Source: Amphibalanus amphitrite (lineage: Eukaryota; Arthropoda; Thecostraca; Balanomorpha; Balanidae). Taken from it: a stretch of DNA of 64,000 nucleotides. The stretch is taken from assembly GCF_019059575.1 (NCBI RefSeq), contig NW_024881612.1, forward strand, positions 682,001-746,000, in the 5' to 3' direction. The translations under genes and the position numbers were made by a program. The first letter of the stretch is position 1; each line of letters begins with the position of its first letter. This document shows, piece after piece, positions 1 through 64,000 of this stretch. The notes under the pieces were generated by a model. That model was not told the DNA's origin and made no database searches. It was given only the letters and a program-made list of their open reading frames with translations.

Positions 1-329
1 ATGGCCCGCCCCGGCAGCTGGGCCGGCCGTTGTGCGCGGCCCCGCCGCAGCGGCGATAACCAGCCCCATTTATCTGTTCGATGATGCACGGCCGCGCAGA
101 GACAGCGAGGGCAGCGTGGAGCGGACCACGGCGGGCATTTGTCCGACATTGGACCACCGGATAGATCACAAGATGTCAAAACTTGATTCTGTTAAGTGGA
201 AAGGCCGATTTGAGGTTTCCGCTAATACATGGCCGGATTAGATGTAACAGATTGCGCAGCTTTCAGCGCGATCGGTCACTTGACCTGCGGGCTACGGCCG
301 CGAGAGCGCTGCAGCCTGAGGCCCAGTTT

Positions 330-598
330 CTCCTCACCTTTACGTGCGGGGTGCCGCTCCTTTCCCTCACCTTGATGTGTGTATGCAGTTTCCCGCTGTT
401 TCCCTCACCTCAGGCCTCTCCTTTATGTGAAGTTTCCCGTTGTTTTCCCCAACTTGATGTTCCATTTTCTGTTGTTTCCCTTACTTTGATTTACCATTTT
501 CCGTTGTTTCCCTCACCTTGATGTGTCATTTTCCGTTGTTCCCCTTATCCTGGTGTGCCGCTGCTTTCCCTCACCTTGATGTGCAGCGTTCCGTTGCT
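330..598. repeat. Minisatellite of about 40 bp that copies the Ig4 exon-intron junction
   Basis: Units of roughly 40 bp recur with the core CCCTCACCTTGATGTG (top strand) at about 363, 510 and 568, and diverged copies lie between them. On the minus strand the core is CACATCAAG|GTGAGGG, the splice donor of the Ig4 exon. The array therefore starts inside the exon and continues into the intron. Confidence 0.75.
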
Positions 599-768
599 GT
601 AGACGCTGGTAGAGCCCTGCGATGTTCCGGGGAACAGGACCATCTCCGAGCCTGTCGCCGCCCAGAACACCAGCGGCTGCGGGTGGCCGGAGGCGGCGCA
701 CGGTAGCGTGACCTCTGATCCCGCGCGGGCCGCCGTGTCGGCCGGCGCCGCCCGCAGCTCCGGCTCCG
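575..768 (-). CDS. robo: Roundabout receptor, Ig4 exon, first half
   Basis: The acceptor TTCGGCAG|CG is phase 1. Joined to the Ig3 exon it reads SIH-A-EPELRAAPADTAARAG. The diagnostic Robo Ig4 block follows: VTLPCAASGHPQPLVFW, GSEMVLFPG and SNGTLHIK. Drosophila Robo has QLPCMASG...VFWTKEG...LMFPN...DGTLQI at this place. The exon has 64 codons and ends in phase 0 at ATCAAG|GTGAGG. Upstream in this frame a stop lies just before the acceptor, so the start is well constrained. The rest of Ig4, Ig5, the three FNIII repeats, the membrane span and the CC0-CC3 tail are expected beyond the left edge. The donor region is copied in a tandem array immediately downstream. Confidence 0.85.
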
Positions 769-2235
769 CTGCCGAAGGTCATGACCTGGTCAGACGCCCC
801 CCCGGGCATACCCGTGCTGCGAGCAGCGAGCGCCGTCAGCCGCCGCCCAATCAGAATTCAGCCGCAACGCGCGACCTTTACGGCACCTTGTCAGGATCGG
901 GCCCCGTAACTTCAGCCGGATATTGACCAACAAGAGCTGGTTTGCGAAACACCTTAGATTGAAACAAGTTGATGTGGCACATGAAACGGAGACCGAATTC
1001 CTGAGGCAAAAATTGAACTTCAGAACGGACACATTCACTGCCTGTACAATCTTTCGAGTAAACTGGTACAATTAGTTGAATTTACCAGATTCGTTATAAT
1101 CTAATTTGAACAATTTTGAGTACATCCATGCATGCTTAGCATTCACTATGCAGCCTGCATAGCCGCTACTCTGCATGCAACCCAAGCTCATCCAGTGGGT
1201 GAACCTTCGTTGGCGCAAGAACGGTGTCTAAATATTGAAATTTGGAAATCCCATAAACACTGAGATCTTCACTGATCTGAATTTGTGCCCGAATGATATT
1301 AAATTTGCATGAATATGGCTCATTAACGAGTCTTTGCCCGTAGCGATGGAGGAGGAGCTGAAGCTTTTAAACCAGGGTCGGGCTGCGGAATATTTGATGG
1401 GTGCAGGGTGACTATGTGGGAAGTTTGGTATTGGTCGGGCTCTTAGTGAGGCCGATGGTCCAACACCTGCCCAAACTACTGCCGCGACTGGGGTTTGCAG
1501 CATTTTCCAGAAGCCCAGTCCGCGTCACGCCTGCCGCCTAATGACATCTTAGCTGGCAGCGGGGGAAGGTCATGCCATCAGCAGTAACAGTGTGTCATTG
1601 CATGCAACGGCACACTTACCGATATTAGAGCAGACCTTTACAGAGCTCGGAACCATCCTAATGCCGAGGTTACGGTATGATTGCTTCATGCGCTCGCTAC
1701 TTGCCGAATTTAGACATGATCTTAGTCCATGAAATCTCGCTTAGAAGACAGCAGTACCGAGTTTGATACCAAGGCAACTACATGTAAAATGATACTGTAA
1801 CGATAGTAAATTAGCATGGAATTGGACATCTATTGGCCATTTCGGACACACGCTAACCGCATTAGTAGAGGAGACTCAGGGTGACGGAACGGCGTGGTAA
1901 TTGGACCGACACTGAACAGGCAATCACGACTGTATTAGCGGGCCGCGCAGCACTGCCAATTTCGGCTACCACCAGCCATCAGTATGCGGGGGCCGACGGT
2001 CGACGGTGCTCACCGTTCTCTTACTGTGGCGGCTCTGCTGCCCACCATGCTCTCACCCCAGCAGTGTGAGTGTGACGGAATTGCTCATCAGACTCTCACA
2101 TCGCCATGGAGGCGACTCGGCTGCTCACATACTCTCACTATCCTGCTGGACTGCTCACATTCTCTCACTCAATCGCCAGGCCACAATGCTCAGTGCTCAC
2201 ACACTCTCACCCCATCACCAGGCCACACTTCTCAC
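769..2235 (-). other. robo: robo intron Ig3-Ig4
   Basis: No gene is seen in this 1.47 kb intron. Its 5' part (about 2040-2235) is a diverged GTGAGAG-rich tandem array next to the Ig3 donor. The remainder shows only short random ORFs. Confidence 0.6.
2040..2235. repeat. Diverged tandem array rich in GTGAGAG beside the Ig3 donor
   Basis: On the minus strand, GTGAGAGTGTGTGAGC-like units recur at about 40-50 bp spacing directly after the true donor CACG|GTGAGA. Copies are imperfect. Confidence 0.45.
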
Positions 2236-2547
2236 CGTGAATGCTAAGCCGGACGGTGGCCATCTCGGCGCCGACCCGACACTGGTACAGGCCACTGTCG
2301 GCCACGGAGACTGTCCTCAGCAGCAGCTGGGGTCCGGAGGAGGCTCCGACGGGCAGCGGCCGGCCGTCCGCCCGCCGCCACTGCACGGCGTCTGACCGGG
2401 TCAGGTCGGTGAGAGGACACCGTAGCTGGACAGTCTCACCGCGGAGAGCCGTGGTGGTGGAGGCGACGGTGTCGCTGCTGGTGCCGCTGGTGCTGGTAGT
2501 GGTGCTGGTTGTGTTGATGATGCTGGTGGTGCTGACGCGTGGCCGAG
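2236..2547 (-). CDS. robo: Roundabout receptor, Ig3 exon with Ser/Thr-rich leader
   Basis: This Ig domain has Cys in ETVQLRCPL, Trp in AVQWRRADGRPLPVG, then SVADSGLYQCRVG and RLSIH. The last strand matches the Ig3 end LIVHA of insect Robo once joined to the next exon (LSIHA). The donor (CACG|GTGAGA) is phase 1, as expected. The 5' boundary is uncertain: CCGCAG|CT at 2547 or CCTAG|CG at 2562 are both phase 1. Either choice places a stretch of about 30 Ser/Thr residues, encoded by ACC/AGC triplets, before the domain, where Robo normally has a short linker. The domain is the most divergent of those visible. It is assigned by position, phase and the W-LPV and IH motifs. Confidence 0.7.
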
Positions 2548-2923
2548 CTGCGGATGTCATCGCTAGGTTAGACAGAGTGCGTCGGGTGAGCATAGCATGG
2601 CTCATGTAAATCTATTCACATTTTGACATTTTTGGCACGCAGCCATCGCCACGCCCATTTTATTAGTATGCTACGGCTATCTCCCTCGACCACGTGCACT
2701 CGTACATAAATAATTAATCCAATATAAGAAGGAACGGCACTCTGCGCTCATATGTAACGATATCGCATCTGATGGCCGGCCTGCGACAAAATTACTTCCA
2801 TTCATTTAGCATTAGCTTGTCATTGGCAAGACGCGGACGATGGGGAGTTCGCCGGAGGTATAACCAAGTCCCATGACGCCTACAACACCCGGTCATAGGG
2901 CCGTATTCAGGGCGCAAAACACC

Positions 2924-3444
2924 CAAGGCCATCTATAGAAGGTACAGTCACTCCCCCGCCGACCAATCAGAGACAGATCCTGAGTGACGTCACCCCTGAT
3001 GCTCGCAAGGGGTGCTCCATTCCTTTACAACGTAAAAATGACTAACTTCATTTGAAGATTGTTGGGGACACTCTACACATATCGCTCAACCGTTGATCTC
3101 ATTGCAAAGTTTAACTAATTTTCTAGCGATAAAAAACAGCAATATGCTAAGAAATGGCCGGTTTTGAAGATATACCTCTGCAGTTGCAGGAAAGCAACGT
3201 AAAAACGCATCGAGCTTATATTTTTACTATGAATAAATCATTTTTCAGTAAGTTTTTAGATATGGTATCGATGTAATCAACAACTTTATTACAATATTTT
3301 CATTACTTGTAACTTTATTTCAAAATAATATTTTCAAAAATGGCAACTGTTGGTAAGTAGCTTTGAAGCGATTGTGGCGCACCGCGCCATTATTGTCCTG
3401 AGGCCCCCTTATGATGTCATCAAAAGTGGAGTGACATGGGCCTG
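2924..3444. mobile_element. hAT-type MITE, copy 1
   Basis: This is a 521-bp element with exact 8-bp target duplications AAAACACC at 2916-2923 and 3445-3452. Termini are CAAGGCCAT and ATGGGCCTG (inverted), and the sub-terminal word GTCACTCC is also inverted. There is no ORF. It is the same family as 12686-13223. It lies in the robo Ig2-Ig3 intron. Confidence 0.88.
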
Positions 3445-4490
3445 AAAACACCCTGCACGGCCATAGCGCCTCAGTCTATAGTCATGCCGGCATTGATTCG
3501 TCACTGACCATCCGGCGATTTATAGAAAATACGAGCAACGGATGGGCTAAATGTCTCCCAAGTTATCCCATCAGTCGCTTGTGGATGTTTTTACTGGCAA
3601 AGTATCTTCTCACATCAAGTCGTTGTCTTCTCTCAGTCGGCGTGTTTTCACAATACTGCGAAGCCTTTCAGCTCAACCCTAGGATGTTCTCTGCCATAGA
3701 CCATAGTCATCATCAAATCTTAGTGCTGAGTTGCTGGTCCATACAAACCGAAATTACTACCGTTTGATTATCACCAGAATATCGCGGACAGTAGCGCATA
3801 GCCCTCTTCCCGAGTCAGTCCCAGCCCTCCTCCCGAAATAGCCCCCACCGAGAAAATGCCCGGCGCCCCTGCACAGTCCGTCCCTCCTTCCCAGGCGCCA
3901 TTGATTCCCAATTCTGGCTGTGTAGTTTGCATGCCGGTCAGAGTCGGCACACAAACGCTGGGAAAGAGCGCCCAAAGAACGGCCATTCTCGAGAAAACTA
4001 CTGACGCCACGAAAAGCCTCTCGGCGCCGGACGCGTCAAGGCCAGTGGAGCGGAAAGTTGTCAGAATTTCGGTCAGAGATTGTTGAAGTAAAAACTTTAA
4101 GCGGATGCCAGACTTCAGACAAATACCTCAAAACTGACAAGTCTTGGTAGAACTTGATGGAATATTTTACGTCGCGGACTGGGAGCGTCCGAATAAAATC
4201 CCGTGCTGTGCATTAGAACGGAGCCGAAGTTCTGACGCAGCAGGTTCCCCCACCAAGTTATGACGATTTCAGCGGGCGCTGCTCCCCTCTGGTACGGCAG
4301 CTGAGACCCCGGGCCCCTACACGGCGATCAGCTGCCAACGACACAAACAAACTCGGGCCGAGCTCGCCGATTTATGGGGTCCATTCCGGCCAGGGAAAAT
4401 AACCGAAACGACTCCGTCGCCGAAGATGAAACGCACCATTCTGCGAGCGGGCCCTTTCCGTGTAAATGAAGCGTCAGGTCGGGACGATAT

Positions 4491-5686
4491 CCCTCGCCCC
4501 GTTGGGGGGGGGGCATTTTGCCCCCCCCCCCTGTGGTTTTTCCTGAATAGCAAGAAAACGGCGGGCGGCTCAGCGCCGCCAAATTTTCAGTACCTTCCCG
4601 GGCATCAATTTAACACCTTCACACCAAATTTCAAGTCTTAGGTCACCTTAAGTCAGGAGCTATTGAGGTCAAACTGAGGTCATGTTCGAGCAGAAATGAG
4701 CAAAAAACATGCAATTTTTAAACGCTCACCAAATCTACAGTTATCAAGCAGTTTCAAAGTTCTTTATATGGTCTAGTAGACAAAAAGCGGCGCTACAAAA
4801 CTGCTATCTCTGATTTTCGAAATTTTGGGTTTTTGACCCCAAAAAATCCAAAAAATTGATTTTTTTTTAGAAAAACTAGAAAAAATCCAAAAAATTTCCG
4901 AATTTCGAGACAACCGGGATATATGTGATAGTCCCTGCGCTTTTCTATATACATACCAAATTTCAGATCGATATCTCGTTTTTTGGCCAAGTTATAGCGG
5001 AAAAAAACTGTTCAAAAATGATGACGTCAAATTTTTAACTCAATTTTTAGCGATTCTAGACCACGTACGGCAAAACAAAGACCACCATTGAACTCCCCGT
5101 GACGAGCTGCATCGATTCGATACCCATTTTATGCAAAAATATTAACTTTGAAATTTGACCTAATTTGACCTGACCTTGACCTGACCTTTACCTGACCTTG
5201 ACCAAAACGTGACCTAAGCTGGCCCCAAAGGCTGCCTGAACCACATAATCGCATTTGTCATGTAAAATGGACCATAAAACATGTATCACACGACACATTC
5301 ATATTGTGACCCCCCCCCCCCCGTGACCTGACCTCTGTTACCTGACCTGGCATCAGTGACCTCAAATAGCAAAATATATGTTTGAAGAACATTTCCCCAT
5401 CGATGATTTTCAATGAAATGCATTTTACTCGATTTTACAACGCATTTCTTGAAATGCCTGTAAACGGTGAAAATTGGACCTTTGACCTGACCTGTGACGT
5501 CATCGGTTTGACCTAGGTCAATAAAATTGGGTCACAAGGTAGTTCCCTGATAGGGCTATCCAACACCGTTTGCCGCTTGTCGCTAGGTTGCGTGGTTCTC
5601 GAGATCTTTGGGGGGCCAAAATGCCCCCCCCCCCCCTAACGGGGTGCGTTGCTCGGCAGAGCCCAACGGGGCGCGCCCGGCGCGGG
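4491..5686 (+). mobile_element. Hairpin-ended half-site element, family A
   Basis: This 1,196-bp non-coding element is flanked by ATAT (4487-4490, 5687-5690). The left end is CCCTCGCCCCGTT, then a G-run, CATTTTG and a C-run. The right end mirrors this as a G-run, CAAAATG and a C-run, then a longer terminus in which the CCCCGTT word recurs, ending CGCGGG. The interior has many TGACCT words (for example 5157-5215, 5318-5365). It lies in the robo Ig2-Ig3 intron. Orientation is given as single-word end to double-word end. Confidence 0.75.
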
Positions 5687-5877
5687 ATATCGGAGCTGCG
5701 GGGCCTCGAGCTGCGAGCTGAGCTATCATCTTACAAAGAGAAGAGTAGCACCGAGCTATCAGATAACGCAGAGGGATTAGCCGTTTTGAGCTCTCGTCTG
5801 TCTCACACAGAGACAAGCCACCAGGCATGTTCGCTGTTGTAATCTCTATATATCTCTTATAATCTCTCGATTCTTAC

Positions 5878-6011
5878 CTCTCACGGAGAGACGAGCCATA
5901 TCGGTAAGTCGCTTCATCTGTGCGTAGTTTCTAGCTTCGCAGGTATATTCCCCGGCGTCGGCGCGGGTCACGTTCTCGATGACCAGGTCACCCTCTCGCA
6001 CTAGACGGTAC
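5878..6011 (-). CDS. robo: Roundabout receptor, Ig2 exon, second half
   Basis: This exon completes Ig2 with 44 codons. The acceptor CCACACAG|G is phase 2. It joins the previous exon as FSERR-YRLVREGDLVIEN, then ADAGEYTCEARN with the second conserved Cys, and ends ARLSVR. The donor AGAG|GTAAGA is a near-consensus site in phase 1. Drosophila Robo has the equivalent segment RVRIVDGGNLLISN...DEGNYKC. A non-coding TTAA-type element (4491-5686) sits only about 190 bp beyond this donor in the intron. Confidence 0.88.
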
Positions 6012-7667
6012 CTGTGTGGATACGGTGCGAGGTCAGGCCAGGTCATCTTTCCACGCAGCACGGTGGAGTGAATAATGCAAGGATGGGACAACTGGCAGCG
6101 CCATTGTGACCTCAATTGTAAACCCAGGTGATTATCTGTAACTGGAATCAGGATACATTGAATTAGGGTAGACTGAATTAGTCCGGGGAACAGATTGCTA
6201 AGGCGAAAAAACGATGCTGTTGTTTTTCAGGGCGTCATTAAAGGGAATACTGCGACACTGCGCCAGGAGCATGCAGCACTCAAAACTTTTTTACTACCTC
6301 CTGGAGGGTTCATTTTCATCAAACCAGCAAGATAAGAGTATATTGAAAGGGTAACTCTTTGCTACCATTATGTGCATAGTAACGGTACGTGGTTGATATG
6401 AACTTATTCGCCAGCGAAGAGTATTATTACCATGCAAATATCAATATTACTCTCGCGATCCAGAACATCACGAAAACTCTTTCCTTCTGGGTATCGTGAC
6501 TCGTGTACAGATAGTCGTTTCATGCGTGGATCTTGTTTACCCTCGTGAAGATGATATTTGAAATGGAATCACTCAGCCAATCAGAAACGAGATCGGCCGT
6601 TTGCGGTTTGAAGGCCGCGCGCATCTGTCAGTTTTCGGCCGTTGGTCTCCGAGAGCGGATGTGAGCAGTGTCGGTGCCGCGCGGCGTGGCCGTTGGTGAT
6701 TGTGCTTGTGTGCTTTTCATCGCCTATAGAGCCTCTGTGGACATTTTATTGTAAGTACCGATGTGCTAGAGCATTGCATGCCGTTGAGTGGTGCTAATTT
6801 GACCTGGTTAACAGGACCCCGTGCACGGCCACGTGGCCTAGGTTGTGAGTACGTACATTAATTTTGTTGTGATGCTACAATTTTATGCATTTTGTTGGTG
6901 ACTTTGAAAAAGCCTTGCACTGTAGTGATCCAGTCTCATTATCTCACGCAGACGGGCGACCACCCAGGAACGCCGTCGCTCTCTTCAAATATTGTGCGCT
7001 GTGCCTTATCCAATATGAGGGCGCTGAATGTCTTGTATTCACATTCAAAGTGCATTCAAGTTGTATCGTGGTGTTCATTTACCGCTTGTGCATTGCTGAA
7101 CGCTTCGTATAAATTCGTATAAGTGAAGAGTCTCACAATGTTCATGGCTGGTGTGCCCCTCGTATTGTTTGTACGGAACAGTGTTGCCAGGTCTAGAGGT
7201 AAACCTCCAGATCTAGAGGTTTTAGGGGAGCGTTTCGGGGCTCCTGGAGGTTTTTGAAAAAATGCGGATTCTAGAGGGTTTTCTAGAGGTAATATGAAAA
7301 TGCGAGAAAAGACAATTAGCATCAAGGTATCTTGAGAACTATTTAGGTACTAAATTTCATGTTATTATTTTTAAGTATTGCATGCTTAAACACACTTCTT
7401 GGCTTCCATCAACACACTTCCATCAACAGATTGATGGAAACGAAAAACCTACTTTTGGCTTGTTCACTAATGAGGCTCTGGCCGCCGGCTGCAGCTAAAA
7501 GTTCTCGATATACCGTGGGCACCATGGGCACCAAGGCTATGTGAACGTGGGCACCAAGGCTATGTAAACCTGGTGCCCACGGTGGGCACCAAATCCACCA
7601 AGTTATGTGGACAAATGCGAAGGCATGCGAAGAATGAGTGAATTATCTTGATTGGGGATACAACCGG

Positions 7668-7957
7668 GTGTTTCAAAGCCCGCTGCCAGCGCGCTGACTT
7701 CACACTTTGGGTATGTTCCAGTCGCACTTCCTAACACCTCTAAACTCCTCCAAGAGCAATATAGAGGAGGTTGGAGCAGGGCCCTCCTTTGATTTGTAGG
7801 GGCTAGAGCTGACACTGGGACAGGGAAGCTATCTTGGAGGAGTTTCGAGGTGTTAGGAAGTGCGACTGGAACAGACCCTTTGGTAGTGTTGGAGCAATGG
7901 GCTTGATGATGTCTAGTTATGCGCTGGCAGCGAATGGCAGCGTGCTTTGAAACAGCG
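7668..7957. repeat. Nested palindrome inside the 7179-8523 element
   Basis: The outer arms (GTTTCAAAGC ... GCTTTGAAAC) and inner arms (GTTCCAGTCGCACTTCCTAA at 7715 and its complement ending at 7872) are inverted around a short centre near 7790. Confidence 0.75.
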
Positions 7958-8277
7958 CCACGGTTTGTGATACGGAGGTAGGCATGGAGGACGAGGTATA
8001 TATCTTTCTAGTTGAGGTTTATTTGCCATTGGGTCTACAGTGCAGGGAGGTTTCTATCGCACTCCTCTCAGATGCAAAGATAAGGTCTCGAGGCTTCATA
8101 GCTAAATATCAAGAGTTCAAGTGATGATGGGTCAATAATCGAACCATTTTTAATGGTTATTTGTTTATGAAACTTATGAAATAATAAAACAAAGTATTCT
8201 AAATCTATTTTCCATAGATGAGGACATTTAAATATAATGTGTAATTAATTAAGAATAAACCTCAACGTAGAAAGATA

Positions 8278-8430
8278 TAGGATTCCTCATGGCTCACTCG
8301 TGGAAGATCGGATATCTTTTCCTCGCGTGTTCCAGAAAAAAAAACTCGCTCCTTCGTCGCTCGGTTTTTCAGTAACCCGCTTGGAAAAGATATCCTTATC
8401 TTCCACTCGGAGCCATGAAGAATCCTCTAT
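8278..8430. repeat. Long hairpin inside the 7179-8523 element
   Basis: GGATTCCTCATGGCTC and GGAAGATCGGATATCTTTTCC on the left are mirrored by GGAAAAGATATCC, ATCTTCCAC and GCCATGAAGAATCC on the right. Confidence 0.75.
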
Positions 8431-8635
8431 ATACTTCATACTCAGCGGCAATGAAACAGAGGTTTCTAGAGGTTTTTACAACATTTTCTGGAGGTATTGG
8501 CATCACTCGACCTGGCAACACTGGTACGGAAGCCAAATATACATTGTTGCTCTTGAAGCATGTTTTTTAGTTGGTGAGCTCCGGTTAACAGAAGCTTCGT
8601 GAAGCTTCTGAAGCAAGCGTCTGTGAGTCTGTTAC

Positions 8636-9020
8636 CATCCTCTGGGGGGTTTACACTAAAGGAAAGAGTAAACATTACCATGTGACAAAGGGTAGGCCAG
8701 AAGAATATGCTCTCTGTAGGAGGGTAAAGCACAGAGTAGATGATGCGTTACTCCCTAGAAAAGGGTTCCGTTTAAGATTTACCCTTTCAAAGAGTGTAAC
8801 CCAAAAAATGTTACACTCTAGACAAGAGTAAATCAAAAGAGTTTACCATTCAGAAGATGGTAAAAAACGTCTGTGTGTCATGTTACCCCTCCCTGGCGAG
8901 TTTACTCTTCACGAAAGAGTAAAATTTACCATCTGGAAGGTGGTAAAAAACGTCTGTGTGTCAAGCTACCATGCTATGGCGGTTTTACCCTTCAGGAAAT
9001 GGTAAAAAAGTTTTCAGTGA
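8636..9020. repeat. Series of short GTAAA/TTTAC hairpins
   Basis: About seven short inverted repeats of the form TTTAC(C/T)NTTC...GAA..GGTAAA occur here, two of them within an 80-85 bp tandem unit containing AAAAACGTCTGTGTGTCA (8863 and 8943). The region is just outside the hAT element and before the Ig2 exon (intronic). Confidence 0.6.
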
Positions 9021-9194
9021 GGGAATTGAAAGTATGTTTGTGGTACTTAAATTTCAGCATGCCGCAGTAAGGTTCACTGCAAGTCGCAGCTATAAGTCAA
9101 GTCGCAGCTACAAGTCGCAGCTATTATAGTGACCTGATACATATACATATAAAATGCGGCGAGTGCCGGGTCGCGGCCGTTGCGTGACACCCAC

Positions 9195-9348
9195 CGTCGC
9201 TCGCTGAACAGGTCCAGCGGTGTGCCATCTCGGAGCCATCGGACGGTGGGCGGCGGGTCGCCCTTGGGAGGGGAGCACTGGAGCGTGGCCCTGCCGCCCT
9301 GCACAGCCACCGTGTCCACCGGCCAGGCGCGAAACTCCTCCCGCAGCA
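9195..9348 (-). CDS. robo: Roundabout receptor, Ig2 exon, first half
   Basis: The acceptor (TTGTTGCAG|TG) is phase 1. Joined to the Ig1 exon it gives VLREEFRAWP, the hallmark Ig1-Ig2 linker of Robo (VLRDDFR in relatives). The Ig core follows: Cys in ATLQCSPPKGDPPP, Trp in VRWLRDGTPLD, then LFSER. The exon ends at GCGACG|GTGGGT in phase 2, a slightly weak donor. The second half of Ig2 is in the next exon (6011-5878), whose acceptor has the matching phase. Splitting Ig2 between two exons explains why no complete Ig domain is visible here. Confidence 0.88.
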
Positions 9349-10618
9349 CTGCAACAAACAGGACAAACGACCTCTCATTAGGGTGGGGATGTGACAAACA
9401 AGACAACACCACGACCTCCGATCGCAGTAGCACTGCAACATATCAACAACAGACGGACCAGTAGTTAGAATCACGACTTACGAGTAAGACCACCGTGCAG
9501 AGCTGAACGATCCGAGACCCAGCCGTGTCCGTCTATTGCAACAGCAGTGCTTGTACCTTTTACCAGCATTTACATATGCTCATCAAATGACCAACGCTAG
9601 TTCTTCTGGTGGGACGGTGCTGAACATTTTACCTGTTGTTTGTAAATCTATGGCTTCAACTTTATCACCGCTGACATCGCATGATCCTGAAGCACACACA
9701 TAGGTGCTCTCACTTCGTTTCTGTGCTGTTAGGCTGCCTACAATAAAAAATCATAGTCCCTTCGGTTATTTATTTCTGAATATTTCGCGAGGAATCGTAA
9801 CAAGGGTCATATATTTTGCAAAGCAAGACAGACGAAACATGTTGGATGGAGTAAAAACCTTCCCCAGTCAATTCCTCCCGACAGTTTAAGAGCCATTTCA
9901 AATGCACCAGAGCAATATCACAGCACAAAAGGCGCACAGACAGCTGAATCTTCCTTCCACTTTCGAAACAGGCTGCCTTTGTTGCCCGAGTCGGCTTTTG
10001 GGTCCAGTCGTCCGAACTGCCGTCAGTTCCTTGGCAGCCCGCTCCGCCGGCGCGCTTTGAGCGCTCGCTCGGTACTGAACAGCAAATCATTTCGGTGACG
10101 TTTACTGTAAGAGATGTGCGGTGCTTGCGGCACAGCCGGGCTCGTACAATGACTCAGCCGAGCCGCCGCTGGAGGAAAATCAGAGACCGAAAGACAACCG
10201 CAGTGAAGTGTGCCACGACGCTGAGGGTGGGTATGGGGGACGGGGCGGGATGGGGCTTTGCTGTGTATGTATGTACAGGCGGTATTCCTACCACCTCCCC
10301 TCCAAAGAATCTCGGGAATGTTCTAGCTGGAACCCGCTGCATTACATGCCACGCAGAGGTAAGCCAACTCCGACGCGCTGCAAGGATGTGACGTCATCCC
10401 TGTGAATAATGATGTTATTCGGTGGGATAATGTCAGCTTCAATATGCACGACTGCACTTATAGCCGCCTGATGCCGCGTATTTACACAGTATGGATTCTT
10501 AGTATGACAACTCTGCATATACTCATTGCAGACTGAGTCTGCGCTAAAGCGCCAGGAGCCGGCTGGCCGGAGGCCTATTCAGCTGGCATACCTAACGGGA
10601 GCGGCCGCGCCGATCACA

Positions 10619-10695
10619 GTAGGCGGGGGCGGGGGCGGGGGCGGGGACGTGAGAGGCGGGGTGGGGACGGGGGGCGAGGGGTGGGGGCGGGGCGC
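10619..10695. repeat. G-rich tract with GGGGGC repeats
   Basis: Repeated GGGGGC then GGGG blocks form a plausible quadruplex/Sp1-type sequence. It is intronic in robo. No transcription start is evident. Confidence 0.6.
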
Positions 10696-10960
10696 GTCAC
10701 TCCGACTGACGGCCCGCCTCGGTCAGAGACAGCAGAAAAATAGCGATCGGAGAAAACGGCCCGCAGCGCCATAATGGTGCACCCTTCCGGGCTGACGGAG
10801 CCGCCGCGTCCGGCCACCGGGGCAGGGAGCGGAGAACAGCGCGAGAGAGCGAGGGAGAGAATGTAAGAGGATGTGACGGAGAAAATAGAAACAGGGAGAG
10901 GAAGAGAAGCAATGGGAAGAGCAGAGAAGAGGTGTGGGAGAGAAAAGAGATAAAGAAGAG

Positions 10961-10977
10961 AGAAAGAGAGAGAGAGA

Positions 10978-11020
<43 letters not shown>

Positions 11021-11030
11021 GGAAAGAGAG
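10961..11030. repeat. (GA)n microsatellite
   Basis: An interrupted run of GA dinucleotides. Confidence 0.95.
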
Positions 11031-11394
11031 AAACGAAAAAGGAGAGGAGGAGGCTCACCGACCTAATTCCAAAGCTGGTTTGTGAGCCGCCCACTTGACC
11101 CCAGCACTGGCCTGAGAGACCGCTCGGTTTTGAAATCGGTCCGCCTACCTGATCTGGTTACCGCATGGCTCGACGCGACGGACTGAGCCGCGGTACGAGC
11201 CACTGTCCAATTCAATACCGCCGCCCCCGAGAGTAGTCTGTACTGGAGAAGTCTACACTGAAGTAGTCTGCCATGGACGGCTGTCGGCTGATCAGTATCA
11301 CCACTCCGGGTCGGAGACGCAGAGAGGGCTGGTTATCGGGATCGGAGCCCGGACACAGCATGCAGGCTGCTCAGATCAGCAGAGACAATCAGAA

Positions 11395-11572
11395 ACTGGG
11401 ATCAGAGATCACTGCAAGGAGAGATCAGGACTCATCAGTATTAGAGACTGGGATCAGAGACAACTGCTAGGAGAGATCAGGACTCAGCATTAGAGACTGG
11501 GATCAGAGATCACTACTGCTAGGAGAGATCAGGACTCAGTATTAGAGACTGGGATCAGAGACAACTGCTTGT
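11395..11572. repeat. Tandem repeat, 49-52 bp unit
   Basis: Units begin ACTGGGATCAGAGA at 11395, 11447, 11496 and 11548 and contain GGAGAGATCAGGACTCA. There are just over three copies. Confidence 0.85.
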
Positions 11573-12685
11573 AGAGCTAACTCAGCGATCAGATACCGGT
11601 TGCATTGACGGCTGCGTAGACGAAGCAGAGACGGTTTGTCAGAGGAATCAGAGAACGAGGTCAGTTATGGGTAAACCGAAAATCCTGCTTCGATCAAAAG
11701 GTCAATGTGTTTTACTGAAGTTATGTGAAGTCTATCCGTATGTTTTCAATAATCATGTGTTCATTGAAGCGGTGCAAATATAAACAATTCTTAAATTATA
11801 TAACCGATAGAACTATGCCACCATACACCAATGACCAAACAATACCTATTTCAGACTCTGAAAGACTGTTTGGAGAAATCTGTCGTTTCGACAGAGCGCC
11901 CCAGCCGTCTGTCATTCTGTCTATCACTTACAGCTGTCAGGGAAGAAAGCTCACTTTTCAGGCTGCTCAATAGCATTAGCCTCCGAGCCGATGAAAGCAA
12001 TCTACTAATGGAATTGGATTATGCTGTGTGAAGAAAATACTGCAGTAAATGCAATAAGGAAGTTAGAGCCGAGTTTCTTAATTTTCGATTGTCAACCAGC
12101 CCGATGAAATGATGGTAGCCAGGTGCTATTTGAGGAAATAAGAAAAAAAGCTAAGTGGAGTTCCGAAGCTTCAAGGCACCCACAGAGCTGACACTGTAAA
12201 AAGGTGTCTAGGCCCAAACCATGTTTGTGTCGTGTACTTGCGCAGGCCTAACTTGGTACAATTCTTCGATGTCCTTTTTTTGTGGTCAGCGTCTTTTTTT
12301 TTGCCTTCAGCTCCAACAGCTCCCCATCACTGGTGCTCCGGACGGCTAATGACAGGTTGGCCGTCTATCTCCAGTTCCGTTCCCGCGACAGACTAGTATT
12401 TTCCGAGAGGCTTCGGCCGTAGCGGGGACGGCCATTTGCGCCGCACGGGCGGCTATGAAACTCTGATCCCTGCGCACTAGCCCGCCTGCCGGGCCGAGCT
12501 CGGCACGACTCCGGCGGCATTTGGCCGCTGTTCTGACCCGCTCGGCGCCGCGCCGGCTCACGTGAATGACCCACGTGACCTGCAATGGTGAGCTCCCGTA
12601 CAGATATCCGACTGTGAACCGCCCATCTCCCGATCCAGATGCCGGCCAGCAGGGGTCAGCGCACTGATGAACTCGGAGGAGGATC

Positions 12686-13223
12686 CAAGGCCATATATAG
12701 AAGGTACAGTCACTCCCCCGCCGACCAATCAGAGACAGATCCTGAGTGACGTCATCCCTGATGCTCGCAAGGGGTACTCCATTCCTTAACAACGTAAAAA
12801 TGACAAACTTTTCATTTGAAAATTATTTGATACTTTTCACCTATTGCTCAAACGTTGATGTCACTCGAAAGCCCAACTAATTTTCTAGCGACAAAAAAGA
12901 GCAGCAATATGCTAAGAAATGGCCGGTTTTGAAGATATAGGCGATTTAAAAACCCTCTGCAGTAGCAGAAAAGCAACGTAAAAACGCATCGAGCTTATAT
13001 TTTTACTATAAATAAATCATTTTTCAGTATGTTTTTCGATAACGTATTGATATGATTAACAACTTTATTACAATATTTTTATTATTTGTAACTTTATTTC
13101 AAAATAATATTTTCAAAAATGGCAGCTGTTGGCAAGAAGCTTGGAAGCGATTGTGGCGCACCACGCCATTATTGTCTTGAGGCCCCCTTATGATGTCATC
13201 AAAAGTGGAGTGACATGGGCCTG
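12686..13223. mobile_element. hAT-type MITE, copy 2
   Basis: This 538-bp element is a near-identical relative of 2924-3444, with its own exact 8-bp target duplication GGAGGATC at 12678-12685 and 13224-13231. The different duplications show two independent insertions. It lies in the robo Ig1-Ig2 intron and is non-coding. Confidence 0.88.
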
Positions 13224-14158
13224 GGAGGATCGTTAGTTACCTGCCAATGCCATGCAGTGGACACAATTTAGATGCATCTCAGTGCTCACGAATGATCGTT
13301 CTCAAACGACGTGTTTCCAGAGGTTTGATTATGACACATCACACATGGTCCTTATCCATACTATTTAGGAACTAAGAAAATGAGCCAAAGACAGCTTACT
13401 CTGATTTTACATTTTCTTATTAAGAAAGTGATGACGTTAGTATTGCAGCAAAACTATTTAGGTCATCGCGGCATATTACCCAAAAATATTCCATGGAGAG
13501 AGATATCACCAACTGCTCCCAAATCTGTGCCTCATTAGCCATGCGACCTGGCAGCGGTGCCGGGCGTCCTTCCAACTCTGCCCCAGTCCTCTCTGCGCGC
13601 CGTATTTCCATGAGATGAGCGGCCGTCCCGCCCACACCGCCCGGCGGGGGTGATGAGTATCGATTGGTGGGCGGCACAGAGGGCCGCCGGCCGTCGCTGC
13701 CGGCTGTTCCGGCCTTCTCCGACTGCTTCCGGCCGCCCTCCCGCCTACATCCATTACAGCGGCAAACAATCGGTCGCCGCCACTGGCCCCGACAGCTGAT
13801 GACTGCGAGAGGTGCTGAGCACGCACCCCGGCCGCCGTGATGAGCCGAGGGTGGACCGCCAGCCGCCGGAGCCAGCGGCAGCTCGCAGGCAATGGCAGGG
13901 AGATGGGGGCAGTTAAGGCGGGGCTCAAGGTCTTCAGTAGAGGTTAGAGGCCAGGAGCAGATATGGGAGCAGCATCAGAAATGACAGTCCGTGGAGGGGA
14001 ACGCTAGGAGTCAGCAGCTTTTGGGAAGGAGATAGCAGCAGTTGGATTCATATTTGTGGGAAAATGACAGCAGTAGATATCTGAAAGAGTGCTGGTTAGA
14101 AACGAGACCAGCTTTTGGATAGAATTGCGCCTCCAAAGAACGACGTGCAGCTCTTTAA

Positions 14159-15387
14159 CCCGCGCCCTGCTGGGGGGGGGGTGTTTGAACACCCCCCTTG
14201 TGATTTTTCGCGAATATCTCAAAAACGGCCGCGCGGAGCGCCGCCGTTTTTGGTACACCTTATCATACGTCAATTCTACACATGTTGTGAAAATTTCAGA
14301 CCAAGGTCATTCAAGGTCAGGTCACCAGGTCACTTGAAGTGACCTCACCTCATAAAAAGTTTCAATGTCTGTCATAGCTACACCGAGTGACCGATTGCTT
14401 TGAAACTTTCAGCGATTGCTAAGAGCAATAGCATGTACAAAATGTATATCTCAGAATTTTGATATCGATGACCTAAGGTCAGGTCAATTTTGCGACCTCC
14501 CCATTATATAGGTAAGTCAATGGGAGAAAATTGAAATGCGCCTCGTTTGGACAAAAGACATTATAAACACTCCCAAACACCGAATTACAAGTGGATTAGA
14601 CACACTGAACATGAAAATGGTGTCCGTGACCCTTGTTTATGCCCTGAGGTCATCTAAGGTCACGAATGGTATCTAACAGTTTTTCGCAAATAACTTTTGA
14701 TAGAGGCATGCTAGAGCGATGAAAACGCCTTAGATGTGTTCAGCTCGACGATACGGATCGACTGATATGCAACATGACCCTTTCCGGTCAGGTCATGACC
14801 TTGACCTGAGGTCAAATTTTCAAGTTGACCTTTCAAGGTCAAATTTTCAAGTTGACCTTTCAAGGTCAACTTATAGTTCCTTCCATGCGTCTTGACGAGA
14901 GGAACACAATGCCGGTAAAAGTAAGCTCGTACAAGGCTTGGGTCAAAAGTTATTGCAGAAAAACTGTTTCCGAAAAAATCAGCTATTTTTGCAGTTTTTG
15001 CCCCCTGCAGGCAAAACCGTTGAAGTTAGGTCAAATCTGAGAGGATTACTCAGAAAGGGCTTTAATAGGGCTATCTATCGAATGCGCTTTTCCGCGGCGC
15101 TGTAGCTCTATTGGTTCTCGAGTTATGCGTTGGCTTCTTGGAAATTTTCGACATTCGACCTGGAAATCGGCGAAATTTTGCCTTCAATGACCTCTGGTGA
15201 CCTGACCTTTGACCTGACCAAAAAATTGACCGAAGTGATTTCGTCATTATTTTTGACGCTCTTTCGAACGCCGCCTTCCGCGTATCGCTAAGTGGCCCAG
15301 GAGCGAGTTACAAGGGGGGGGGGTGTTCAAACACCCCCCCCCCCCCCAGCAGGGCGTGGAAATCCAGGACCCCCAGCCGGGCGCGGG
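14159..15387 (+). mobile_element. Hairpin-ended half-site element, family B, copy 1
   Basis: This 1,229-bp element is flanked by TTAA (14155-14158, 15388-15391). The left end is CCCGCGCCCTGCT, a G-run, TGTTTGAACA and a C-run. The right end is a G-run, TGTTCAAACA and a C-run, then AGCAGGGCG, a spacer, and AGCCGGGCGCGGG. Next to the left hairpin lies a GC-rich palindrome (14223-14252). The interior is full of AGGTCA words, including TCAAGGTCA at 14311. It contains an internal 30-bp tandem duplication (14809-14868) that copy C lacks. There is no ORF of note. Confidence 0.85.
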
Positions 15388-15807
15388 TTAAGTAGCAGTG
15401 ACTGGAGAAACTTCGCAGAGGAAAGTTCCGAGATTAGTTGGGTAATTAAGTGGCAATTGTCAATAAGCGCGCCCGGATTTTGTTTCCAGCTGCGAATGGG
15501 TCTCGCGGGGCCCCCCAGATTGCCGGCGGGAGTTGGGACTACCGGAGCTGTCGGTACGAATGGCTGGAATCAGCGCCCTGATCCCAGCAGGAGGGGAGAG
15601 GGCGGGCCCGATTATTGGCGCCGCACGATGACGGAGAGAGATGGATGCAGCGCCGGTCCGAGTGCTGACCGGGTTCACCAGGTCGCATAGGGTTAGACCG
15701 GCACTAACCACACTTCCGACTAGGTTCACAGAGTCATACAGGGCGCCGGGCGGAACTGACACGGCCCAGACTTCCAGACTGCTGACTGCCCGAACACCAG
15801 GTCATAT

Positions 15808-16727
15808 CCCGCGAGTTGCTGGGGGGGGGGGGCGTTAAACGCCCCCACTTTTTCGCTGGGCCATAGCATAAAAACGGCGCACCGCAGGCGCGCCAGAATT
15901 TGGGTACCTGTAGGGAATTGATTGAAGTTTATTGTGACAAAGTTTAAAAAAAAAATCGGTCGGAAAATTTTTGAGATATCGAGGTTTTAGTGACGTCATG
16001 ATTTCTGAGTTTTCGACCAAAAACGGCATATGTTCAAAAAATCATATAAAATCACAAAATAGACATACAGACATGCCGTAAACGCCATTAGACTGCCAAT
16101 ACCATGGACAATCAAATGGCTATCTTCGATTATTGATTATCGTTCTGCATTTTCCAAAATCTTGAACTGAATCTTGGCAATTTCTCGCGACTACTTCACG
16201 ACCATGATACATACATTTCTTAAATTGAACTTTTTGAGCCAAACACGTACACATACGATAAAATGAATGTCACCATCGGGTTCTACGCCCCAAATTACCC
16301 ATGAAACATGTGTCGCAGGCTGCGAATATCAGTTTTGATTTTCGGGGATATGTGCCTACCCGGTTGACCTGACCTTGACCCTGACCTATGCTTGACTGAC
16401 CCCTACATGGAGCTGACACTCTTGTAGGCCTTATATGATGGATTGTGCACCGTTTTGACAACGTTTATGACGAGAGGCGCCCATTGCGAAGCCCTAAAGT
16501 CCATGCTACTGAAAGCCCGATTTCAGGTGTTTGACCTGACCTTGACCCGACCTGTGACCTCAAAATTCAACTATAAAGTACTCATCTGAAGCGTCTCGTC
16601 GCGCTCTTTCGTTTGCCGTCTCGTGCGTTTCGCTGCGCCTATTGGTTCTCGAGTTATCGGCTGGGGGCGTTTAACGCCCCCCCCCCTAGCAAACGGTGGG
16701 TGGCGAAATACCCCAGCAACTGCCGGG
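15808..16727 (+). mobile_element. Hairpin-ended half-site element, family D, copy 1
   Basis: This 920-bp element is flanked by ATAT (15804-15807, 16728-16731). The left end is CCCGCGAGTTGCT, a G-run, CGTTAAACG and a C-run. The right end is GGGGGCGTTTAACGCCCCC, TAGCAAACGG, a spacer, then CCCAGCAACTGCCGGG. Half-sites are present (16366-16390, 16526-16560). An inverted second copy lies at 53788-54726. Confidence 0.82.
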
Positions 16728-17097
16728 ATATAGGGCGGGAGCGACACTACCGAAACTGTCAGCTCGCCGCCGGTTTATAGGGTTCGTCAGGGTTTGTCGG
16801 GTCGCATAGAGCGGAACTGACACTTCAAAAACTGTTCATGCCGTGAATTGAGTTTTTTTTTCGTGTCGCATAGGGCGGAACATGACAGGCAATTTTAGAA
16901 GTGTCTTCACATGGATTACAAAACCGTTTAGATTATTGTATTAACTTCAAGCCTTCCCTATTGTTCTTGACGATGATGCGGGAACTATTTCTAATTAGTG
17001 CTTCTAGCTTAGTAAAAGAACATATTGTGCAAACGATGAAAAAAGCATAAATGGAAGATTTTAATTGCAATTTTCTCTAACAGTTAAAGGGAGATTA

Positions 17098-19343
17098 TGA
17101 CCTTTTTCCACAAAATCTGAGTTAGGACCATTTTCTGACAAAACACAACAAGTTATAATGTAAATTAAAACCATTTTGCTCAATTCGGTACCTTGCCGCA
17201 AATATCTCAACTTGAAGTCACGTTAGCGGGGAGCGCTGAAAATGACCGTTGAATAAGTACTTACATCACTTTTGGTACTTGCATTTAATTTTGTAAAATG
17301 AGCGTATTCATTACATTTGATCTTCATCACATCTAGTTAGTTAATGGTCGTCTATAGTGCCTTCAAAAGATATTCATGGTTTGGGGGTGGTTTATGTCTA
17401 AATTTACGCAACTATTTTTCCTGTTCATCATCTGACGCCATATGCTGCTATTTTAGTAGCAACGACTCAATTTTGAATCGGTCCCGCCGACTGCACAATA
17501 AAAGAAGATAGATACAACACTTTTGCGGCATCACTGAAAAACTTATGCAGTACTGTTATCAAAATTCTCATAACACCGTTCGACAAACCTGAAGTCTTTT
17601 TGAAATAAATATGCTTGTATTTTTCGCTTCAGGCTCTGAGGCCAAAATAATGAATTTCGTAGTCGCAATCGCAAGATTTGGCTGCGTTTCTGGCGCTTGC
17701 CGTTCATTTGTGGCGCAAAATAATACTTGGAAACAAAGAAGAGTAGGCACTATGTACCCCCGAATTAGGATCTAATTAATTCTAAACCTCGTATATCGTT
17801 GAGAGCTGTTGCGAGGAGCATGATAAATGTAGGAAATATCATTAACTCTAATTCACATTAGAATCCTTACAACCAAGCAACGACAAGGCGATAACATAAA
17901 CAAAAACCCAAGCGTCGCTGTTTGAAACAAAAGCGCCATATACTGCGACTTTTTTATAGAGAAGGACAACGCATTTCGGTGGGTGTTACAAGTACTGCAA
18001 GTACTGCTTCTTTTTTGCAAAAATAAAAACCTTTTTCACATACGAAAATGTGCTAGGAAATTTTCATATTTTATAAAAACTACAGTAGAAATAATATAGA
18101 TGTCGAGTAATTTTTATTTAACCCGCGCCCGGCTGGGGGTCCTGGATTTCCACGCCCTGCTGGGGGGGGGGTGTTTGAACACCCCCCCCTTCTAACTCGG
18201 CTCCTGGGCCACGTAGCGATACGCGGAAGGCGGCGTTCGAAAGAGCGTCAAAAATAATGAGGAAATCACTTCGGTCAATTTTTTGGTCAGGTCAAAGGTC
18301 AGGTCGCCAGAGGTCATTGAAGGCAAAATTTCGCCGATTTCCAGGTCGAATGTCGACAATTTCCAAGAAGCCAGCGCATAACTCGGGAACCAATAGAGCT
18401 ACAGCGCCGCGGAAAAGCGCATTCGATAGCCCTATTAACGCCCTTTCTGAGTAATTCTCTCAGATTTGACCTAACGTCAACGGTTTTGCCTGCAGGGGGC
18501 AAAAACTGCAAAAATAGCCGATTTTTTCGGAAACAGTTTTTCTGCAATAACTTTTGACCCAAGCCTTGTACGAGCTTACTTTTACCAGCATCGTGTTCCT
18601 CTCGTCAAGACGCATCGAATGAACTATAACTTGACCTTGAAAGGTCAACTTGAAAATTTGACCTCAGGTCAAGGTCATGACCTGACCGGAAAGGGTCATG
18701 TTGCATATCAGTCGATCCGTATCGTCGAGCTGAACACATCTAAGGCGTTTTCATCGCTCTAGCATGCCTCTATCAACAGTTATTTGCGAAAAACTGTTAG
18801 ATACCATTCGTGACCTAAGATGACCTCAGGGCATAAACAGGGGTCACGGACACCATTTTCATGTTCAGTGTGTCTAAACCACTTGTAATTCAGTGTTTGG
18901 GAGTGTTTATAATGTCTTTCGTCCAAAAGAGGCGCATTTCAATTTTCTCCCATTGACTTATAATGGGGAGGTCGCAAAATTGACCTGACCTTAGGTCATC
19001 GATATCAAAATTCTGAGATATACATTTTGTACATGCTATTGCTCTTAGCAATCGCTGAAAGTTTCAAAGCGATCGGTCACTCGGTGTAGCTATGACAGAC
19101 ATTGAAACTTTTTATGAGGTGAGGTCACTTCAAGTGACCTGGTGACCTGACCTTGAATGACCTTGGTCTGAAATTTTCACAACATGTGTAGAATTGATGT
19201 ATGATAAGGTGTACCAAAAACGGCGGCGCTCCGCGCCGCCGTTTTTGAGATATTCCCGAAAAACCACAAGGGGGGGGGGTGTTCAAACACCCCCCCCCCC
19301 AGCAGGGCGCGGGTTAAGAAAAAAGAAAGCTCATTATCTCCCT
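17098..19343. mobile_element. TTAA-flanked AGGGAGAT element, split by element C
   Basis: Inverted termini AGGGAGATTATGA (17098) and TCATTATCTCCCT (ending 19343) are flanked by TTAA (17094-17097, 19344-19347). The span of 2,246 bp includes the whole of element C (18122-19313) inserted near the right end, so C is younger. The remaining 1.05 kb is AT-rich and non-coding. Confidence 0.7.
18122..19313 (-). mobile_element. Hairpin-ended half-site element, family B, copy 2 (inverted)
   Basis: This 1,192-bp element is flanked by TTAA (18118-18121, 19314-19317). It is highly similar to 14159-15387 but in the opposite orientation, with the double-word end on the left (CCCGCGCCCGGCT, spacer, CGCCCTGCT, G-run) and the single-word end on the right (AGCAGGGCGCGGG). 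It is nested in the 17098-19343 element. With copy 1 it forms a potential stem of about 1.2 kb in the robo intron. Confidence 0.87.
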
Positions 19344-19347
19344 TTAA

Positions 19348-20796
19348 TGGTAAATTCTCTACACATCAAGTAAAAGGTGCATGCTAACTGAAATTTAAAG
19401 TTCTTGGGGCCAGTTGTTTTCTTCTTTTCTTACGTCGCCCCAATGGCCGCGAATACACTTGTGTCTTGTGATAACGCCTATCGAGCACTTCTCAGACTAC
19501 GAGACTGCTGAATGCTGAGTGCTGACTATTAGATAGAGTGAATAGATACCGCACGCAGGGTGAAAACGGCAAATGACGCGTGGTTCGTCTGTGAGCGTAA
19601 ATGAGTGCATATCTGTTCTTTTGATAAAGTTGTGGTGTAGTCCACGTTTTAATCATCCTCTAATTGGTGTTTTAGCAATAAAATGAAGGTGCAAATATAA
19701 ATTAAGTGGAATCACTTGAGAGTTTCTATTAGTCACTTAAATGTCGCTGTATTTTCCATTCTTTTTGACCCATAATTTTTGGGTAAACGTTTTCGGTCGG
19801 CTCATTACCAAGGGCAGATATCTGTGCCGTGCCATCTCTGTTTCTGGAGCACCCGCCCGTTCACCACACATCTTTATCCCGGCGAGAGATATATAGACCC
19901 GGAGGCAGGCGTCGTTTATCACAGTTTCCGAGCAGTTTGTCTAATGTTGTGCCTCATGACCTGCCATCGCGGCCCGGGACGAGCGTTCGGCGCTGTCTCA
20001 CACTAATGAGGCCCGCACCGTGCGCTTTATGGACCGCGATAATGTGGCGGCCATAGAGAGCCTGTGCGCCGGAGTAGTCGGCTCCGGAAATGGTCCAGCG
20101 CCCTCTCTCACCCAACAGGTGCAGCTGACGACACGCGCGACGCGCCTCAGATAAAGCCCCGGCTCTGAGTCGACAGGTGGGCGGGGGCCGATTCGCTTCA
20201 AATCTACGTTTTGGACTGTGGGTAATAGGCATGCAGGGTCAGGTGCGGGGACTTAAAAGTCGGAATTTGTGAAGTGATTTTATTATTCAAGTCTTAAACC
20301 AGGAATTTCATTTGCAATAGAATTTCAAGGGCCATCTCCGGATCTAATCGCGATTTCGTCGTCCGGTTCGTTTCTTGTGCCTCAGCCGAGCGCGCTCCGC
20401 GGGTAGACATCTGGGTGGTTAGGCTGTACCGCCGCACAGGGCTGTCCGCGGGTCGGCCTACGCACCAGGCGGCTGCCACTGCCAGCCGGCGCGGCGCGGC
20501 GGGCGGACGAAGGGCCGGCGGACGGGGCAGTACCGGCGCCCCTGGGACGGCCGGACCGTGATGGATTAGCTGCCAATAGCCGCACCTGGGGCCGCCGGCC
20601 GCAGTGGCCCGTGGGAAAGGCTCGCTGCACACCAGCAGCGGTCTGTCGGCCGGAACGACAAATGCTTTTCTCCGAACTGCGCTTCTGAAAATATATTTCT
20701 CTACCAGTAGCGTTCCATCATTCATGCCAAACTTTACCAATATTTTGCTCTTGACTAGCATCTGTCCGCTTTTTTCCTTCTCCCTCTCTCCCTACC

Positions 20797-20851
<55 letters not shown>

Positions 20852-21335
20852 TATCATCTGCCCCGAGTATTATACGCCGGGTGCTGATTCGAGGCCAGCC
20901 ACCATGGCCGGCCATTGTTCGGGGGCATTGTGGCCACCATTGTGTGAGATCGGCTCTCTAGACGCCCGCCGAGGCTCTCAGCTTTACTGGGAGACCAGCC
21001 AGCCAGAGTGTGCTGACCGGTCCTTGACCTGACCGAATGGGTGGCCCGGACCGATCATTGACCTGGCCGGGGCTACTGGATACTAGCGAAACTAAAGCTG
21101 ACGTATTGAACGGGGAACGTTTATCTTGAAGTGGAGCTAATTTTAGCATAAATAATTTTAGCACAATTAATTTCGTGGCAAGGATTAGGTCTTTCTTTCA
21201 CCTGTCACCCATTGTAGCCTGATCTCTTCAGCCGAGCTGATTCACCACGGAACTGTTACCTGTCCCGCCTCGCCCTGTTCCCTGTCTTTGGCCCGCCACC
21301 CTTGATATCCCGTCCGGCTTCCCTCTGTCACTGAC
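19348..21335 (-). other. robo: robo Ig1-Ig2 intron, 5' part
   Basis: There is no gene and no mobile element I can bound. GC-rich patches (19.93-20.66 kb) carry overlapping open frames on both strands. A C-run and (CT)n microsatellite lie at 20795-20849. Confidence 0.5.
20807..20849. repeat. (CT)n microsatellite
   Basis: A perfect CT run preceded by a C-run. Confidence 0.95.
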
Positions 21336-21617
21336 CTGCCACCAGGAGCGTGGCGTTGCGACTGGTGTCGCTGCCCAGGTAGTTGTCGGCCGTGCACCAG
21401 TAGACGCCGGCGTCGCGACGTCGGACGCTGAGCAGGAACAGTGAGCCGCGGGGCAGCAGGACTCGGTGGGCGGTGGGCGCCACCGGACGGCCGTCCTTGG
21501 TCCAGCGCACCCGCGGACTGGGGGAGCCGCTGGCCTGACAGTTGAGCGTGACCGGGCTGAGACGCGGCACCGTGGCGTCCGACGGGTGCTCGATGATGCG
21601 CGGCGCCCGCTCCAGCT
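21336..21617 (-). CDS. robo: Roundabout receptor, Ig1 exon
   Basis: This exon encodes Ig1, which together with Ig2 forms the SLIT-binding surface in Robo receptors. It has 93 codons and begins with the family signature APRIIEHPSD, which is nearly identical to insect Robo. The C2-set Ig core follows: Cys in VTLNCQASG, Trp in VRWTKDG, the HRVLLPRGSLF strand typical of Robo Ig1, then DAGVYWCTADNYLG with the second Cys. The acceptor (CCGACAG|AG) and donor (GGCAG|GTCAGT) are both phase 1. The loop before the DAG motif is shorter than in Drosophila Robo1. The upstream intron is about 4.6 kb. The downstream intron is about 12 kb and is loaded with transposable elements. A generic Ig-superfamily member is less likely because the exon order also matches Robo. 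Confidence 0.9.
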
Positions 21618-24600
21618 CTGTCGGCAGACAGACGGAGGTGGTTGCTGACGGTGCATCATGTGTGTAATATAACATATCCTCGCGTACTAATCTTTTCTCA
21701 CTCCCGACCTGTGGAGCTTGGAAGACTACATCTTACGCTTGAGTTTAATTGCTCCCCAATCTGCTACGTGCTCGTTTCAATTTACCAGGAGCATTCAAAT
21801 AGGAGGGAGATATGAATGAGAGGGAGGCAATATTATTTTATCAGCGTTTACAAAACACAAAATACGTTGTAAAATTAGATATAGTGTGTGAGTTTGATAA
21901 TTATGCACAAAAATAAAAATAAACAAAAATAAACACACAAATGCAGCCTATTGGCTGCATTTGTGTTTAATAGACTGTGGCCTAATATTTCGGTGTGATG
22001 AATTGGCCCTCAGCGTTAAATCAAACGCTTTATTGAGGCCATCCTTCAGTGTCAGATGTCAACAGCGTGTTATCAGGACGGTGACATCCAATGCTTTTTG
22101 GTTTGGGACACGCCATAAAACTGAAGGATGGGATTGGAACAAAGGATAGCAGATAAGACGACATACATCTCCGCCACAGCCATGACAAATTTAGACCGAG
22201 GAGAAGCCACGAGATTAATAACAAACCGCAAGGCTGTTTGGTAGGCAAAGGCCTCTCATATTTCGGGGATTTATGCACGACGCGCATCATTTTATTTCCA
22301 TATTTTGTAAGGAAAACACTCGCCTCTCAGCCAAAGAAAGATGTGTTGCAATAGTTTGCCATATGATGATATGATGGTCAAGGAACACATGACATGTTTT
22401 TTTTTTTTTTGTCTAAAAAGTAGAACAATTTATACTACACTACTTTTTTACCCATGCTAAGGTGATACGGCCATAGCTCATGACTCACAAGTCACATGCA
22501 TGTGCTATTGACCCCATCCTTTTCCCCATTGCATCTGAATTTTCAATATTCGAAAAATACATCCTCTATCTCACTCCTAACTCATGGAATGAAAATGAAA
22601 GCTCCGAGATCGCGAAATGTGAAGACCGCATTGCATAGTTATGGCACTCTAAATAATTCTGCTGGCGGAGATTCAGCGATTCTGGCGCCTGGCGGTGCCT
22701 GCCCCCGGCGATAGTCCGGGGCCCTCGGGCTCAGACCAGCCAGAGAGCGCGGCCCGGCCACGGCCGACGGACCGGCTCAATTTCGCCGGAACTTATCCGG
22801 AAGAGGAGGTGCCGCCGGATTCGGCCGTAAATCTCGTCCGGGCACGAGTTTGTCGCCTGGTGAGCCCGCGCGCCACCGAGTAATTGGTCCGATATCGGAG
22901 CTCCTCCCTAGCCGGCCAGCGGCCGGCGGGCGGCCACTTACAGCTCACTCCGCCGCAGATCCCATGTCAAACTTCAACTTTCAGGATAAATTAATTTATC
23001 TAAGCAGTGTTTCAGCGCAGTGCGGAGCGGCATCTTGAGTGTGTGCGCCGTCCATCCCGTATGAGGGATTTACTGCGGCCACTTTAGTGCGGGCCTCACC
23101 GGGCCGCGGCCCGCTGCACGGTGTGACATCGGATCAATAGAGAACCGGCCGCGCGCTGCCGAGGTGGCCGCGCCACCGCGCCACCGCGCCACCTCAGTGG
23201 CAGCTATTCGCCAGCAGCTGAATCGTTAATCTTCCCTGTCAAGGATATGCAAAAGGCCCACACCAGGAATAGTATCCACTTTCAGGGGTCGACCGGTTTG
23301 AACGGTATCCCACCGAGCTGAACCGATTGGTTCCGCCCGACATTGGAACGGCGCGCTAGAGAGCACGAAAATCAGCCGCTAGTTTCAGGGGATTAGTGTC
23401 CGATTCCGGTAAGCACAGCACGAAGACGTATCAATTATATGTAGCTATATTTTCCACCAGCGCAATCGATGATTGTTCTACAAAATCAAATTCATTCGAC
23501 AGATATAGCATTTTATTTCAGTGAGCATAGATTTCTTTCGTACAAAACACCGCTGCCTGCCGCATTTCTGTGATCCTCTTCCTCGATCCGCGATCATTTT
23601 GAAATCCAGTCTTCCGCGGGCCGTGCAGCGGTGATTCAGTTTCCCATCTCCTCAGTGAAACCCTGTCGTTTTTCTCCGAGCGCTGGACGAAAATTCGCGC
23701 GCATTTCGGCGGCGAACAAAGGCGGTTCGGCGGCGTCTTTTTCGGCGCGCTGTCGTCGGCGCGCGCCACCCGTCTTCGACGACAGAGCAATTGGCCGGGG
23801 ACACCACGCCGATACGTCAGGGCCCGCCGACGATCGGACGCCGTCGAAACCGATGGGTCGGCCGCCTGGTGTCGGCGGCCGGTGCCGATCATCGCTCCCG
23901 CTCCGACGGCAAGTCGAGGGGGACAGGCAGGGCAGGGCGGCGTCCGACGCAAGTCAAGGAGACAGGACAGGACAGGGTGGAGTCCAGAGGCCCGCCGCGG
24001 GTACGGGACGGGGACAGGGCGCGATCCGGATCAGGGCAAGGAGGAATATCGGTGGAGGCCAGTGGGCCGGAGGATCCAAAACGATCATTGATGAGCAGGC
24101 GTGCGGGGCTGCCGGAAGGTGGCTGCTGCGGCAGGGGTCTCAGCCGCAGCCGCGCAATATCTTATGGTGATCGGCGGCGACAGCTTGTGTCAGGTATGCC
24201 GGCTGGTGTCGGGCAGCAGTAACAGTGCCGGCTTGCGTCGGCTGCGCGGGATAGTGTCAAGAGGTGTCTGGGTGTCTGTGTCGGCGCACTAGCACGACAC
24301 TAGCACACTAGCCACTAGCACCAATAGCCGAGGCAGCTTTTCGGGTATGACTGGGTGGTGTATCAGCAGAAAACACGGCTGTACCGATCAGTGTTTTTGC
24401 TAGATCGCCAAACAAACATTGCCTGTTTTCCCCCGAGAAATGTGCGATGATCCACGATGTTTTCCTATCACCCAATAGGGTCCCTTTTCCAATCACGATT
24501 CTCCTGATCTCATTTAGATGACTCGCAGGGGATATGGTGCACGATTACGGAAATGAAGGAAAACTTTTCGCAATGAAGAAGGAAATGCCTCTGTTAAATG

Positions 24601-26175
24601 CTCTTCAAACGGTGTGCAAGACACCGCTTTTGTTTTATCGACGTAGGTACATGCCAAGCACTCGAGAGCTTCCAAACCATTGATCTTGGCGTTTTGTATT
24701 ATAGACAAAAGCCACATGTGTTTTGAGCTACTTATGATGTAGGGCGTCCGTTCACTCCGTACAATGTAGATCATCGGCGCTAAGAAGGTCAGAAATTATA
24801 CCTAGAAAACAAGAGTCTGTCTACTATTGGAGCCTAATAGTATCGAGGCTGTGTAGATATTCATTGCACGACCGTCCGAGACAAACCATCAAAGCCATTG
24901 GTCTTCATAATTTCCTGGTATCAATGATGTGTCACCGGTCAGTGATCCATGGGCGGTCGTTTGAGCGTCCATCGTCGAACGGGGGGCCATCAGCATGATC
25001 CGGCAACTTTCCGCCGGTAATGGCCGATCGCTAACGGGGCTATTGGGACCGACTAAGTCTGGGTGTGTGTCGTTAGCCCCATGGAATATCCACTAGTAAG
25101 TGCAGTCAATAGCGGCCCGGACGGGGTCACGTTGCCAAACATGGCTTCATTCGGGACACTCATGATATTTTTAGCCCCAGAGTGAAACACTTCAGGAACA
25201 CAATAGGCTCTGCCCATGGGCATGGCAAGCGAAATCGTTGAAGGAGCTGACTCTGAGCGACCGAAGCCAGAGAACATCGCGTATCGCCGTATCACTCAGT
25301 CACATCCGAGCCCAGCTCAGTGCCACTGCTATCTTATTACGCCTGAAAAGAAATGTGGTATGATACAGCGAGCTGAATCCTGACCTATGAATAAAAGTTG
25401 TTACCTAAAAGTATTGTCGTTGGTGCATCTGATGACATTTCCCGAACCAGGCACCGAAAATATCATGCAAAAGAGACATTTTCAACACTTTCTATTCGTA
25501 AAAAAATCCGATGAAATGGGTCGCAACATGTCTTCTCTCTTTCAGCGCGCTCAACCCATGAAACCGAAACCTTCCTTTTGTCAACTGTGTGGCTGTGTGT
25601 TTGCCGACCAATTCTGATGACGTCAGACCCGCTGCCGACCCGAATCCCCCCGGGCTGCGATAAGCCCCGCTAAGCCAATGGATGGCCACCGGTCCCCCAC
25701 ATGACGCCCGGACAATGGTCGAACTGAATTAATTGTCCCGAGCATGCACCCAGGCACAAAGGACTAGCTGGGTTACACGGGCAGGGGGAAGAATTATGGA
25801 GAGGCCGGCCTCTCAGAAACTGTCTGTAGGACTCAAATAGAAAGGGTGAGGGCCTAGTATGTATGTGAGGGCACTTAACTGTAGTGGCAATTACACATCA
25901 AGCATGGCATTAACGGCTCGATAACATTGGCTTGGCGGTCGGCACAAATAAAACAATCATGGCTTTTAAAAATCAAACAGGAAGTTCTACATTGTCACGT
26001 TTGAAAAGGCAAAAAAGCTCGTCTTAACAAAACAATTTTCCAAGTACATACGTTCGCTGATTCAGAAAAGTAAGATAATAAATTTATTTAATCTCGTTAC
26101 AAAATTCCCACAGAAAAGAGCACATGCTGACCCTAAGAGCGTGAAAAGCTAATCTAACTAGAGTGGGGCACTCAC
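21618..26175 (-). other. robo: robo intron 1
   Basis: This intron is 4.56 kb. It contains a short perfect-looking hairpin (AAACACAAATGCAGCC / GGCTGCATTTGTGTTT, 21931-21968) and a T-run at 22400. A GC/CpG-rich block at 22.69-24.27 kb is open in several frames on both strands, the longest 179 codons at 23631-24170, without any recognisable domain. I treat these frames as composition artefacts. Confidence 0.5.
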
Positions 26176-26263
26176 CTTCCCCGAGTGATTCGACCGACAG
26201 CACCAGCACCACCGTCACCACGATCACCACTGTCACCGTTCTGGCGGCGCGTGGCGGCACCAT
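26176..26263 (-). CDS. robo: Roundabout receptor, exon 1 (signal peptide)
   Basis: This is the first coding exon of the SLIT receptor; it encodes the secretion signal that sends the protein to the cell surface. The ATG at 26263 is the first Met after an in-frame stop at 26291-26293 and has purines at -3 and +4. It encodes 29 residues: a short basic n-region (MVPPRAAR), a hydrophobic core rich in Val/Leu/Ile/Thr, then a polar end (ESLGE). The exon ends at a strong donor (GAAG|GTGAGTG) in phase 1, which matches the phase-1 acceptor of the Ig1 exon at 21617. Joining the two gives a Glu codon and puts the signal peptide directly before the Ig1 sequence ELERAPRIIEHP. This layout is normal for Robo. 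The assignment is by inference from phase, order and signal-peptide character, since the exon itself has no conserved motif. The sequence upstream (about 26264-26450) is GC-rich and could hold the 5' UTR or promoter. Confidence 0.68.
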
Positions 26264-26696
26264 CTCCACGGAGGAGACCGGCGGGCACCGTCACCGCCGG
26301 AGTCGCACTGCCGCCGGCGACGGAGCCGGAGACGGAGCGTCGGAACCGGCGCAGCCGCGGCCGACGCGGCGGCCGGTCACAGTGGGGTCGGATAAATTCA
26401 CCAGCATTGGTGACCCGGGGGTCAGACGGCTTCACAGGGATTGGTGACCAAACAGGTCGTTAGTAGTTGTGACCCTGAGTTCAGGCAAAGTTGCCGATAT
26501 GCTGCCCTTTTTACGACTGCCATCTGTTCCACATTTGGTGCAGATTAGGTGCAGATTTGGAGCAGATTTGATCAAATTAGGTTCATTGTTTCTTAAAACT
26601 TATCAGTTTGGGCAACACAGATGCTTATAAGCATTTTTGAAATTATAAGGCAATATTTTCGAATAAAACACAAATAAATTCATGACATGAAGACCT

Positions 26697-27112
26697 TTGT
26701 GTTACAAGTTGCAAGTTTACAAATTACAAGTTCTTTTGGATACTTGTGAAAAATTTGCAGTTGATCATGATATTAAATACAATACTAAGAAAACAGTGTG
26801 CATGATTATGCGTTCAAAATCGTTGAAGGACCTCAAAACACCCGAGTTGTCTCTATGTGGCACAATTTTAAAAGTTGTAAATGAATATAAATATCTTGGG
26901 TTCCACTTGACTGACAATTTGCGTGATGACCTCGAGATTCAGCAGCAGTATCGCCTGTTGTGTTGTAGAACGAACTCACTCATTCGCAAATTCGGCATGT
27001 GTTCGTACTCCGTAAAAAAGCGTCCTATTTACTGCGTATTGTGCAAATGTGTACTGTGTTCAGTTATGGCGCGTGTACAGCGCTCCTTTTTATAAGAAAA
27101 TCCAAAGTGTGT
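26697..27112 (+). pseudogene. Non-LTR retrotransposon reverse transcriptase remnant, 5' piece
   Basis: The frame shows features of the RT C-terminal part of a LINE ORF2: LDTCEKFAVDHDIKYN, then KKTVCMIM, then YKYLGFHLTDNLRDD and SLIRKFGMCS. After SVKK the frame shifts by one; in the shifted frame LFTAYCANVYCVQLW continues the family pattern. The piece stops at 27112-27116, where a TTAA element has inserted. The catalytic YADD box and everything upstream are missing. The clade is not certain (CR1/Rex-like by impression). Confidence 0.8.
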
Positions 27113-27116
27113 TTAA

Positions 27117-27789
27117 AGGAAGACTGCCACCTTCAAAAAGTTTTCTCAGACCGGCCTATGATTTATTCCCTGGACAAAACAAAATTTTAGAATTCACCTG
27201 ACAAAGTATCATCACGTGAATCGCGAAAAATTATCGATTATCATACAATTATCATCGGTTAATGTCTAGCGACAATGTTTACACATCACTAGACTTCAAG
27301 GTCATAAGATTATTACATTTTATTTGAAAAAGTAAGGTATTTTATGATTTACTAATATATGATTTCATAAGAAATTGGCCGTGTTTAATTTATTTTGCAT
27401 TTAACTTCGTAAAACATTTAAAAATCATGGCTTTATTTGGAATGGGTCTGGCCCATGTTAAACCCCATTTCCCACGCTTTTTTGAAAAAATGAACTACTG
27501 AATATATAAGTTTAACTTTTATTTTGACACTCCAAAATTCTTCTCTGATCTCGAAACAATCAAAGTTTTGACATATATTTGCCAAAAGATAAGAAAATTC
27601 ATGTTTCAAAGTTATCGATAAACAGTAGAGATGTCGGTTTTCTTGGACTAAAAAAATGGCATCAAACTGAACTTTGGTCTCCGATTTCTCGCAAACGGGT
27701 TCGAATTTCGGAAAACCGACTTCAGTCTGGGACATAGGTGGCTCAGCTCTAGTGAAAACCGTTTTGTGAAAAAAGGTGGCAGTCTACCT
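27117..27789. mobile_element. TTAA-flanked AGGWAGACTGCCACC element inserted in the LINE
   Basis: Inverted termini AGGAAGACTGCCACCTT and AAGGTGGCAGTCTACCT are flanked by TTAA (27113-27116, 27790-27793; TTTAAA is also duplicated). The element is 673 bp and AT-rich, with no transposase. LINE coding sequence resumes exactly on its right side. Confidence 0.8.
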
Positions 27790-27793
27790 TTAA

Positions 27794-28023
27794 ACAACGC
27801 AGTCAGAATCTTTTTCGGCTATGATAGATTTTGCAGTGCCTCGGCTATGTATGTGTCTGAAGGTCTCGATAACTTTGATGTCATGTTCCGAAAAGCAGCG
27901 TGGTGTTTCGTGCAGCGTTTATATGATTCGAAAAATATCATTATCAGTGTATTGGTTAAATGTGACATAGGGTGGCACTCACCCTTTAGAGTGGCATGGA
28001 ACGCTGCTCTGATAGCGCCTTGA
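27794..28023 (+). pseudogene. Non-LTR retrotransposon remnant, C-terminal piece
   Basis: After the inserted element the LINE frame resumes: NNAVRIFFGYDRFCSASAMY, then LDNFDVMFRKAAWCF, QRLYDSKNIIIS, and a stop at 28021-28023. This is the usual ORF2 C-terminus after the RT thumb in such LINEs. The 3' end is followed by 50 bp and then a long CT microsatellite. Confidence 0.75.
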
Positions 28024-28070
28024 TATATGATGTTTGGTAGAATTGGACCAAGTGTCTGTAAATACAAAGT

Positions 28071-28322
<252 letters not shown>

Positions 28323-28337
28323 TGTGGTAAAAAGATT

Positions 28338-28403
28338 TGGTGCCGATTTGGCCAAATTAGGTCCGTTCACTAGATAGCTCGTCGTGAAAACGGCTACTTT
28401 TGG
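28338..28403. repeat. Dispersed repeat ending GTCGTGAAAACGG
   Basis: GGTGCCGATTTGGCCAAATT leads to CGTCGTGAAAACGGCT. Related copies are at 54778-54848, at 55848-55918, and inverted at 26510-26580. They may be shared element ends; the element type is not identified. Confidence 0.45.
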
Positions 28404-29799
28404 CCTCGGATGACCTCAGAGACCTCACCCACACCGTAAAAATGATCATTTATTTTCCGACAATCTGTTCACTTTCGCTAGCCAAAACCGCATCTGCCCT
28501 TTGGTATATACCTTTGTGAAACACTGCTAACGCGGACGGACGAACAAACAGAACCGGGCCCAAACGCAACACTGTGGTGGCTCGTAAGCCGAATTACCAA
28601 TTACCAGGATTACTGAAAAAAAAATACAGCGCAGTCGGGAAGTCAAAAGTCTGCAGCGGTGGGAGATTACATACAGCTGATAAATCAGAGACGTCAGTTT
28701 TGAGGTGACAGAATGAAAGAGGACTGAATTTCGGGAGAAAAGTCCAAAATAGTCCTCTCAAGTGCCTCTATGATCCTCACTCAAACTGATTCTCTAATTC
28801 AAATGCCCTTATAGTCTGCTAACTAATAGTGAACTGCGGTTTCCCACTGCAAATCTCGTCCATGCCTGCACAACTGTCAATTTTCAACAGTCTCCTGGTG
28901 GTCTTTCGGGGCGCCACTGATCTCTAGCTTCTCACAATTCAGGAGTGCCAGTTTCTCCAGTGGCCTCTCGAAGTATCCCTCCCACACAGAGCCAAACTCA
29001 AATATCCAACTAGCGATAACACTCAGTTACATGCACATGTTTAATGTTCGTTGAACAGACCAAAAAAGGCCATGATACGATAGCTCGGTAAACGCATCGT
29101 TTCGCCAGACCTCGCGAACAAACACGGCCTTATAAACGTTTGCCTTTTGTCAATGTCAATATCGGTTTCAGCCACACTCAGAAAACCTTGTTTTCATTGC
29201 GCGACCATATTGGTGTGCCTTTGAATCAAAAGTCATTTCACGCGTCACAGAATCCAATCTAGTGCTGCTGATGGACAAAGAGCCTCGATAAATGGCCCAT
29301 TGTGCAGAAAATAAATGAAGCAGAGACTGAACAAACATTGATCAAGGTCATCAATATTTCAACCAACAAAACATGGTCGTTTTGCCACTGAATGGTGGAT
29401 AAGAAGAACGATTTTAAAATGATATTGATTGAGGACGCATCCACACTAATTTCGGGATATCGGTTTCTTGCGTAGCAAGTATGAACAAATCAAATAACTT
29501 TCTGTTCTATTTATAATTTCTGTGCGTGCTGACATAAATATCGAGTCAACTTGACTGAAATGGCGTGTATACCTACTGCAGTGTAAGGAACAATATATTC
29601 TGCCATTTCTGCACTGTTATCGCAAACAAAACATGCTGCCGTCTTTCGCCGGCAAATTGTCATCTTTGAATCCCGGAATATGTAAGATCCTCCTAATATG
29701 AAAATGACAGAGGACACATCACAATTTTACTGAGTCATATGAGAACTATAAAACATTTAACATTCATTAAAAATATAAAAGGTGTTACTAGCCGACTAC
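28404..29799. other. Unannotated intergenic stretch
   Basis: Only short ORFs, without recognisable domains or clear repeats. Confidence 0.4.
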
Positions 29800-29803
29800 G
29801 ATA

Positions 29804-30805
29804 CCCGCGCACCGACGGGGGTCTGCGCCAACTTAGTACCGACGGGGGGGGGGCGGATGACCGCCCCCCCCTGAGATCTCGAGAACGAAGCAAGATAGCG
29901 ACAAGCGGTAAACGGCATCGGATACGCACGGTCAAGATCTACAATTTTTACTAAGGTCATTTTCAGGTCAGGTCAAAGATGACGTCACAGGGGTCGAAAA
30001 AGCCAAAATGGCGGCGCTAAATATGGAGAGAGTTTTTCTCGAATAACTTTCGAATTAGTCAAGATAGGAGCAAACTAAGGGCATCATCGTGATCCTCTCG
30101 TCAATCCGCATCGAATGATATATATGTTGACCTCGAAAGGTCAAGGTCAAAGGTTGACCTCAGGTCACGTGACCTCGAGGTCATCATGTATATCATTCGA
30201 TGCGTCTTGACGAGCTGAACACAATGAGACCATCCACGCGTCTGTATCTTGTTCCTGTACGGAGTTATTGGCCAAAAACCTTTGGTGACCTTTGATGACG
30301 TCACATGACCTCACAGCTGCCCAACAGCAAAACAGACCTCAAGGTAGTGAAGGTTGATCGTATATGAAGTCATGTATGGTATATGGGGCCATTCCGACCC
30401 GTTTTAGTGGTAAAAACAGGGAGTTGATTTTTCCCCCATTGACTTATAATGGGGAGGTCGCGAAATTGACCTGACCTTAGGTCACCGATATCAAAATTCC
30501 GAGATATACAAATTGTAGCTACTAATGACCTAATAACATCCTGCGACTTTCAAAGGCCTCCGACATCTACTGTAGCTCTGGCACGGTGACAAAGTTGCAA
30601 AAAAGTGACTTGAGGTTGGGTCATTCAAAGTGACCTGGTGACCTGACCTTGAAAGGTAGGAGGTTCAAACTTGCACACCATGTGTAAAATTGATAAGGGA
30701 ATAGTCATACCAAATTTCGCGGCGCTACGCGCCGCGGTTTTCCCGCTATTCGCGAAAAACCTCAGGGGGGGGCGGATATCCGCCCCCCCCCCGTCGGTGC
30801 GCGGG
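29804..30805 (-). mobile_element. Hairpin-ended half-site element, family E
   Basis: This element is 1,002 bp. The right flank is TTAA (30806-30809); the left flank is GATA, presumably mutated. The left end carries the word twice (CCCGCGCACCGAC, spacer, ACCGAC, then a G-run). The right end carries it once (GTCGGTGCGCGGG). Hairpins are a G-run, CGGATGACCG, C-run and a G-run, CGGATATCCG, C-run. The GC-rich palindrome GGCGCTACGCGCC is sub-terminal. The interior is dense in TGACCT and has palindromic TGACGTCA-type words. Confidence 0.82.
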
Positions 30806-30809
30806 TTAA

Positions 30810-33800
30810 TCTAACATAAAAATATATCTATTGCTTTTTCTTCGGACCGCGTTCCTTCAGCCTATGCAACAAAAGTTTCCATTATGTAGCGAATGTCGGC
30901 GTCCCCCCTGAGGGTCGAGCCTCTGTGACATATCCAATTTCCTCTCCGACAGCGTCAAAGGGATCAGTCTATTGGCAATATGAAGGCAAGTGTTGAGCTG
31001 GGTTCGTGGCACCATTTACGACGGCGACCGACCGGGAGGCGGGGGCGCAGGCTGCGGCACAAAATCTGCGACAGATATCGGTAGCTACTGCAGTTCTGCA
31101 CTGATGATCGATAGCAATGACTGCAGTTATACACTAAACAGGCTATGTCTTCATCTATCCGTGACTATCGGCACTTCGTCCTAATATTCTTTGCCTTGTT
31201 TTCTTTTCTTTGCAAAGCGTCTCTTTCTTCGTTCAGCTTTCTTGAGAGATCTGTCGTGTTTAATGTATGCACAAGTGCTTTGTGCGAACCTTCTGCATCA
31301 TTATGCGGAGCCCAGGTGGAAGGTTGCTGACAAGAGAAGTTTTCCAACGATCGAAATATTTGCTAACAAGACTGCTGAAGGCATTTTTCATGCTGATCAA
31401 TGGAGTCCTGGCAACAGGTCGACGACACGACCTCAAAATAAATAATTTTTAAGCTATCTTGTTAGAATTACAAATTCATCATCACAGAATAGTTTTATCA
31501 AAGCATGAAGCAGTTGGGTTTCAAACAGTTGTTCGGTTTACATAGACAACGCGTTCTGACATGGCTTTGTAAGTGTTGAATCTTAGCACCAACTAATTAT
31601 TATGCTATTGCCTTTGTAATTTCTATGCATCACGGTGCTTTGCGTTATTTAGATACTCTGCAAGCGTTGCATAAATGACGTGTTCAATGGATATTACGCA
31701 CTGCTCAGTATGTTCGTCTCGTCTATGGCAGGGTTCGATACCCCTTCGACAGCGGAGCGGCCGGTTCCGACGGGCAGCTTTCCCCCGCGCCCTTACGGCT
31801 CATCGGCTCGGCATATATAGCCTTGGGCTCGGCGATGGGCGCGGCCGGCCGCCTCGACATAAATCTGCATTCGAATACAGACCGAGTCGGCCGGGCCGGA
31901 ATTCAGAATGGGCCCTGATGGAGCCAATGTAGCGCATGGAATGGGTGCGCCGTCCGGAGGGCGGCAGAATGGGTGTCCCGAGCTCAGGTCACGGCGACGA
32001 TGGTCGGTCGCGGGATACGTCTGAAGGGAAATGTCCACCGGTAGCTCGAAGGGTGATTCTAAGCGTCGGCCTGCTTCCAGCTAATCCAAAGATTATAATT
32101 GCTTCAAGTCCAGATGCGAATTTTAAACCCCGCCAATCGCCGTTCTTGTACAGTTTATTTCTCTTGTGGATTTCTCTTTCCTTTCTTTTCTGTTGTGGTT
32201 AGATCACGGCGAGGTCGTTACTCGTTACGTGACCATCTTTCGCAATTATCCGTACCACACACTGCCGACCTACCTTGCGTTCGGCATCCGAAAAATGATG
32301 GATAATTATCCGGTATCACCGGTAATTACTTGGTATTGCAGGGACCATTGATTAAATTAGTTACGTTTTAAATTGCTTTTGATTCACTTATGGCTCTTCT
32401 ACTAGTTGTCATGTCCGTTGTGCACGGTGTTAGCCTAAAACACCGAATGATCCCGGTGATTACGGAAAATTATCCTTGATTATCCGGATGCCGAAAGCAC
32501 GCCTGATATCCCATCATCCAGCCGACCCAATACACAGATGACTCCGGGACCCTCAACAAACGCAGTGCCAGAATGACTCCGGAGCCCGACGTGTAGCCTG
32601 ACCGGGGTAGCAGCCGATACCAGTTGTCCGGGCCCGGAGATCAGTGATGCGTAGCCGGACCGGGGAGCAGCGACGTGCAGCCGGGCCGGGCCGGGGCGGT
32701 CCAATCAGACCCCATGCATCATCTCGGTCCGAGCTGGGGAGGCGCTGCCATTGAGAGAGACGCTCACACTGATATCGACCGGGCGCAGATCGGAGCTCAG
32801 GAAATCGGCCGGGGAGCGGTCAGCACCGCCGGACGGAGCAGACGTCAGACGGGAAACGGCAGACGAGATAAGGGACCGGAGAGGAGACGGGCGGAGGAAA
32901 TAGGAAGATGTGCAGGGAGGACAGGAAGTCGGCATGGACGAGGCAGAGACGGGTGGAGGATGAAATGGGGGGGGGGGATGAACAGAGCAGATGAAGAGAC
33001 GACAGACGAAACGGAGGAAATACGAATACATATACGTGCCTCCGAGTAGACGTAAGGTCAGATGGGATCGGTAAATTGAGACCAAATTGGGACAAGCAGA
33101 GAAGACGAGGAGACGGATAAGAGGATACGGAAATGAGGTATGAGTGTTGGTTTTGGGAATAAGGACCGCAAATTATTATGAAAACAAATATCCTACAATG
33201 ATACATTCAAAGAAACACCTTCATGTACGTTAAAGATGTTTCGGTAATACTTTCGATGATGTCTTCAGTCTTCAGTCTCCACCTTTACCAACAATGGATG
33301 GGTCACCTCAGAAATGTTGTGGGTGGGATGAGCTAAATGTAGGTGTTTATTTTTGGTGCCATCCAAATGTCCGAAATGTGTTATCATCTTCGCCTTTTCT
33401 GACGGGCCAAAGCCGTTTTACGGCCGGCTGGCAAATCCTCTGAGCCGCCAGGGCTGTAGCCATTACACAACTTTGACCCCGGCCCGTTCTCAGCAGGAAC
33501 GTCAGAAACTTTTGGACAGCTGCCCAACTCCTTTGTCTAAGTACGGGGGGAGAACGCGGACAAAGTGCTCCACAAATGAAACGGCTTCGTATGGTAAATA
33601 ACGAGCTCATCAGTTTTAACTTTTTTGTCTAACGTCTACCTTGATACGTGTTTTCAACTAACCAATGATTTTTTTTTTTTTACTTTAGTCAGGCAACATA
33701 TAGACTAGAGTTCAGGGCTAAAGTATGTGCATACCTTGAAGCACTAAACTCATGTATTAATAATGGCAGACTGTTCGTGCTTTCTGGTTTTGAGATAAAT

Positions 33801-34640
33801 TTTGCCGGCGTAAAGAAAGAGCTGTATAGGTACAATCAGTGTATATAAATAGTACAATTACAGGCACGTGCATAAACAACTTGTTGCGTTTTAATCGTCG
33901 TTTCTTGCGGTTGCTAGACTATACCTGCACGCGCTGTTTTCGTTCATATAATGGGGTTGGGAACTCGATTTTTTAAGAATGCATGAAAATGATCAAACTA
34001 TTTTCACAGAATTTATGGTGCATACCATTGCCTCATAAAATAAATAAGCTGAGAGAAATGGGGGAAGAAAGATAGGAAACTTGTTTTGAAAAGTTCTTGA
34101 AAAAAGATGCTCTTGATGCTGTTACGTCACATGTCACCTTCTGCGGTTGACAAATAATGGCGCATCTGGCGCACCACAGATTACATGTTATATCAATGGG
34201 TGAAAGATGTTGTTTGCTTCACTCTGCCATTCGCGCTGTTTTTAACTTTAAATTATGCTAAAACATTTACGGATGAAATGTTCAGTGTCAAAAATTGATG
34301 TGTCTGCCGTGTACTATATTCCCACTTAACATGAGCGCGTGATAAACATTTTATGTACCTCGAATTTTCAAATGATAAAGATGATGAATCGGAGGATGCT
34401 GAAAAGCAAAAGCTCATTCCAATATTTGGAATACTTTACGATTAAAATGTTTACATTCCTGTCATCTTATTGATCATTTATTTGTTCTTTTTTATGAAAA
34501 TAACTTAAGGCGTTGAGAACCGAGGTAATTTCTATCTACCGTGCCTTAACTTACCAGCAACAGCAATCTATCTACGCCCTACGGTGGCAAGGGAGACTGT
34601 GAAAGAAGCGTAAGATGGATTCTAAACAATTCTTTTGTGA
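30810..34640. other. Unannotated intergenic stretch
   Basis: No convincing gene. A purine-rich block (32.8-33.1 kb) gives long minus-strand open frames of low complexity. The palindrome-like words CGGCATCCG and CCGGTATCACCGG occur at 32.28-32.5 kb. Confidence 0.4.
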
Positions 34641-34665
34641 ATTGTGATATACTGAAGGGCAAAGT

Positions 34666-34870
34666 GCAGAGAAGAGCGTACAAGTCCTGTTTTGTGCCAG
34701 GCTGTTGCAGTAGCACTTATGAAACTCCGAAAACGATCTTCGTTCATGTCCCGAACAACATTACCCTGAGGAGATGATCGTCTGCAATAGCAGGAAGAGC
34801 TGATGCAAGTACTTTGAAATCCACTATCAAGTCGGTGCTATTGTTGTAATGATCACTGTGAGGTGAGATA
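34666..34870 (+). pseudogene. Broken THAP zinc-finger domain
   Basis: The frame reads AYKSCFVPGCCSSTYETPKT, then IFVHVPNN and LRR. This matches the start of a THAP domain (C-x4-C, then the F-x-VP strand). A TGA at 34775-34777 stands where the family has its invariant Trp, followed by SSAIAGR. In a shifted frame YCCNDHCEV (34839-34865) supplies the C-x2-H half. So both an internal stop and a frameshift are present. THAP domains are typical of P-element-like transposases and of derived host genes; which origin applies is not clear. Confidence 0.65.
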
Positions 34871-35337
34871 TTTTGTGCAAGGGCTGAGTGTAATGCCCAG
34901 GAAATGACCTCCATTCGCCCCATGACCGGTCAGGGTTATAAAATTTGAGTGGATGGCGGTCCGTTTGGGGTTCAGATGTCAATTGTATTTTGTTACTGTC
35001 AAACAATACATGTTATGCTGGCAGCGAATGTGTGTAACGTCGTTTTTCGAAACAGAAGTTAGAACTGTAACGGCAGAGTGCTTGCTGGTCTCATCGTAAG
35101 TATTGTAAGTGTTGTAAGCAAAAGCATTGTCAATATTGTAAGCATTGTGAGCATTGATGTATGGTAGATATCACCTCACATGATCTCGGCTCAGATAACC
35201 CTCTCCGGTGTCCCTGTCAGTAAATGGCACCTGGATCATTACAGATAAGATAATTTGTCATAATTCTTAAAGAATTGGGTGGTTTTGACTCGTTTACTCG
35301 AGGTGCAGGTCGCATTTCAATACTTTTCCATAGGCTT

Positions 35338-35560
35338 GCAATGTAAAGGTCACGACTCTGACCTAACCTCAGGTCACAGATCAAAAATTCTGAGATATAC
35401 AAACGACACATACTGCAGGTACTGTTTTGAAGACTTGATGAAAGGAAATAACTTCGTGAAAAACTCAAGCTCTGACGTGTTTGCAAACTTTTCTGAGGTG
35501 AGGTCAACAAACCCGCTCTGGTTACCTGACCTGACCTGACCCGGCATTTTTTTTTTTTTT
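35338..35560. repeat. Fragment of a half-site element
   Basis: CTGACCTAACCTCAGGTCA, then the shared core TTCTGAGATATACA (35384) and a run of GACCTGACCTGACC before a T-run at 35549. No termini are preserved. Confidence 0.55.
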
Positions 35561-37435
35561 TTTGCTGAGATGTGCGCAATGAGCATTTAGGAAAAGTCAC
35601 CAAATATGAGCTGAATGTCTCGCGGCGTTTGGCAATTGTACAAGAAAATCCTGAAAGGTCTCCCCGTCCGAAATAGGGTTAATGTGTAGGTATATGAAGA
35701 GTTGCAGATGCCAAACATACCCAGATCTAAGACTGCAGTTCCCAGCGCCGCTGCAACGTTTTTAAAACAAACATACATAGGACATACAAACATGTTTATT
35801 TGCATCTGTTTTGGATAATAGCAACTCATGGCGCCATCACCCGCGATAACTGTTAGGATTTGAGATATATTTTTATTTAGGCCATTAGTTTGGCTGTAAT
35901 GTTTATTAATATTAGTTGGGCGGAGTTTGGTAGTTTTTTATTTAACTTGTGGTATGTTGTGCTGATTGCGGGTTGTTCAAACCTTTCAAATGTAAGGACC
36001 TTATTGAACTCAACCCTACCCCTACACTACCCTACATACGACTGGACGCTTTCCAAGCCCACAAGCATCACGACGCCGAGATGGAATGTAGCCGAGAAAT
36101 CACCCTCGCCATCTGCTCTAGAGCTAATCGTGTGGGGCGGCGTGTGGGGCGCCGCTTAGCCTATGGGGGTGCACTTCTAGTGGATGGGGGACGGGGGTGC
36201 ACCTGCACCCCTTTCATATGGAAAGTTACTTCCCTGATTACAGCTCCCCGTATTGCACCTAATCAGGGAACGGCCAGCAAACGAAGGAACTATTTCTGGA
36301 TGACAGGCGAATAACCGCTCACGCAAGGACCGGAGCTCCGCCCCGTCCAAAGTGGCCAACAAAGCAGAGACAGAGGCAGCATCACATCTTCCATCAAAGA
36401 ACTGGTTTCTGGCTTGGAAGGTGAGCTCCATCTTTGCATCCGAGTCGGTGCTGTCAGGAATCAGCTGGTCTAATGGAGTGAGAGTAGTGAGACGACTAGC
36501 TATTGTATCAGAGCTGCCTGGTCTTCGTAGCATTTGCACCGATTCTTCTCGATCGGACTCTGAATTCTGTCCCTCCTGCGTATTACTTGAGGCATTGCTA
36601 TGTAGCTAAGTCTTTGGCAGAGTTTCATTATCCATGCTTTGCAAACAGTGCCATAACAACACAGTTAATTAATCACCAAGCTTCTTTGCAAGTTCCAATA
36701 CAGTTGAATCGCACGCGATTTGAGTGCAAAAATCAAGAAAAGTGCCAACTTGTTCCCGTAAAATATTTTGAATATTGACCTAAAAAAATGAGTAATTTCC
36801 AGATAAAATAACAGCGAAATCAGTTTTCGCTTGCCAATAAAACTCACAGATATTGAAGCTCCATTATTAAAGGAACATTTTAGTATATGCCATTCTTGAT
36901 AAAACTTCTTAGCCACGCAATACCAGCGCAAAATAAAGAGACACTGAAAACACGACCAATCACTCCGATTTACCATAGGAAAATACATAGAAAATGTATG
37001 TCTCAACTGCGCCAAATATACAGACAGTTATATACCTACATGTGACGTCATGATTAGCCCCACCAATCAGAAGCAAGTTGTTTTCAGCCACAAATAATTA
37101 ATTTCTGAACTAACTAGGCATTTTTTTAACAAAGTGATTTTAAATTAAATCATTAAAAATTCTGAGCTTTTTTATTTTACCAAAACATACAGAGCATGCA
37201 GATAGGTCCCAACCCTATTAAAATACTGAACGAGGCCGGTGAAAATAAATGTCCAAGGCCGAGGGCCCTGAAGGTTTTTAGAACGAGGCAACAAGCCGAG
37301 TTAAAAAGTTTCTAGAGGCCGTTCTTTTTCATCATTTGGCATTTTCGCATCCCTTGGCGTGGCCACGCAGACTAGCCGCATGATATCCTTGTGTCCATAG
37401 ACCTTATGTATTAGCTGTGGGGCATCCAGCATGCA
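35561..37435. other. Intergenic stretch with one unexplained minus-strand ORF
   Basis: At 36177-36539 the minus strand is open for 120 codons, with balanced composition (NQFFDGRCDAASVSALL, ELRSLRERLFACHPE). I recognise no family; it could be an exon or a transposon remnant. Nothing else stands out. Confidence 0.25.
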
Positions 37436-37443
37436 CTTCACCG

Positions 37444-37736
37444 CAGGGGCGGATCCAGAAAATCTCCAAGGGAGGGGCCATTAGAAACCAGGAGGCCCCC
37501 ATAATCCCACCTGTTGGAGGCCCCATCTTCCCACTTGTTGGGCCCCCCCCCCCCAAAAAAAAACTGCGTCTATTGAGCTTATCTAGCTGTTCAGGCAACA
37601 TCTCAACATGAATAGCCACTTTATTTTCAGGAGGCCCCCTTTTCAGTTTTTTAACTTTTTATTTTATTTTTGAAAAAAATCGGCCAAGGGGGGGGGGGCA
37701 TGGCCCCCATGGCCCCCCCCCTTGTATCCGCGCCTG
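37444..37736. mobile_element. hAT-type MITE, 293 bp
   Basis: An exact 8-bp duplication CTTCACCG lies at 37436-37443 and 37737-37744. Termini are CAGGGGCGGATCC and TATCCGCGCCTG. It is non-coding, with G-runs and C-runs inside. Confidence 0.88.
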
Positions 37737-38499
37737 CTTCACCGATTGTTTCACAATTCACGCATCGAGTATTTCATGAAACATCCTGAGATATTTGCCG
37801 CTCCGCATCCCGTCTTTGGAAGTTAGCCTGTATTGGTTGGTTAGTTGGTTTTGCCAAGGCCCTAGGTTTTGCAATTTTCGGGGCTTTCGCATCGGATGAC
37901 ATTGACGACAGTCCGTGATTCTTTTTTGAAATGGAGCGTTCCGTTCGGGAACCTTGCTATCCTGTTATCTTTTATAGTTGATGGCAAGGAAGAATGGACT
38001 ATTTGAGGCACAGATGGACAGACATGGCCTCGTGAAGTCGTTGTAGCAGTCGCGTAGGGCAGTGGGCAGCGCTCCGTTTCTCTTCGAATATCCTCGGAGG
38101 AAAAGCATGGCTTCCTGTTCCTTCTGCACTGGTTTTGACATTGTGGCTCTTTCGCTCAAATTCATATTTTCGGATCCATCGTCTTTGAGAGCCATGTATC
38201 CCCACAACATCAGTCTATCCTCGCACCCGCATAGGCCCAACGATATACTCAGTTCGTACCAGACCTTTCGTGTTAGTACCATGGAATCGATCTCCGCGGC
38301 TCATTATCGTGATCTCCGTGATCATTCATTAGCAATATTCAGAATGGAAAGAAATGCGTTGTTTTCAGTGTGATGGAAACAAGTTAAGTATAAAAATGCA
38401 TTACCTCATCTGAATAACTTTTTCATGAAATTTTGAGCCTTGTCACATTGTGTCCGTCAATTCTAATTAACGAAGGTGAAAACAATTCGATTCTTACAC

Positions 38500-39000
38500 T
38501 GTGCGGAACGCATGCGGTCCGTACGGAATTTAACACAGAACCCTATGGGCGCATCCGGTCCGTACGGAAATCGTGTGCGCTCCGTGCGGACCGCATCCGA
38601 ACGACAATCAGCTGTTGATTTTCCGTCAGCTCTCCGCAAGCGTTTCGGAAGCGGTTGCTACGGAAACGAAATAACAAAGTCCGACATGTTGAACTTTTCT
38701 GCGGAGAACGCAGGCGGAACGGACGCGGACAGGTACAGTCTTCAGTCTTCGAGTTTTCAATTGCAAATTTAAGAAATAATTTCAACTCTTTCAAGATGAA
38801 GTAAGTAAACATACTTTCCTTGACATGGCAGCACTACGTCATGCTAGTAAATTGCTATATTTTCTTTTGTAATAACTGATAATTGCTCTTCACAAAGTGT
38901 TGGCAAGTGTCCGTGAGCTTTCCGTCTGCGGTCCGGATGCGGTCCGCATGCGGCGACATTCCTGACGGACTCCGGACGGAATTCCGTCACAGTGGACGGC
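38500..39000. repeat. GGTCCG/CCGTACGG-rich repeat block
   Basis: CGGTCCGTACGGAA, CCGGTCCGTACGG, GCGGTCCGCATGCGG and similar palindromic words recur. Possible inverted ends are CACTGTGCGGAA (about 38500) and TTCCGTCACAGTG (about 38982-38994). No target duplication was found, so the element is only suspected. Confidence 0.4.
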
Positions 39001-40046
39001 GGCCTTTACTGTTTTTAACTCATTTCTGTTTCGTGCATTTTTAAGGAAAATATAAGAGGATCCATTGGCCACCTATGCTGCAGCTAGAAACAAAAAATAG
39101 TAAAAGCCATTGAATAGCCAAATTAGCCTCTGGTAGTCGGCAAGAATAGGTAGGTAAATCCGCTTGGTCAGAAACTTCTCCTTACTTCTACATTTTTTTA
39201 CAATTGCCCCTTGGAAAGAATGGTAATAAATAAAAAATCGTAGGTGTTTTATTCGATTTTATGTAATATTTTACTTAGTGGTTTTGACATATTCGTTCCA
39301 TCATATCTATTTCGCACCAAACATTGGCAAATTTCCAACATGTTGGAAATTTATTTGGAAACAAAGTATTCCTCAGCATTGACACAAACCGTTGCGTGTC
39401 CCTGCACGAAACTCGCGGTGGGACGTAGGTCAGCAGTCTTGCAGTAGACGTCGCCAAGCCTTGCTACTGTCCCCCAGCAACAAGCGAATCCTGTGGCTGC
39501 CAGCTCGTCTAGGACGCGCGATGGCGTCACCCTGTGGGTGTACCTGTACGTCCGTCCGCTCCGGCAGCTGCCTCGGCCGTGCTCGAATGTTGATGTATAT
39601 TTGCTGTCGTGCATTAGTGACGACCACTTGCGACAGGAACTCCGAACTTTCGTCCGTGATATACGGCCTTGCGTCCGTGACTGATCATTCGGGAGAAAGC
39701 GTAACTACAAGGCAGTATAGGTGACGCCAGCATCGTGTGGTGCTATTCGGGGAGAGTCGTGGGCGGTAGCCTGCTCTGTCTTCCTAATTTATAATACAAT
39801 GTAAAAAAAAAAAAATAGTTTAGCAGGGTCAGGTACCGCGGCCGTCTGGCTCGGCCGTTGTCCATGGCGTGGTAGAGTCCCGCCCCACGCACGGAGGGCC
39901 GCGGGCCGGAGCACGCGGATTTGATCATTCTGAGTTCTCTACATATATGCCGTGATTCTGTCGCTCGGCTGCCACGCGAAGCAAGCGGCTGCCGACTCCT
40001 GACAGCTTTGGACGGACGATAGGGAAACCAATCAGGTAACCTATAG
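39001..40046. other. Unannotated intergenic stretch
   Basis: A minus-strand frame at 39614-39351 is open for 87 codons with varied composition (SRVLDELAATGFACCW, TASFVQGHATVCV). No family is recognised and no splice context could be fixed. Confidence 0.2.
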
Positions 40047-40574
40047 TTTTTTTTTTTTTTCTCAAAAGGTGTTTGGCTCCAAGTGCATTACCGAAGCTCT
40101 CACGTGAGTTTTGGCAACTTTAGCGTCTGGCTAAGAATTTCTTACCGTAAAAATGATCGATTTCAAATTGTGCTTGGTAAATACATAGAAATTGTGCCTT
40201 CAAAAATGAGCATACTATGATGACGTCACTGGTGGCAGCTGGCACCCAATGTCCGTACGAAAGCATTAATTGCCAACGAATTTTGGGAAAACTTCGTTGT
40301 TCACTGTTACCGAGGCCCGAATTGAGTAAGCGGTTCTTTCCATGATAGCTATACATTACATTGCAATGCAAGTTCCATAGCATGACGTCATCACTGTTTT
40401 CATGTCTAGTTCCAAAACGCACGTATGGAATTTATCGGGAAAAATTCACATGTTAAAATAAGGCGACGTTCGAGTTTCTCAGGCTCAGTTTTAGCCCGTT
40501 TCGCTGGCTAAAACGCGTGCTTTATAGTTGAAAAACATGCTTGGAGCCAAACACCTTTTGAGAATAAAAAAAAA
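40047..40574. mobile_element. MITE with CTCAAAAGGTGTTTGGCTCC termini
   Basis: A T-run plus CTCAAAAGGTGTTTGGCTCC on the left (40047-40083) is mirrored on the right (40540-40574). The span is about 528 bp and non-coding. The target duplication is not clear. Confidence 0.7.
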
Positions 40575-41494
40575 CTCCTAGTTTTTGTCATGACGAATGA
40601 TCTTTTTTTTTCAAGGGTTTTTGTTACAAAAAAAATACTATGGAACAAGATCTAGAGAAAATATGTTAGTGAATTATACCAAACGCAACAAACCAATGTC
40701 AACTCCAGGCGCTGCAGAGGATGTAGCCCGCCATCCACACCAGACTTTTCGCTCGGATGATCGTTTCCCCTTCGAAGAATTGCCCCACGCTCGCCCAGAG
40801 AATCCCGCCAGCCAACTTCCTCAGGTAGCCGAAGCGGCCCTCGTTCATGTCCGATTGTGTGTTCCTCAGGACCCTTCTGTCGATAGTTATTGAAATTGCA
40901 ATAAGAAGGGAATCTGTATCAATTTGGCAAATTTTCGAACAACATTTCTTATTCAAGCCACATTTAATTATTAGAATTTTAATAACTATGGAGGAAAAGG
41001 TTAACATAAAATCGAACTACCTACTTATAATGGAAATTACTTTTGCGCGAATCAGAAGTTAATCGACCACGGTGGGTTCTGAAGCGCGCACAGCTCTATT
41101 CCTCGAATAATTCTCTTCAACGCCTTATTCCTAGTTAAGCGAATTAGTCCACCCTGGCTGAATGAATAAGGCGATTGCGCCAAAACGTCGCGGAAAACCG
41201 ACCGATAAAGGCCGCGCTCAACGTTAATTTGGGCATGTAGACTCTTAAAAACTCGCATTGGGCGGATAGTTTCCTGGGTATTGGCTCTAAAACGTATTCG
41301 GGTCCCGAATACATCCAAGTGATCCGCCTCGTTCCTAGTTAAGCTCTAATTAGATCAAGTGACTCATAAGGAGCGAAAAAGCGACAAAAAGTATGAATTT
41401 CCCTATGACGGTGGGCTGCCGGGTTGCCAGACGGCGCACCGGCTATTTCCACTTTTTGACACACCATGTGTGGTTATTTACCGGCGCCACCCTG
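40575..41494. other. Unannotated intergenic stretch
   Basis: Short ORFs only. TTCCTAGTTAAGC occurs twice (41126, 41332). Confidence 0.35.
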
Positions 41495-41760
41495 TACATA
41501 TATATGTTACAGGCCGTATGAAAACTCAGTCCGTTTGCAAACGGCCTGGCCCGATTCAGGCCGTTTGCAAACGGCCTGGACGGCCCAGTCAGTATGCAAA
41601 CGGACTGAAAAGTCAGGCCGTTTGAATACGGGCTGAAATTCCAGGCTGTATGCAAACCGCCTGAAATTTCAGGCCGTTTGCAAACCGTCTAGGCCGTATG
41701 ACAGCTTTCCAGACACCAGGCCGTTTGCAAACGGTCTAGGCATTTTGAAAACAATCTGGC
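41495..41760 (+). repeat. Palindrome array CAGGCCGTTTGCAAACGG, left copy
   Basis: About ten units built on AGGCCGTTTGCAAACGGCCT, each close to a perfect palindrome. It starts ATATATGTTACAGGCCGTAT. The same sequence appears inverted at 44893-45100. Confidence 0.8.
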
Positions 41761-42315
41761 CTGCATAAAGTTACAGCTGGGCAATGTTGAGTTTGTTGAA
41801 GCACGACCGTTTCATGACATTACATGGCACCATGAAATCCTGAGGTGCATTCGGCATCCGGAAAAATATTGTCACTCGGATATTCTCCGTCGGAAAATTA
41901 TTGTTGAGCGCCTATCTTCAGCATATCTCGTTATCGCGCGATACCGTTCGTGATCCCCGATGATTCTCGCTAGTTCCGGAAAAGTCTCCCTGATTTTCCC
42001 GATGACGAATCCAGGCCTGGTCAGGAAGAGATTAGCAGAACTGAGACCCGGCCCGTATAGCGCCCGGTCGACCCGGGCTTCCCCCGGACTTCAAAATTTC
42101 GCCTTCCACCGCAATGGTCAAGTATTGCCGGCGCCACCGGCCAGCCGCCGCACACCGGTCGGAAACGCTCCAGCGAGAGGCCAGCGGCCTTTCCGCAAAC
42201 GTTTTTTGCTTGTTATTCCACAACTAGTGAAGCAAACTTCATAAAACTTTGCATACCTTCTCTGTCATATGTAAGCTATCATTTGGATGTCAAGCACTAA
42301 ATATATGACGTGAAT

Positions 42316-42995
42316 CTGTTAAGTTATGACGTCATAATTGAGTATAATACAGGATCTAGCACCACTTTAAGTCAACAAGGGAAATTGGGAGCTGCTATTC
42401 GGGCACCGGGAATGGTTTCATGCACTCCTTGCAAGGTCCAGTGCTTCACTTTAGCATTGTTGACTTTGCGTGACGTCATTTATGACGTCACTAAGGCCAT
42501 ATAAGTTTTTCGTCAATAACTCCTGATCAAATGGAGCTAGAGAGTCGGGAAAGCCACCATTGGACTCAGGAAGACCTGCCGAATCGAATGATATGCGATA
42601 TGACCTCCTTCAACCATTTTCATGACCTGAGGGGCTCCGACCTGACCTTGACCCGAGGTTAACACCTAAGTTGACTTCACCCGAACACCAAGTATAGCAT
42701 TCAACGCGCCTGAGCTAGAAAAACACGATGATGCCAAAATCGCGGCAGTGCGACCATTTTTGGCAAAGTAATTAACCTAAAACTGAGCCCGTCCCTTGTG
42801 GCACTTACCTGACCTAAGAGGCCACTGGCTGACCTAAGACCTTAAAATCGGGTAGTACCTAATTGTTGCGTCTTATAACGGCACACAAGCTCGTTTTTTC
42901 CGCGAGGCTCTAGCTCAATTATAAGAGGCGAAACGGCGAGGAAGTTGTACCAACCCTCCCCGGTCAATATAGAAAACCAATCGGTCCGGCCAGGG
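42316..42995 (+). mobile_element. Decayed family G half-site element, left end lost
   Basis: This is co-linear with 59730-60601 (for example CGTGACGTCATTTATGACGT, then TTTTTCGTCAATAACTC, then CCGCGAGGCTCTAGCTC). It ends GTCCGGCCAGGG plus TTAA (42996-42999). The terminal G-run/C-run hairpin has eroded. It lies between the two palindrome arrays. Confidence 0.7.
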
Positions 42996-43955
42996 TTAAA
43001 TACCGGAATTGTGATCTAATGTAAAAAGACGGCCCAAGGTAACCCGACGTCAGTGACAGGTGTCCTATATTTGCAGCGTCTTATATTCACGAAGGTTTCA
43101 ATTTCCAATTTCTTCAGCCGAGTGATGGCTGTCAATAGCAAGGCTCTTTAAATGCAAGCCGAAATCGCCACGCAACATGTGGAAGGCTTTTGATGTCAAT
43201 GCATACATAAATGCATACATAAAACGCGCTTTTCACAAAATTCATAAACTCAAGCGCATCTGTTTTTAATGACCAGTCAACTACGCATGGATGCGTGCAG
43301 GCCACACAGGTCAGCGTAAGCCGGGCGCGGCGGCCGAGCCGAAACTGGGGCGGGGCGGGCGGTACTTGGGTAGGAAGAGCGGCTCCTGCAAATTTTGCGC
43401 AAATATGCGCAGTTAGCTTTTATGTTGCCCTGGTGTAAATTTAAATCCTGCTTCATCTCACAAAAAATCAGAGTGGAACTAGATGGGACTACCTGTTGTT
43501 TCCTTACCTAAACTTTGCAGTTATATTCCAAAATCACTGTAGGAGAGCCGTCATAAAAAAGCTACAGTAAATCTTAGTTAGGGGAAAAGTATACCAAAAA
43601 TTTTGCACTGACCAGTCGGCAACTTCATAACGAACATTTTGATGCATAATATGTGGGATTTCAATTTGGTGTCTATCAGCAATAAGACTCTGAATATCCG
43701 GCTCAAGAAACCTCTTGCTCCGCGTCAGTTTCCGAGTTCTGGGATACCCCATCTTCGGGGGCTGATTACAGTTATTTTTGGTCACCCGGATTAGTTTTTT
43801 TGGCCTAAGTATAATAATTTGATCAATTTCAAATCGATCTATATAAAAAATAATCCGAAACTCCGGAATCGCCCGTGGCCTCTCGTGAGGGCGTTTCCGA
43901 CCAGTGTGCGCCGGCGCGGCGGTCGACCGGGCGCGGTAAGGACTCTGATGTGAAC

Positions 43956-44556
43956 CAGTGGCGCGGGAACTTCTTCCAGACTGGGGGGGGGGGGGGGGCT
44001 GAACCATAATAGAGATCAACCTAGGGTACCCCCAAATCTAATTTTCTCACTGGTTTTAGGCCACTTATTTTTCAGACCTTGGCCTTTTCAACAAAAAAAC
44101 GAAAATATTTGCAAAAAAGTCAGGTAATCCGTCTCAGCTGAGTGAAGAAACTACCGTTTTGGCAGCCTGGAATAAAGGTTTTAATCTGCCAAATGAGTTG
44201 CCGAGCCAGTGAAAGAGGTGGGTTTTCACTTACATGCTTGCTTCCTTTGTGACCCACAACCCCTAATTACGGGAGGACAAGCTGCCCCAACGGTTCCTGA
44301 CCTCATGAAAAGTTGTGGGGCACCGCCCCTACGGCCCCAGAGCTGTGGGAGCAAGCTTCCCCCACTGCCCCCTCCCCCGGTTCCCGCGCCTATGTATGAA
44401 TCTATGAAATTATGTTGGTAGATTTCTTATTTCGATTCCTCCAGCTGGGGGGGGGGCTCAAATACATTACGAGCCCCCCCCCCCCCCCCCAGCCGAAAAT
44501 TTGGAGGGGCTCAGCCCCCGCTAGCCCCCCCCCCCCCCCTGGTTCCCGCGCCACTG
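43956..44556. mobile_element. hAT-type MITE, 601 bp
   Basis: Perfect termini CAGTGGCGCGGGAAC / GTTCCCGCGCCACTG carry an exact 8-bp duplication ATGTGAAC (43948-43955, 44557-44564). It is non-coding, with long G- and C-runs. Confidence 0.92.
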
Positions 44557-44892
44557 ATGTGAACTCTGATGTTCATTGGTCGCTCCGGCGTTTTATGCCG
44601 CAAAATAATCTGTGTCTTGTATGTATATAGTGAATAGTGATACGTTTCGCCAAACCTCACCAGTGGTGGCTTCACCAGGCTCCATCAACCGGATGGCCGT
44701 GCACAGGCGGACCGTGAACTTGTATAGTTAGTAATATTGTCGAAAAACGGCCGGGCCGAGCATCAGCACAGTAAGAAAATGTTCGACGTATGTAGACGAG
44801 TCATTCGGCATGGAATGCGCAAGTATTCACATGGATGCAACCTGATCATCGACCAACCTGGATCCATTAAGTTCAATCTTCAGAGGCTGTTG

Positions 44893-45100
44893 TACTTCGC
44901 CAGACCGTTTGAAAACTGACTAGGCCGTTTTCAAACTGTCTAGGCCGTTTCAAACTGCCTAGGCCGTTTTCATACGGCCTGATATTTCAGGCGGTTTGCA
45001 AACGGCCGGCTTTTCAGGCCGTTTTCAAACGGCCTGACTGGGTCAGGCCGTTTGCAAACGGACTGGGTTTTCATACGGTCTGTAACATATACACATACAT
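44893..45100 (-). repeat. Palindrome array CAGGCCGTTTGCAAACGG, right inverted copy
   Basis: This is the inverted counterpart of 41495-41760. It ends ACGGTCTGTAACATATACAC, the mirror of that copy's start. The two may be the ends of one 3.6-kb foldback-type element. Confidence 0.75.
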
Positions 45101-45124
45101 AGGTAAATACAGGCTTAAATAAAG

Positions 45125-45500
45125 TTAATGCATTTATGTGTCCAGTGATCTCTGCCATCTCATCTCAAACAGTGAGGCTGGCAGGACATGCCTCAGTCCA
45201 GTACGGCACCCATGGCTCTCGTAACCTTAAACTCAGTCGACACCCACCGTCCACGCCCAGACCGTACTTGTATGTACGCCAAAGAGGTGCTGGTCAATGT
45301 ATTCCGGTATATAGGGCCTTGTGCGCCTGTGTATTCCTGTGTCCAGTGATCTCTGCCTTCTCAGCTCAAGCAGTGAGACTGGCAGGACATGCCTCAGTCC
45401 AGCAGGGAACGCATGGCCTTCCTTTCGCTTCATGGCCATGGCCTTACAACTCAGTCGAAACCCACCGTCCACACCCAGACCGTACTTGTAGAGTACACTA
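45125..45500. repeat. Direct duplication, about 205 bp
   Basis: TGTGTCCAGTGATCTCTGCC starts at 45136 and again at 45339. Both copies continue through GGCAGGACATGCCTCAGTCC and CCGTCCACGCCC/ACACCCAGACC to GTACTTGTA. Overlapping frames are open on both strands to 45712, but no domain is recognised. Confidence 0.75.
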
Positions 45501-46160
45501 AAGAGGTGCTTCGTTTTGTGAACCACACGCTGGTGAAACACAGGGAACGATGCAGCCCATGTCAGGAGGACCTCTTTCAGGTTCGGCGCATCTCTCCCGT
45601 CCCCAAGCGCAATGGAGACGTCCTCCAGTTTCATCGTCCAGGCTCCGTCCGCGAGGCTAAGGACCGGGTGCTGCTTGCCAGGGCATCAGTCATCACTCGT
45701 ATGCCCGCGTAATGATGTCTTCTAGGGCCCCTGGCATACCTGTTACGATTTCAGGCTAGTGGACTGTATTGTGAGGTGAAGTTGCAGCGGTAAAGAACTG
45801 AGTTGGCTACGATATCGTTTCCCGTTTCGATTTTCAGATTCAGCCTCCAATTGAAACCAATGCGAATGAGCTGATTGGCCGTTTATACATGCTCAGTATT
45901 CATTTCAACATCGATTGCGAATTGCATACAATCATGAAAATAACCGCATGAGCCATTACTAAATTGTTAGCATATCGGTGGGATGAGAATACCTGTACAG
46001 GTTCGGAATACCTGTTCAGGGTGCAACAAGGCAAAGGAGACAAAGGAGACCAGGAGCGAGCCAGTGCCACGATACATAGAATACTGCCAGTGCCAGATAC
46101 CGACTGACTCACTGGCCGGCGAGCGACCCCGACCTCGGCTCGGCGCAGTCACGTGACAAC

Positions 46161-48371
46161 TAGAGTTGCAAAGTTTTCCCTATGGGCTGCTACCGGCACC
46201 GCCCCGCCCCACAAAAATTTTCTGGGATACCGGCATGCTACCACGCCCCAAGCAAAAACACCGTCAAATTACCGGCATACTAAAAAACCTGCATTCTTGA
46301 TTCTGGCTTACCCCTACATGAGATGCCACATTTTGGCAATTTCAGTTACCGCCCCACCCAGCAGCCACCCATTGTCCAACCAAAACTCCAGCAGCCTCGT
46401 TACGGTCCAAACTCCATAGACAAGCGGACATACGGTTTTACAAGAGTTAGGCGACGAAATACTCAGCTTAATTATTAAGTAATGGGCACCATTAGGTAGG
46501 CCATACAATTTTCTGTAGTACCGCATAGTCGCTGCAGTCAAAGGTGTTCTGGTTTTTATGCTATATGCCAAAGAATTTTTGCGTGTAATCACCGGTGACA
46601 CGACATATTTCTGCTTTATTGGGTAGGGCGGTGAAGTCGATGACGTGATCACAATGAAAATGGCTTAGTTTTGTAGAACATTGAATTCTGATTCCGGCAC
46701 GACTCTCGCTAGTCCATTATTTATTATAAATAAACCATTAATTGCGGTACAAAGTCAAAATTAGCCCGAAACGGCGCCCGCAGCGGCCGTTAGCACAGCG
46801 GCCTTATGGTAAACAGGTTAGTTCACATTCCCGCCGCTATGCGAGTGGCGGCGGCGCCACCTGTCCTCATGTCCGCCTTGGACCGTAACGTGATTTTGGC
46901 TGAGTTGGCCCCACTAATACCACAATTTTGAAACTCAATTCCAGTTTACAGCTGTTAAAATATCACCTGTATTCAAAGAGGTATTGCCTACAAAAAGCCT
47001 ACACACGTTCATCAAAAAAGCAAGGTCAAAAAGAACTTGAATTACTGAAATGTGTTCCAGAAGACTGCACAGTGAGCAGCAATCACATTTACCACAAGCG
47101 TTCTTGTTTTCCACATTGCCCTAAAATGAACTATAGCTAGTCATAAATCACAATATAAAAAAAAAACTACAGATTTGGCCATGTTCCTATATAACTTGAA
47201 CTGAGGAAGCGAGATCAACATCTACTTTTTCCTATCCGCCATGGCTTGTTGGCTCGTGAGTAAGATACGAATCATGTAAAAATATGTGTTAATAACTCAC
47301 TTGTCCTGAGAAGTCACCAAATAATATGTATAAAAACGATATAATATCCTCTCCCATCTCAAACGCGGGAACAAACACAAGGTTATAAAGGATCGAAACA
47401 GATGCGCCATATAACACAGTTTTTAACCAGCTGATTAAAACACTGCAAAAAAGTTTTAGGACTACAAACTACTGCCTCGTGAATGATTTTTTTTTTATAA
47501 AAATCATCCAACACGATATTAAAATCCAATAAAATCAACACTGTGAGTGTTATTCACTACAAGAAAATCCACTTCTCTTGAGTAATTTAACCAAAAGGGC
47601 ATATGAATAAATATTACGTCATCAGTTTACATCCTTTTTTAGGGGACAGAGGATCTTAAAAGTCAATCCTTGGTTGCTTGATCAGCTGATCATATAGCGC
47701 CACTTTGTATTCATTTGGTCTGCATGTTGTGTTTTCTTGTAAAGATAAGACAAAATGCCAGTTTAATTCATTTTCATTTCATTTTGGGACCGAAGTTAGG
47801 CTCAGGGCTTCCTAATACCTGCCTTTTCAGCTGGATTTTCAGTGCCAAATTCTTTGTAGAGTATCTCAGACCACATCTCACGACTCAAGGCCAGTTTCCA
47901 AACAATGTGTTTTGTGTTTTGATTCTGCCTTTTGCCTAGGGAATGTTGCCATTAACATTAATTTATTTTATTGTATTATACCTATTACCTACCATTAGAC
48001 TTACTAATTGGTTGTGCTTTTGCAACATGAATGAGTATTCTTCCTTTGATAGACCACAGTAGATTCTTGACTATTCTTATTAGAGCCAAACCTGTGAAAT
48101 GCTGAGGTTCATATGTACAATTACCCTTAGCAATGGAACTTCTACCACAGAATGTATTTTGCAGTGGCTAAGATTGCTGTTATTACAATTCAATAAATCA
48201 ATAGCCTCTTAGTGTCCAAAGTTTGAATCATATGCTGATAATTTTTTTTGGTGCAAAATAAAAAATACCGGCATGCTACCGGCAGGATATGCCAAATACC
48301 ACGAAAAAAACCTGCGGTAGTGAAAAATTACCGGCATGCCGGTAGTGCGGTAGGGAAATTTTGCAACTCTA
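46161..48371. mobile_element. hAT element, 2.2 kb, no intact transposase
   Basis: Termini TAGAGTTGCAAA / TTTGCAACTCTA carry an exact 8-bp duplication GTGACAAC (46153-46160, 48372-48379). TACCGGCATGC words repeat near both ends. Internal frames are short (70-74 codons) and show no hAT transposase or BED-finger motif. Confidence 0.9.
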
Positions 48372-48379
48372 GTGACAAC

Positions 48380-49445
48380 ACACGTTTCAAGTACGCGGGC
48401 ACCCGCACCGGCGCGGCCGCGCGGAGCGGCCTCGAACCGCGGCGCTAATCTCGTTCAAGTACTAGTACACACCGCTACACTGTACCGCCGCGCGACACTG
48501 CGACCACCGAACGGACAGTTGAAACTACAATATTAAATGACACGAATCACAGTGAATAACAAATCCGACATAGCTCCCCACTCGAAAATATTTTCGAAAG
48601 TGTACAAGAAACTAAACGTGTTATTGCAACTGACATCACACAATGCACAGTTTTCGGCTCCCGCTGGAGCACCGCAATCACTAGTATCCGACTCTCCACA
48701 GGGAAGCGTACCATCACTGTCTCTTGAATTGCACGCGACGCTTTGCTGCTTGGGACGCAGCTCACGACGTCTTGAAGCTCAAGACGACTCCCCTAGTCAC
48801 AGAATGACCATCTCGTGCCTGCACGCGCTCGTAAGTGCCGGCGAGTCAGCGCAGAATGCAAACTCATGGGACCAGGGCGGCTCCCACTGCTGCAGCTGAA
48901 GAGCCAGCCGTCGGGGAAGTGGGGCTCTTGGGCGTCGATCTCCTCTGGTGGGCCAAGCCAGACGGCGTGGGTCGTCTGCGGTGGTCCAGGTCCGGCTAGT
49001 GAACGTCCTGACTTAATACACTGTGGTCCTGACCAGCCTCTGTCAGTTCTCAGCCCACACCAGGTGTACGGTCACTGCCGTGCAGAAACGGGGTTCGTCA
49101 TCAACGGAGGGCTTGTGCGCCCCACGTGCGCCCTGTACACGGAGCGTGACACCAAGGACACGGACCGTAAGTCCGTCCCGACATCGCACACGCACATACA
49201 CTCAGGTGAGAGGAGCACACGGGTCGTGACACTTGGGTGAGTAAACAGAATGAGGCTCAAGTAGTTTGGCTCCTGTTTGCGGTGTTCAGCTGTCTCGACC
49301 CTATATGGATGGGCTGCTTCTAGCTGATACAGCTTGCTTACTGGCCTGCTAGTTCTCTTTCCTCGAATGTCAACCATTGCTGCTCGACTGTGATCATCCG
49401 GACCTTCAGAACACGACGAAGGGACACGATCCCCTAGCCAGAGGC
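48380..49445. other. Unannotated intergenic stretch
   Basis: GC-rich. The longest frame, 141 codons at 48815-49240 (+), has no recognisable domain. Confidence 0.3.
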
Positions 49446-50182
49446 CAAGTTTTAGACAAATCCATTTACGTTCATCTCAGTTGTGCACCACGACTTGACT
49501 CCTATAGTTTATCACTTTCTCGAGGCGCTCGCGGTACGCCAGCGCTGTTTTCTAGCGCATCTCGACGGTGATCTCTGCGGAGGCGGCTCTGAACCGACCG
49601 TGTAACTCCGGAATGTTAGCCGGCTGCGTCACGTATCCTACGACTTCACAAACCCCCACATGAAAAATTCACACGCGGGGTGAGGTTGGGCTTCGCCCAA
49701 ACTGCCCTGGCCACCGCACTCGCCCAATTTGCCCTGGCCACCGCGCTAGCCCAAACTGCCCTGGCCACCGCACTCGCCCAATTTGCCCTGGCCACCGCGC
49801 TAGCCCAAACTGCCCTGGCCACCGCACTCGCCCAATTTGCCCTGGCCACCGCGCTAGCCCGACCTCACCCCGCGTGTGAGGTCGTATTGCTGTTTTGTTT
49901 ACTTGTTTAATACATGCTGTGGCGGGTCACTGTAACGTTGGTTTAGCAGAAAGAATTTTTTCATGTGGGGGTTTGTGAAGTCGTAGGCATACGTGACGCA
50001 GACGGCGAACATTCCGGAGTTACACGGTCGGTTCAGAGCCGCCTTCGCAGAGATCACCGTCGAGATGCGCTAGAAAACAGCGCTGGCGTACCGCGAGCGC
50101 CTCGAGAAAGTGATGAAAAACGATAGTGGTCACGTTCAGGTGCACAACTGAGCTGAACGTGAATGGATTTGCCTAAAACTTG
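49446..50182. mobile_element. Foldback element with tandem-repeat core
   Basis: Long inverted arms (about 49446-49680 and 49950-50182) start CAAGTTTTAG and include CTTTCTCGAGGCGCTCGCGG and CATGTGGGGGTTTGTGAAGT. A smaller inverted pair (CACGCGGGGTGAGGT / ACCTCACCCCGCGTG) brackets the core. No clear target duplication. There is no transposase. Confidence 0.85.
49701..49862. repeat. 54-bp tandem repeat (two 27-bp halves)
   Basis: ACTGCCCTGGCCACCGCACT starts at 49701, 49755 and 49809, a period of exactly 54. Half-units alternate CAATTTG and CAAACTG. Because 54 and 27 are multiples of three, both strands stay open (ALATALAQ / WASAVARA). Confidence 0.92.
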
Positions 50183-50774
50183 AATGAATATCATCCCAAA
50201 CGTTGATTTACATTGTGTGAAAATGTCATCCAATTTGGTAAAGAATCATAAGAGTTATTCAAGTTTCAAATAGGGGGTTTTACGTGCGCCACCCTGTACT
50301 TTGTACTCCTGGCGCTTGAACATGAAAAACTGAAACATGAAACGCACGAAGACCACGCAGTATGCAGTACACACTCTTCGTGTGTGGGTCTACCATATCC
50401 GAGATTCCGACATGACAATGGTGGCGTACCGCAACTGCCAGTACTCTCGCACCCCAATCTTAACTCTACTCAGCCAGGGAGCACACTATCTTCTTAGACG
50501 CATTACTCAGTGAAATGTTTATGTTTAGGGCCTTCTTTTAAAGTACCTCAAAGAGGCACTTGCATGGCCCTCGGAAAGGTAGATAAAACCAGGGTATATT
50601 GAGTGAAGGATAGGACGAGCTTTGGTAGGAATTTCAAGCATAACTACTAGAAAACCTACTATATGTGGCCGGGACAAGCAAAAAGTTAGTTCAAACTAGA
50701 ATATGGTAGCGCTCATGGTTGGCAGTCGTGACGCGCACGTGACATTTATTTCTTAAATTTCTGAACAGGTTTTA
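50183..50774. other. Unannotated intergenic stretch
   Basis: Nothing recognised except the word GCGCCACCCTGTAC (50286), also at 41484. Confidence 0.3.
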
Positions 50775-51240
50775 AGGGACACTCCCACCTTAACATTAGT
50801 TTTGAGTTGAGATAGCCAAATTGGTGGCCATGGCCTGCAAATACCGGTTTGGGCACTCACAACATCGACAAATGCTTTAATTCGGAGATATGGAATTTCA
50901 AACTTGCAGTTTTCGGATTCTAAGGGGCTAGTGCATTGGTATGCCCCCTTAGAATTTGTGACGTCAGCGGAGATCTAACGATTTTTAAATCTTTTGCTAA
51001 AACGTTTGGTAGCACGCGGTGGTATATGCTGCTTTGCGCGCAACAAATGCCGCACTTTCAAATAAAGTCGCTAGGAACAGCGGAGATCCCAAAAAGTAAA
51101 CAAAAGTAAAAGTCTAATATTTTGAAAACCGGTGAATATTTTTCGATGAAATTTGGTAGATATTCGTTTTCGCTCTTTCTGAACAGAGCGACATCTTTTC
51201 CATGCCAATTCATTAACTTTTTGAAGGTGGGAGGGTCCCT
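50775..51240. mobile_element. TTAA-type AGGGACACTCCCACC element
   Basis: Inverted termini AGGGACACTCCCACCTT and AAGGTGGGAGGGTCCCT. The right flank is TTAA (51241-51244); the left flank is TTTA, one mismatch. It is 466 bp and non-coding. The termini resemble those of 27117-27789. Confidence 0.72.
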
Positions 51241-51345
51241 TTAAGAGGCTGATTAGTGGGCAGATAAATTCAATTAGCTACAAATGCTTGATTATACAAA
51301 CATTCAAGAATCAACATCATTCATTTCTAGCCAAAATCACGCGGC

Positions 51346-51427
51346 GTTCCCATGATTCGAACTCACGACCCTCGGATCCGTAGCCTGATACGCTACCGAG
51401 AGGACCGCGCGCCGACGATCGGAGAGG
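51346..51427 (-). repeat. tRNA-like sequence (Arg-ACG-like loop), degenerate or SINE head
   Basis: The minus strand reads CGGTAGCGTATCAGG, loop CTACGGA, then GTGAGTTCGAATCATGG, resembling the A box, anticodon loop and B box. The acceptor and T stems pair poorly, so a SINE head or pseudo-tRNA is more likely than a working gene. Confidence 0.4.
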
Positions 51428-52211
51428 CGCTTCGAGGGTGCTGGCGTGCAGAGAAATATTTACCCTGTACGCCGTAGAAGATCGGCTGGGTTTCGTGAAA
51501 AATGGTAGAGGAATTGTCAAAAGAATTCATCGAACTATCATTTGAGACTAAGAACCATTGATTCCTTCAAAAGTTGACCGAGATATCGCTCGCCGAAAAC
51601 ATGCCATTTAACATGTAAACCCCATGGGCTGGTAGGAAATGTACGCCGTGGAGCAGCAGTGCTACCAACTAACTTCGGCGGGGGTCGTATAGAACACGGC
51701 ATGAGCTGCCAGGATCGTGGCAACTTCACCGACCTTCGTTTTTGGCAGATCGAAGTCGCCCAGTGCTCCCTCAACGTTCAGGCGGGACGATTAGACGCTC
51801 ACGGGGTTTAGCTCGTTGTCTAGATCTCCCAGTGTCGCCCCGCACCCGTACGCGAGTAGCGCCACCAGTTCGTCACCTGTGAAGAGGAAAATAAAATAAC
51901 AACGATTTCCCGACACAGCGGAGCCCAGAGAATAAAAATTAATGTATGGTTACTCCCGTTGAAGCCTCAGCCCTTCGGGATCAGTCAGGAGCGCGGCTCA
52001 CTGCCGTCCCGTGGTGCAGCTGAGATGTAACGTGACTGCATGTATTCACCGGTTCAGGATGCAATATGCAGTATTACTTTTACTGTTGAGTAAAGATACA
52101 TCAGATATTTGCATACGGATAGAATCAAAATGATAAATCACCAGGTTGTAATTATAATTACGCATCTTAAAGTCATGAATGAACATAATGTGCTATTTTC
52201 GCCGGGACCAG
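51428..52211. other. Unannotated intergenic stretch
   Basis: Short ORFs only. No repeat or domain recognised. Confidence 0.3.
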
Positions 52212-52215
52212 TTAA

Positions 52216-53110
52216 CCCTCGCATGTGTAGGGGGGGGGTCGGATGGACCCCCCCCATGGTTTTTCGCGAATAACTCGCGTAAAAAGCGGCCGATTGCGAC
52301 GAAACTTTCAGTACCCTCGCATTGATCAATTTGACACCTACTCTGAAAATTGCATGACCCTGACCCAAATGACCTTTGACCTGTGACCTCTTTTCCGAGA
52401 CCATGTTTGGCCGGAATCGCGATTCGGCGTACGTCGGCTCGCATTAGCCGCGCGTTTGCAAGCTTTTCGTGGTTTTAAACGTTCAAACATGTGATTTGAT
52501 GTTGCTCCCATGCATTAGGGTGGGTGTCAAGGTCACCTGAAGGTCAGGTCAGGTCATTGATCTTTGGTGACCTCGGGTGACCTCGGGTCACTTTTTCGAG
52601 TTTTACATGTTTCTAGGCTAGTTTTTGGAGCTGAATTCGAATTTAGCAACCATTTGAACATTTACGAAGTAGTTTTGGTGCCTTCGTAACATCTTACGAA
52701 GCTGTCAGAGGCGGTTGACACGTACTATGAATACCCGTCACGACGCCTACTGATTGACCTGACCTGACCTGACCCGACCTGGTCTAAATGCTTAAAGACA
52801 TCATCTGTGATCAAAACTAACACGATATTCGTGATCAGCACCCCGAAAAACCCCTTAGCAGCCACACTTTATGACTTTCTAATAGGTCCCGATTTTCCCG
52901 ACTTTGGGTCATTGACCTGACCTGGAAGGTCAACCAATGACCTAGGACCTTAAAATTGGGTATCATCGGCTTCCTCTCGTCACGGGCAACACGCTCGTTT
53001 TTTCCGCGAAGCTCTAGCTCGATCAGGGGCCAAACGGCAAGGGGGGGGGTCCAACCGACCCCCCCCCCCCTACACATTAGAAGCTGGAAAACGCCGCACA
53101 CATGCGAGGG
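52216..53110 (+). mobile_element. Hairpin-ended half-site element, family H
   Basis: This 895-bp element is flanked by TTAA (52212-52215, 53111-53114). The left end is CCCTCGCATGTGTA, a G-run, TCGGATGGA and a C-run. The right end is a G-run, TCCAACCGA and a C-run, then TACACATT, a spacer and CACACATGCGAGGG. TGACCTGACCTGACCTGACC lies at 52754. Confidence 0.85.
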
Positions 53111-53114
53111 TTAA

Positions 53115-53783
53115 TTTCGCCGGATGAAAATTTGACCTCAGGTCAAGGTCATGACCTGACCGGAAAAGGTCATGTTGCATATCAGTCGATGCGTCTCAAC
53201 AAGACAAACACAATGAGACCATCCTCAGCGTCCTATCTCTTTCCAATCGCGAGTTATTGGCATGAAATATGTTTGTAGCCTCTAATGACCTCGGATGACC
53301 TTTCTAGAGGCTATCAGCAAAAATGACACCTTGGTCATCACGGGTGGTCCAAATCATTGTGATTCTGAAATATTTGGACTGTTCCTATGCGTACACATGG
53401 ATCTAGAGGCATTTTCATTTTTCTCCATTGACTTGTAATGGAAAGGTCACGCAACTGACCTGACCTTAGGTCACGAATATAAAAAAAAATCCGAGATATA
53501 CAAATTGTAGGCGCCCATAACATCATGCAATCCACCAAGTTAAACCTTTCTGACAAACACTGCAGGCTGGACATGATTGCAAACTTTTTTAGGCTTGGTC
53601 AGTTAACTTGACCTGGTGACCTGACCTGACATGACCTGGGGTCAACAATTTCACACATCGTCCAAAATTGATGTACCAAAAGCTACCCCAAGCGGCACGG
53701 CGCTACGCGCCGCGGTTTTTTATTCACACGCAAAAAAACGCGACAGGATGGTAACATATGCCCCCCCCCCACTGGGGCGAAGG
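53115..53783. mobile_element. Degraded half-site element (E-like) between H and D'
   Basis: It begins directly at the TTAA that ends H and stops at the CTAA that starts D'. It contains the shared core (CCATTGACTTGTAATGG, GAGATATACAAATTGTAG), the palindrome GGCGCTACGCGCC (53700) and a residual C-run with CACTGGGGCGAAGG. The left hairpin is lost. Confidence 0.6.
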
Positions 53784-53787
53784 CTAA

Positions 53788-54726
53788 CCCGGCAGTTGCT
53801 GGGGTATTTCGCCACCCACCGTTTGCTGGGGGGGGGGGGCGTTAAACGCCCCCAGCCGATAACTCGAGAACCAATAGGCGCAGCGAAACGAACGAGGCGG
53901 CAAACGAAAGAACGCGACGAGACGCTTCAGATGAGTACTTTAAAGTTGAATTTTGAGGTCACAGGTCGGGTCAAGGTCAGGTCAAACACCTGAAATCGGG
54001 CTTTCAGTAGCATGGACTTCAGGACTTCGCAATGGGCGCCTCTCGTCATAAACTCTGTCAAAACGGTGCACAATCCATCATATAAGGCCTACAAGAGTGT
54101 CAGCTCCATGTAGGGGTCACTCAAGCATAGGTCAGGGTCAAGGTCAGGTCAACCGGGTAGGCACATATCTCCGAAAATCAAAACTGATATTCGCAGCCTG
54201 TGACACATGTTTTATGGGTGGGTAATTTGGGGCGTAGAACACGATGGTGACATTCATTTTATCATATGTGTACGTGTTTGGCTCAAAAAGTTGAATTTAA
54301 GAAATTCATGTATCATGGTCGTGAAGTAGTCCCGAGAAATTGCCAAGATTCAGTTCAAGATCTTGGAAAATGCGGAACGATAATCAATAATCGAAGATCG
54401 CCATCTGATTGTTCATGGTATTGGCAGTCTAATGGCGTTTACCGCATGTCTGTATGTCTATTTTGTGATTTTATATGATTTTTTGAATATATGCCGTTTT
54501 TGGTCGAAAACTCAGAAATCATAACGTCACTAAAACCTCGATATCTCAAAAAATTTCCGACAGATTTTTTTGAAACTTTGTCACAATCAACTTCAAATCA
54601 ATTCTCTACAGGTACCCAAAATTTGGCGCGCCTGCGGCGCGCCGTTTTTATCCTATGGCCCGGCGAAAAAAAGTGGGGGCGTTTAACCAAGACGTTTAAC
54701 GCCCCCCCCCCCCAGCAACTCACGGG
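53788..54726 (-). mobile_element. Hairpin-ended half-site element, family D, copy 2 (inverted)
   Basis: This 939-bp element has right flank TTAA (54727-54730) and left flank CTAA. It is closely similar to 15808-16727 in reverse: double-word end left (CCCGGCAGTTGCTGGGG, spacer, CCGTTTGCT, G-run) and single-word end right (AGCAACTCACGGG). A small duplication breaks the right hairpin (54677-54712). Confidence 0.82.
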
Positions 54727-54777
54727 TTAAAACACTGAAATAAATTCATAAAATAAAGATATTTGCTGTAAAAGAGA

Positions 54778-55170
54778 TTAGGTGCAGATTTGTTCAAATC
54801 AGGTGCAGTCGCCGGATAGCCCGTCGTGAAAACGGCTAATATGACCTTTTCTTGTCAGGTCATGACCTTGACCTCAGGTCAAATTTTGAACTTGGATCAA
54901 CTTTTAGTGCTTATTCCAGAAACCGCTAAAAGAGCCATCGAATACGCTGAGTTATGGGCGAATTTGTAAAAAAAAGGGCAAATTTGACTTTTGATAACCT
55001 CTGGTGCCCTATTCTTTGACCAGACCTAAAAAATGACTAGAGTACTTTCGTCATGATTTTTGACACTATTTCAAATGCCGGTTACCGCATCTTACATGCC
55101 GCTTATTCCTGTGCCGTTAAGTGGCACAGGAGCCGAGCAGGGGTGTTCATTGAAGAACCCTGTATCATTT
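54778..55170. repeat. Dispersed end repeat and decayed family B fragment
   Basis: AGATTAGGTGCAGATTTG through CGTCGTGAAAACGGCTAATA is followed by GTCAGGTCATGACCTTGACC and degenerate family B sequence, up to GTGGCACAGGAGCCGAGCAG. Confidence 0.5.
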
Positions 55171-57317
55171 TATAGATCAAAACGCTGATAATAAGGGTGC
55201 CGGTAATTTGCCGCAAGAACGGCCTCTTTCTGTTCCTCTCATTGCCGCTGGAAGAAGGCGGTAAGGTCGTAGACTACCGATACAATCACATTTTTGCTTA
55301 TTTTTCTATTCTTAACCATTTTTCAGTTTCTATTTACTATCAAATGGCAATTATTTTCAACAAATATAATGTATTATAAAAGGAAATGTATCTCTCCTTT
55401 TTTGTGCATCATTTAAGAGCAAAAAAAAACTCAAATTGCTTTATTTTTCCTTTTAGACGATGAAGGGTGGTTGCCTTTCCCCATCAATGGAACAAGTGTG
55501 ATTGAAAAATATTTGCTAGCGTTAAAAAGACATTAACTATTTGGCATAGTGGCAAAGTCACCCCTTTTTCAGTTTAACTTTGCCACAACTCATTTTCTTT
55601 AAAATTTTACATTTTAAGGCAAGATATAAATACGATAATAGCAAACCCAAAGAGCTAATCTTCATCCGTGTGTTGAACATAGAGTCATCCCAACAAGTTA
55701 ACAAGTTAAAAGAATAAAATAGTCTAAAGTTGAAAACATGGCAAAGTCACCCCCGTTTACGTTACTCTGATAATATGACAAAGCAGGCATATACGCAATT
55801 AGTGCAACCCTGGCTGATCGCTACTAAGAGATACACCGAACCTAGTTTGACCAAATCTGCACCTAATCTGCACCAGATGTGCACCAATGTGTACCAGATG
55901 GCCGTCGTGAAAACGGTTATTATACTCGTAAACCCTGGCCAGAATGAATGCTCCCCATGTCCATTCATAGAGGAACTCGAAACTTGCTCGAAACTCAATC
56001 AGTGCCCGGTAATGCTTATCGTGATTAGCTGCTCCCTGTTCATGCAAATCGATTGGCGACTAACAGTCATTCTAAATCCACCTAAGCCGTTCTTTATTTA
56101 TAGGCTTGTGCGTCATATAGCATGGTTTGTCACAGTTGTCAGCGCATCACACGCTCATCATTGACTAGACGCTTGGCTGACAAGATATTGATCAACACAG
56201 ACCACTTGCGAGAGACCTTATGGTTACAACTTACAATCGACGATAGTACGACGTCATCCTGCCGGTCATATCATTCACATGTTACTCTCTCAGATCATCA
56301 TCGACAGATCCATATGCGACAGGCCCGGGGCCTAAAAATGGCTCTACCTGACCACAAGACACTACAAAAAAATGGTCGTGCATGACCAGAAGGCACTCTA
56401 AAGATGGTCGTGCATGACCAGAAGACACTCTTAAGATGATCTTTCTTGACCACAAGGCACTCCAAAGGCACTCGCTCACATATTCAGAACTCGGACGCAG
56501 CACTCTTATGATTCAGGCAATGCCGTACATCGAAATCAGTCAGCAATGCGATATACAGTGGGTAATTCTCAAACTTAAGTGGTAATATTTTCGGGGGGGC
56601 CTTACACACAAAATTCACAACAACTTTTGCATCAGATGGGCAAATCATGCATCCGAAACGCCGCATAGGCATAGCACATTTGACTAGTTGGTTGACTTGA
56701 TTGTTCAAAGACAGTTTTACCAGGATATACGGTTGAATACACCTGCATATGCATTAACCATACTTTGATGTAAATAAAACAAACATATCGCCTAAACGAG
56801 CAATGAACTAAAATATTTTACACTGACGCATACTGCAGTTACCGTTACCAAGGCTTGGAAGAAGGGCTTTACTCAACTGGAATATGCGAGTTACATTGCA
56901 GCGTAGACTAGATGCAGTTTGAGCATTGGTTGGTCCGTCAGGCCTGTAAACTGCCTGGTGACTAGATGTTTAATACAATATGGAAGCACAGTGGCACACA
57001 TTATTGACTGCAATGCAAAAAAAATACCGACGATTTCCTCTTCTCTTCATGGAATGCTTCTTGCACCACTGATATTCGGGTAATGGGGCCATATTTACTT
57101 AAGCTGTTCACGACCGTTTAACCGGCTTCACTTTTGAAGCAAGCATCATGTAACGCCACAAGTCTTTGGCCATAAGTTCCGCATCACATGGCCATGAGCG
57201 ACACAAATCAGCTTGGATCCGCCTGCGCCACATCACTGATCAGATTTGCACAGGCCCTGCGCTCACACCAGCACATTCACCACCCCGATCCCCTAACCCC
57301 TGACCACCCTCACCCCA
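55171..57317. other. 3' flank of the bHLH gene, otherwise unannotated
   Basis: No gene. A copy of the GTCGTGAAAACGG repeat sits at 55848-55918 and an imperfect GGTCGTGCATGACCAGAAG duplication at 56370-56420. The 3' UTR and poly(A) signal of the bHLH gene should lie here; I could not fix them. Confidence 0.35.
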
Positions 57318-57612
57318 TCAGAAGCCAGCCTGGAAGTGGGGCGGTGGCCAGTACTCTGCTCCATAACCGGCGTGAGGGGGCGGCTCGTAGTGCTCCGACT
57401 CGACTAGCGTCATGGGTGGCGGCGGCGGGGGTCCTCCGGTGTACCCCTGTGCCGGCTCGGAATACACGGTGGAGGTGGCGGCCGGCCCGCTCGCGTAAGT
57501 GGAGATCCACGGGGTGGGCGTGGTGTACGGGGGTGGGTCGTACTGGCTGACCGGCAGGCCGTCCGCCATGCGCATCACGTTCTGCAGGTGCCGGATGTAG
57601 CGGATGGTGAGC
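57318..57612 (-). CDS. bHLH transcription factor, last exon (helix 2 and C-terminal tail)
   Basis: The acceptor GTCCACAG|G is followed by LTIRYIRHLQNVMRMADG, which matches helix 2 of a class A tissue-specific bHLH factor (consensus ...ETLRLAIRYIxHL). The first exon base is the third base of a codon, which fits an Arg just before LTIRYI. A tail of about 80 residues follows, rich in Pro, Tyr and Gly (DPPPYTTPTP, GGPPPPPP, YEPPPHAGYGAEYWPPP), ending FQAGF and TGA at 57318-57320. The basic region, helix 1 and loop must be in upstream exons (higher coordinates); I could not find them before the window end. The exact subfamily is not clear. The protein would act in the nucleus as a dimer on E-boxes, by family knowledge. 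It is not part of robo, because it lies 5' of robo's first exon. Confidence 0.72.
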
Positions 57613-57779
57613 CTGTGGACAGAGCGGCGGAGCGTCAGATCAAGTTAGTCGGCGGACATATCGTACAGTACAGTTATTACAGTTATTTCTGACGTCTGGA
57701 CTATCTTGGCTTGAGCTGAGTGCACACCGCTGTTTACGTACAAATAGTCTGTATCGTGCAATGGGCATTGATCTTCAAT

Positions 57780-57890
57780 TATGATATATCATAATTGTAT
57801 AATATATCAATTATAGTATCAATATATAGTATAATGTATCAATAAAGTATCAATAATATAGTATAATGTATCAATTATAGTAACAATAAT
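57780..57890. repeat. AT-rich tandem repeat
   Basis: ATCAATTATAGTA and TATAGTATAATGTATCAATA units recur imperfectly, within the bHLH intron. Confidence 0.65.
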
Positions 57891-58405
57891 CAGCCCATAC
57901 TACCTACTGGGGATAATCTGATAGCGCTGAATTTTTATTTGTAGCCCCCTCTGATCTTTGAAACGGGGACATTTTTTAACCAAATTCACGGCTTTACATA
58001 GATAGTCGACGCACTTTTGTGGAGGAAAGCTTATTTCAATTACCTGAAGGTCACTTATGAGTCGATAACGTCACAGGTCATGTTAAATAAAAGTGTTTGG
58101 GATCGAATAACTCAATCAGGTCAACGGGCCACCTAAGAGACTGCAAATCAAAAGAAACGAGTGTTTATCTAGTCGCAACGATCTTCATTCAAGGGCAGTT
58201 CCACAAAGATACCAAAGAGCGATAGGCGAAGAACGAGCAAACGCAATAGTGACATCTGTGCTGCACACGCAAAACGAGACTTCCAGCGAATGTGTGTGGG
58301 TCCTCCATCTAGTCGGCTTCTAACAGCGCACCTATTTTACTGGTGCCGGCATGCAAAGTAACATCTAATTGACTTGTTTCGGGCACACTTCCAACCGGTC
58401 TTTAA

Positions 58406-59268
58406 CACGCGCAGTGGAAGGGGGGGGGGGCGGATTTCGCCCACCCCTCCTGTTTTTCGCTAATAACTCGCGCCGCAAATATGATATTAATGTGAAATTT
58501 TGGCTACCTGTCCAGAATTGAACTGCCGATCTTCTCGTGCAAGAAATAAAAAAATCGGGTCACAACTTTTCTAGTAATAGCGGTGTAAAGTCAAACATCC
58601 TGCCGCCGCGGCGGCGCGGCGGCGCGGCGGCCGGCGCTAGCCGTTACGCGCCGCCTGAATTGTAGACTGTGCCGGGGCGGGACGGTTCCGTCTTTACATC
58701 GCGCTCCTTACCGCTGATTATATTCGATTCTCGTCAAATTTTGTGAGAAGACTAAGAAATGTACAGGCAATCTTATGGTCAAAGAATTTTGAAAATCGGC
58801 CGGTAACAACTTGAGTTATGAGTGTGTAAACACAAAATTGTGATTGCCGCGTTTCCCGCGTCCGCCGATCCCGCTTCAGCCGGCGACATCTTACGCTTAG
58901 CAGGCTTCTAACTGCCATATTTATTGTTGGATTAACAAGAAGTTCATCATACATACTCACAAATGTATGTTCTTTCGTATAGTGAAAGAAAAAAGAAAAT
59001 CGGCCGGTAACTTTTTGAGTTATCGGCGTGTAAACGCAAAAAAGTCGCTAAAATGGCAGATTTGACCACTTTTGACCTCATTTGACCTTGAAGATATTGA
59101 CCTAGGGTCATGAAATTCACACACAACAGAGTTCCCCTGGGCCCCCACCTACCCTCCAAATTTCGTCTTTCTAGCTCCAGTGGGAGCTGAGATCTTAGGG
59201 GGGGCGACATCCGCCCCCCCCCCCTCCTTCCACTGGGCGTAGTACTCGCAACCCTTCCACTGCGCGTG
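58406..59268 (+). mobile_element. Hairpin-ended half-site element, family J
   Basis: This 863-bp element is flanked by TTAA (58402-58405, 59269-59272). The left end is CACGCGCAGTGGAA, a G-run, CGGATTTCG and a C-run. The right end is a G-run, CGACATCCG, C-run and TTCCACTGGGCG, a spacer, then TTCCACTGCGCGTG. Half-sites are fewer than in the other families (59080-59110). It lies in the bHLH intron or upstream region. Confidence 0.82.
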
Positions 59269-59504
59269 TTAACGGTATACGTGCAGTAGTATGCAGTAGT
59301 AGTAGCACATGTGCAGTAGTAGTGACACATGAAAATGCATTACCCCAGACAGAAATTCGATCGGCCAAGCAGTTGCTAAGAGCGTTACAGACCGGGCCGG
59401 GTCTCTCATACTAAAATATGTTTTCGTTAGGCTTAGGCATATTGAAAAATGAAGCGACTCTGCGCTCACTCGTAATTACCTATAAGTCGACAAACAGAGC
59501 GACT

Positions 59505-59545
59505 GAAATTGGGCGCTCTACCAACTGAGCTACGAGACGGGCCAC
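59505..59545 (-). repeat. tRNA D-arm-like fragment
   Basis: The minus strand reads GTAGCTCAGTTGGTAGAGCG, a textbook tRNA A-box/D-arm, but no anticodon arm or B box follows. This is a truncated tRNA or a SINE fragment. Confidence 0.5.
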
Positions 59546-59586
59546 CTGCTCAAGCACCGTGTGCCAATATGTGCCTTGCATCTTAA

Positions 59587-60601
59587 CCCTCGCCGGCCGA
59601 GGGGGGGGCGGCATAGGGTTTTTTCGCGATAGCTCCGAACACGCTGGCGATAGAGAGCTGAAACTTGGCATACCTGACCTTTGATCCAAGCCGCATCTTT
59701 TGACACCAACCGCATTTTTGGGTCAGGTCAGGTCACTGACCTATGACGTCATAAGTGAACCTCTGCACGGTCTTCAGATGTCGCAACTTCGCAACGCCCT
59801 CACTGCCAGAGGAGATGTCACAGGGAAATGAAACTTGCAGGATCTAGTATCCATTATGAGTCCCACAACTTGTATATCTCGGATTTTTCCTAAAGGTCAT
59901 ATGAGGTCAGGTCATTTTCGTGACCTCACCATTATAAGTCAATGGGGAAAAATTCAAACTGCTATTCTGGCGCCGGGAACGATCTCCAACTATCTCAAGC
60001 ACACAGAATCGTGATTTTATGCACTCCTTGCAAGGTTAGATGCGTCACTTTTGCAATGTTGACCTTGCGTGACGTCATTTATGACGTCATCAAGGTCAAA
60101 TTAGTTTTTCGTCAATAACTCTTGATCAAATTGAGCTAGCGAGTCGGGGAAGGCACCAATGGACTCAGGAAGGCCTGCCGAATCGAATGATATGCGACAT
60201 GACCTCTTTCGACCAGCTTCGTGACCTGGGGGTGCTGACCTGACCTTGACCTGAGGTCAACACCCCAAGTTGACCTGACCCGGACACAAAGTATATCATT
60301 CGACGCGCCTGAGCGAGGCGAACACGATGCTGCCAAAATCGGCGCTCTGCGGCCGTTTTTTGCGAAGTTATTCACCAAAAACTGAACCGTACCTTGGGGC
60401 ACTTGACCTGACCTCAGAGGTCACCGGTTGACCTAGGACCTTAAAATCGGGTACCAATCTCTGCGTCTCGTAACGGCGCACACGCTCGTTTTTCCGCGAC
60501 GCGCTAGCTCCACCAGGGGCGAAACGGCGAGGGGGGGGGTCGTACCCGCCCCCCCCCCCTCGGCCGGCGCGTATGTAGAAAACCAATAGGTCCGGCGAGG
60601 G
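59587..60601 (+). mobile_element. Hairpin-ended half-site element, family G
   Basis: This 1,015-bp element is flanked by TTAA (59583-59586, 60602-60605). The left end is CCCTCGCCGGCCGA and a G-run; its hairpin C-run is worn. The right end is a G-run, TCGTACCCG, C-run and TCGGCCGGCGCG, a spacer, then GTCCGGCGAGGG. It contains TGACGTCATTTATGACGTCA (60070) and many TGACCT words. Confidence 0.83.
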
Positions 60602-60626
60602 TTAAAGTCTTGAGTCAGTACCAGTG

Positions 60627-60800
60627 GCGCAGCCAGGGGGGTGAAAGGGGTGAGATCTCACCCCCGTCTCTAATCCTAGGGGCCCACCGTCGATTCGAAA
60701 GTTGTAACGTTATGCAGCCTGACAATTTTTTATCATAATGTCAAGGTCCGTCATAGGACTGAAAAACAGTTTTCAGGCCTGATAGCCCCCCCCCCCTTTA
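60627..60800. repeat. hAT-like left terminus before the minisatellite
   Basis: It starts CAGTGGCGCAGCCAGGGGGG, typical of hAT MITE ends. No matching right end or target duplication was found. It may be the left end of an element swollen by the minisatellite. Confidence 0.35.
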
Positions 60801-60879
60801 GGATTTATAGTCCCATTTTATGATTAAAGAGGGTACATCCAAGACCCGATTGAACTAATCTAAGGCCTAGGAGGGCCCC

Positions 60880-62290
60880 GTTCCATGGCATGAGAGGGTC
60901 ATTTCAGGCCTGAGAGGGCCCATTTCAGGTCTGTGAGGGCCCATTTCAGGCCTGAAGGGGCCCAGTTGAAGCTTGAGAGGGCCCATTTCAGGCCCTAGAG
61001 AACCTGTTTGAGGTCTGAGATGGGCCCATTGCAGGCCTGAGAGGGCCCATTTGATGCCTGTGAGGGCCCATTTCAGGCCTGAAGGGGTTCATTTCGGGCC
61101 CTAGAGGGCATGTTTGAGGCCTGATAGGGCCCATTTCAGGCCTGAGAGGGGCCCATTTCAGGCCTGAGAGGGGCCCATTTCAGGCCTGAGTGGGCCATTT
61201 CAAGCTTGAGAGGGCCCATTTCATGCCCTAGAGGGCCTGTTTGGGGCTAGAGAGGGCCCATTCGAGGCCAGAGAGGGCCCGTTTGAGGGCTGAGAGGGGC
61301 CCATTTCAGGCACCATTTCAGACCTGAGAGGGCCCAGTTACGGTAAGAGGGGGCCCTTTTCGACATTTCCGGGCTGAGGGGGCCCATTTCAGTTCTGAGA
61401 GGGTCCATTTTTCAGGTCTGAGAGGGCTAATGTCAGGCCTGAGAGGGCTCATTTCAGGCCCTAGAGGACCTATTCGAGGCCTGAGAGGGGCCCATTTCAG
61501 GTCTGAGAGGGCTAATGTCAGGCCTGAGAGGGCCCATTTCAGGCCCTAGAGGGCCCATTTCAGGTCATAGAGGACCTATTTGAGGCCTGAGAGAGGCCCA
61601 TTTCAGGCCCGAGAGGGCCCATTTGATGCTGTGAGGGCCCATTTTAGGCCTGAAGGGGTCCATTTCAGGCCCTAGAGGGCATGTTTGAGGCCTGATAGGG
61701 CCCATTTCAGGCCTGAGAGGGGCCCATTTCAGGCCTGAGGGGACCCATTTCAAGCTTGAGAGGGCTCATTTCATGCCATAGAGGGCCTGTTTGAGGCTAG
61801 AGAGGGCCCGTTTGAGGCCAGAGAGGGCCCGTTTGAGGGCTGAGAAGGGCCCATTTAAGGCATAAGAGGCACCATTTCAGACCTGAGAGGGCCCAGGTAC
61901 GGTATGAGGGGGCCCTTTTTCGACATGATAGGGACCATTTCCGGGCTGAGGGGGCCCAGTTCAGGTCTGAGAGGGCCAATTTCAGGTCTGAGAGGGCTAA
62001 TGTCAGGCCTGAGAGGGCCATTTCAGGCCCTAGAGGACCTAGTTGAGGCCTGAGAGGGCCCATTTCAGGTCTGAGAGGGCTAATGTCAGGCCTGAGAGGG
62101 CCCATTTCAGGCCCTAGAGACCTATTTGAGGCCTGAGAGGGTCTACTTCAGGCCTGAGAAGGGCCCATTTCAGGTCTGAGAGGGCCCAGTTCAGGCCTGA
62201 GAAGACATCCCAGGAGTGAAAGGATCATCCTATGTGTGGGAGGGTCCGTACTCCGTGCCTGGCCTGGATCTGAGAGGGCCTACCCCAATC
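60880..62290. repeat. Minisatellite, about 21-bp unit, with higher-order period
   Basis: The unit is GGCCTGAGAGGGCCCATTTCA with frequent variants, over 1.4 kb. A run of distinctive variants (TTTGATG..TGTGAGGG, then CATGTTTGAGGCCTGATAGGG) occurs at 61050 and again at 61622, a higher-order repeat of about 572 bp. Confidence 0.93.
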
Positions 62291-62455
62291 CTGATTGAGC
62301 CGATATCATGTTTGATATAGGTCAACTCACCACATGTATATTGATGGCCCAGTTCATGTCTAATGGGCTCATCTCAAGACTCAGAGATTTTATGCTTCAG
62401 GAAGCCTACTCCAAGCGTGAGGGGGCCCATAGAGGTTTTTGAGGCTCATGGAGGT

Positions 62456-62607
62456 CAGAAGCGGCGGAACACCTTCAATTAGGGGGGGGGGGCACTGCCG
62501 TTTTTTGGTCCCATTCTTTCCAAACAACGCCCATAGGGCTAATGTTAAAATGTCAAAATCAAAGGGGGGCACGGTGCCCCGGTGCCCTCCCCGTTCCGCC
62601 GCCTATG
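62456..62607. mobile_element. hAT-type MITE, 152 bp
   Basis: Termini CAGAAGCGGCGGAAC / GTTCCGCCGCCTATG carry an exact 8-bp duplication ATGGAGGT (62448-62455, 62608-62615). Confidence 0.85.
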
Positions 62608-63019
62608 ATGGAGGTCCCGCAGTACGATATGTCAGCCTCTGAGAAAGCCATGCAGGGCCCTGCCAAGCCGACATCTGAAAATCTTCTCAGGCCTGTGCCT
62701 GCCTAACCGCCCGGCCCCATCCCGACGTCTAGGGGTTTGACGCCTAGGTATTTATCGGGACCCCACACAGGTCCATGATGGCTCCAAACTGACACCTGAG
62801 GCTCCTGCACCGGCTTTTGAGGAGCCCACCGACATCTGATAGCCACCACGCAGGCCTCAAAAGACCATGTCGATTGTCGATATCTAAACCCCGAAGGCTT
62901 GGGAGGCCTGTGGTCTATGCAGATTCTTGAGGGCTTTACGTTGGCTTGTAAATATCCCAAACTGGCTCTAGCCTAGCTCGACCGCGCCCCGCAGAGCAGG
63001 GCCCCAGGCTTTCGACTTT

Positions 63020-63300
63020 TACGCCCCTGAGGGGTGTTTGAATATTCCCTTCTAACCTGACTCCAGGGTCACGTAGCGACAAGTGCGGCGATAGGCGGCT
63101 TTGTAAAGAGTGTGGAAAATAATGGAGAAATTACTTCAGTCATATTGCAGTTCAGACCAAAGCACACGTCATCATGTTCATCGAAGGAAAAGTTTCGCCT
63201 ATTTCGACACTCGAGGACATAAAAGCTATAGCGCGCTGAAAGTGGGTTCGATAGCTCTCTAACTCGTGCAATCAGCCATGGGGGGGGGGGGCGTATCGGC
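63020..63300. repeat. Decayed family B element fragment
   Basis: GGGGTGTTTGAATATTCCC and GGGTCACGTAGCGACAAG match the left part of 18122-19313 with many changes. Another G-run at 63281 is unassigned. Confidence 0.55.
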
Positions 63301-63750
63301 CAAACCCGATCATAATTTAAGACGGCTAGAAAGACGAGAAAAGCAACGGATAGCTATAAGATGCTTCAGAATCGTAGAGGTCATTTTTCGATTAGGTCAT
63401 CGCTGAGGTAATTGAAGATGAAATTATGATAAAATTATGATAAACACAAAGACAATATTACCACGAAAAAATCTTGTTTTTATATTTTTCACAAATAACC
63501 GTATAACTCGTGAACCAAAGAGCTAGAGCTTTGCGGAACAACTCATTCGATAGGCCTTTCAAAACGCTTTCGCTTTTAAGATTTGACCTCAATGCCTCAT
63601 GTCAATGGTTTGGCAACAGAGCAGAGGGTAAAACCGGCAAAACCATCTAAATAGTCGCATTTTACCAAAACACTTTTGCTAAGAATTTTTGCAAGGACTT
63701 TGGTGAGCAAAAACTATGAGACATTTACTTTGTCATCATTCTCTTGTTAA

Positions 63751-64000
63751 CCCGCGCCCTGCTGGGGGGGGGTGTGTTTGAACACCCCCCCTTGTGGTTT
63801 TTCGCGAATATCTCAAAAACGGCGGCGCGGAGCGCCGCCGTTTTTGGTACACCTTATCATACATCAATTCTACACATGTTATGAAAATTTCAGACCAAGG
63901 TCATTCAAGGTCAGGTCACAAGGTCACTTAAAGTGACCTCACCTCATAAAAACTTTCAATGTCTATCATAGCTACACCGAGTGACCGATCGCTTTGAAAT
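63751..64000 (+). mobile_element. Hairpin-ended half-site element, family B, copy 3 (cut by window end)
   Basis: TTAA (63747-63750) then CCCGCGCCCTGCT, a G-run, TGTTTGAACA and a C-run. The palindrome AACGGCGGCGCGGAGCGCCG and half-sites follow, as in 14159-14408. Confidence 0.87.

Follow-up and report, generated by a model that had tools for sequence, protein, structure and literature searches.

Non-coding TTAA elements of the barnacle Amphibalanus amphitrite carry piggyBac-like ends with a palindrome between long G and C runs

The piggyBac transposon of Trichoplusia ni has ends of unequal build. In the structural account of this element, LE35 and RE63 differ by 28 bp, through an insertion and a duplication, and a dimer of the C-terminal cysteine-rich zinc domain (CRD) of the transposase binds the internal palindrome in double-stranded form (PMC7351741; structures 6x67 and 6x68). 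Here we describe a group of short elements in a 64-kb stretch of the Amphibalanus amphitrite genome (contig NW_024881612.1, positions 682,001 to 746,000), referred to below as the window. We consider it very probable that they are non-autonomous, internally deleted members of one clade of piggyBac transposons, in which the tip and a duplex G-run/C-run palindrome are recognized by the transposase and its CRD. Mobile DNA of this kind is already known; what is new is an end with a palindrome set between long G and C runs.

Palindrome sites were defined as five or more G, 3 to 20 bases, and five or more C. The window contains 19, against 0.57 expected and a maximum of 3 in 60 dinucleotide-Markov trials; the reverse order, C before G, gave no site in the window, against a Markov mean of 0.70. 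The ends of elements account for 16 of the 19, and the other three (37688, 44447, and 60636) lie outside element ends. The repeated elements noticed in a preliminary description of this DNA are real. Nine are complete and a tenth, A3, is cut by the window edge. Their lengths, 863 to 1229 bp, agree with the 0.86 to 1.23 kb first given, and the statement that none encodes a protein also held: the window has three ORFs of at least 150 amino acids, none within an element, and its three longest ORFs gave no Pfam match. The elements and two related pieces are as follows.

D, 4491 to 5686, forward strand: 1196 bp, ATAT at both flanks; left-end palindrome 4504-4531, right-end palindrome 5610-5636.
A1, 14159 to 15387, forward strand: 1229 bp, TTAA at both flanks; left-end palindrome 14172-14197, right-end palindrome 15314-15347.
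C1, 15808 to 16727, forward strand: 920 bp, ATAT at both flanks; palindromes 15821-15846 and 16663-16686.
A2, 18122 to 19313, reverse strand: 1192 bp, TTAA at both flanks; right-end palindrome 18162-18189, left-end palindrome 19270-19300.
H, 29804 to 30805, reverse strand: 1002 bp, flanks GATA and TTAA; right-end palindrome 29844-29871, left-end palindrome 30765-30792.
E2-like remnant, 42413 to 42999, forward strand: matches E2 at 80.8% identity in an alignment of 605 columns; the right tip lies at 42999 and no recognizable left end was found.
E1, 52216 to 53110, forward strand: 895 bp, TTAA at both flanks; palindromes 52230-52255 and 53041-53070.
A/H-like interior fragment, 53125 to 53720, no strand assigned: lies between E1 and C2; 66.7 to 68.3% identity to A2, A1, and H.
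C2, 53788 to 54726, reverse strand: 939 bp, flanks CTAA and TTAA; right-end palindrome 53828-53853, left-end palindrome interrupted and degraded.
G, 58406 to 59268, forward strand: 863 bp, TTAA at both flanks; tips CACGCGCAGTGG; left-end G run at 58420, right-end palindrome 59198-59224.
E2, 59587 to 60601, forward strand: 1015 bp, TTAA at both flanks; left-end palindrome degraded at 59601, right-end palindrome 60531-60559.
A3, 63751 to 64000, forward strand: left end only, the rest cut by the window edge; left-end palindrome 63764-63791.

The TTAA or ATAT flanks first proposed are present as identical pairs in seven of the nine complete elements (TTAA in A1, A2, E1, E2, and G; ATAT in D and C1), but C2 (CTAA/TTAA) and H (GATA/TTAA) have unequal flanks. 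Both tips begin with CCC in eight of the nine, and those of G begin with CAC. The outer word CCC[G/T]CG is found at most ends; the exceptions are both ends of G (CACGCG), the right ends of C1 and C2 (CCCGGC), and the left end of C2 (CCCGTG). A palindrome inside each end is likewise the general rule, apart from the degraded left palindromes of E2 and C2, but the offsets are unequal: it starts at base 14 or 15 on one side and at base 41 to 45 on the other (51 in D). Among filtered tips, 56 of 61 have the palindrome after 13 to 15 or 39 to 45 bp. The far-set palindrome, at the right end, adjoins a repeat of the tip word. The families had been called unrelated; at their ends they are not, since the end arms can be aligned across 12 families. 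Family A has at least 40 scored places in the 807-Mb genome, A1 included, on more than 20 contigs, and its best 20 places are 94 to 100% identical across nearly the full length.

The recurrent hairpins had been taken to suggest that structure, not just sequence, is recognized. On that explanation, the palindromes act on single strands, which fold into hairpins or four-stranded G structures whose shape is read in excision or replication. Well-kept ends do self-pair by eye, the sites are in excess over chance (19 against 0.57), and in three transposase-bearing elements (C33, C44, and C702, described below) the two palindrome centers match better with one reversed. However, G precedes C in 19 of 19 sites and C never precedes G, an order that a directed site fits equally well. 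When the two centers of an element were compared in 11 elements, seven pairs agreed better read the same way inward, three reversed, and one tied, with a mean agreement of 0.50 read the same way versus 0.28 reversed; the left centers of E1, E2, and the L069 element score zero or less against their own reverse complements. Of 55 family A palindromes, taken from 30 loci fetched by whole-element similarity, only 4 have G and C runs of the same length. Finally, piggyBac, with the same layout, binds its palindrome as a duplex in the published structures (PMC7351741). We therefore regard recognition of a folded strand as unlikely. By analogy, the "hairpin" makes best sense as a duplex site for a dimer of the transposase zinc domain, because the layout of the palindromes and the repeat of the tip word follow the LE35/RE63 plan of piggyBac.

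Transposase-bearing elements whose ends are of the same kind support the piggyBac-type mobilization first suggested from the TTAA target. Genes for piggyBac transposases (PF13843) are found in the same genome inside elements with G-run ends, with both ends for three and one for the fourth.

C44 element: 3.97 kb, both tips, TTAA at both flanks, transposase-bearing.
C33 element: 4.7 kb, both tips (the left beginning with CCT), TTAA at both flanks, transposase-bearing.
C702 element: both tips, a 673-amino-acid ORF.
C778 (L058) element: right end only found, transposase-bearing.

All four proteins match PF13843 (E values of 9.4e-60 to 2.2e-71). Bases 1 to 1032 of D share 87.8% identity with the C702 left arm (1036 columns), and the right end of D is similar to that of C702; on this similarity, D is the C702 left arm joined to its right end, with the transposase lost. 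The right arm of E1 is 91.9% identical to that of C778 over 124 columns, and the two differ in tip word and palindrome center despite the common arm. Another element, L024, is 89.8% identical to C44 over 245 columns. A and H gave patchy matches to C33, with a different palindrome center, and C and G matched none of the transposase-bearing elements examined. The search for autonomous copies called for at the outset thus gave four elements with similar ends, but close coding partners for D and E only; sequence comparison indicates derivation from an autonomous element for D, but gave no such result for families A, C, G, and H. Filled and empty target sites, whose comparison between alleles had been called for, were compared here between paralogues at one nested insertion: inside the C778 element, a C-family element interrupts a TTAA that is intact in E1, and the TTAA is doubled.

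Other candidate partners were rejected. Among the best 30 PF13843 loci of the genome, the visible tip pairs were CCCATTAGYGCC, CCCTTTACCGGG, and similar, without G-run palindromes, so the commonest piggyBacs of the genome are not the partners. One of the 30, L050, is nested within a D-like element; another, L058 (C778), appeared tipless until a G-run right end was found further out. At L042, the adjoining C-family element ends at position 709 of the locus, leaving the transposase outside the element, and at L064 and L071 the adjoining tips face away from the transposase.

In a tree, the four G-run transposases form one clade with support of 100/100, outside which lie nine transposases labeled other-tip, some of them from one tip only. 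The insects Onthophagus and Eumeta supply some of the closest relatives outside the clade. What had been described as a superfamily is thus, for the transposases found, one clade within the piggyBac superfamily. The alignment of the C33 protein with piggyBac 6x67 extends through the CRD (E value of 1.2e-56), and 6x67 is the first structural match of a model of its relative P0004. In the C33 protein, the motifs TIDE, TMDR, and GGVDVID, whose Asp residues we take to be catalytic, align with those of 6x67. A piggyBac-type C-terminal Cys/His spacing is found in 9 of 10 clade rows (L058, L063, L065, P0001, P0004 to P0007, and P0009), P0001 fitting only with a looser last Cys; the pattern was not found in the reading frame of the tenth, L061, and the C44 reading frame has no recognizable CRD. 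The predicted CRD of the clade is of the piggyBac type, but its basic loop is longer: nine of the ten rows have 21 to 24 residues there, compared with 9 to 11 in three relatives outside the clade and 11 in piggyBac.

TTAA duplication is common to several transposon superfamilies, and Kolobok and Sola3 also target TTAA, so the elements might belong to one of these and resemble piggyBac only superficially. The four transposases from elements with matching or similar ends are all PF13843, which counters this for D and E; beside that match, those elements gave only a sub-threshold match to DDE_Tnp_1 and no Kolobok or Sola3 transposase. The prevailing CCC tips and the layout are also those of piggyBac, and we judge another superfamily very improbable. 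That the runs are low-complexity or assembly artefacts on ordinary piggyBac ends is the least credible reading of all: run lengths do differ among family A copies (G4 to G17, C5 to C14), but the palindrome with its runs is present in 30 of 30 family A loci, on more than 20 contigs and with some ends eroded, and such runs are absent from the tips of all 12 other piggyBacs with measured ends.

For piggyBac-clade elements recognized through a duplex palindrome, we propose the following mechanism. The transposase of autonomous members would recognize the CCC[G/T]CG tip, and its CRD would bind the double-stranded palindrome, whose arms are the G and C runs around a family-specific center; the enlarged CRD loop may contact these arms. 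At the left end, the palindrome lies directly behind a 13- to 14-bp tip, and at the right end ∼27 bp further in, where the tip is partly repeated beside it. This asymmetry would allow transposase dimers to pair one left with one right end, as in piggyBac, and the paired ends would then be cut and inserted at TTAA, sometimes ATAT. Short copies would be mobilized in trans by the autonomous transposase.

An unexpected property of the elements is their content of AGGTCA, at 14.3 per kb versus 1.4 per kb outside. It is their top hexamer after CCCCCC/GGGGGG, and its position near the right end is kept where much else has diverged. Neighboring words are most often spaced by 5 bp (21 same-strand pairs, counted over seven window elements), which classical nuclear-receptor dimers (DR1-DR5) do not explain. 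Clusters of the word lie ∼170 bp apart; a mere tandem repeat fails to account for this in C33, where unit similarity is not above that of shuffles, whereas the spacing in C44 fits one, with units 72 to 85% identical. These arrays are the least expected part of the elements, the word being one used by animal nuclear receptors. A broader scenario, which we regard as doubtful, is that a piggyBac lineage rebuilt end recognition on poly-G/poly-C palindromes, through a doubled DNA-reading CRD loop, that it can switch the family word wherever this occurs (left tip, right tip, and inner right repeat) while the arms stay fixed, and that AGGTCA clusters on a ruler of about nucleosome length might cause inserted copies to be packed into phased nucleosomes, the linkers being occupied by host proteins of the nuclear-receptor type.

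The families form a natural series of piggyBac ends within one genome, in which center and tip word vary and the layout is fixed. Because this variation comes with related transposases, the code that links CRD to end sequence can be put to the test. Much DNA of this kind may be unannotated, since a barnacle genome paper states that no comprehensive repeat library exists for barnacles (PMC8917513).

Like T. ni piggyBac, as described in its structural account, the barnacle elements have a TTAA target, CCC tips, an internal palindrome, and ends that differ by about 27 to 28 bp, the right end holding an insertion and a repeated piece (PMC7351741); the barnacle transposases share its DDE domain, and their C-terminal Cys/His domain is similar. 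Unlike it, the barnacle elements have palindrome arms of long G and C runs, a center that varies by family, AGGTCA clusters in the element arms, and 21 to 24 residues in place of 11 in the CRD loop where piggyBac has R567 and K569. The piggyBat element of Myotis lucifugus (9c0f) also has a PF13843-type transposase and imperfect palindromes bound by two CRDs, but its CRD fold is different, and its left end is described as having three palindromes and its right end as having none (PMC11707139). The other piggyBacs of the barnacle genome may be nearer to the piggyBat type, to judge from their C-terminal Cys/His spacing. Pokey/mPok of Daphnia is reportedly a crustacean piggyBac that inserts in rDNA and, as in the barnacle, has short non-autonomous members. 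The coral CMITE is a further short, non-coding TTAA element related to piggyBac-like transposons, with inner sequence more conserved than its tips; it is about 100 bp long, and the words palindrom, hairpin, and poly-G are absent from the main text of its description (PMC2872659). Alu elements with DR2 retinoic acid response elements are likewise transposons that spread AGGTCA-type half-sites, but they are retrotransposons (PMC1785376), and the 5-bp word spacing of the barnacle elements is not that of DR1-DR5.

Sites at which five or more G are followed, after 3-20 bases, by five or more C occur 19 times in the window, against a mean of 0.57 and a maximum of 3 in 60 trials of a dinucleotide Markov model; for the opposite order, C before G, that model gave 0.70 expected sites and none was found in the window. 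Sixteen of these sites coincide with the ends of delimited elements, in line with the preliminary description, which had placed G-run/C-run hairpins there, and three (37688, 44447, and 60636) lie outside such ends. The palindrome at 44447-44490 (G10 ... C17, with a longer centre) has no delimited element around it and could represent one more family or an end that has eroded. The window contains nine complete elements of 863-1229 bp, named here by family letter, and part of a tenth that crosses its edge; an ORF scan found no ORF of 150 aa or more in any of them, as expected of elements described as non-coding. The proposed TTAA or ATAT flanks form matched pairs in seven of the nine complete elements (TTAA/TTAA in five, ATAT/ATAT in two) and break down in the other two, which have CTAA/TTAA and GATA/TTAA. 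The ATAT pairs are as follows.

4487-4490 and 5687-5690, ATAT flanks of element D
15804-15807 and 16728-16731, ATAT flanks of element C1

Family A was followed through the genome assembly (807.55 Mb, 2,644 contigs, the window being part of it), which holds at least 40 scored places, including element A1 of the window; the first 20 are near full length, at 94-100% identity. Thirty fetched loci contained 55 family A palindromes. TTAA is present at most ends of these copies, some are cut or eroded, and one (locus L014) has ATAT on both sides; together with D and C1, this copy suggests a second target of the same machinery. Duplication of TTAA could be read from a filled site and an empty paralogous one. 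On contig C778 a C-family element sits between gatacccaatt-TTAA and TTAA-ggtcctagg, and in E1 the same stretch runs uninterrupted as gatacccaatt-TTAA-ggtcctagg. On this sequence comparison, the insertion in C778 doubled the TTAA.

A genome search with the piggyBac transposase profile PF13843 gave 116 places. Where tips are visible, the top 30 belong to other piggyBacs, whose tips are CCCATTAG-like or CCCTTTACC and lack G-run palindromes; one of the 30, locus L058 on C778, turned out to have a G-run end. Outside the top 30, 11 more places were fetched. Four transposase-bearing elements with G-run ends, named by contig, are listed below.

Transposase-bearing elements with G-run ends
C44: 3.97 kb; one right-type and one left-type tip, each bearing a G-run palindrome and flanked by TTAA; 639-aa ORF
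C33: 4.7 kb; both tips, TTAA; 645-aa ORF
C702: both tips, another short element nested in the right arm; 673-aa ORF
C778: right end found; 504-aa ORF, counted from the first Met

Element D consists of the first 1,032 bases of the C702 left arm (87.8% identity) and a C702-like right end, and the right arm of E1 matches C778 at 91.9% identity over 124 columns. C33 matches A, H, and E2 patchily at 68-86%, with one 27-bp patch at 96%, and the element at locus L024 matches C44 at 89.8% over 245 columns. Among the coding elements compared, the sole match to family C is the copy nested in C778, and element G has no match. Relatives of the autonomous sort for which a search had been proposed can thus be named for some families: judged by the identities to C702, C778, and C33, transposase-bearing partners exist for D and E and are likely for A and H, with C and G left unmatched.

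All four G-run transposases cover PF13843 nearly whole. Residues 116-643 of the C33 protein align to the piggyBac structure 6x67 (E value, 1.2e-56), and the protein also matches the piggyBat structure 9c0f (E value, 4.6e-21); two proteins of the barnacle Amphibalanus amphitrite are 98% identical to it over 51% of its length, which makes this barnacle or a near relative the most likely host. The structure model of a homologous protein, P0004 (mean pLDDT, 75; C-terminal domain blocks, 57-76), gave 6x67 as its first structural match (E value, 1.8e-27). A tree of 28 rows was built from 18 of 41 loci, near-copies removed, and 10 of 21 homologues. Within it, the four G-run transposases group apart, with support of 100/100, from nine rows labelled as having other tips, three of which (L034, L059, and L066) were so labelled from one visible tip each; 15 of the 28 rows carry no tip label, and L062, L064, and L069 have no assigned ends.

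The two ends of an element differ in layout. Reading inward from the tip, the palindrome follows 13-14 bases at the left end and about 40 at the right, the last part of which is the tip word again (in family A, CCCGCGCCCTGCT versus CCCGCGCCCGGCTGGGGGTCCTGGATTTCCACGCCCTGCT). In a scan of the window and fetched loci, 61 of 119 candidate tips were palindromic and had a flank that is ATAT or departs from TTAA by at most 1 base; the palindrome came after 13-15 bp in 29 and after 39-45 bp in 27 (including L063, also a second reading of a palindrome), although the 61 do not represent independent families, because many belong to family A. Of the other five, three read a palindrome a second time, from an adjacent TTAA; one is an eroded copy, and one matches by chance. 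Because the filter favours TTAA, the flank tally (50/61) is not independent evidence; the palindrome distances are.

Left and right palindrome centres of 11 elements, typed by hand and with the related families D and C702 counted separately, gave a mean score of 0.50 in the same orientation and 0.28 reversed, against -0.21 between families; none of 5,000 re-pairings reached the observed value. The same orientation scored better for A, C, D, E1, E2, G, and the L069 element and the reversed reading for C33, C44, and C702, with H tied; the point at which the G and C runs were trimmed affects C33, C44, C702, and D. The right arms of C778 and E1 are 92% identical, yet the family word differs at the right tip and at the inner right repeat; the left tip of E1 bears E1's own word. 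The centres also differ between E1 (52216-53110) and the C778 element (L075, L058).

AGGTCA/TGACCT is the commonest hexamer after CCCCCC/GGGGGG in the nine elements plus A3, with 137 occurrences in 9,568 bp of element (14.3 per kb) versus 75 in the rest of the window (1.4 per kb), many of the latter within degraded copies. Densities per kb range from 3.5 (G) to 20.7 (E2) among window elements and are 3.0 in C44, 7.0 in C33, and 0-1.5 in 12 other piggyBacs, mostly coding; the L069 element has none. Words at most 45 bp apart (our own threshold) were merged into clusters in 11 elements, the L069 element excluded. Excluding five distances above 450, neighbouring clusters lie a median of 170 apart, with 31 of 42 distances at 140-205. 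In all 11 elements the last cluster is centred 165-189 from the right tip. Eight of them have their first cluster centred at 155-170 from the left tip; C1 and G have no cluster near there, and in E2 a single word at 91 is followed by a cluster at 147. When word positions in eight elements were analysed over their first 1,100 bases, the spectrum peaked at 173 (0.67, versus at most 0.48 in 500 random placements), which is not a clean probability because the families are related. The word falls at the same place in 9 of 12 aligned right arms, C1, C44, and the L069 element differing. In the left arm of the C44 element (L061/L072), units of about 186 bp follow one another in tandem; they are 72-85% identical, and every unit contains AGGTCA words. 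As a guess, the arrays might serve nucleosome phasing or nuclear-receptor binding.

The window also contains a minisatellite at 60863-62202 (21-bp unit AGGCCTGAGAGGGCCCATTTC, about 63 copies); an inverted repeat at 49446-50182, perhaps a further foldback-type element, in which a 27/54-bp tandem repeat separates arms that match at 92%; two direct copies, at 2923-3444 and 12685-13223, of a repeat about 540 bp long, which agree at 88.5%; a repeat in inverted copies at 41493-41760 and 44899-45099, with units such as AGGCCGTTTGCAAACGGCCT; and a 250-bp TC microsatellite at 28071-28321.

Among the matches listed for piggyBac, MITE, AGGTCA, and barnacle-genome literature, a scope outside which subscription journals and Repbase fall, we found no description of G-run-ended piggyBac elements. 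Most likely, the core of each lineage's transposase would bind the tip and a dimer of its C-terminal cysteine-rich zinc domain (CRD) the palindrome, one left end would be paired with one right end, and excision and insertion at TTAA would follow; short copies, retaining ends and arms, would move in trans. In piggyBac, according to PMC7351741, the internal palindromic repeat is bound by a CRD dimer as duplex DNA, with bending, and an insertion and a duplication account for the 28-bp difference between LE35 and RE63. The same paper names Y558, R567, and K569 as crucial for recognition; in the numbering of the C33/6x67 alignment, R567 and K569 fall in the CRD loop that runs from the second Cys to the third. 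The CRD pattern has no match in this genome's other piggyBacs, whose Cys/His end spacing differs, and no CRD is recognisable in the L061 reading frame. Whereas the piggyBac loop has 11 residues, and the relatives P0010, P0011, and P0014 outside the clade have 9-11, it spans 21-24 residues with 4-7 Lys/Arg in 9 of the 10 rows of the clade containing the four G-run transposases, 6 of those 9 having G-x-G-[Y/F]-K; we infer that this longer loop may read the G/C arms.
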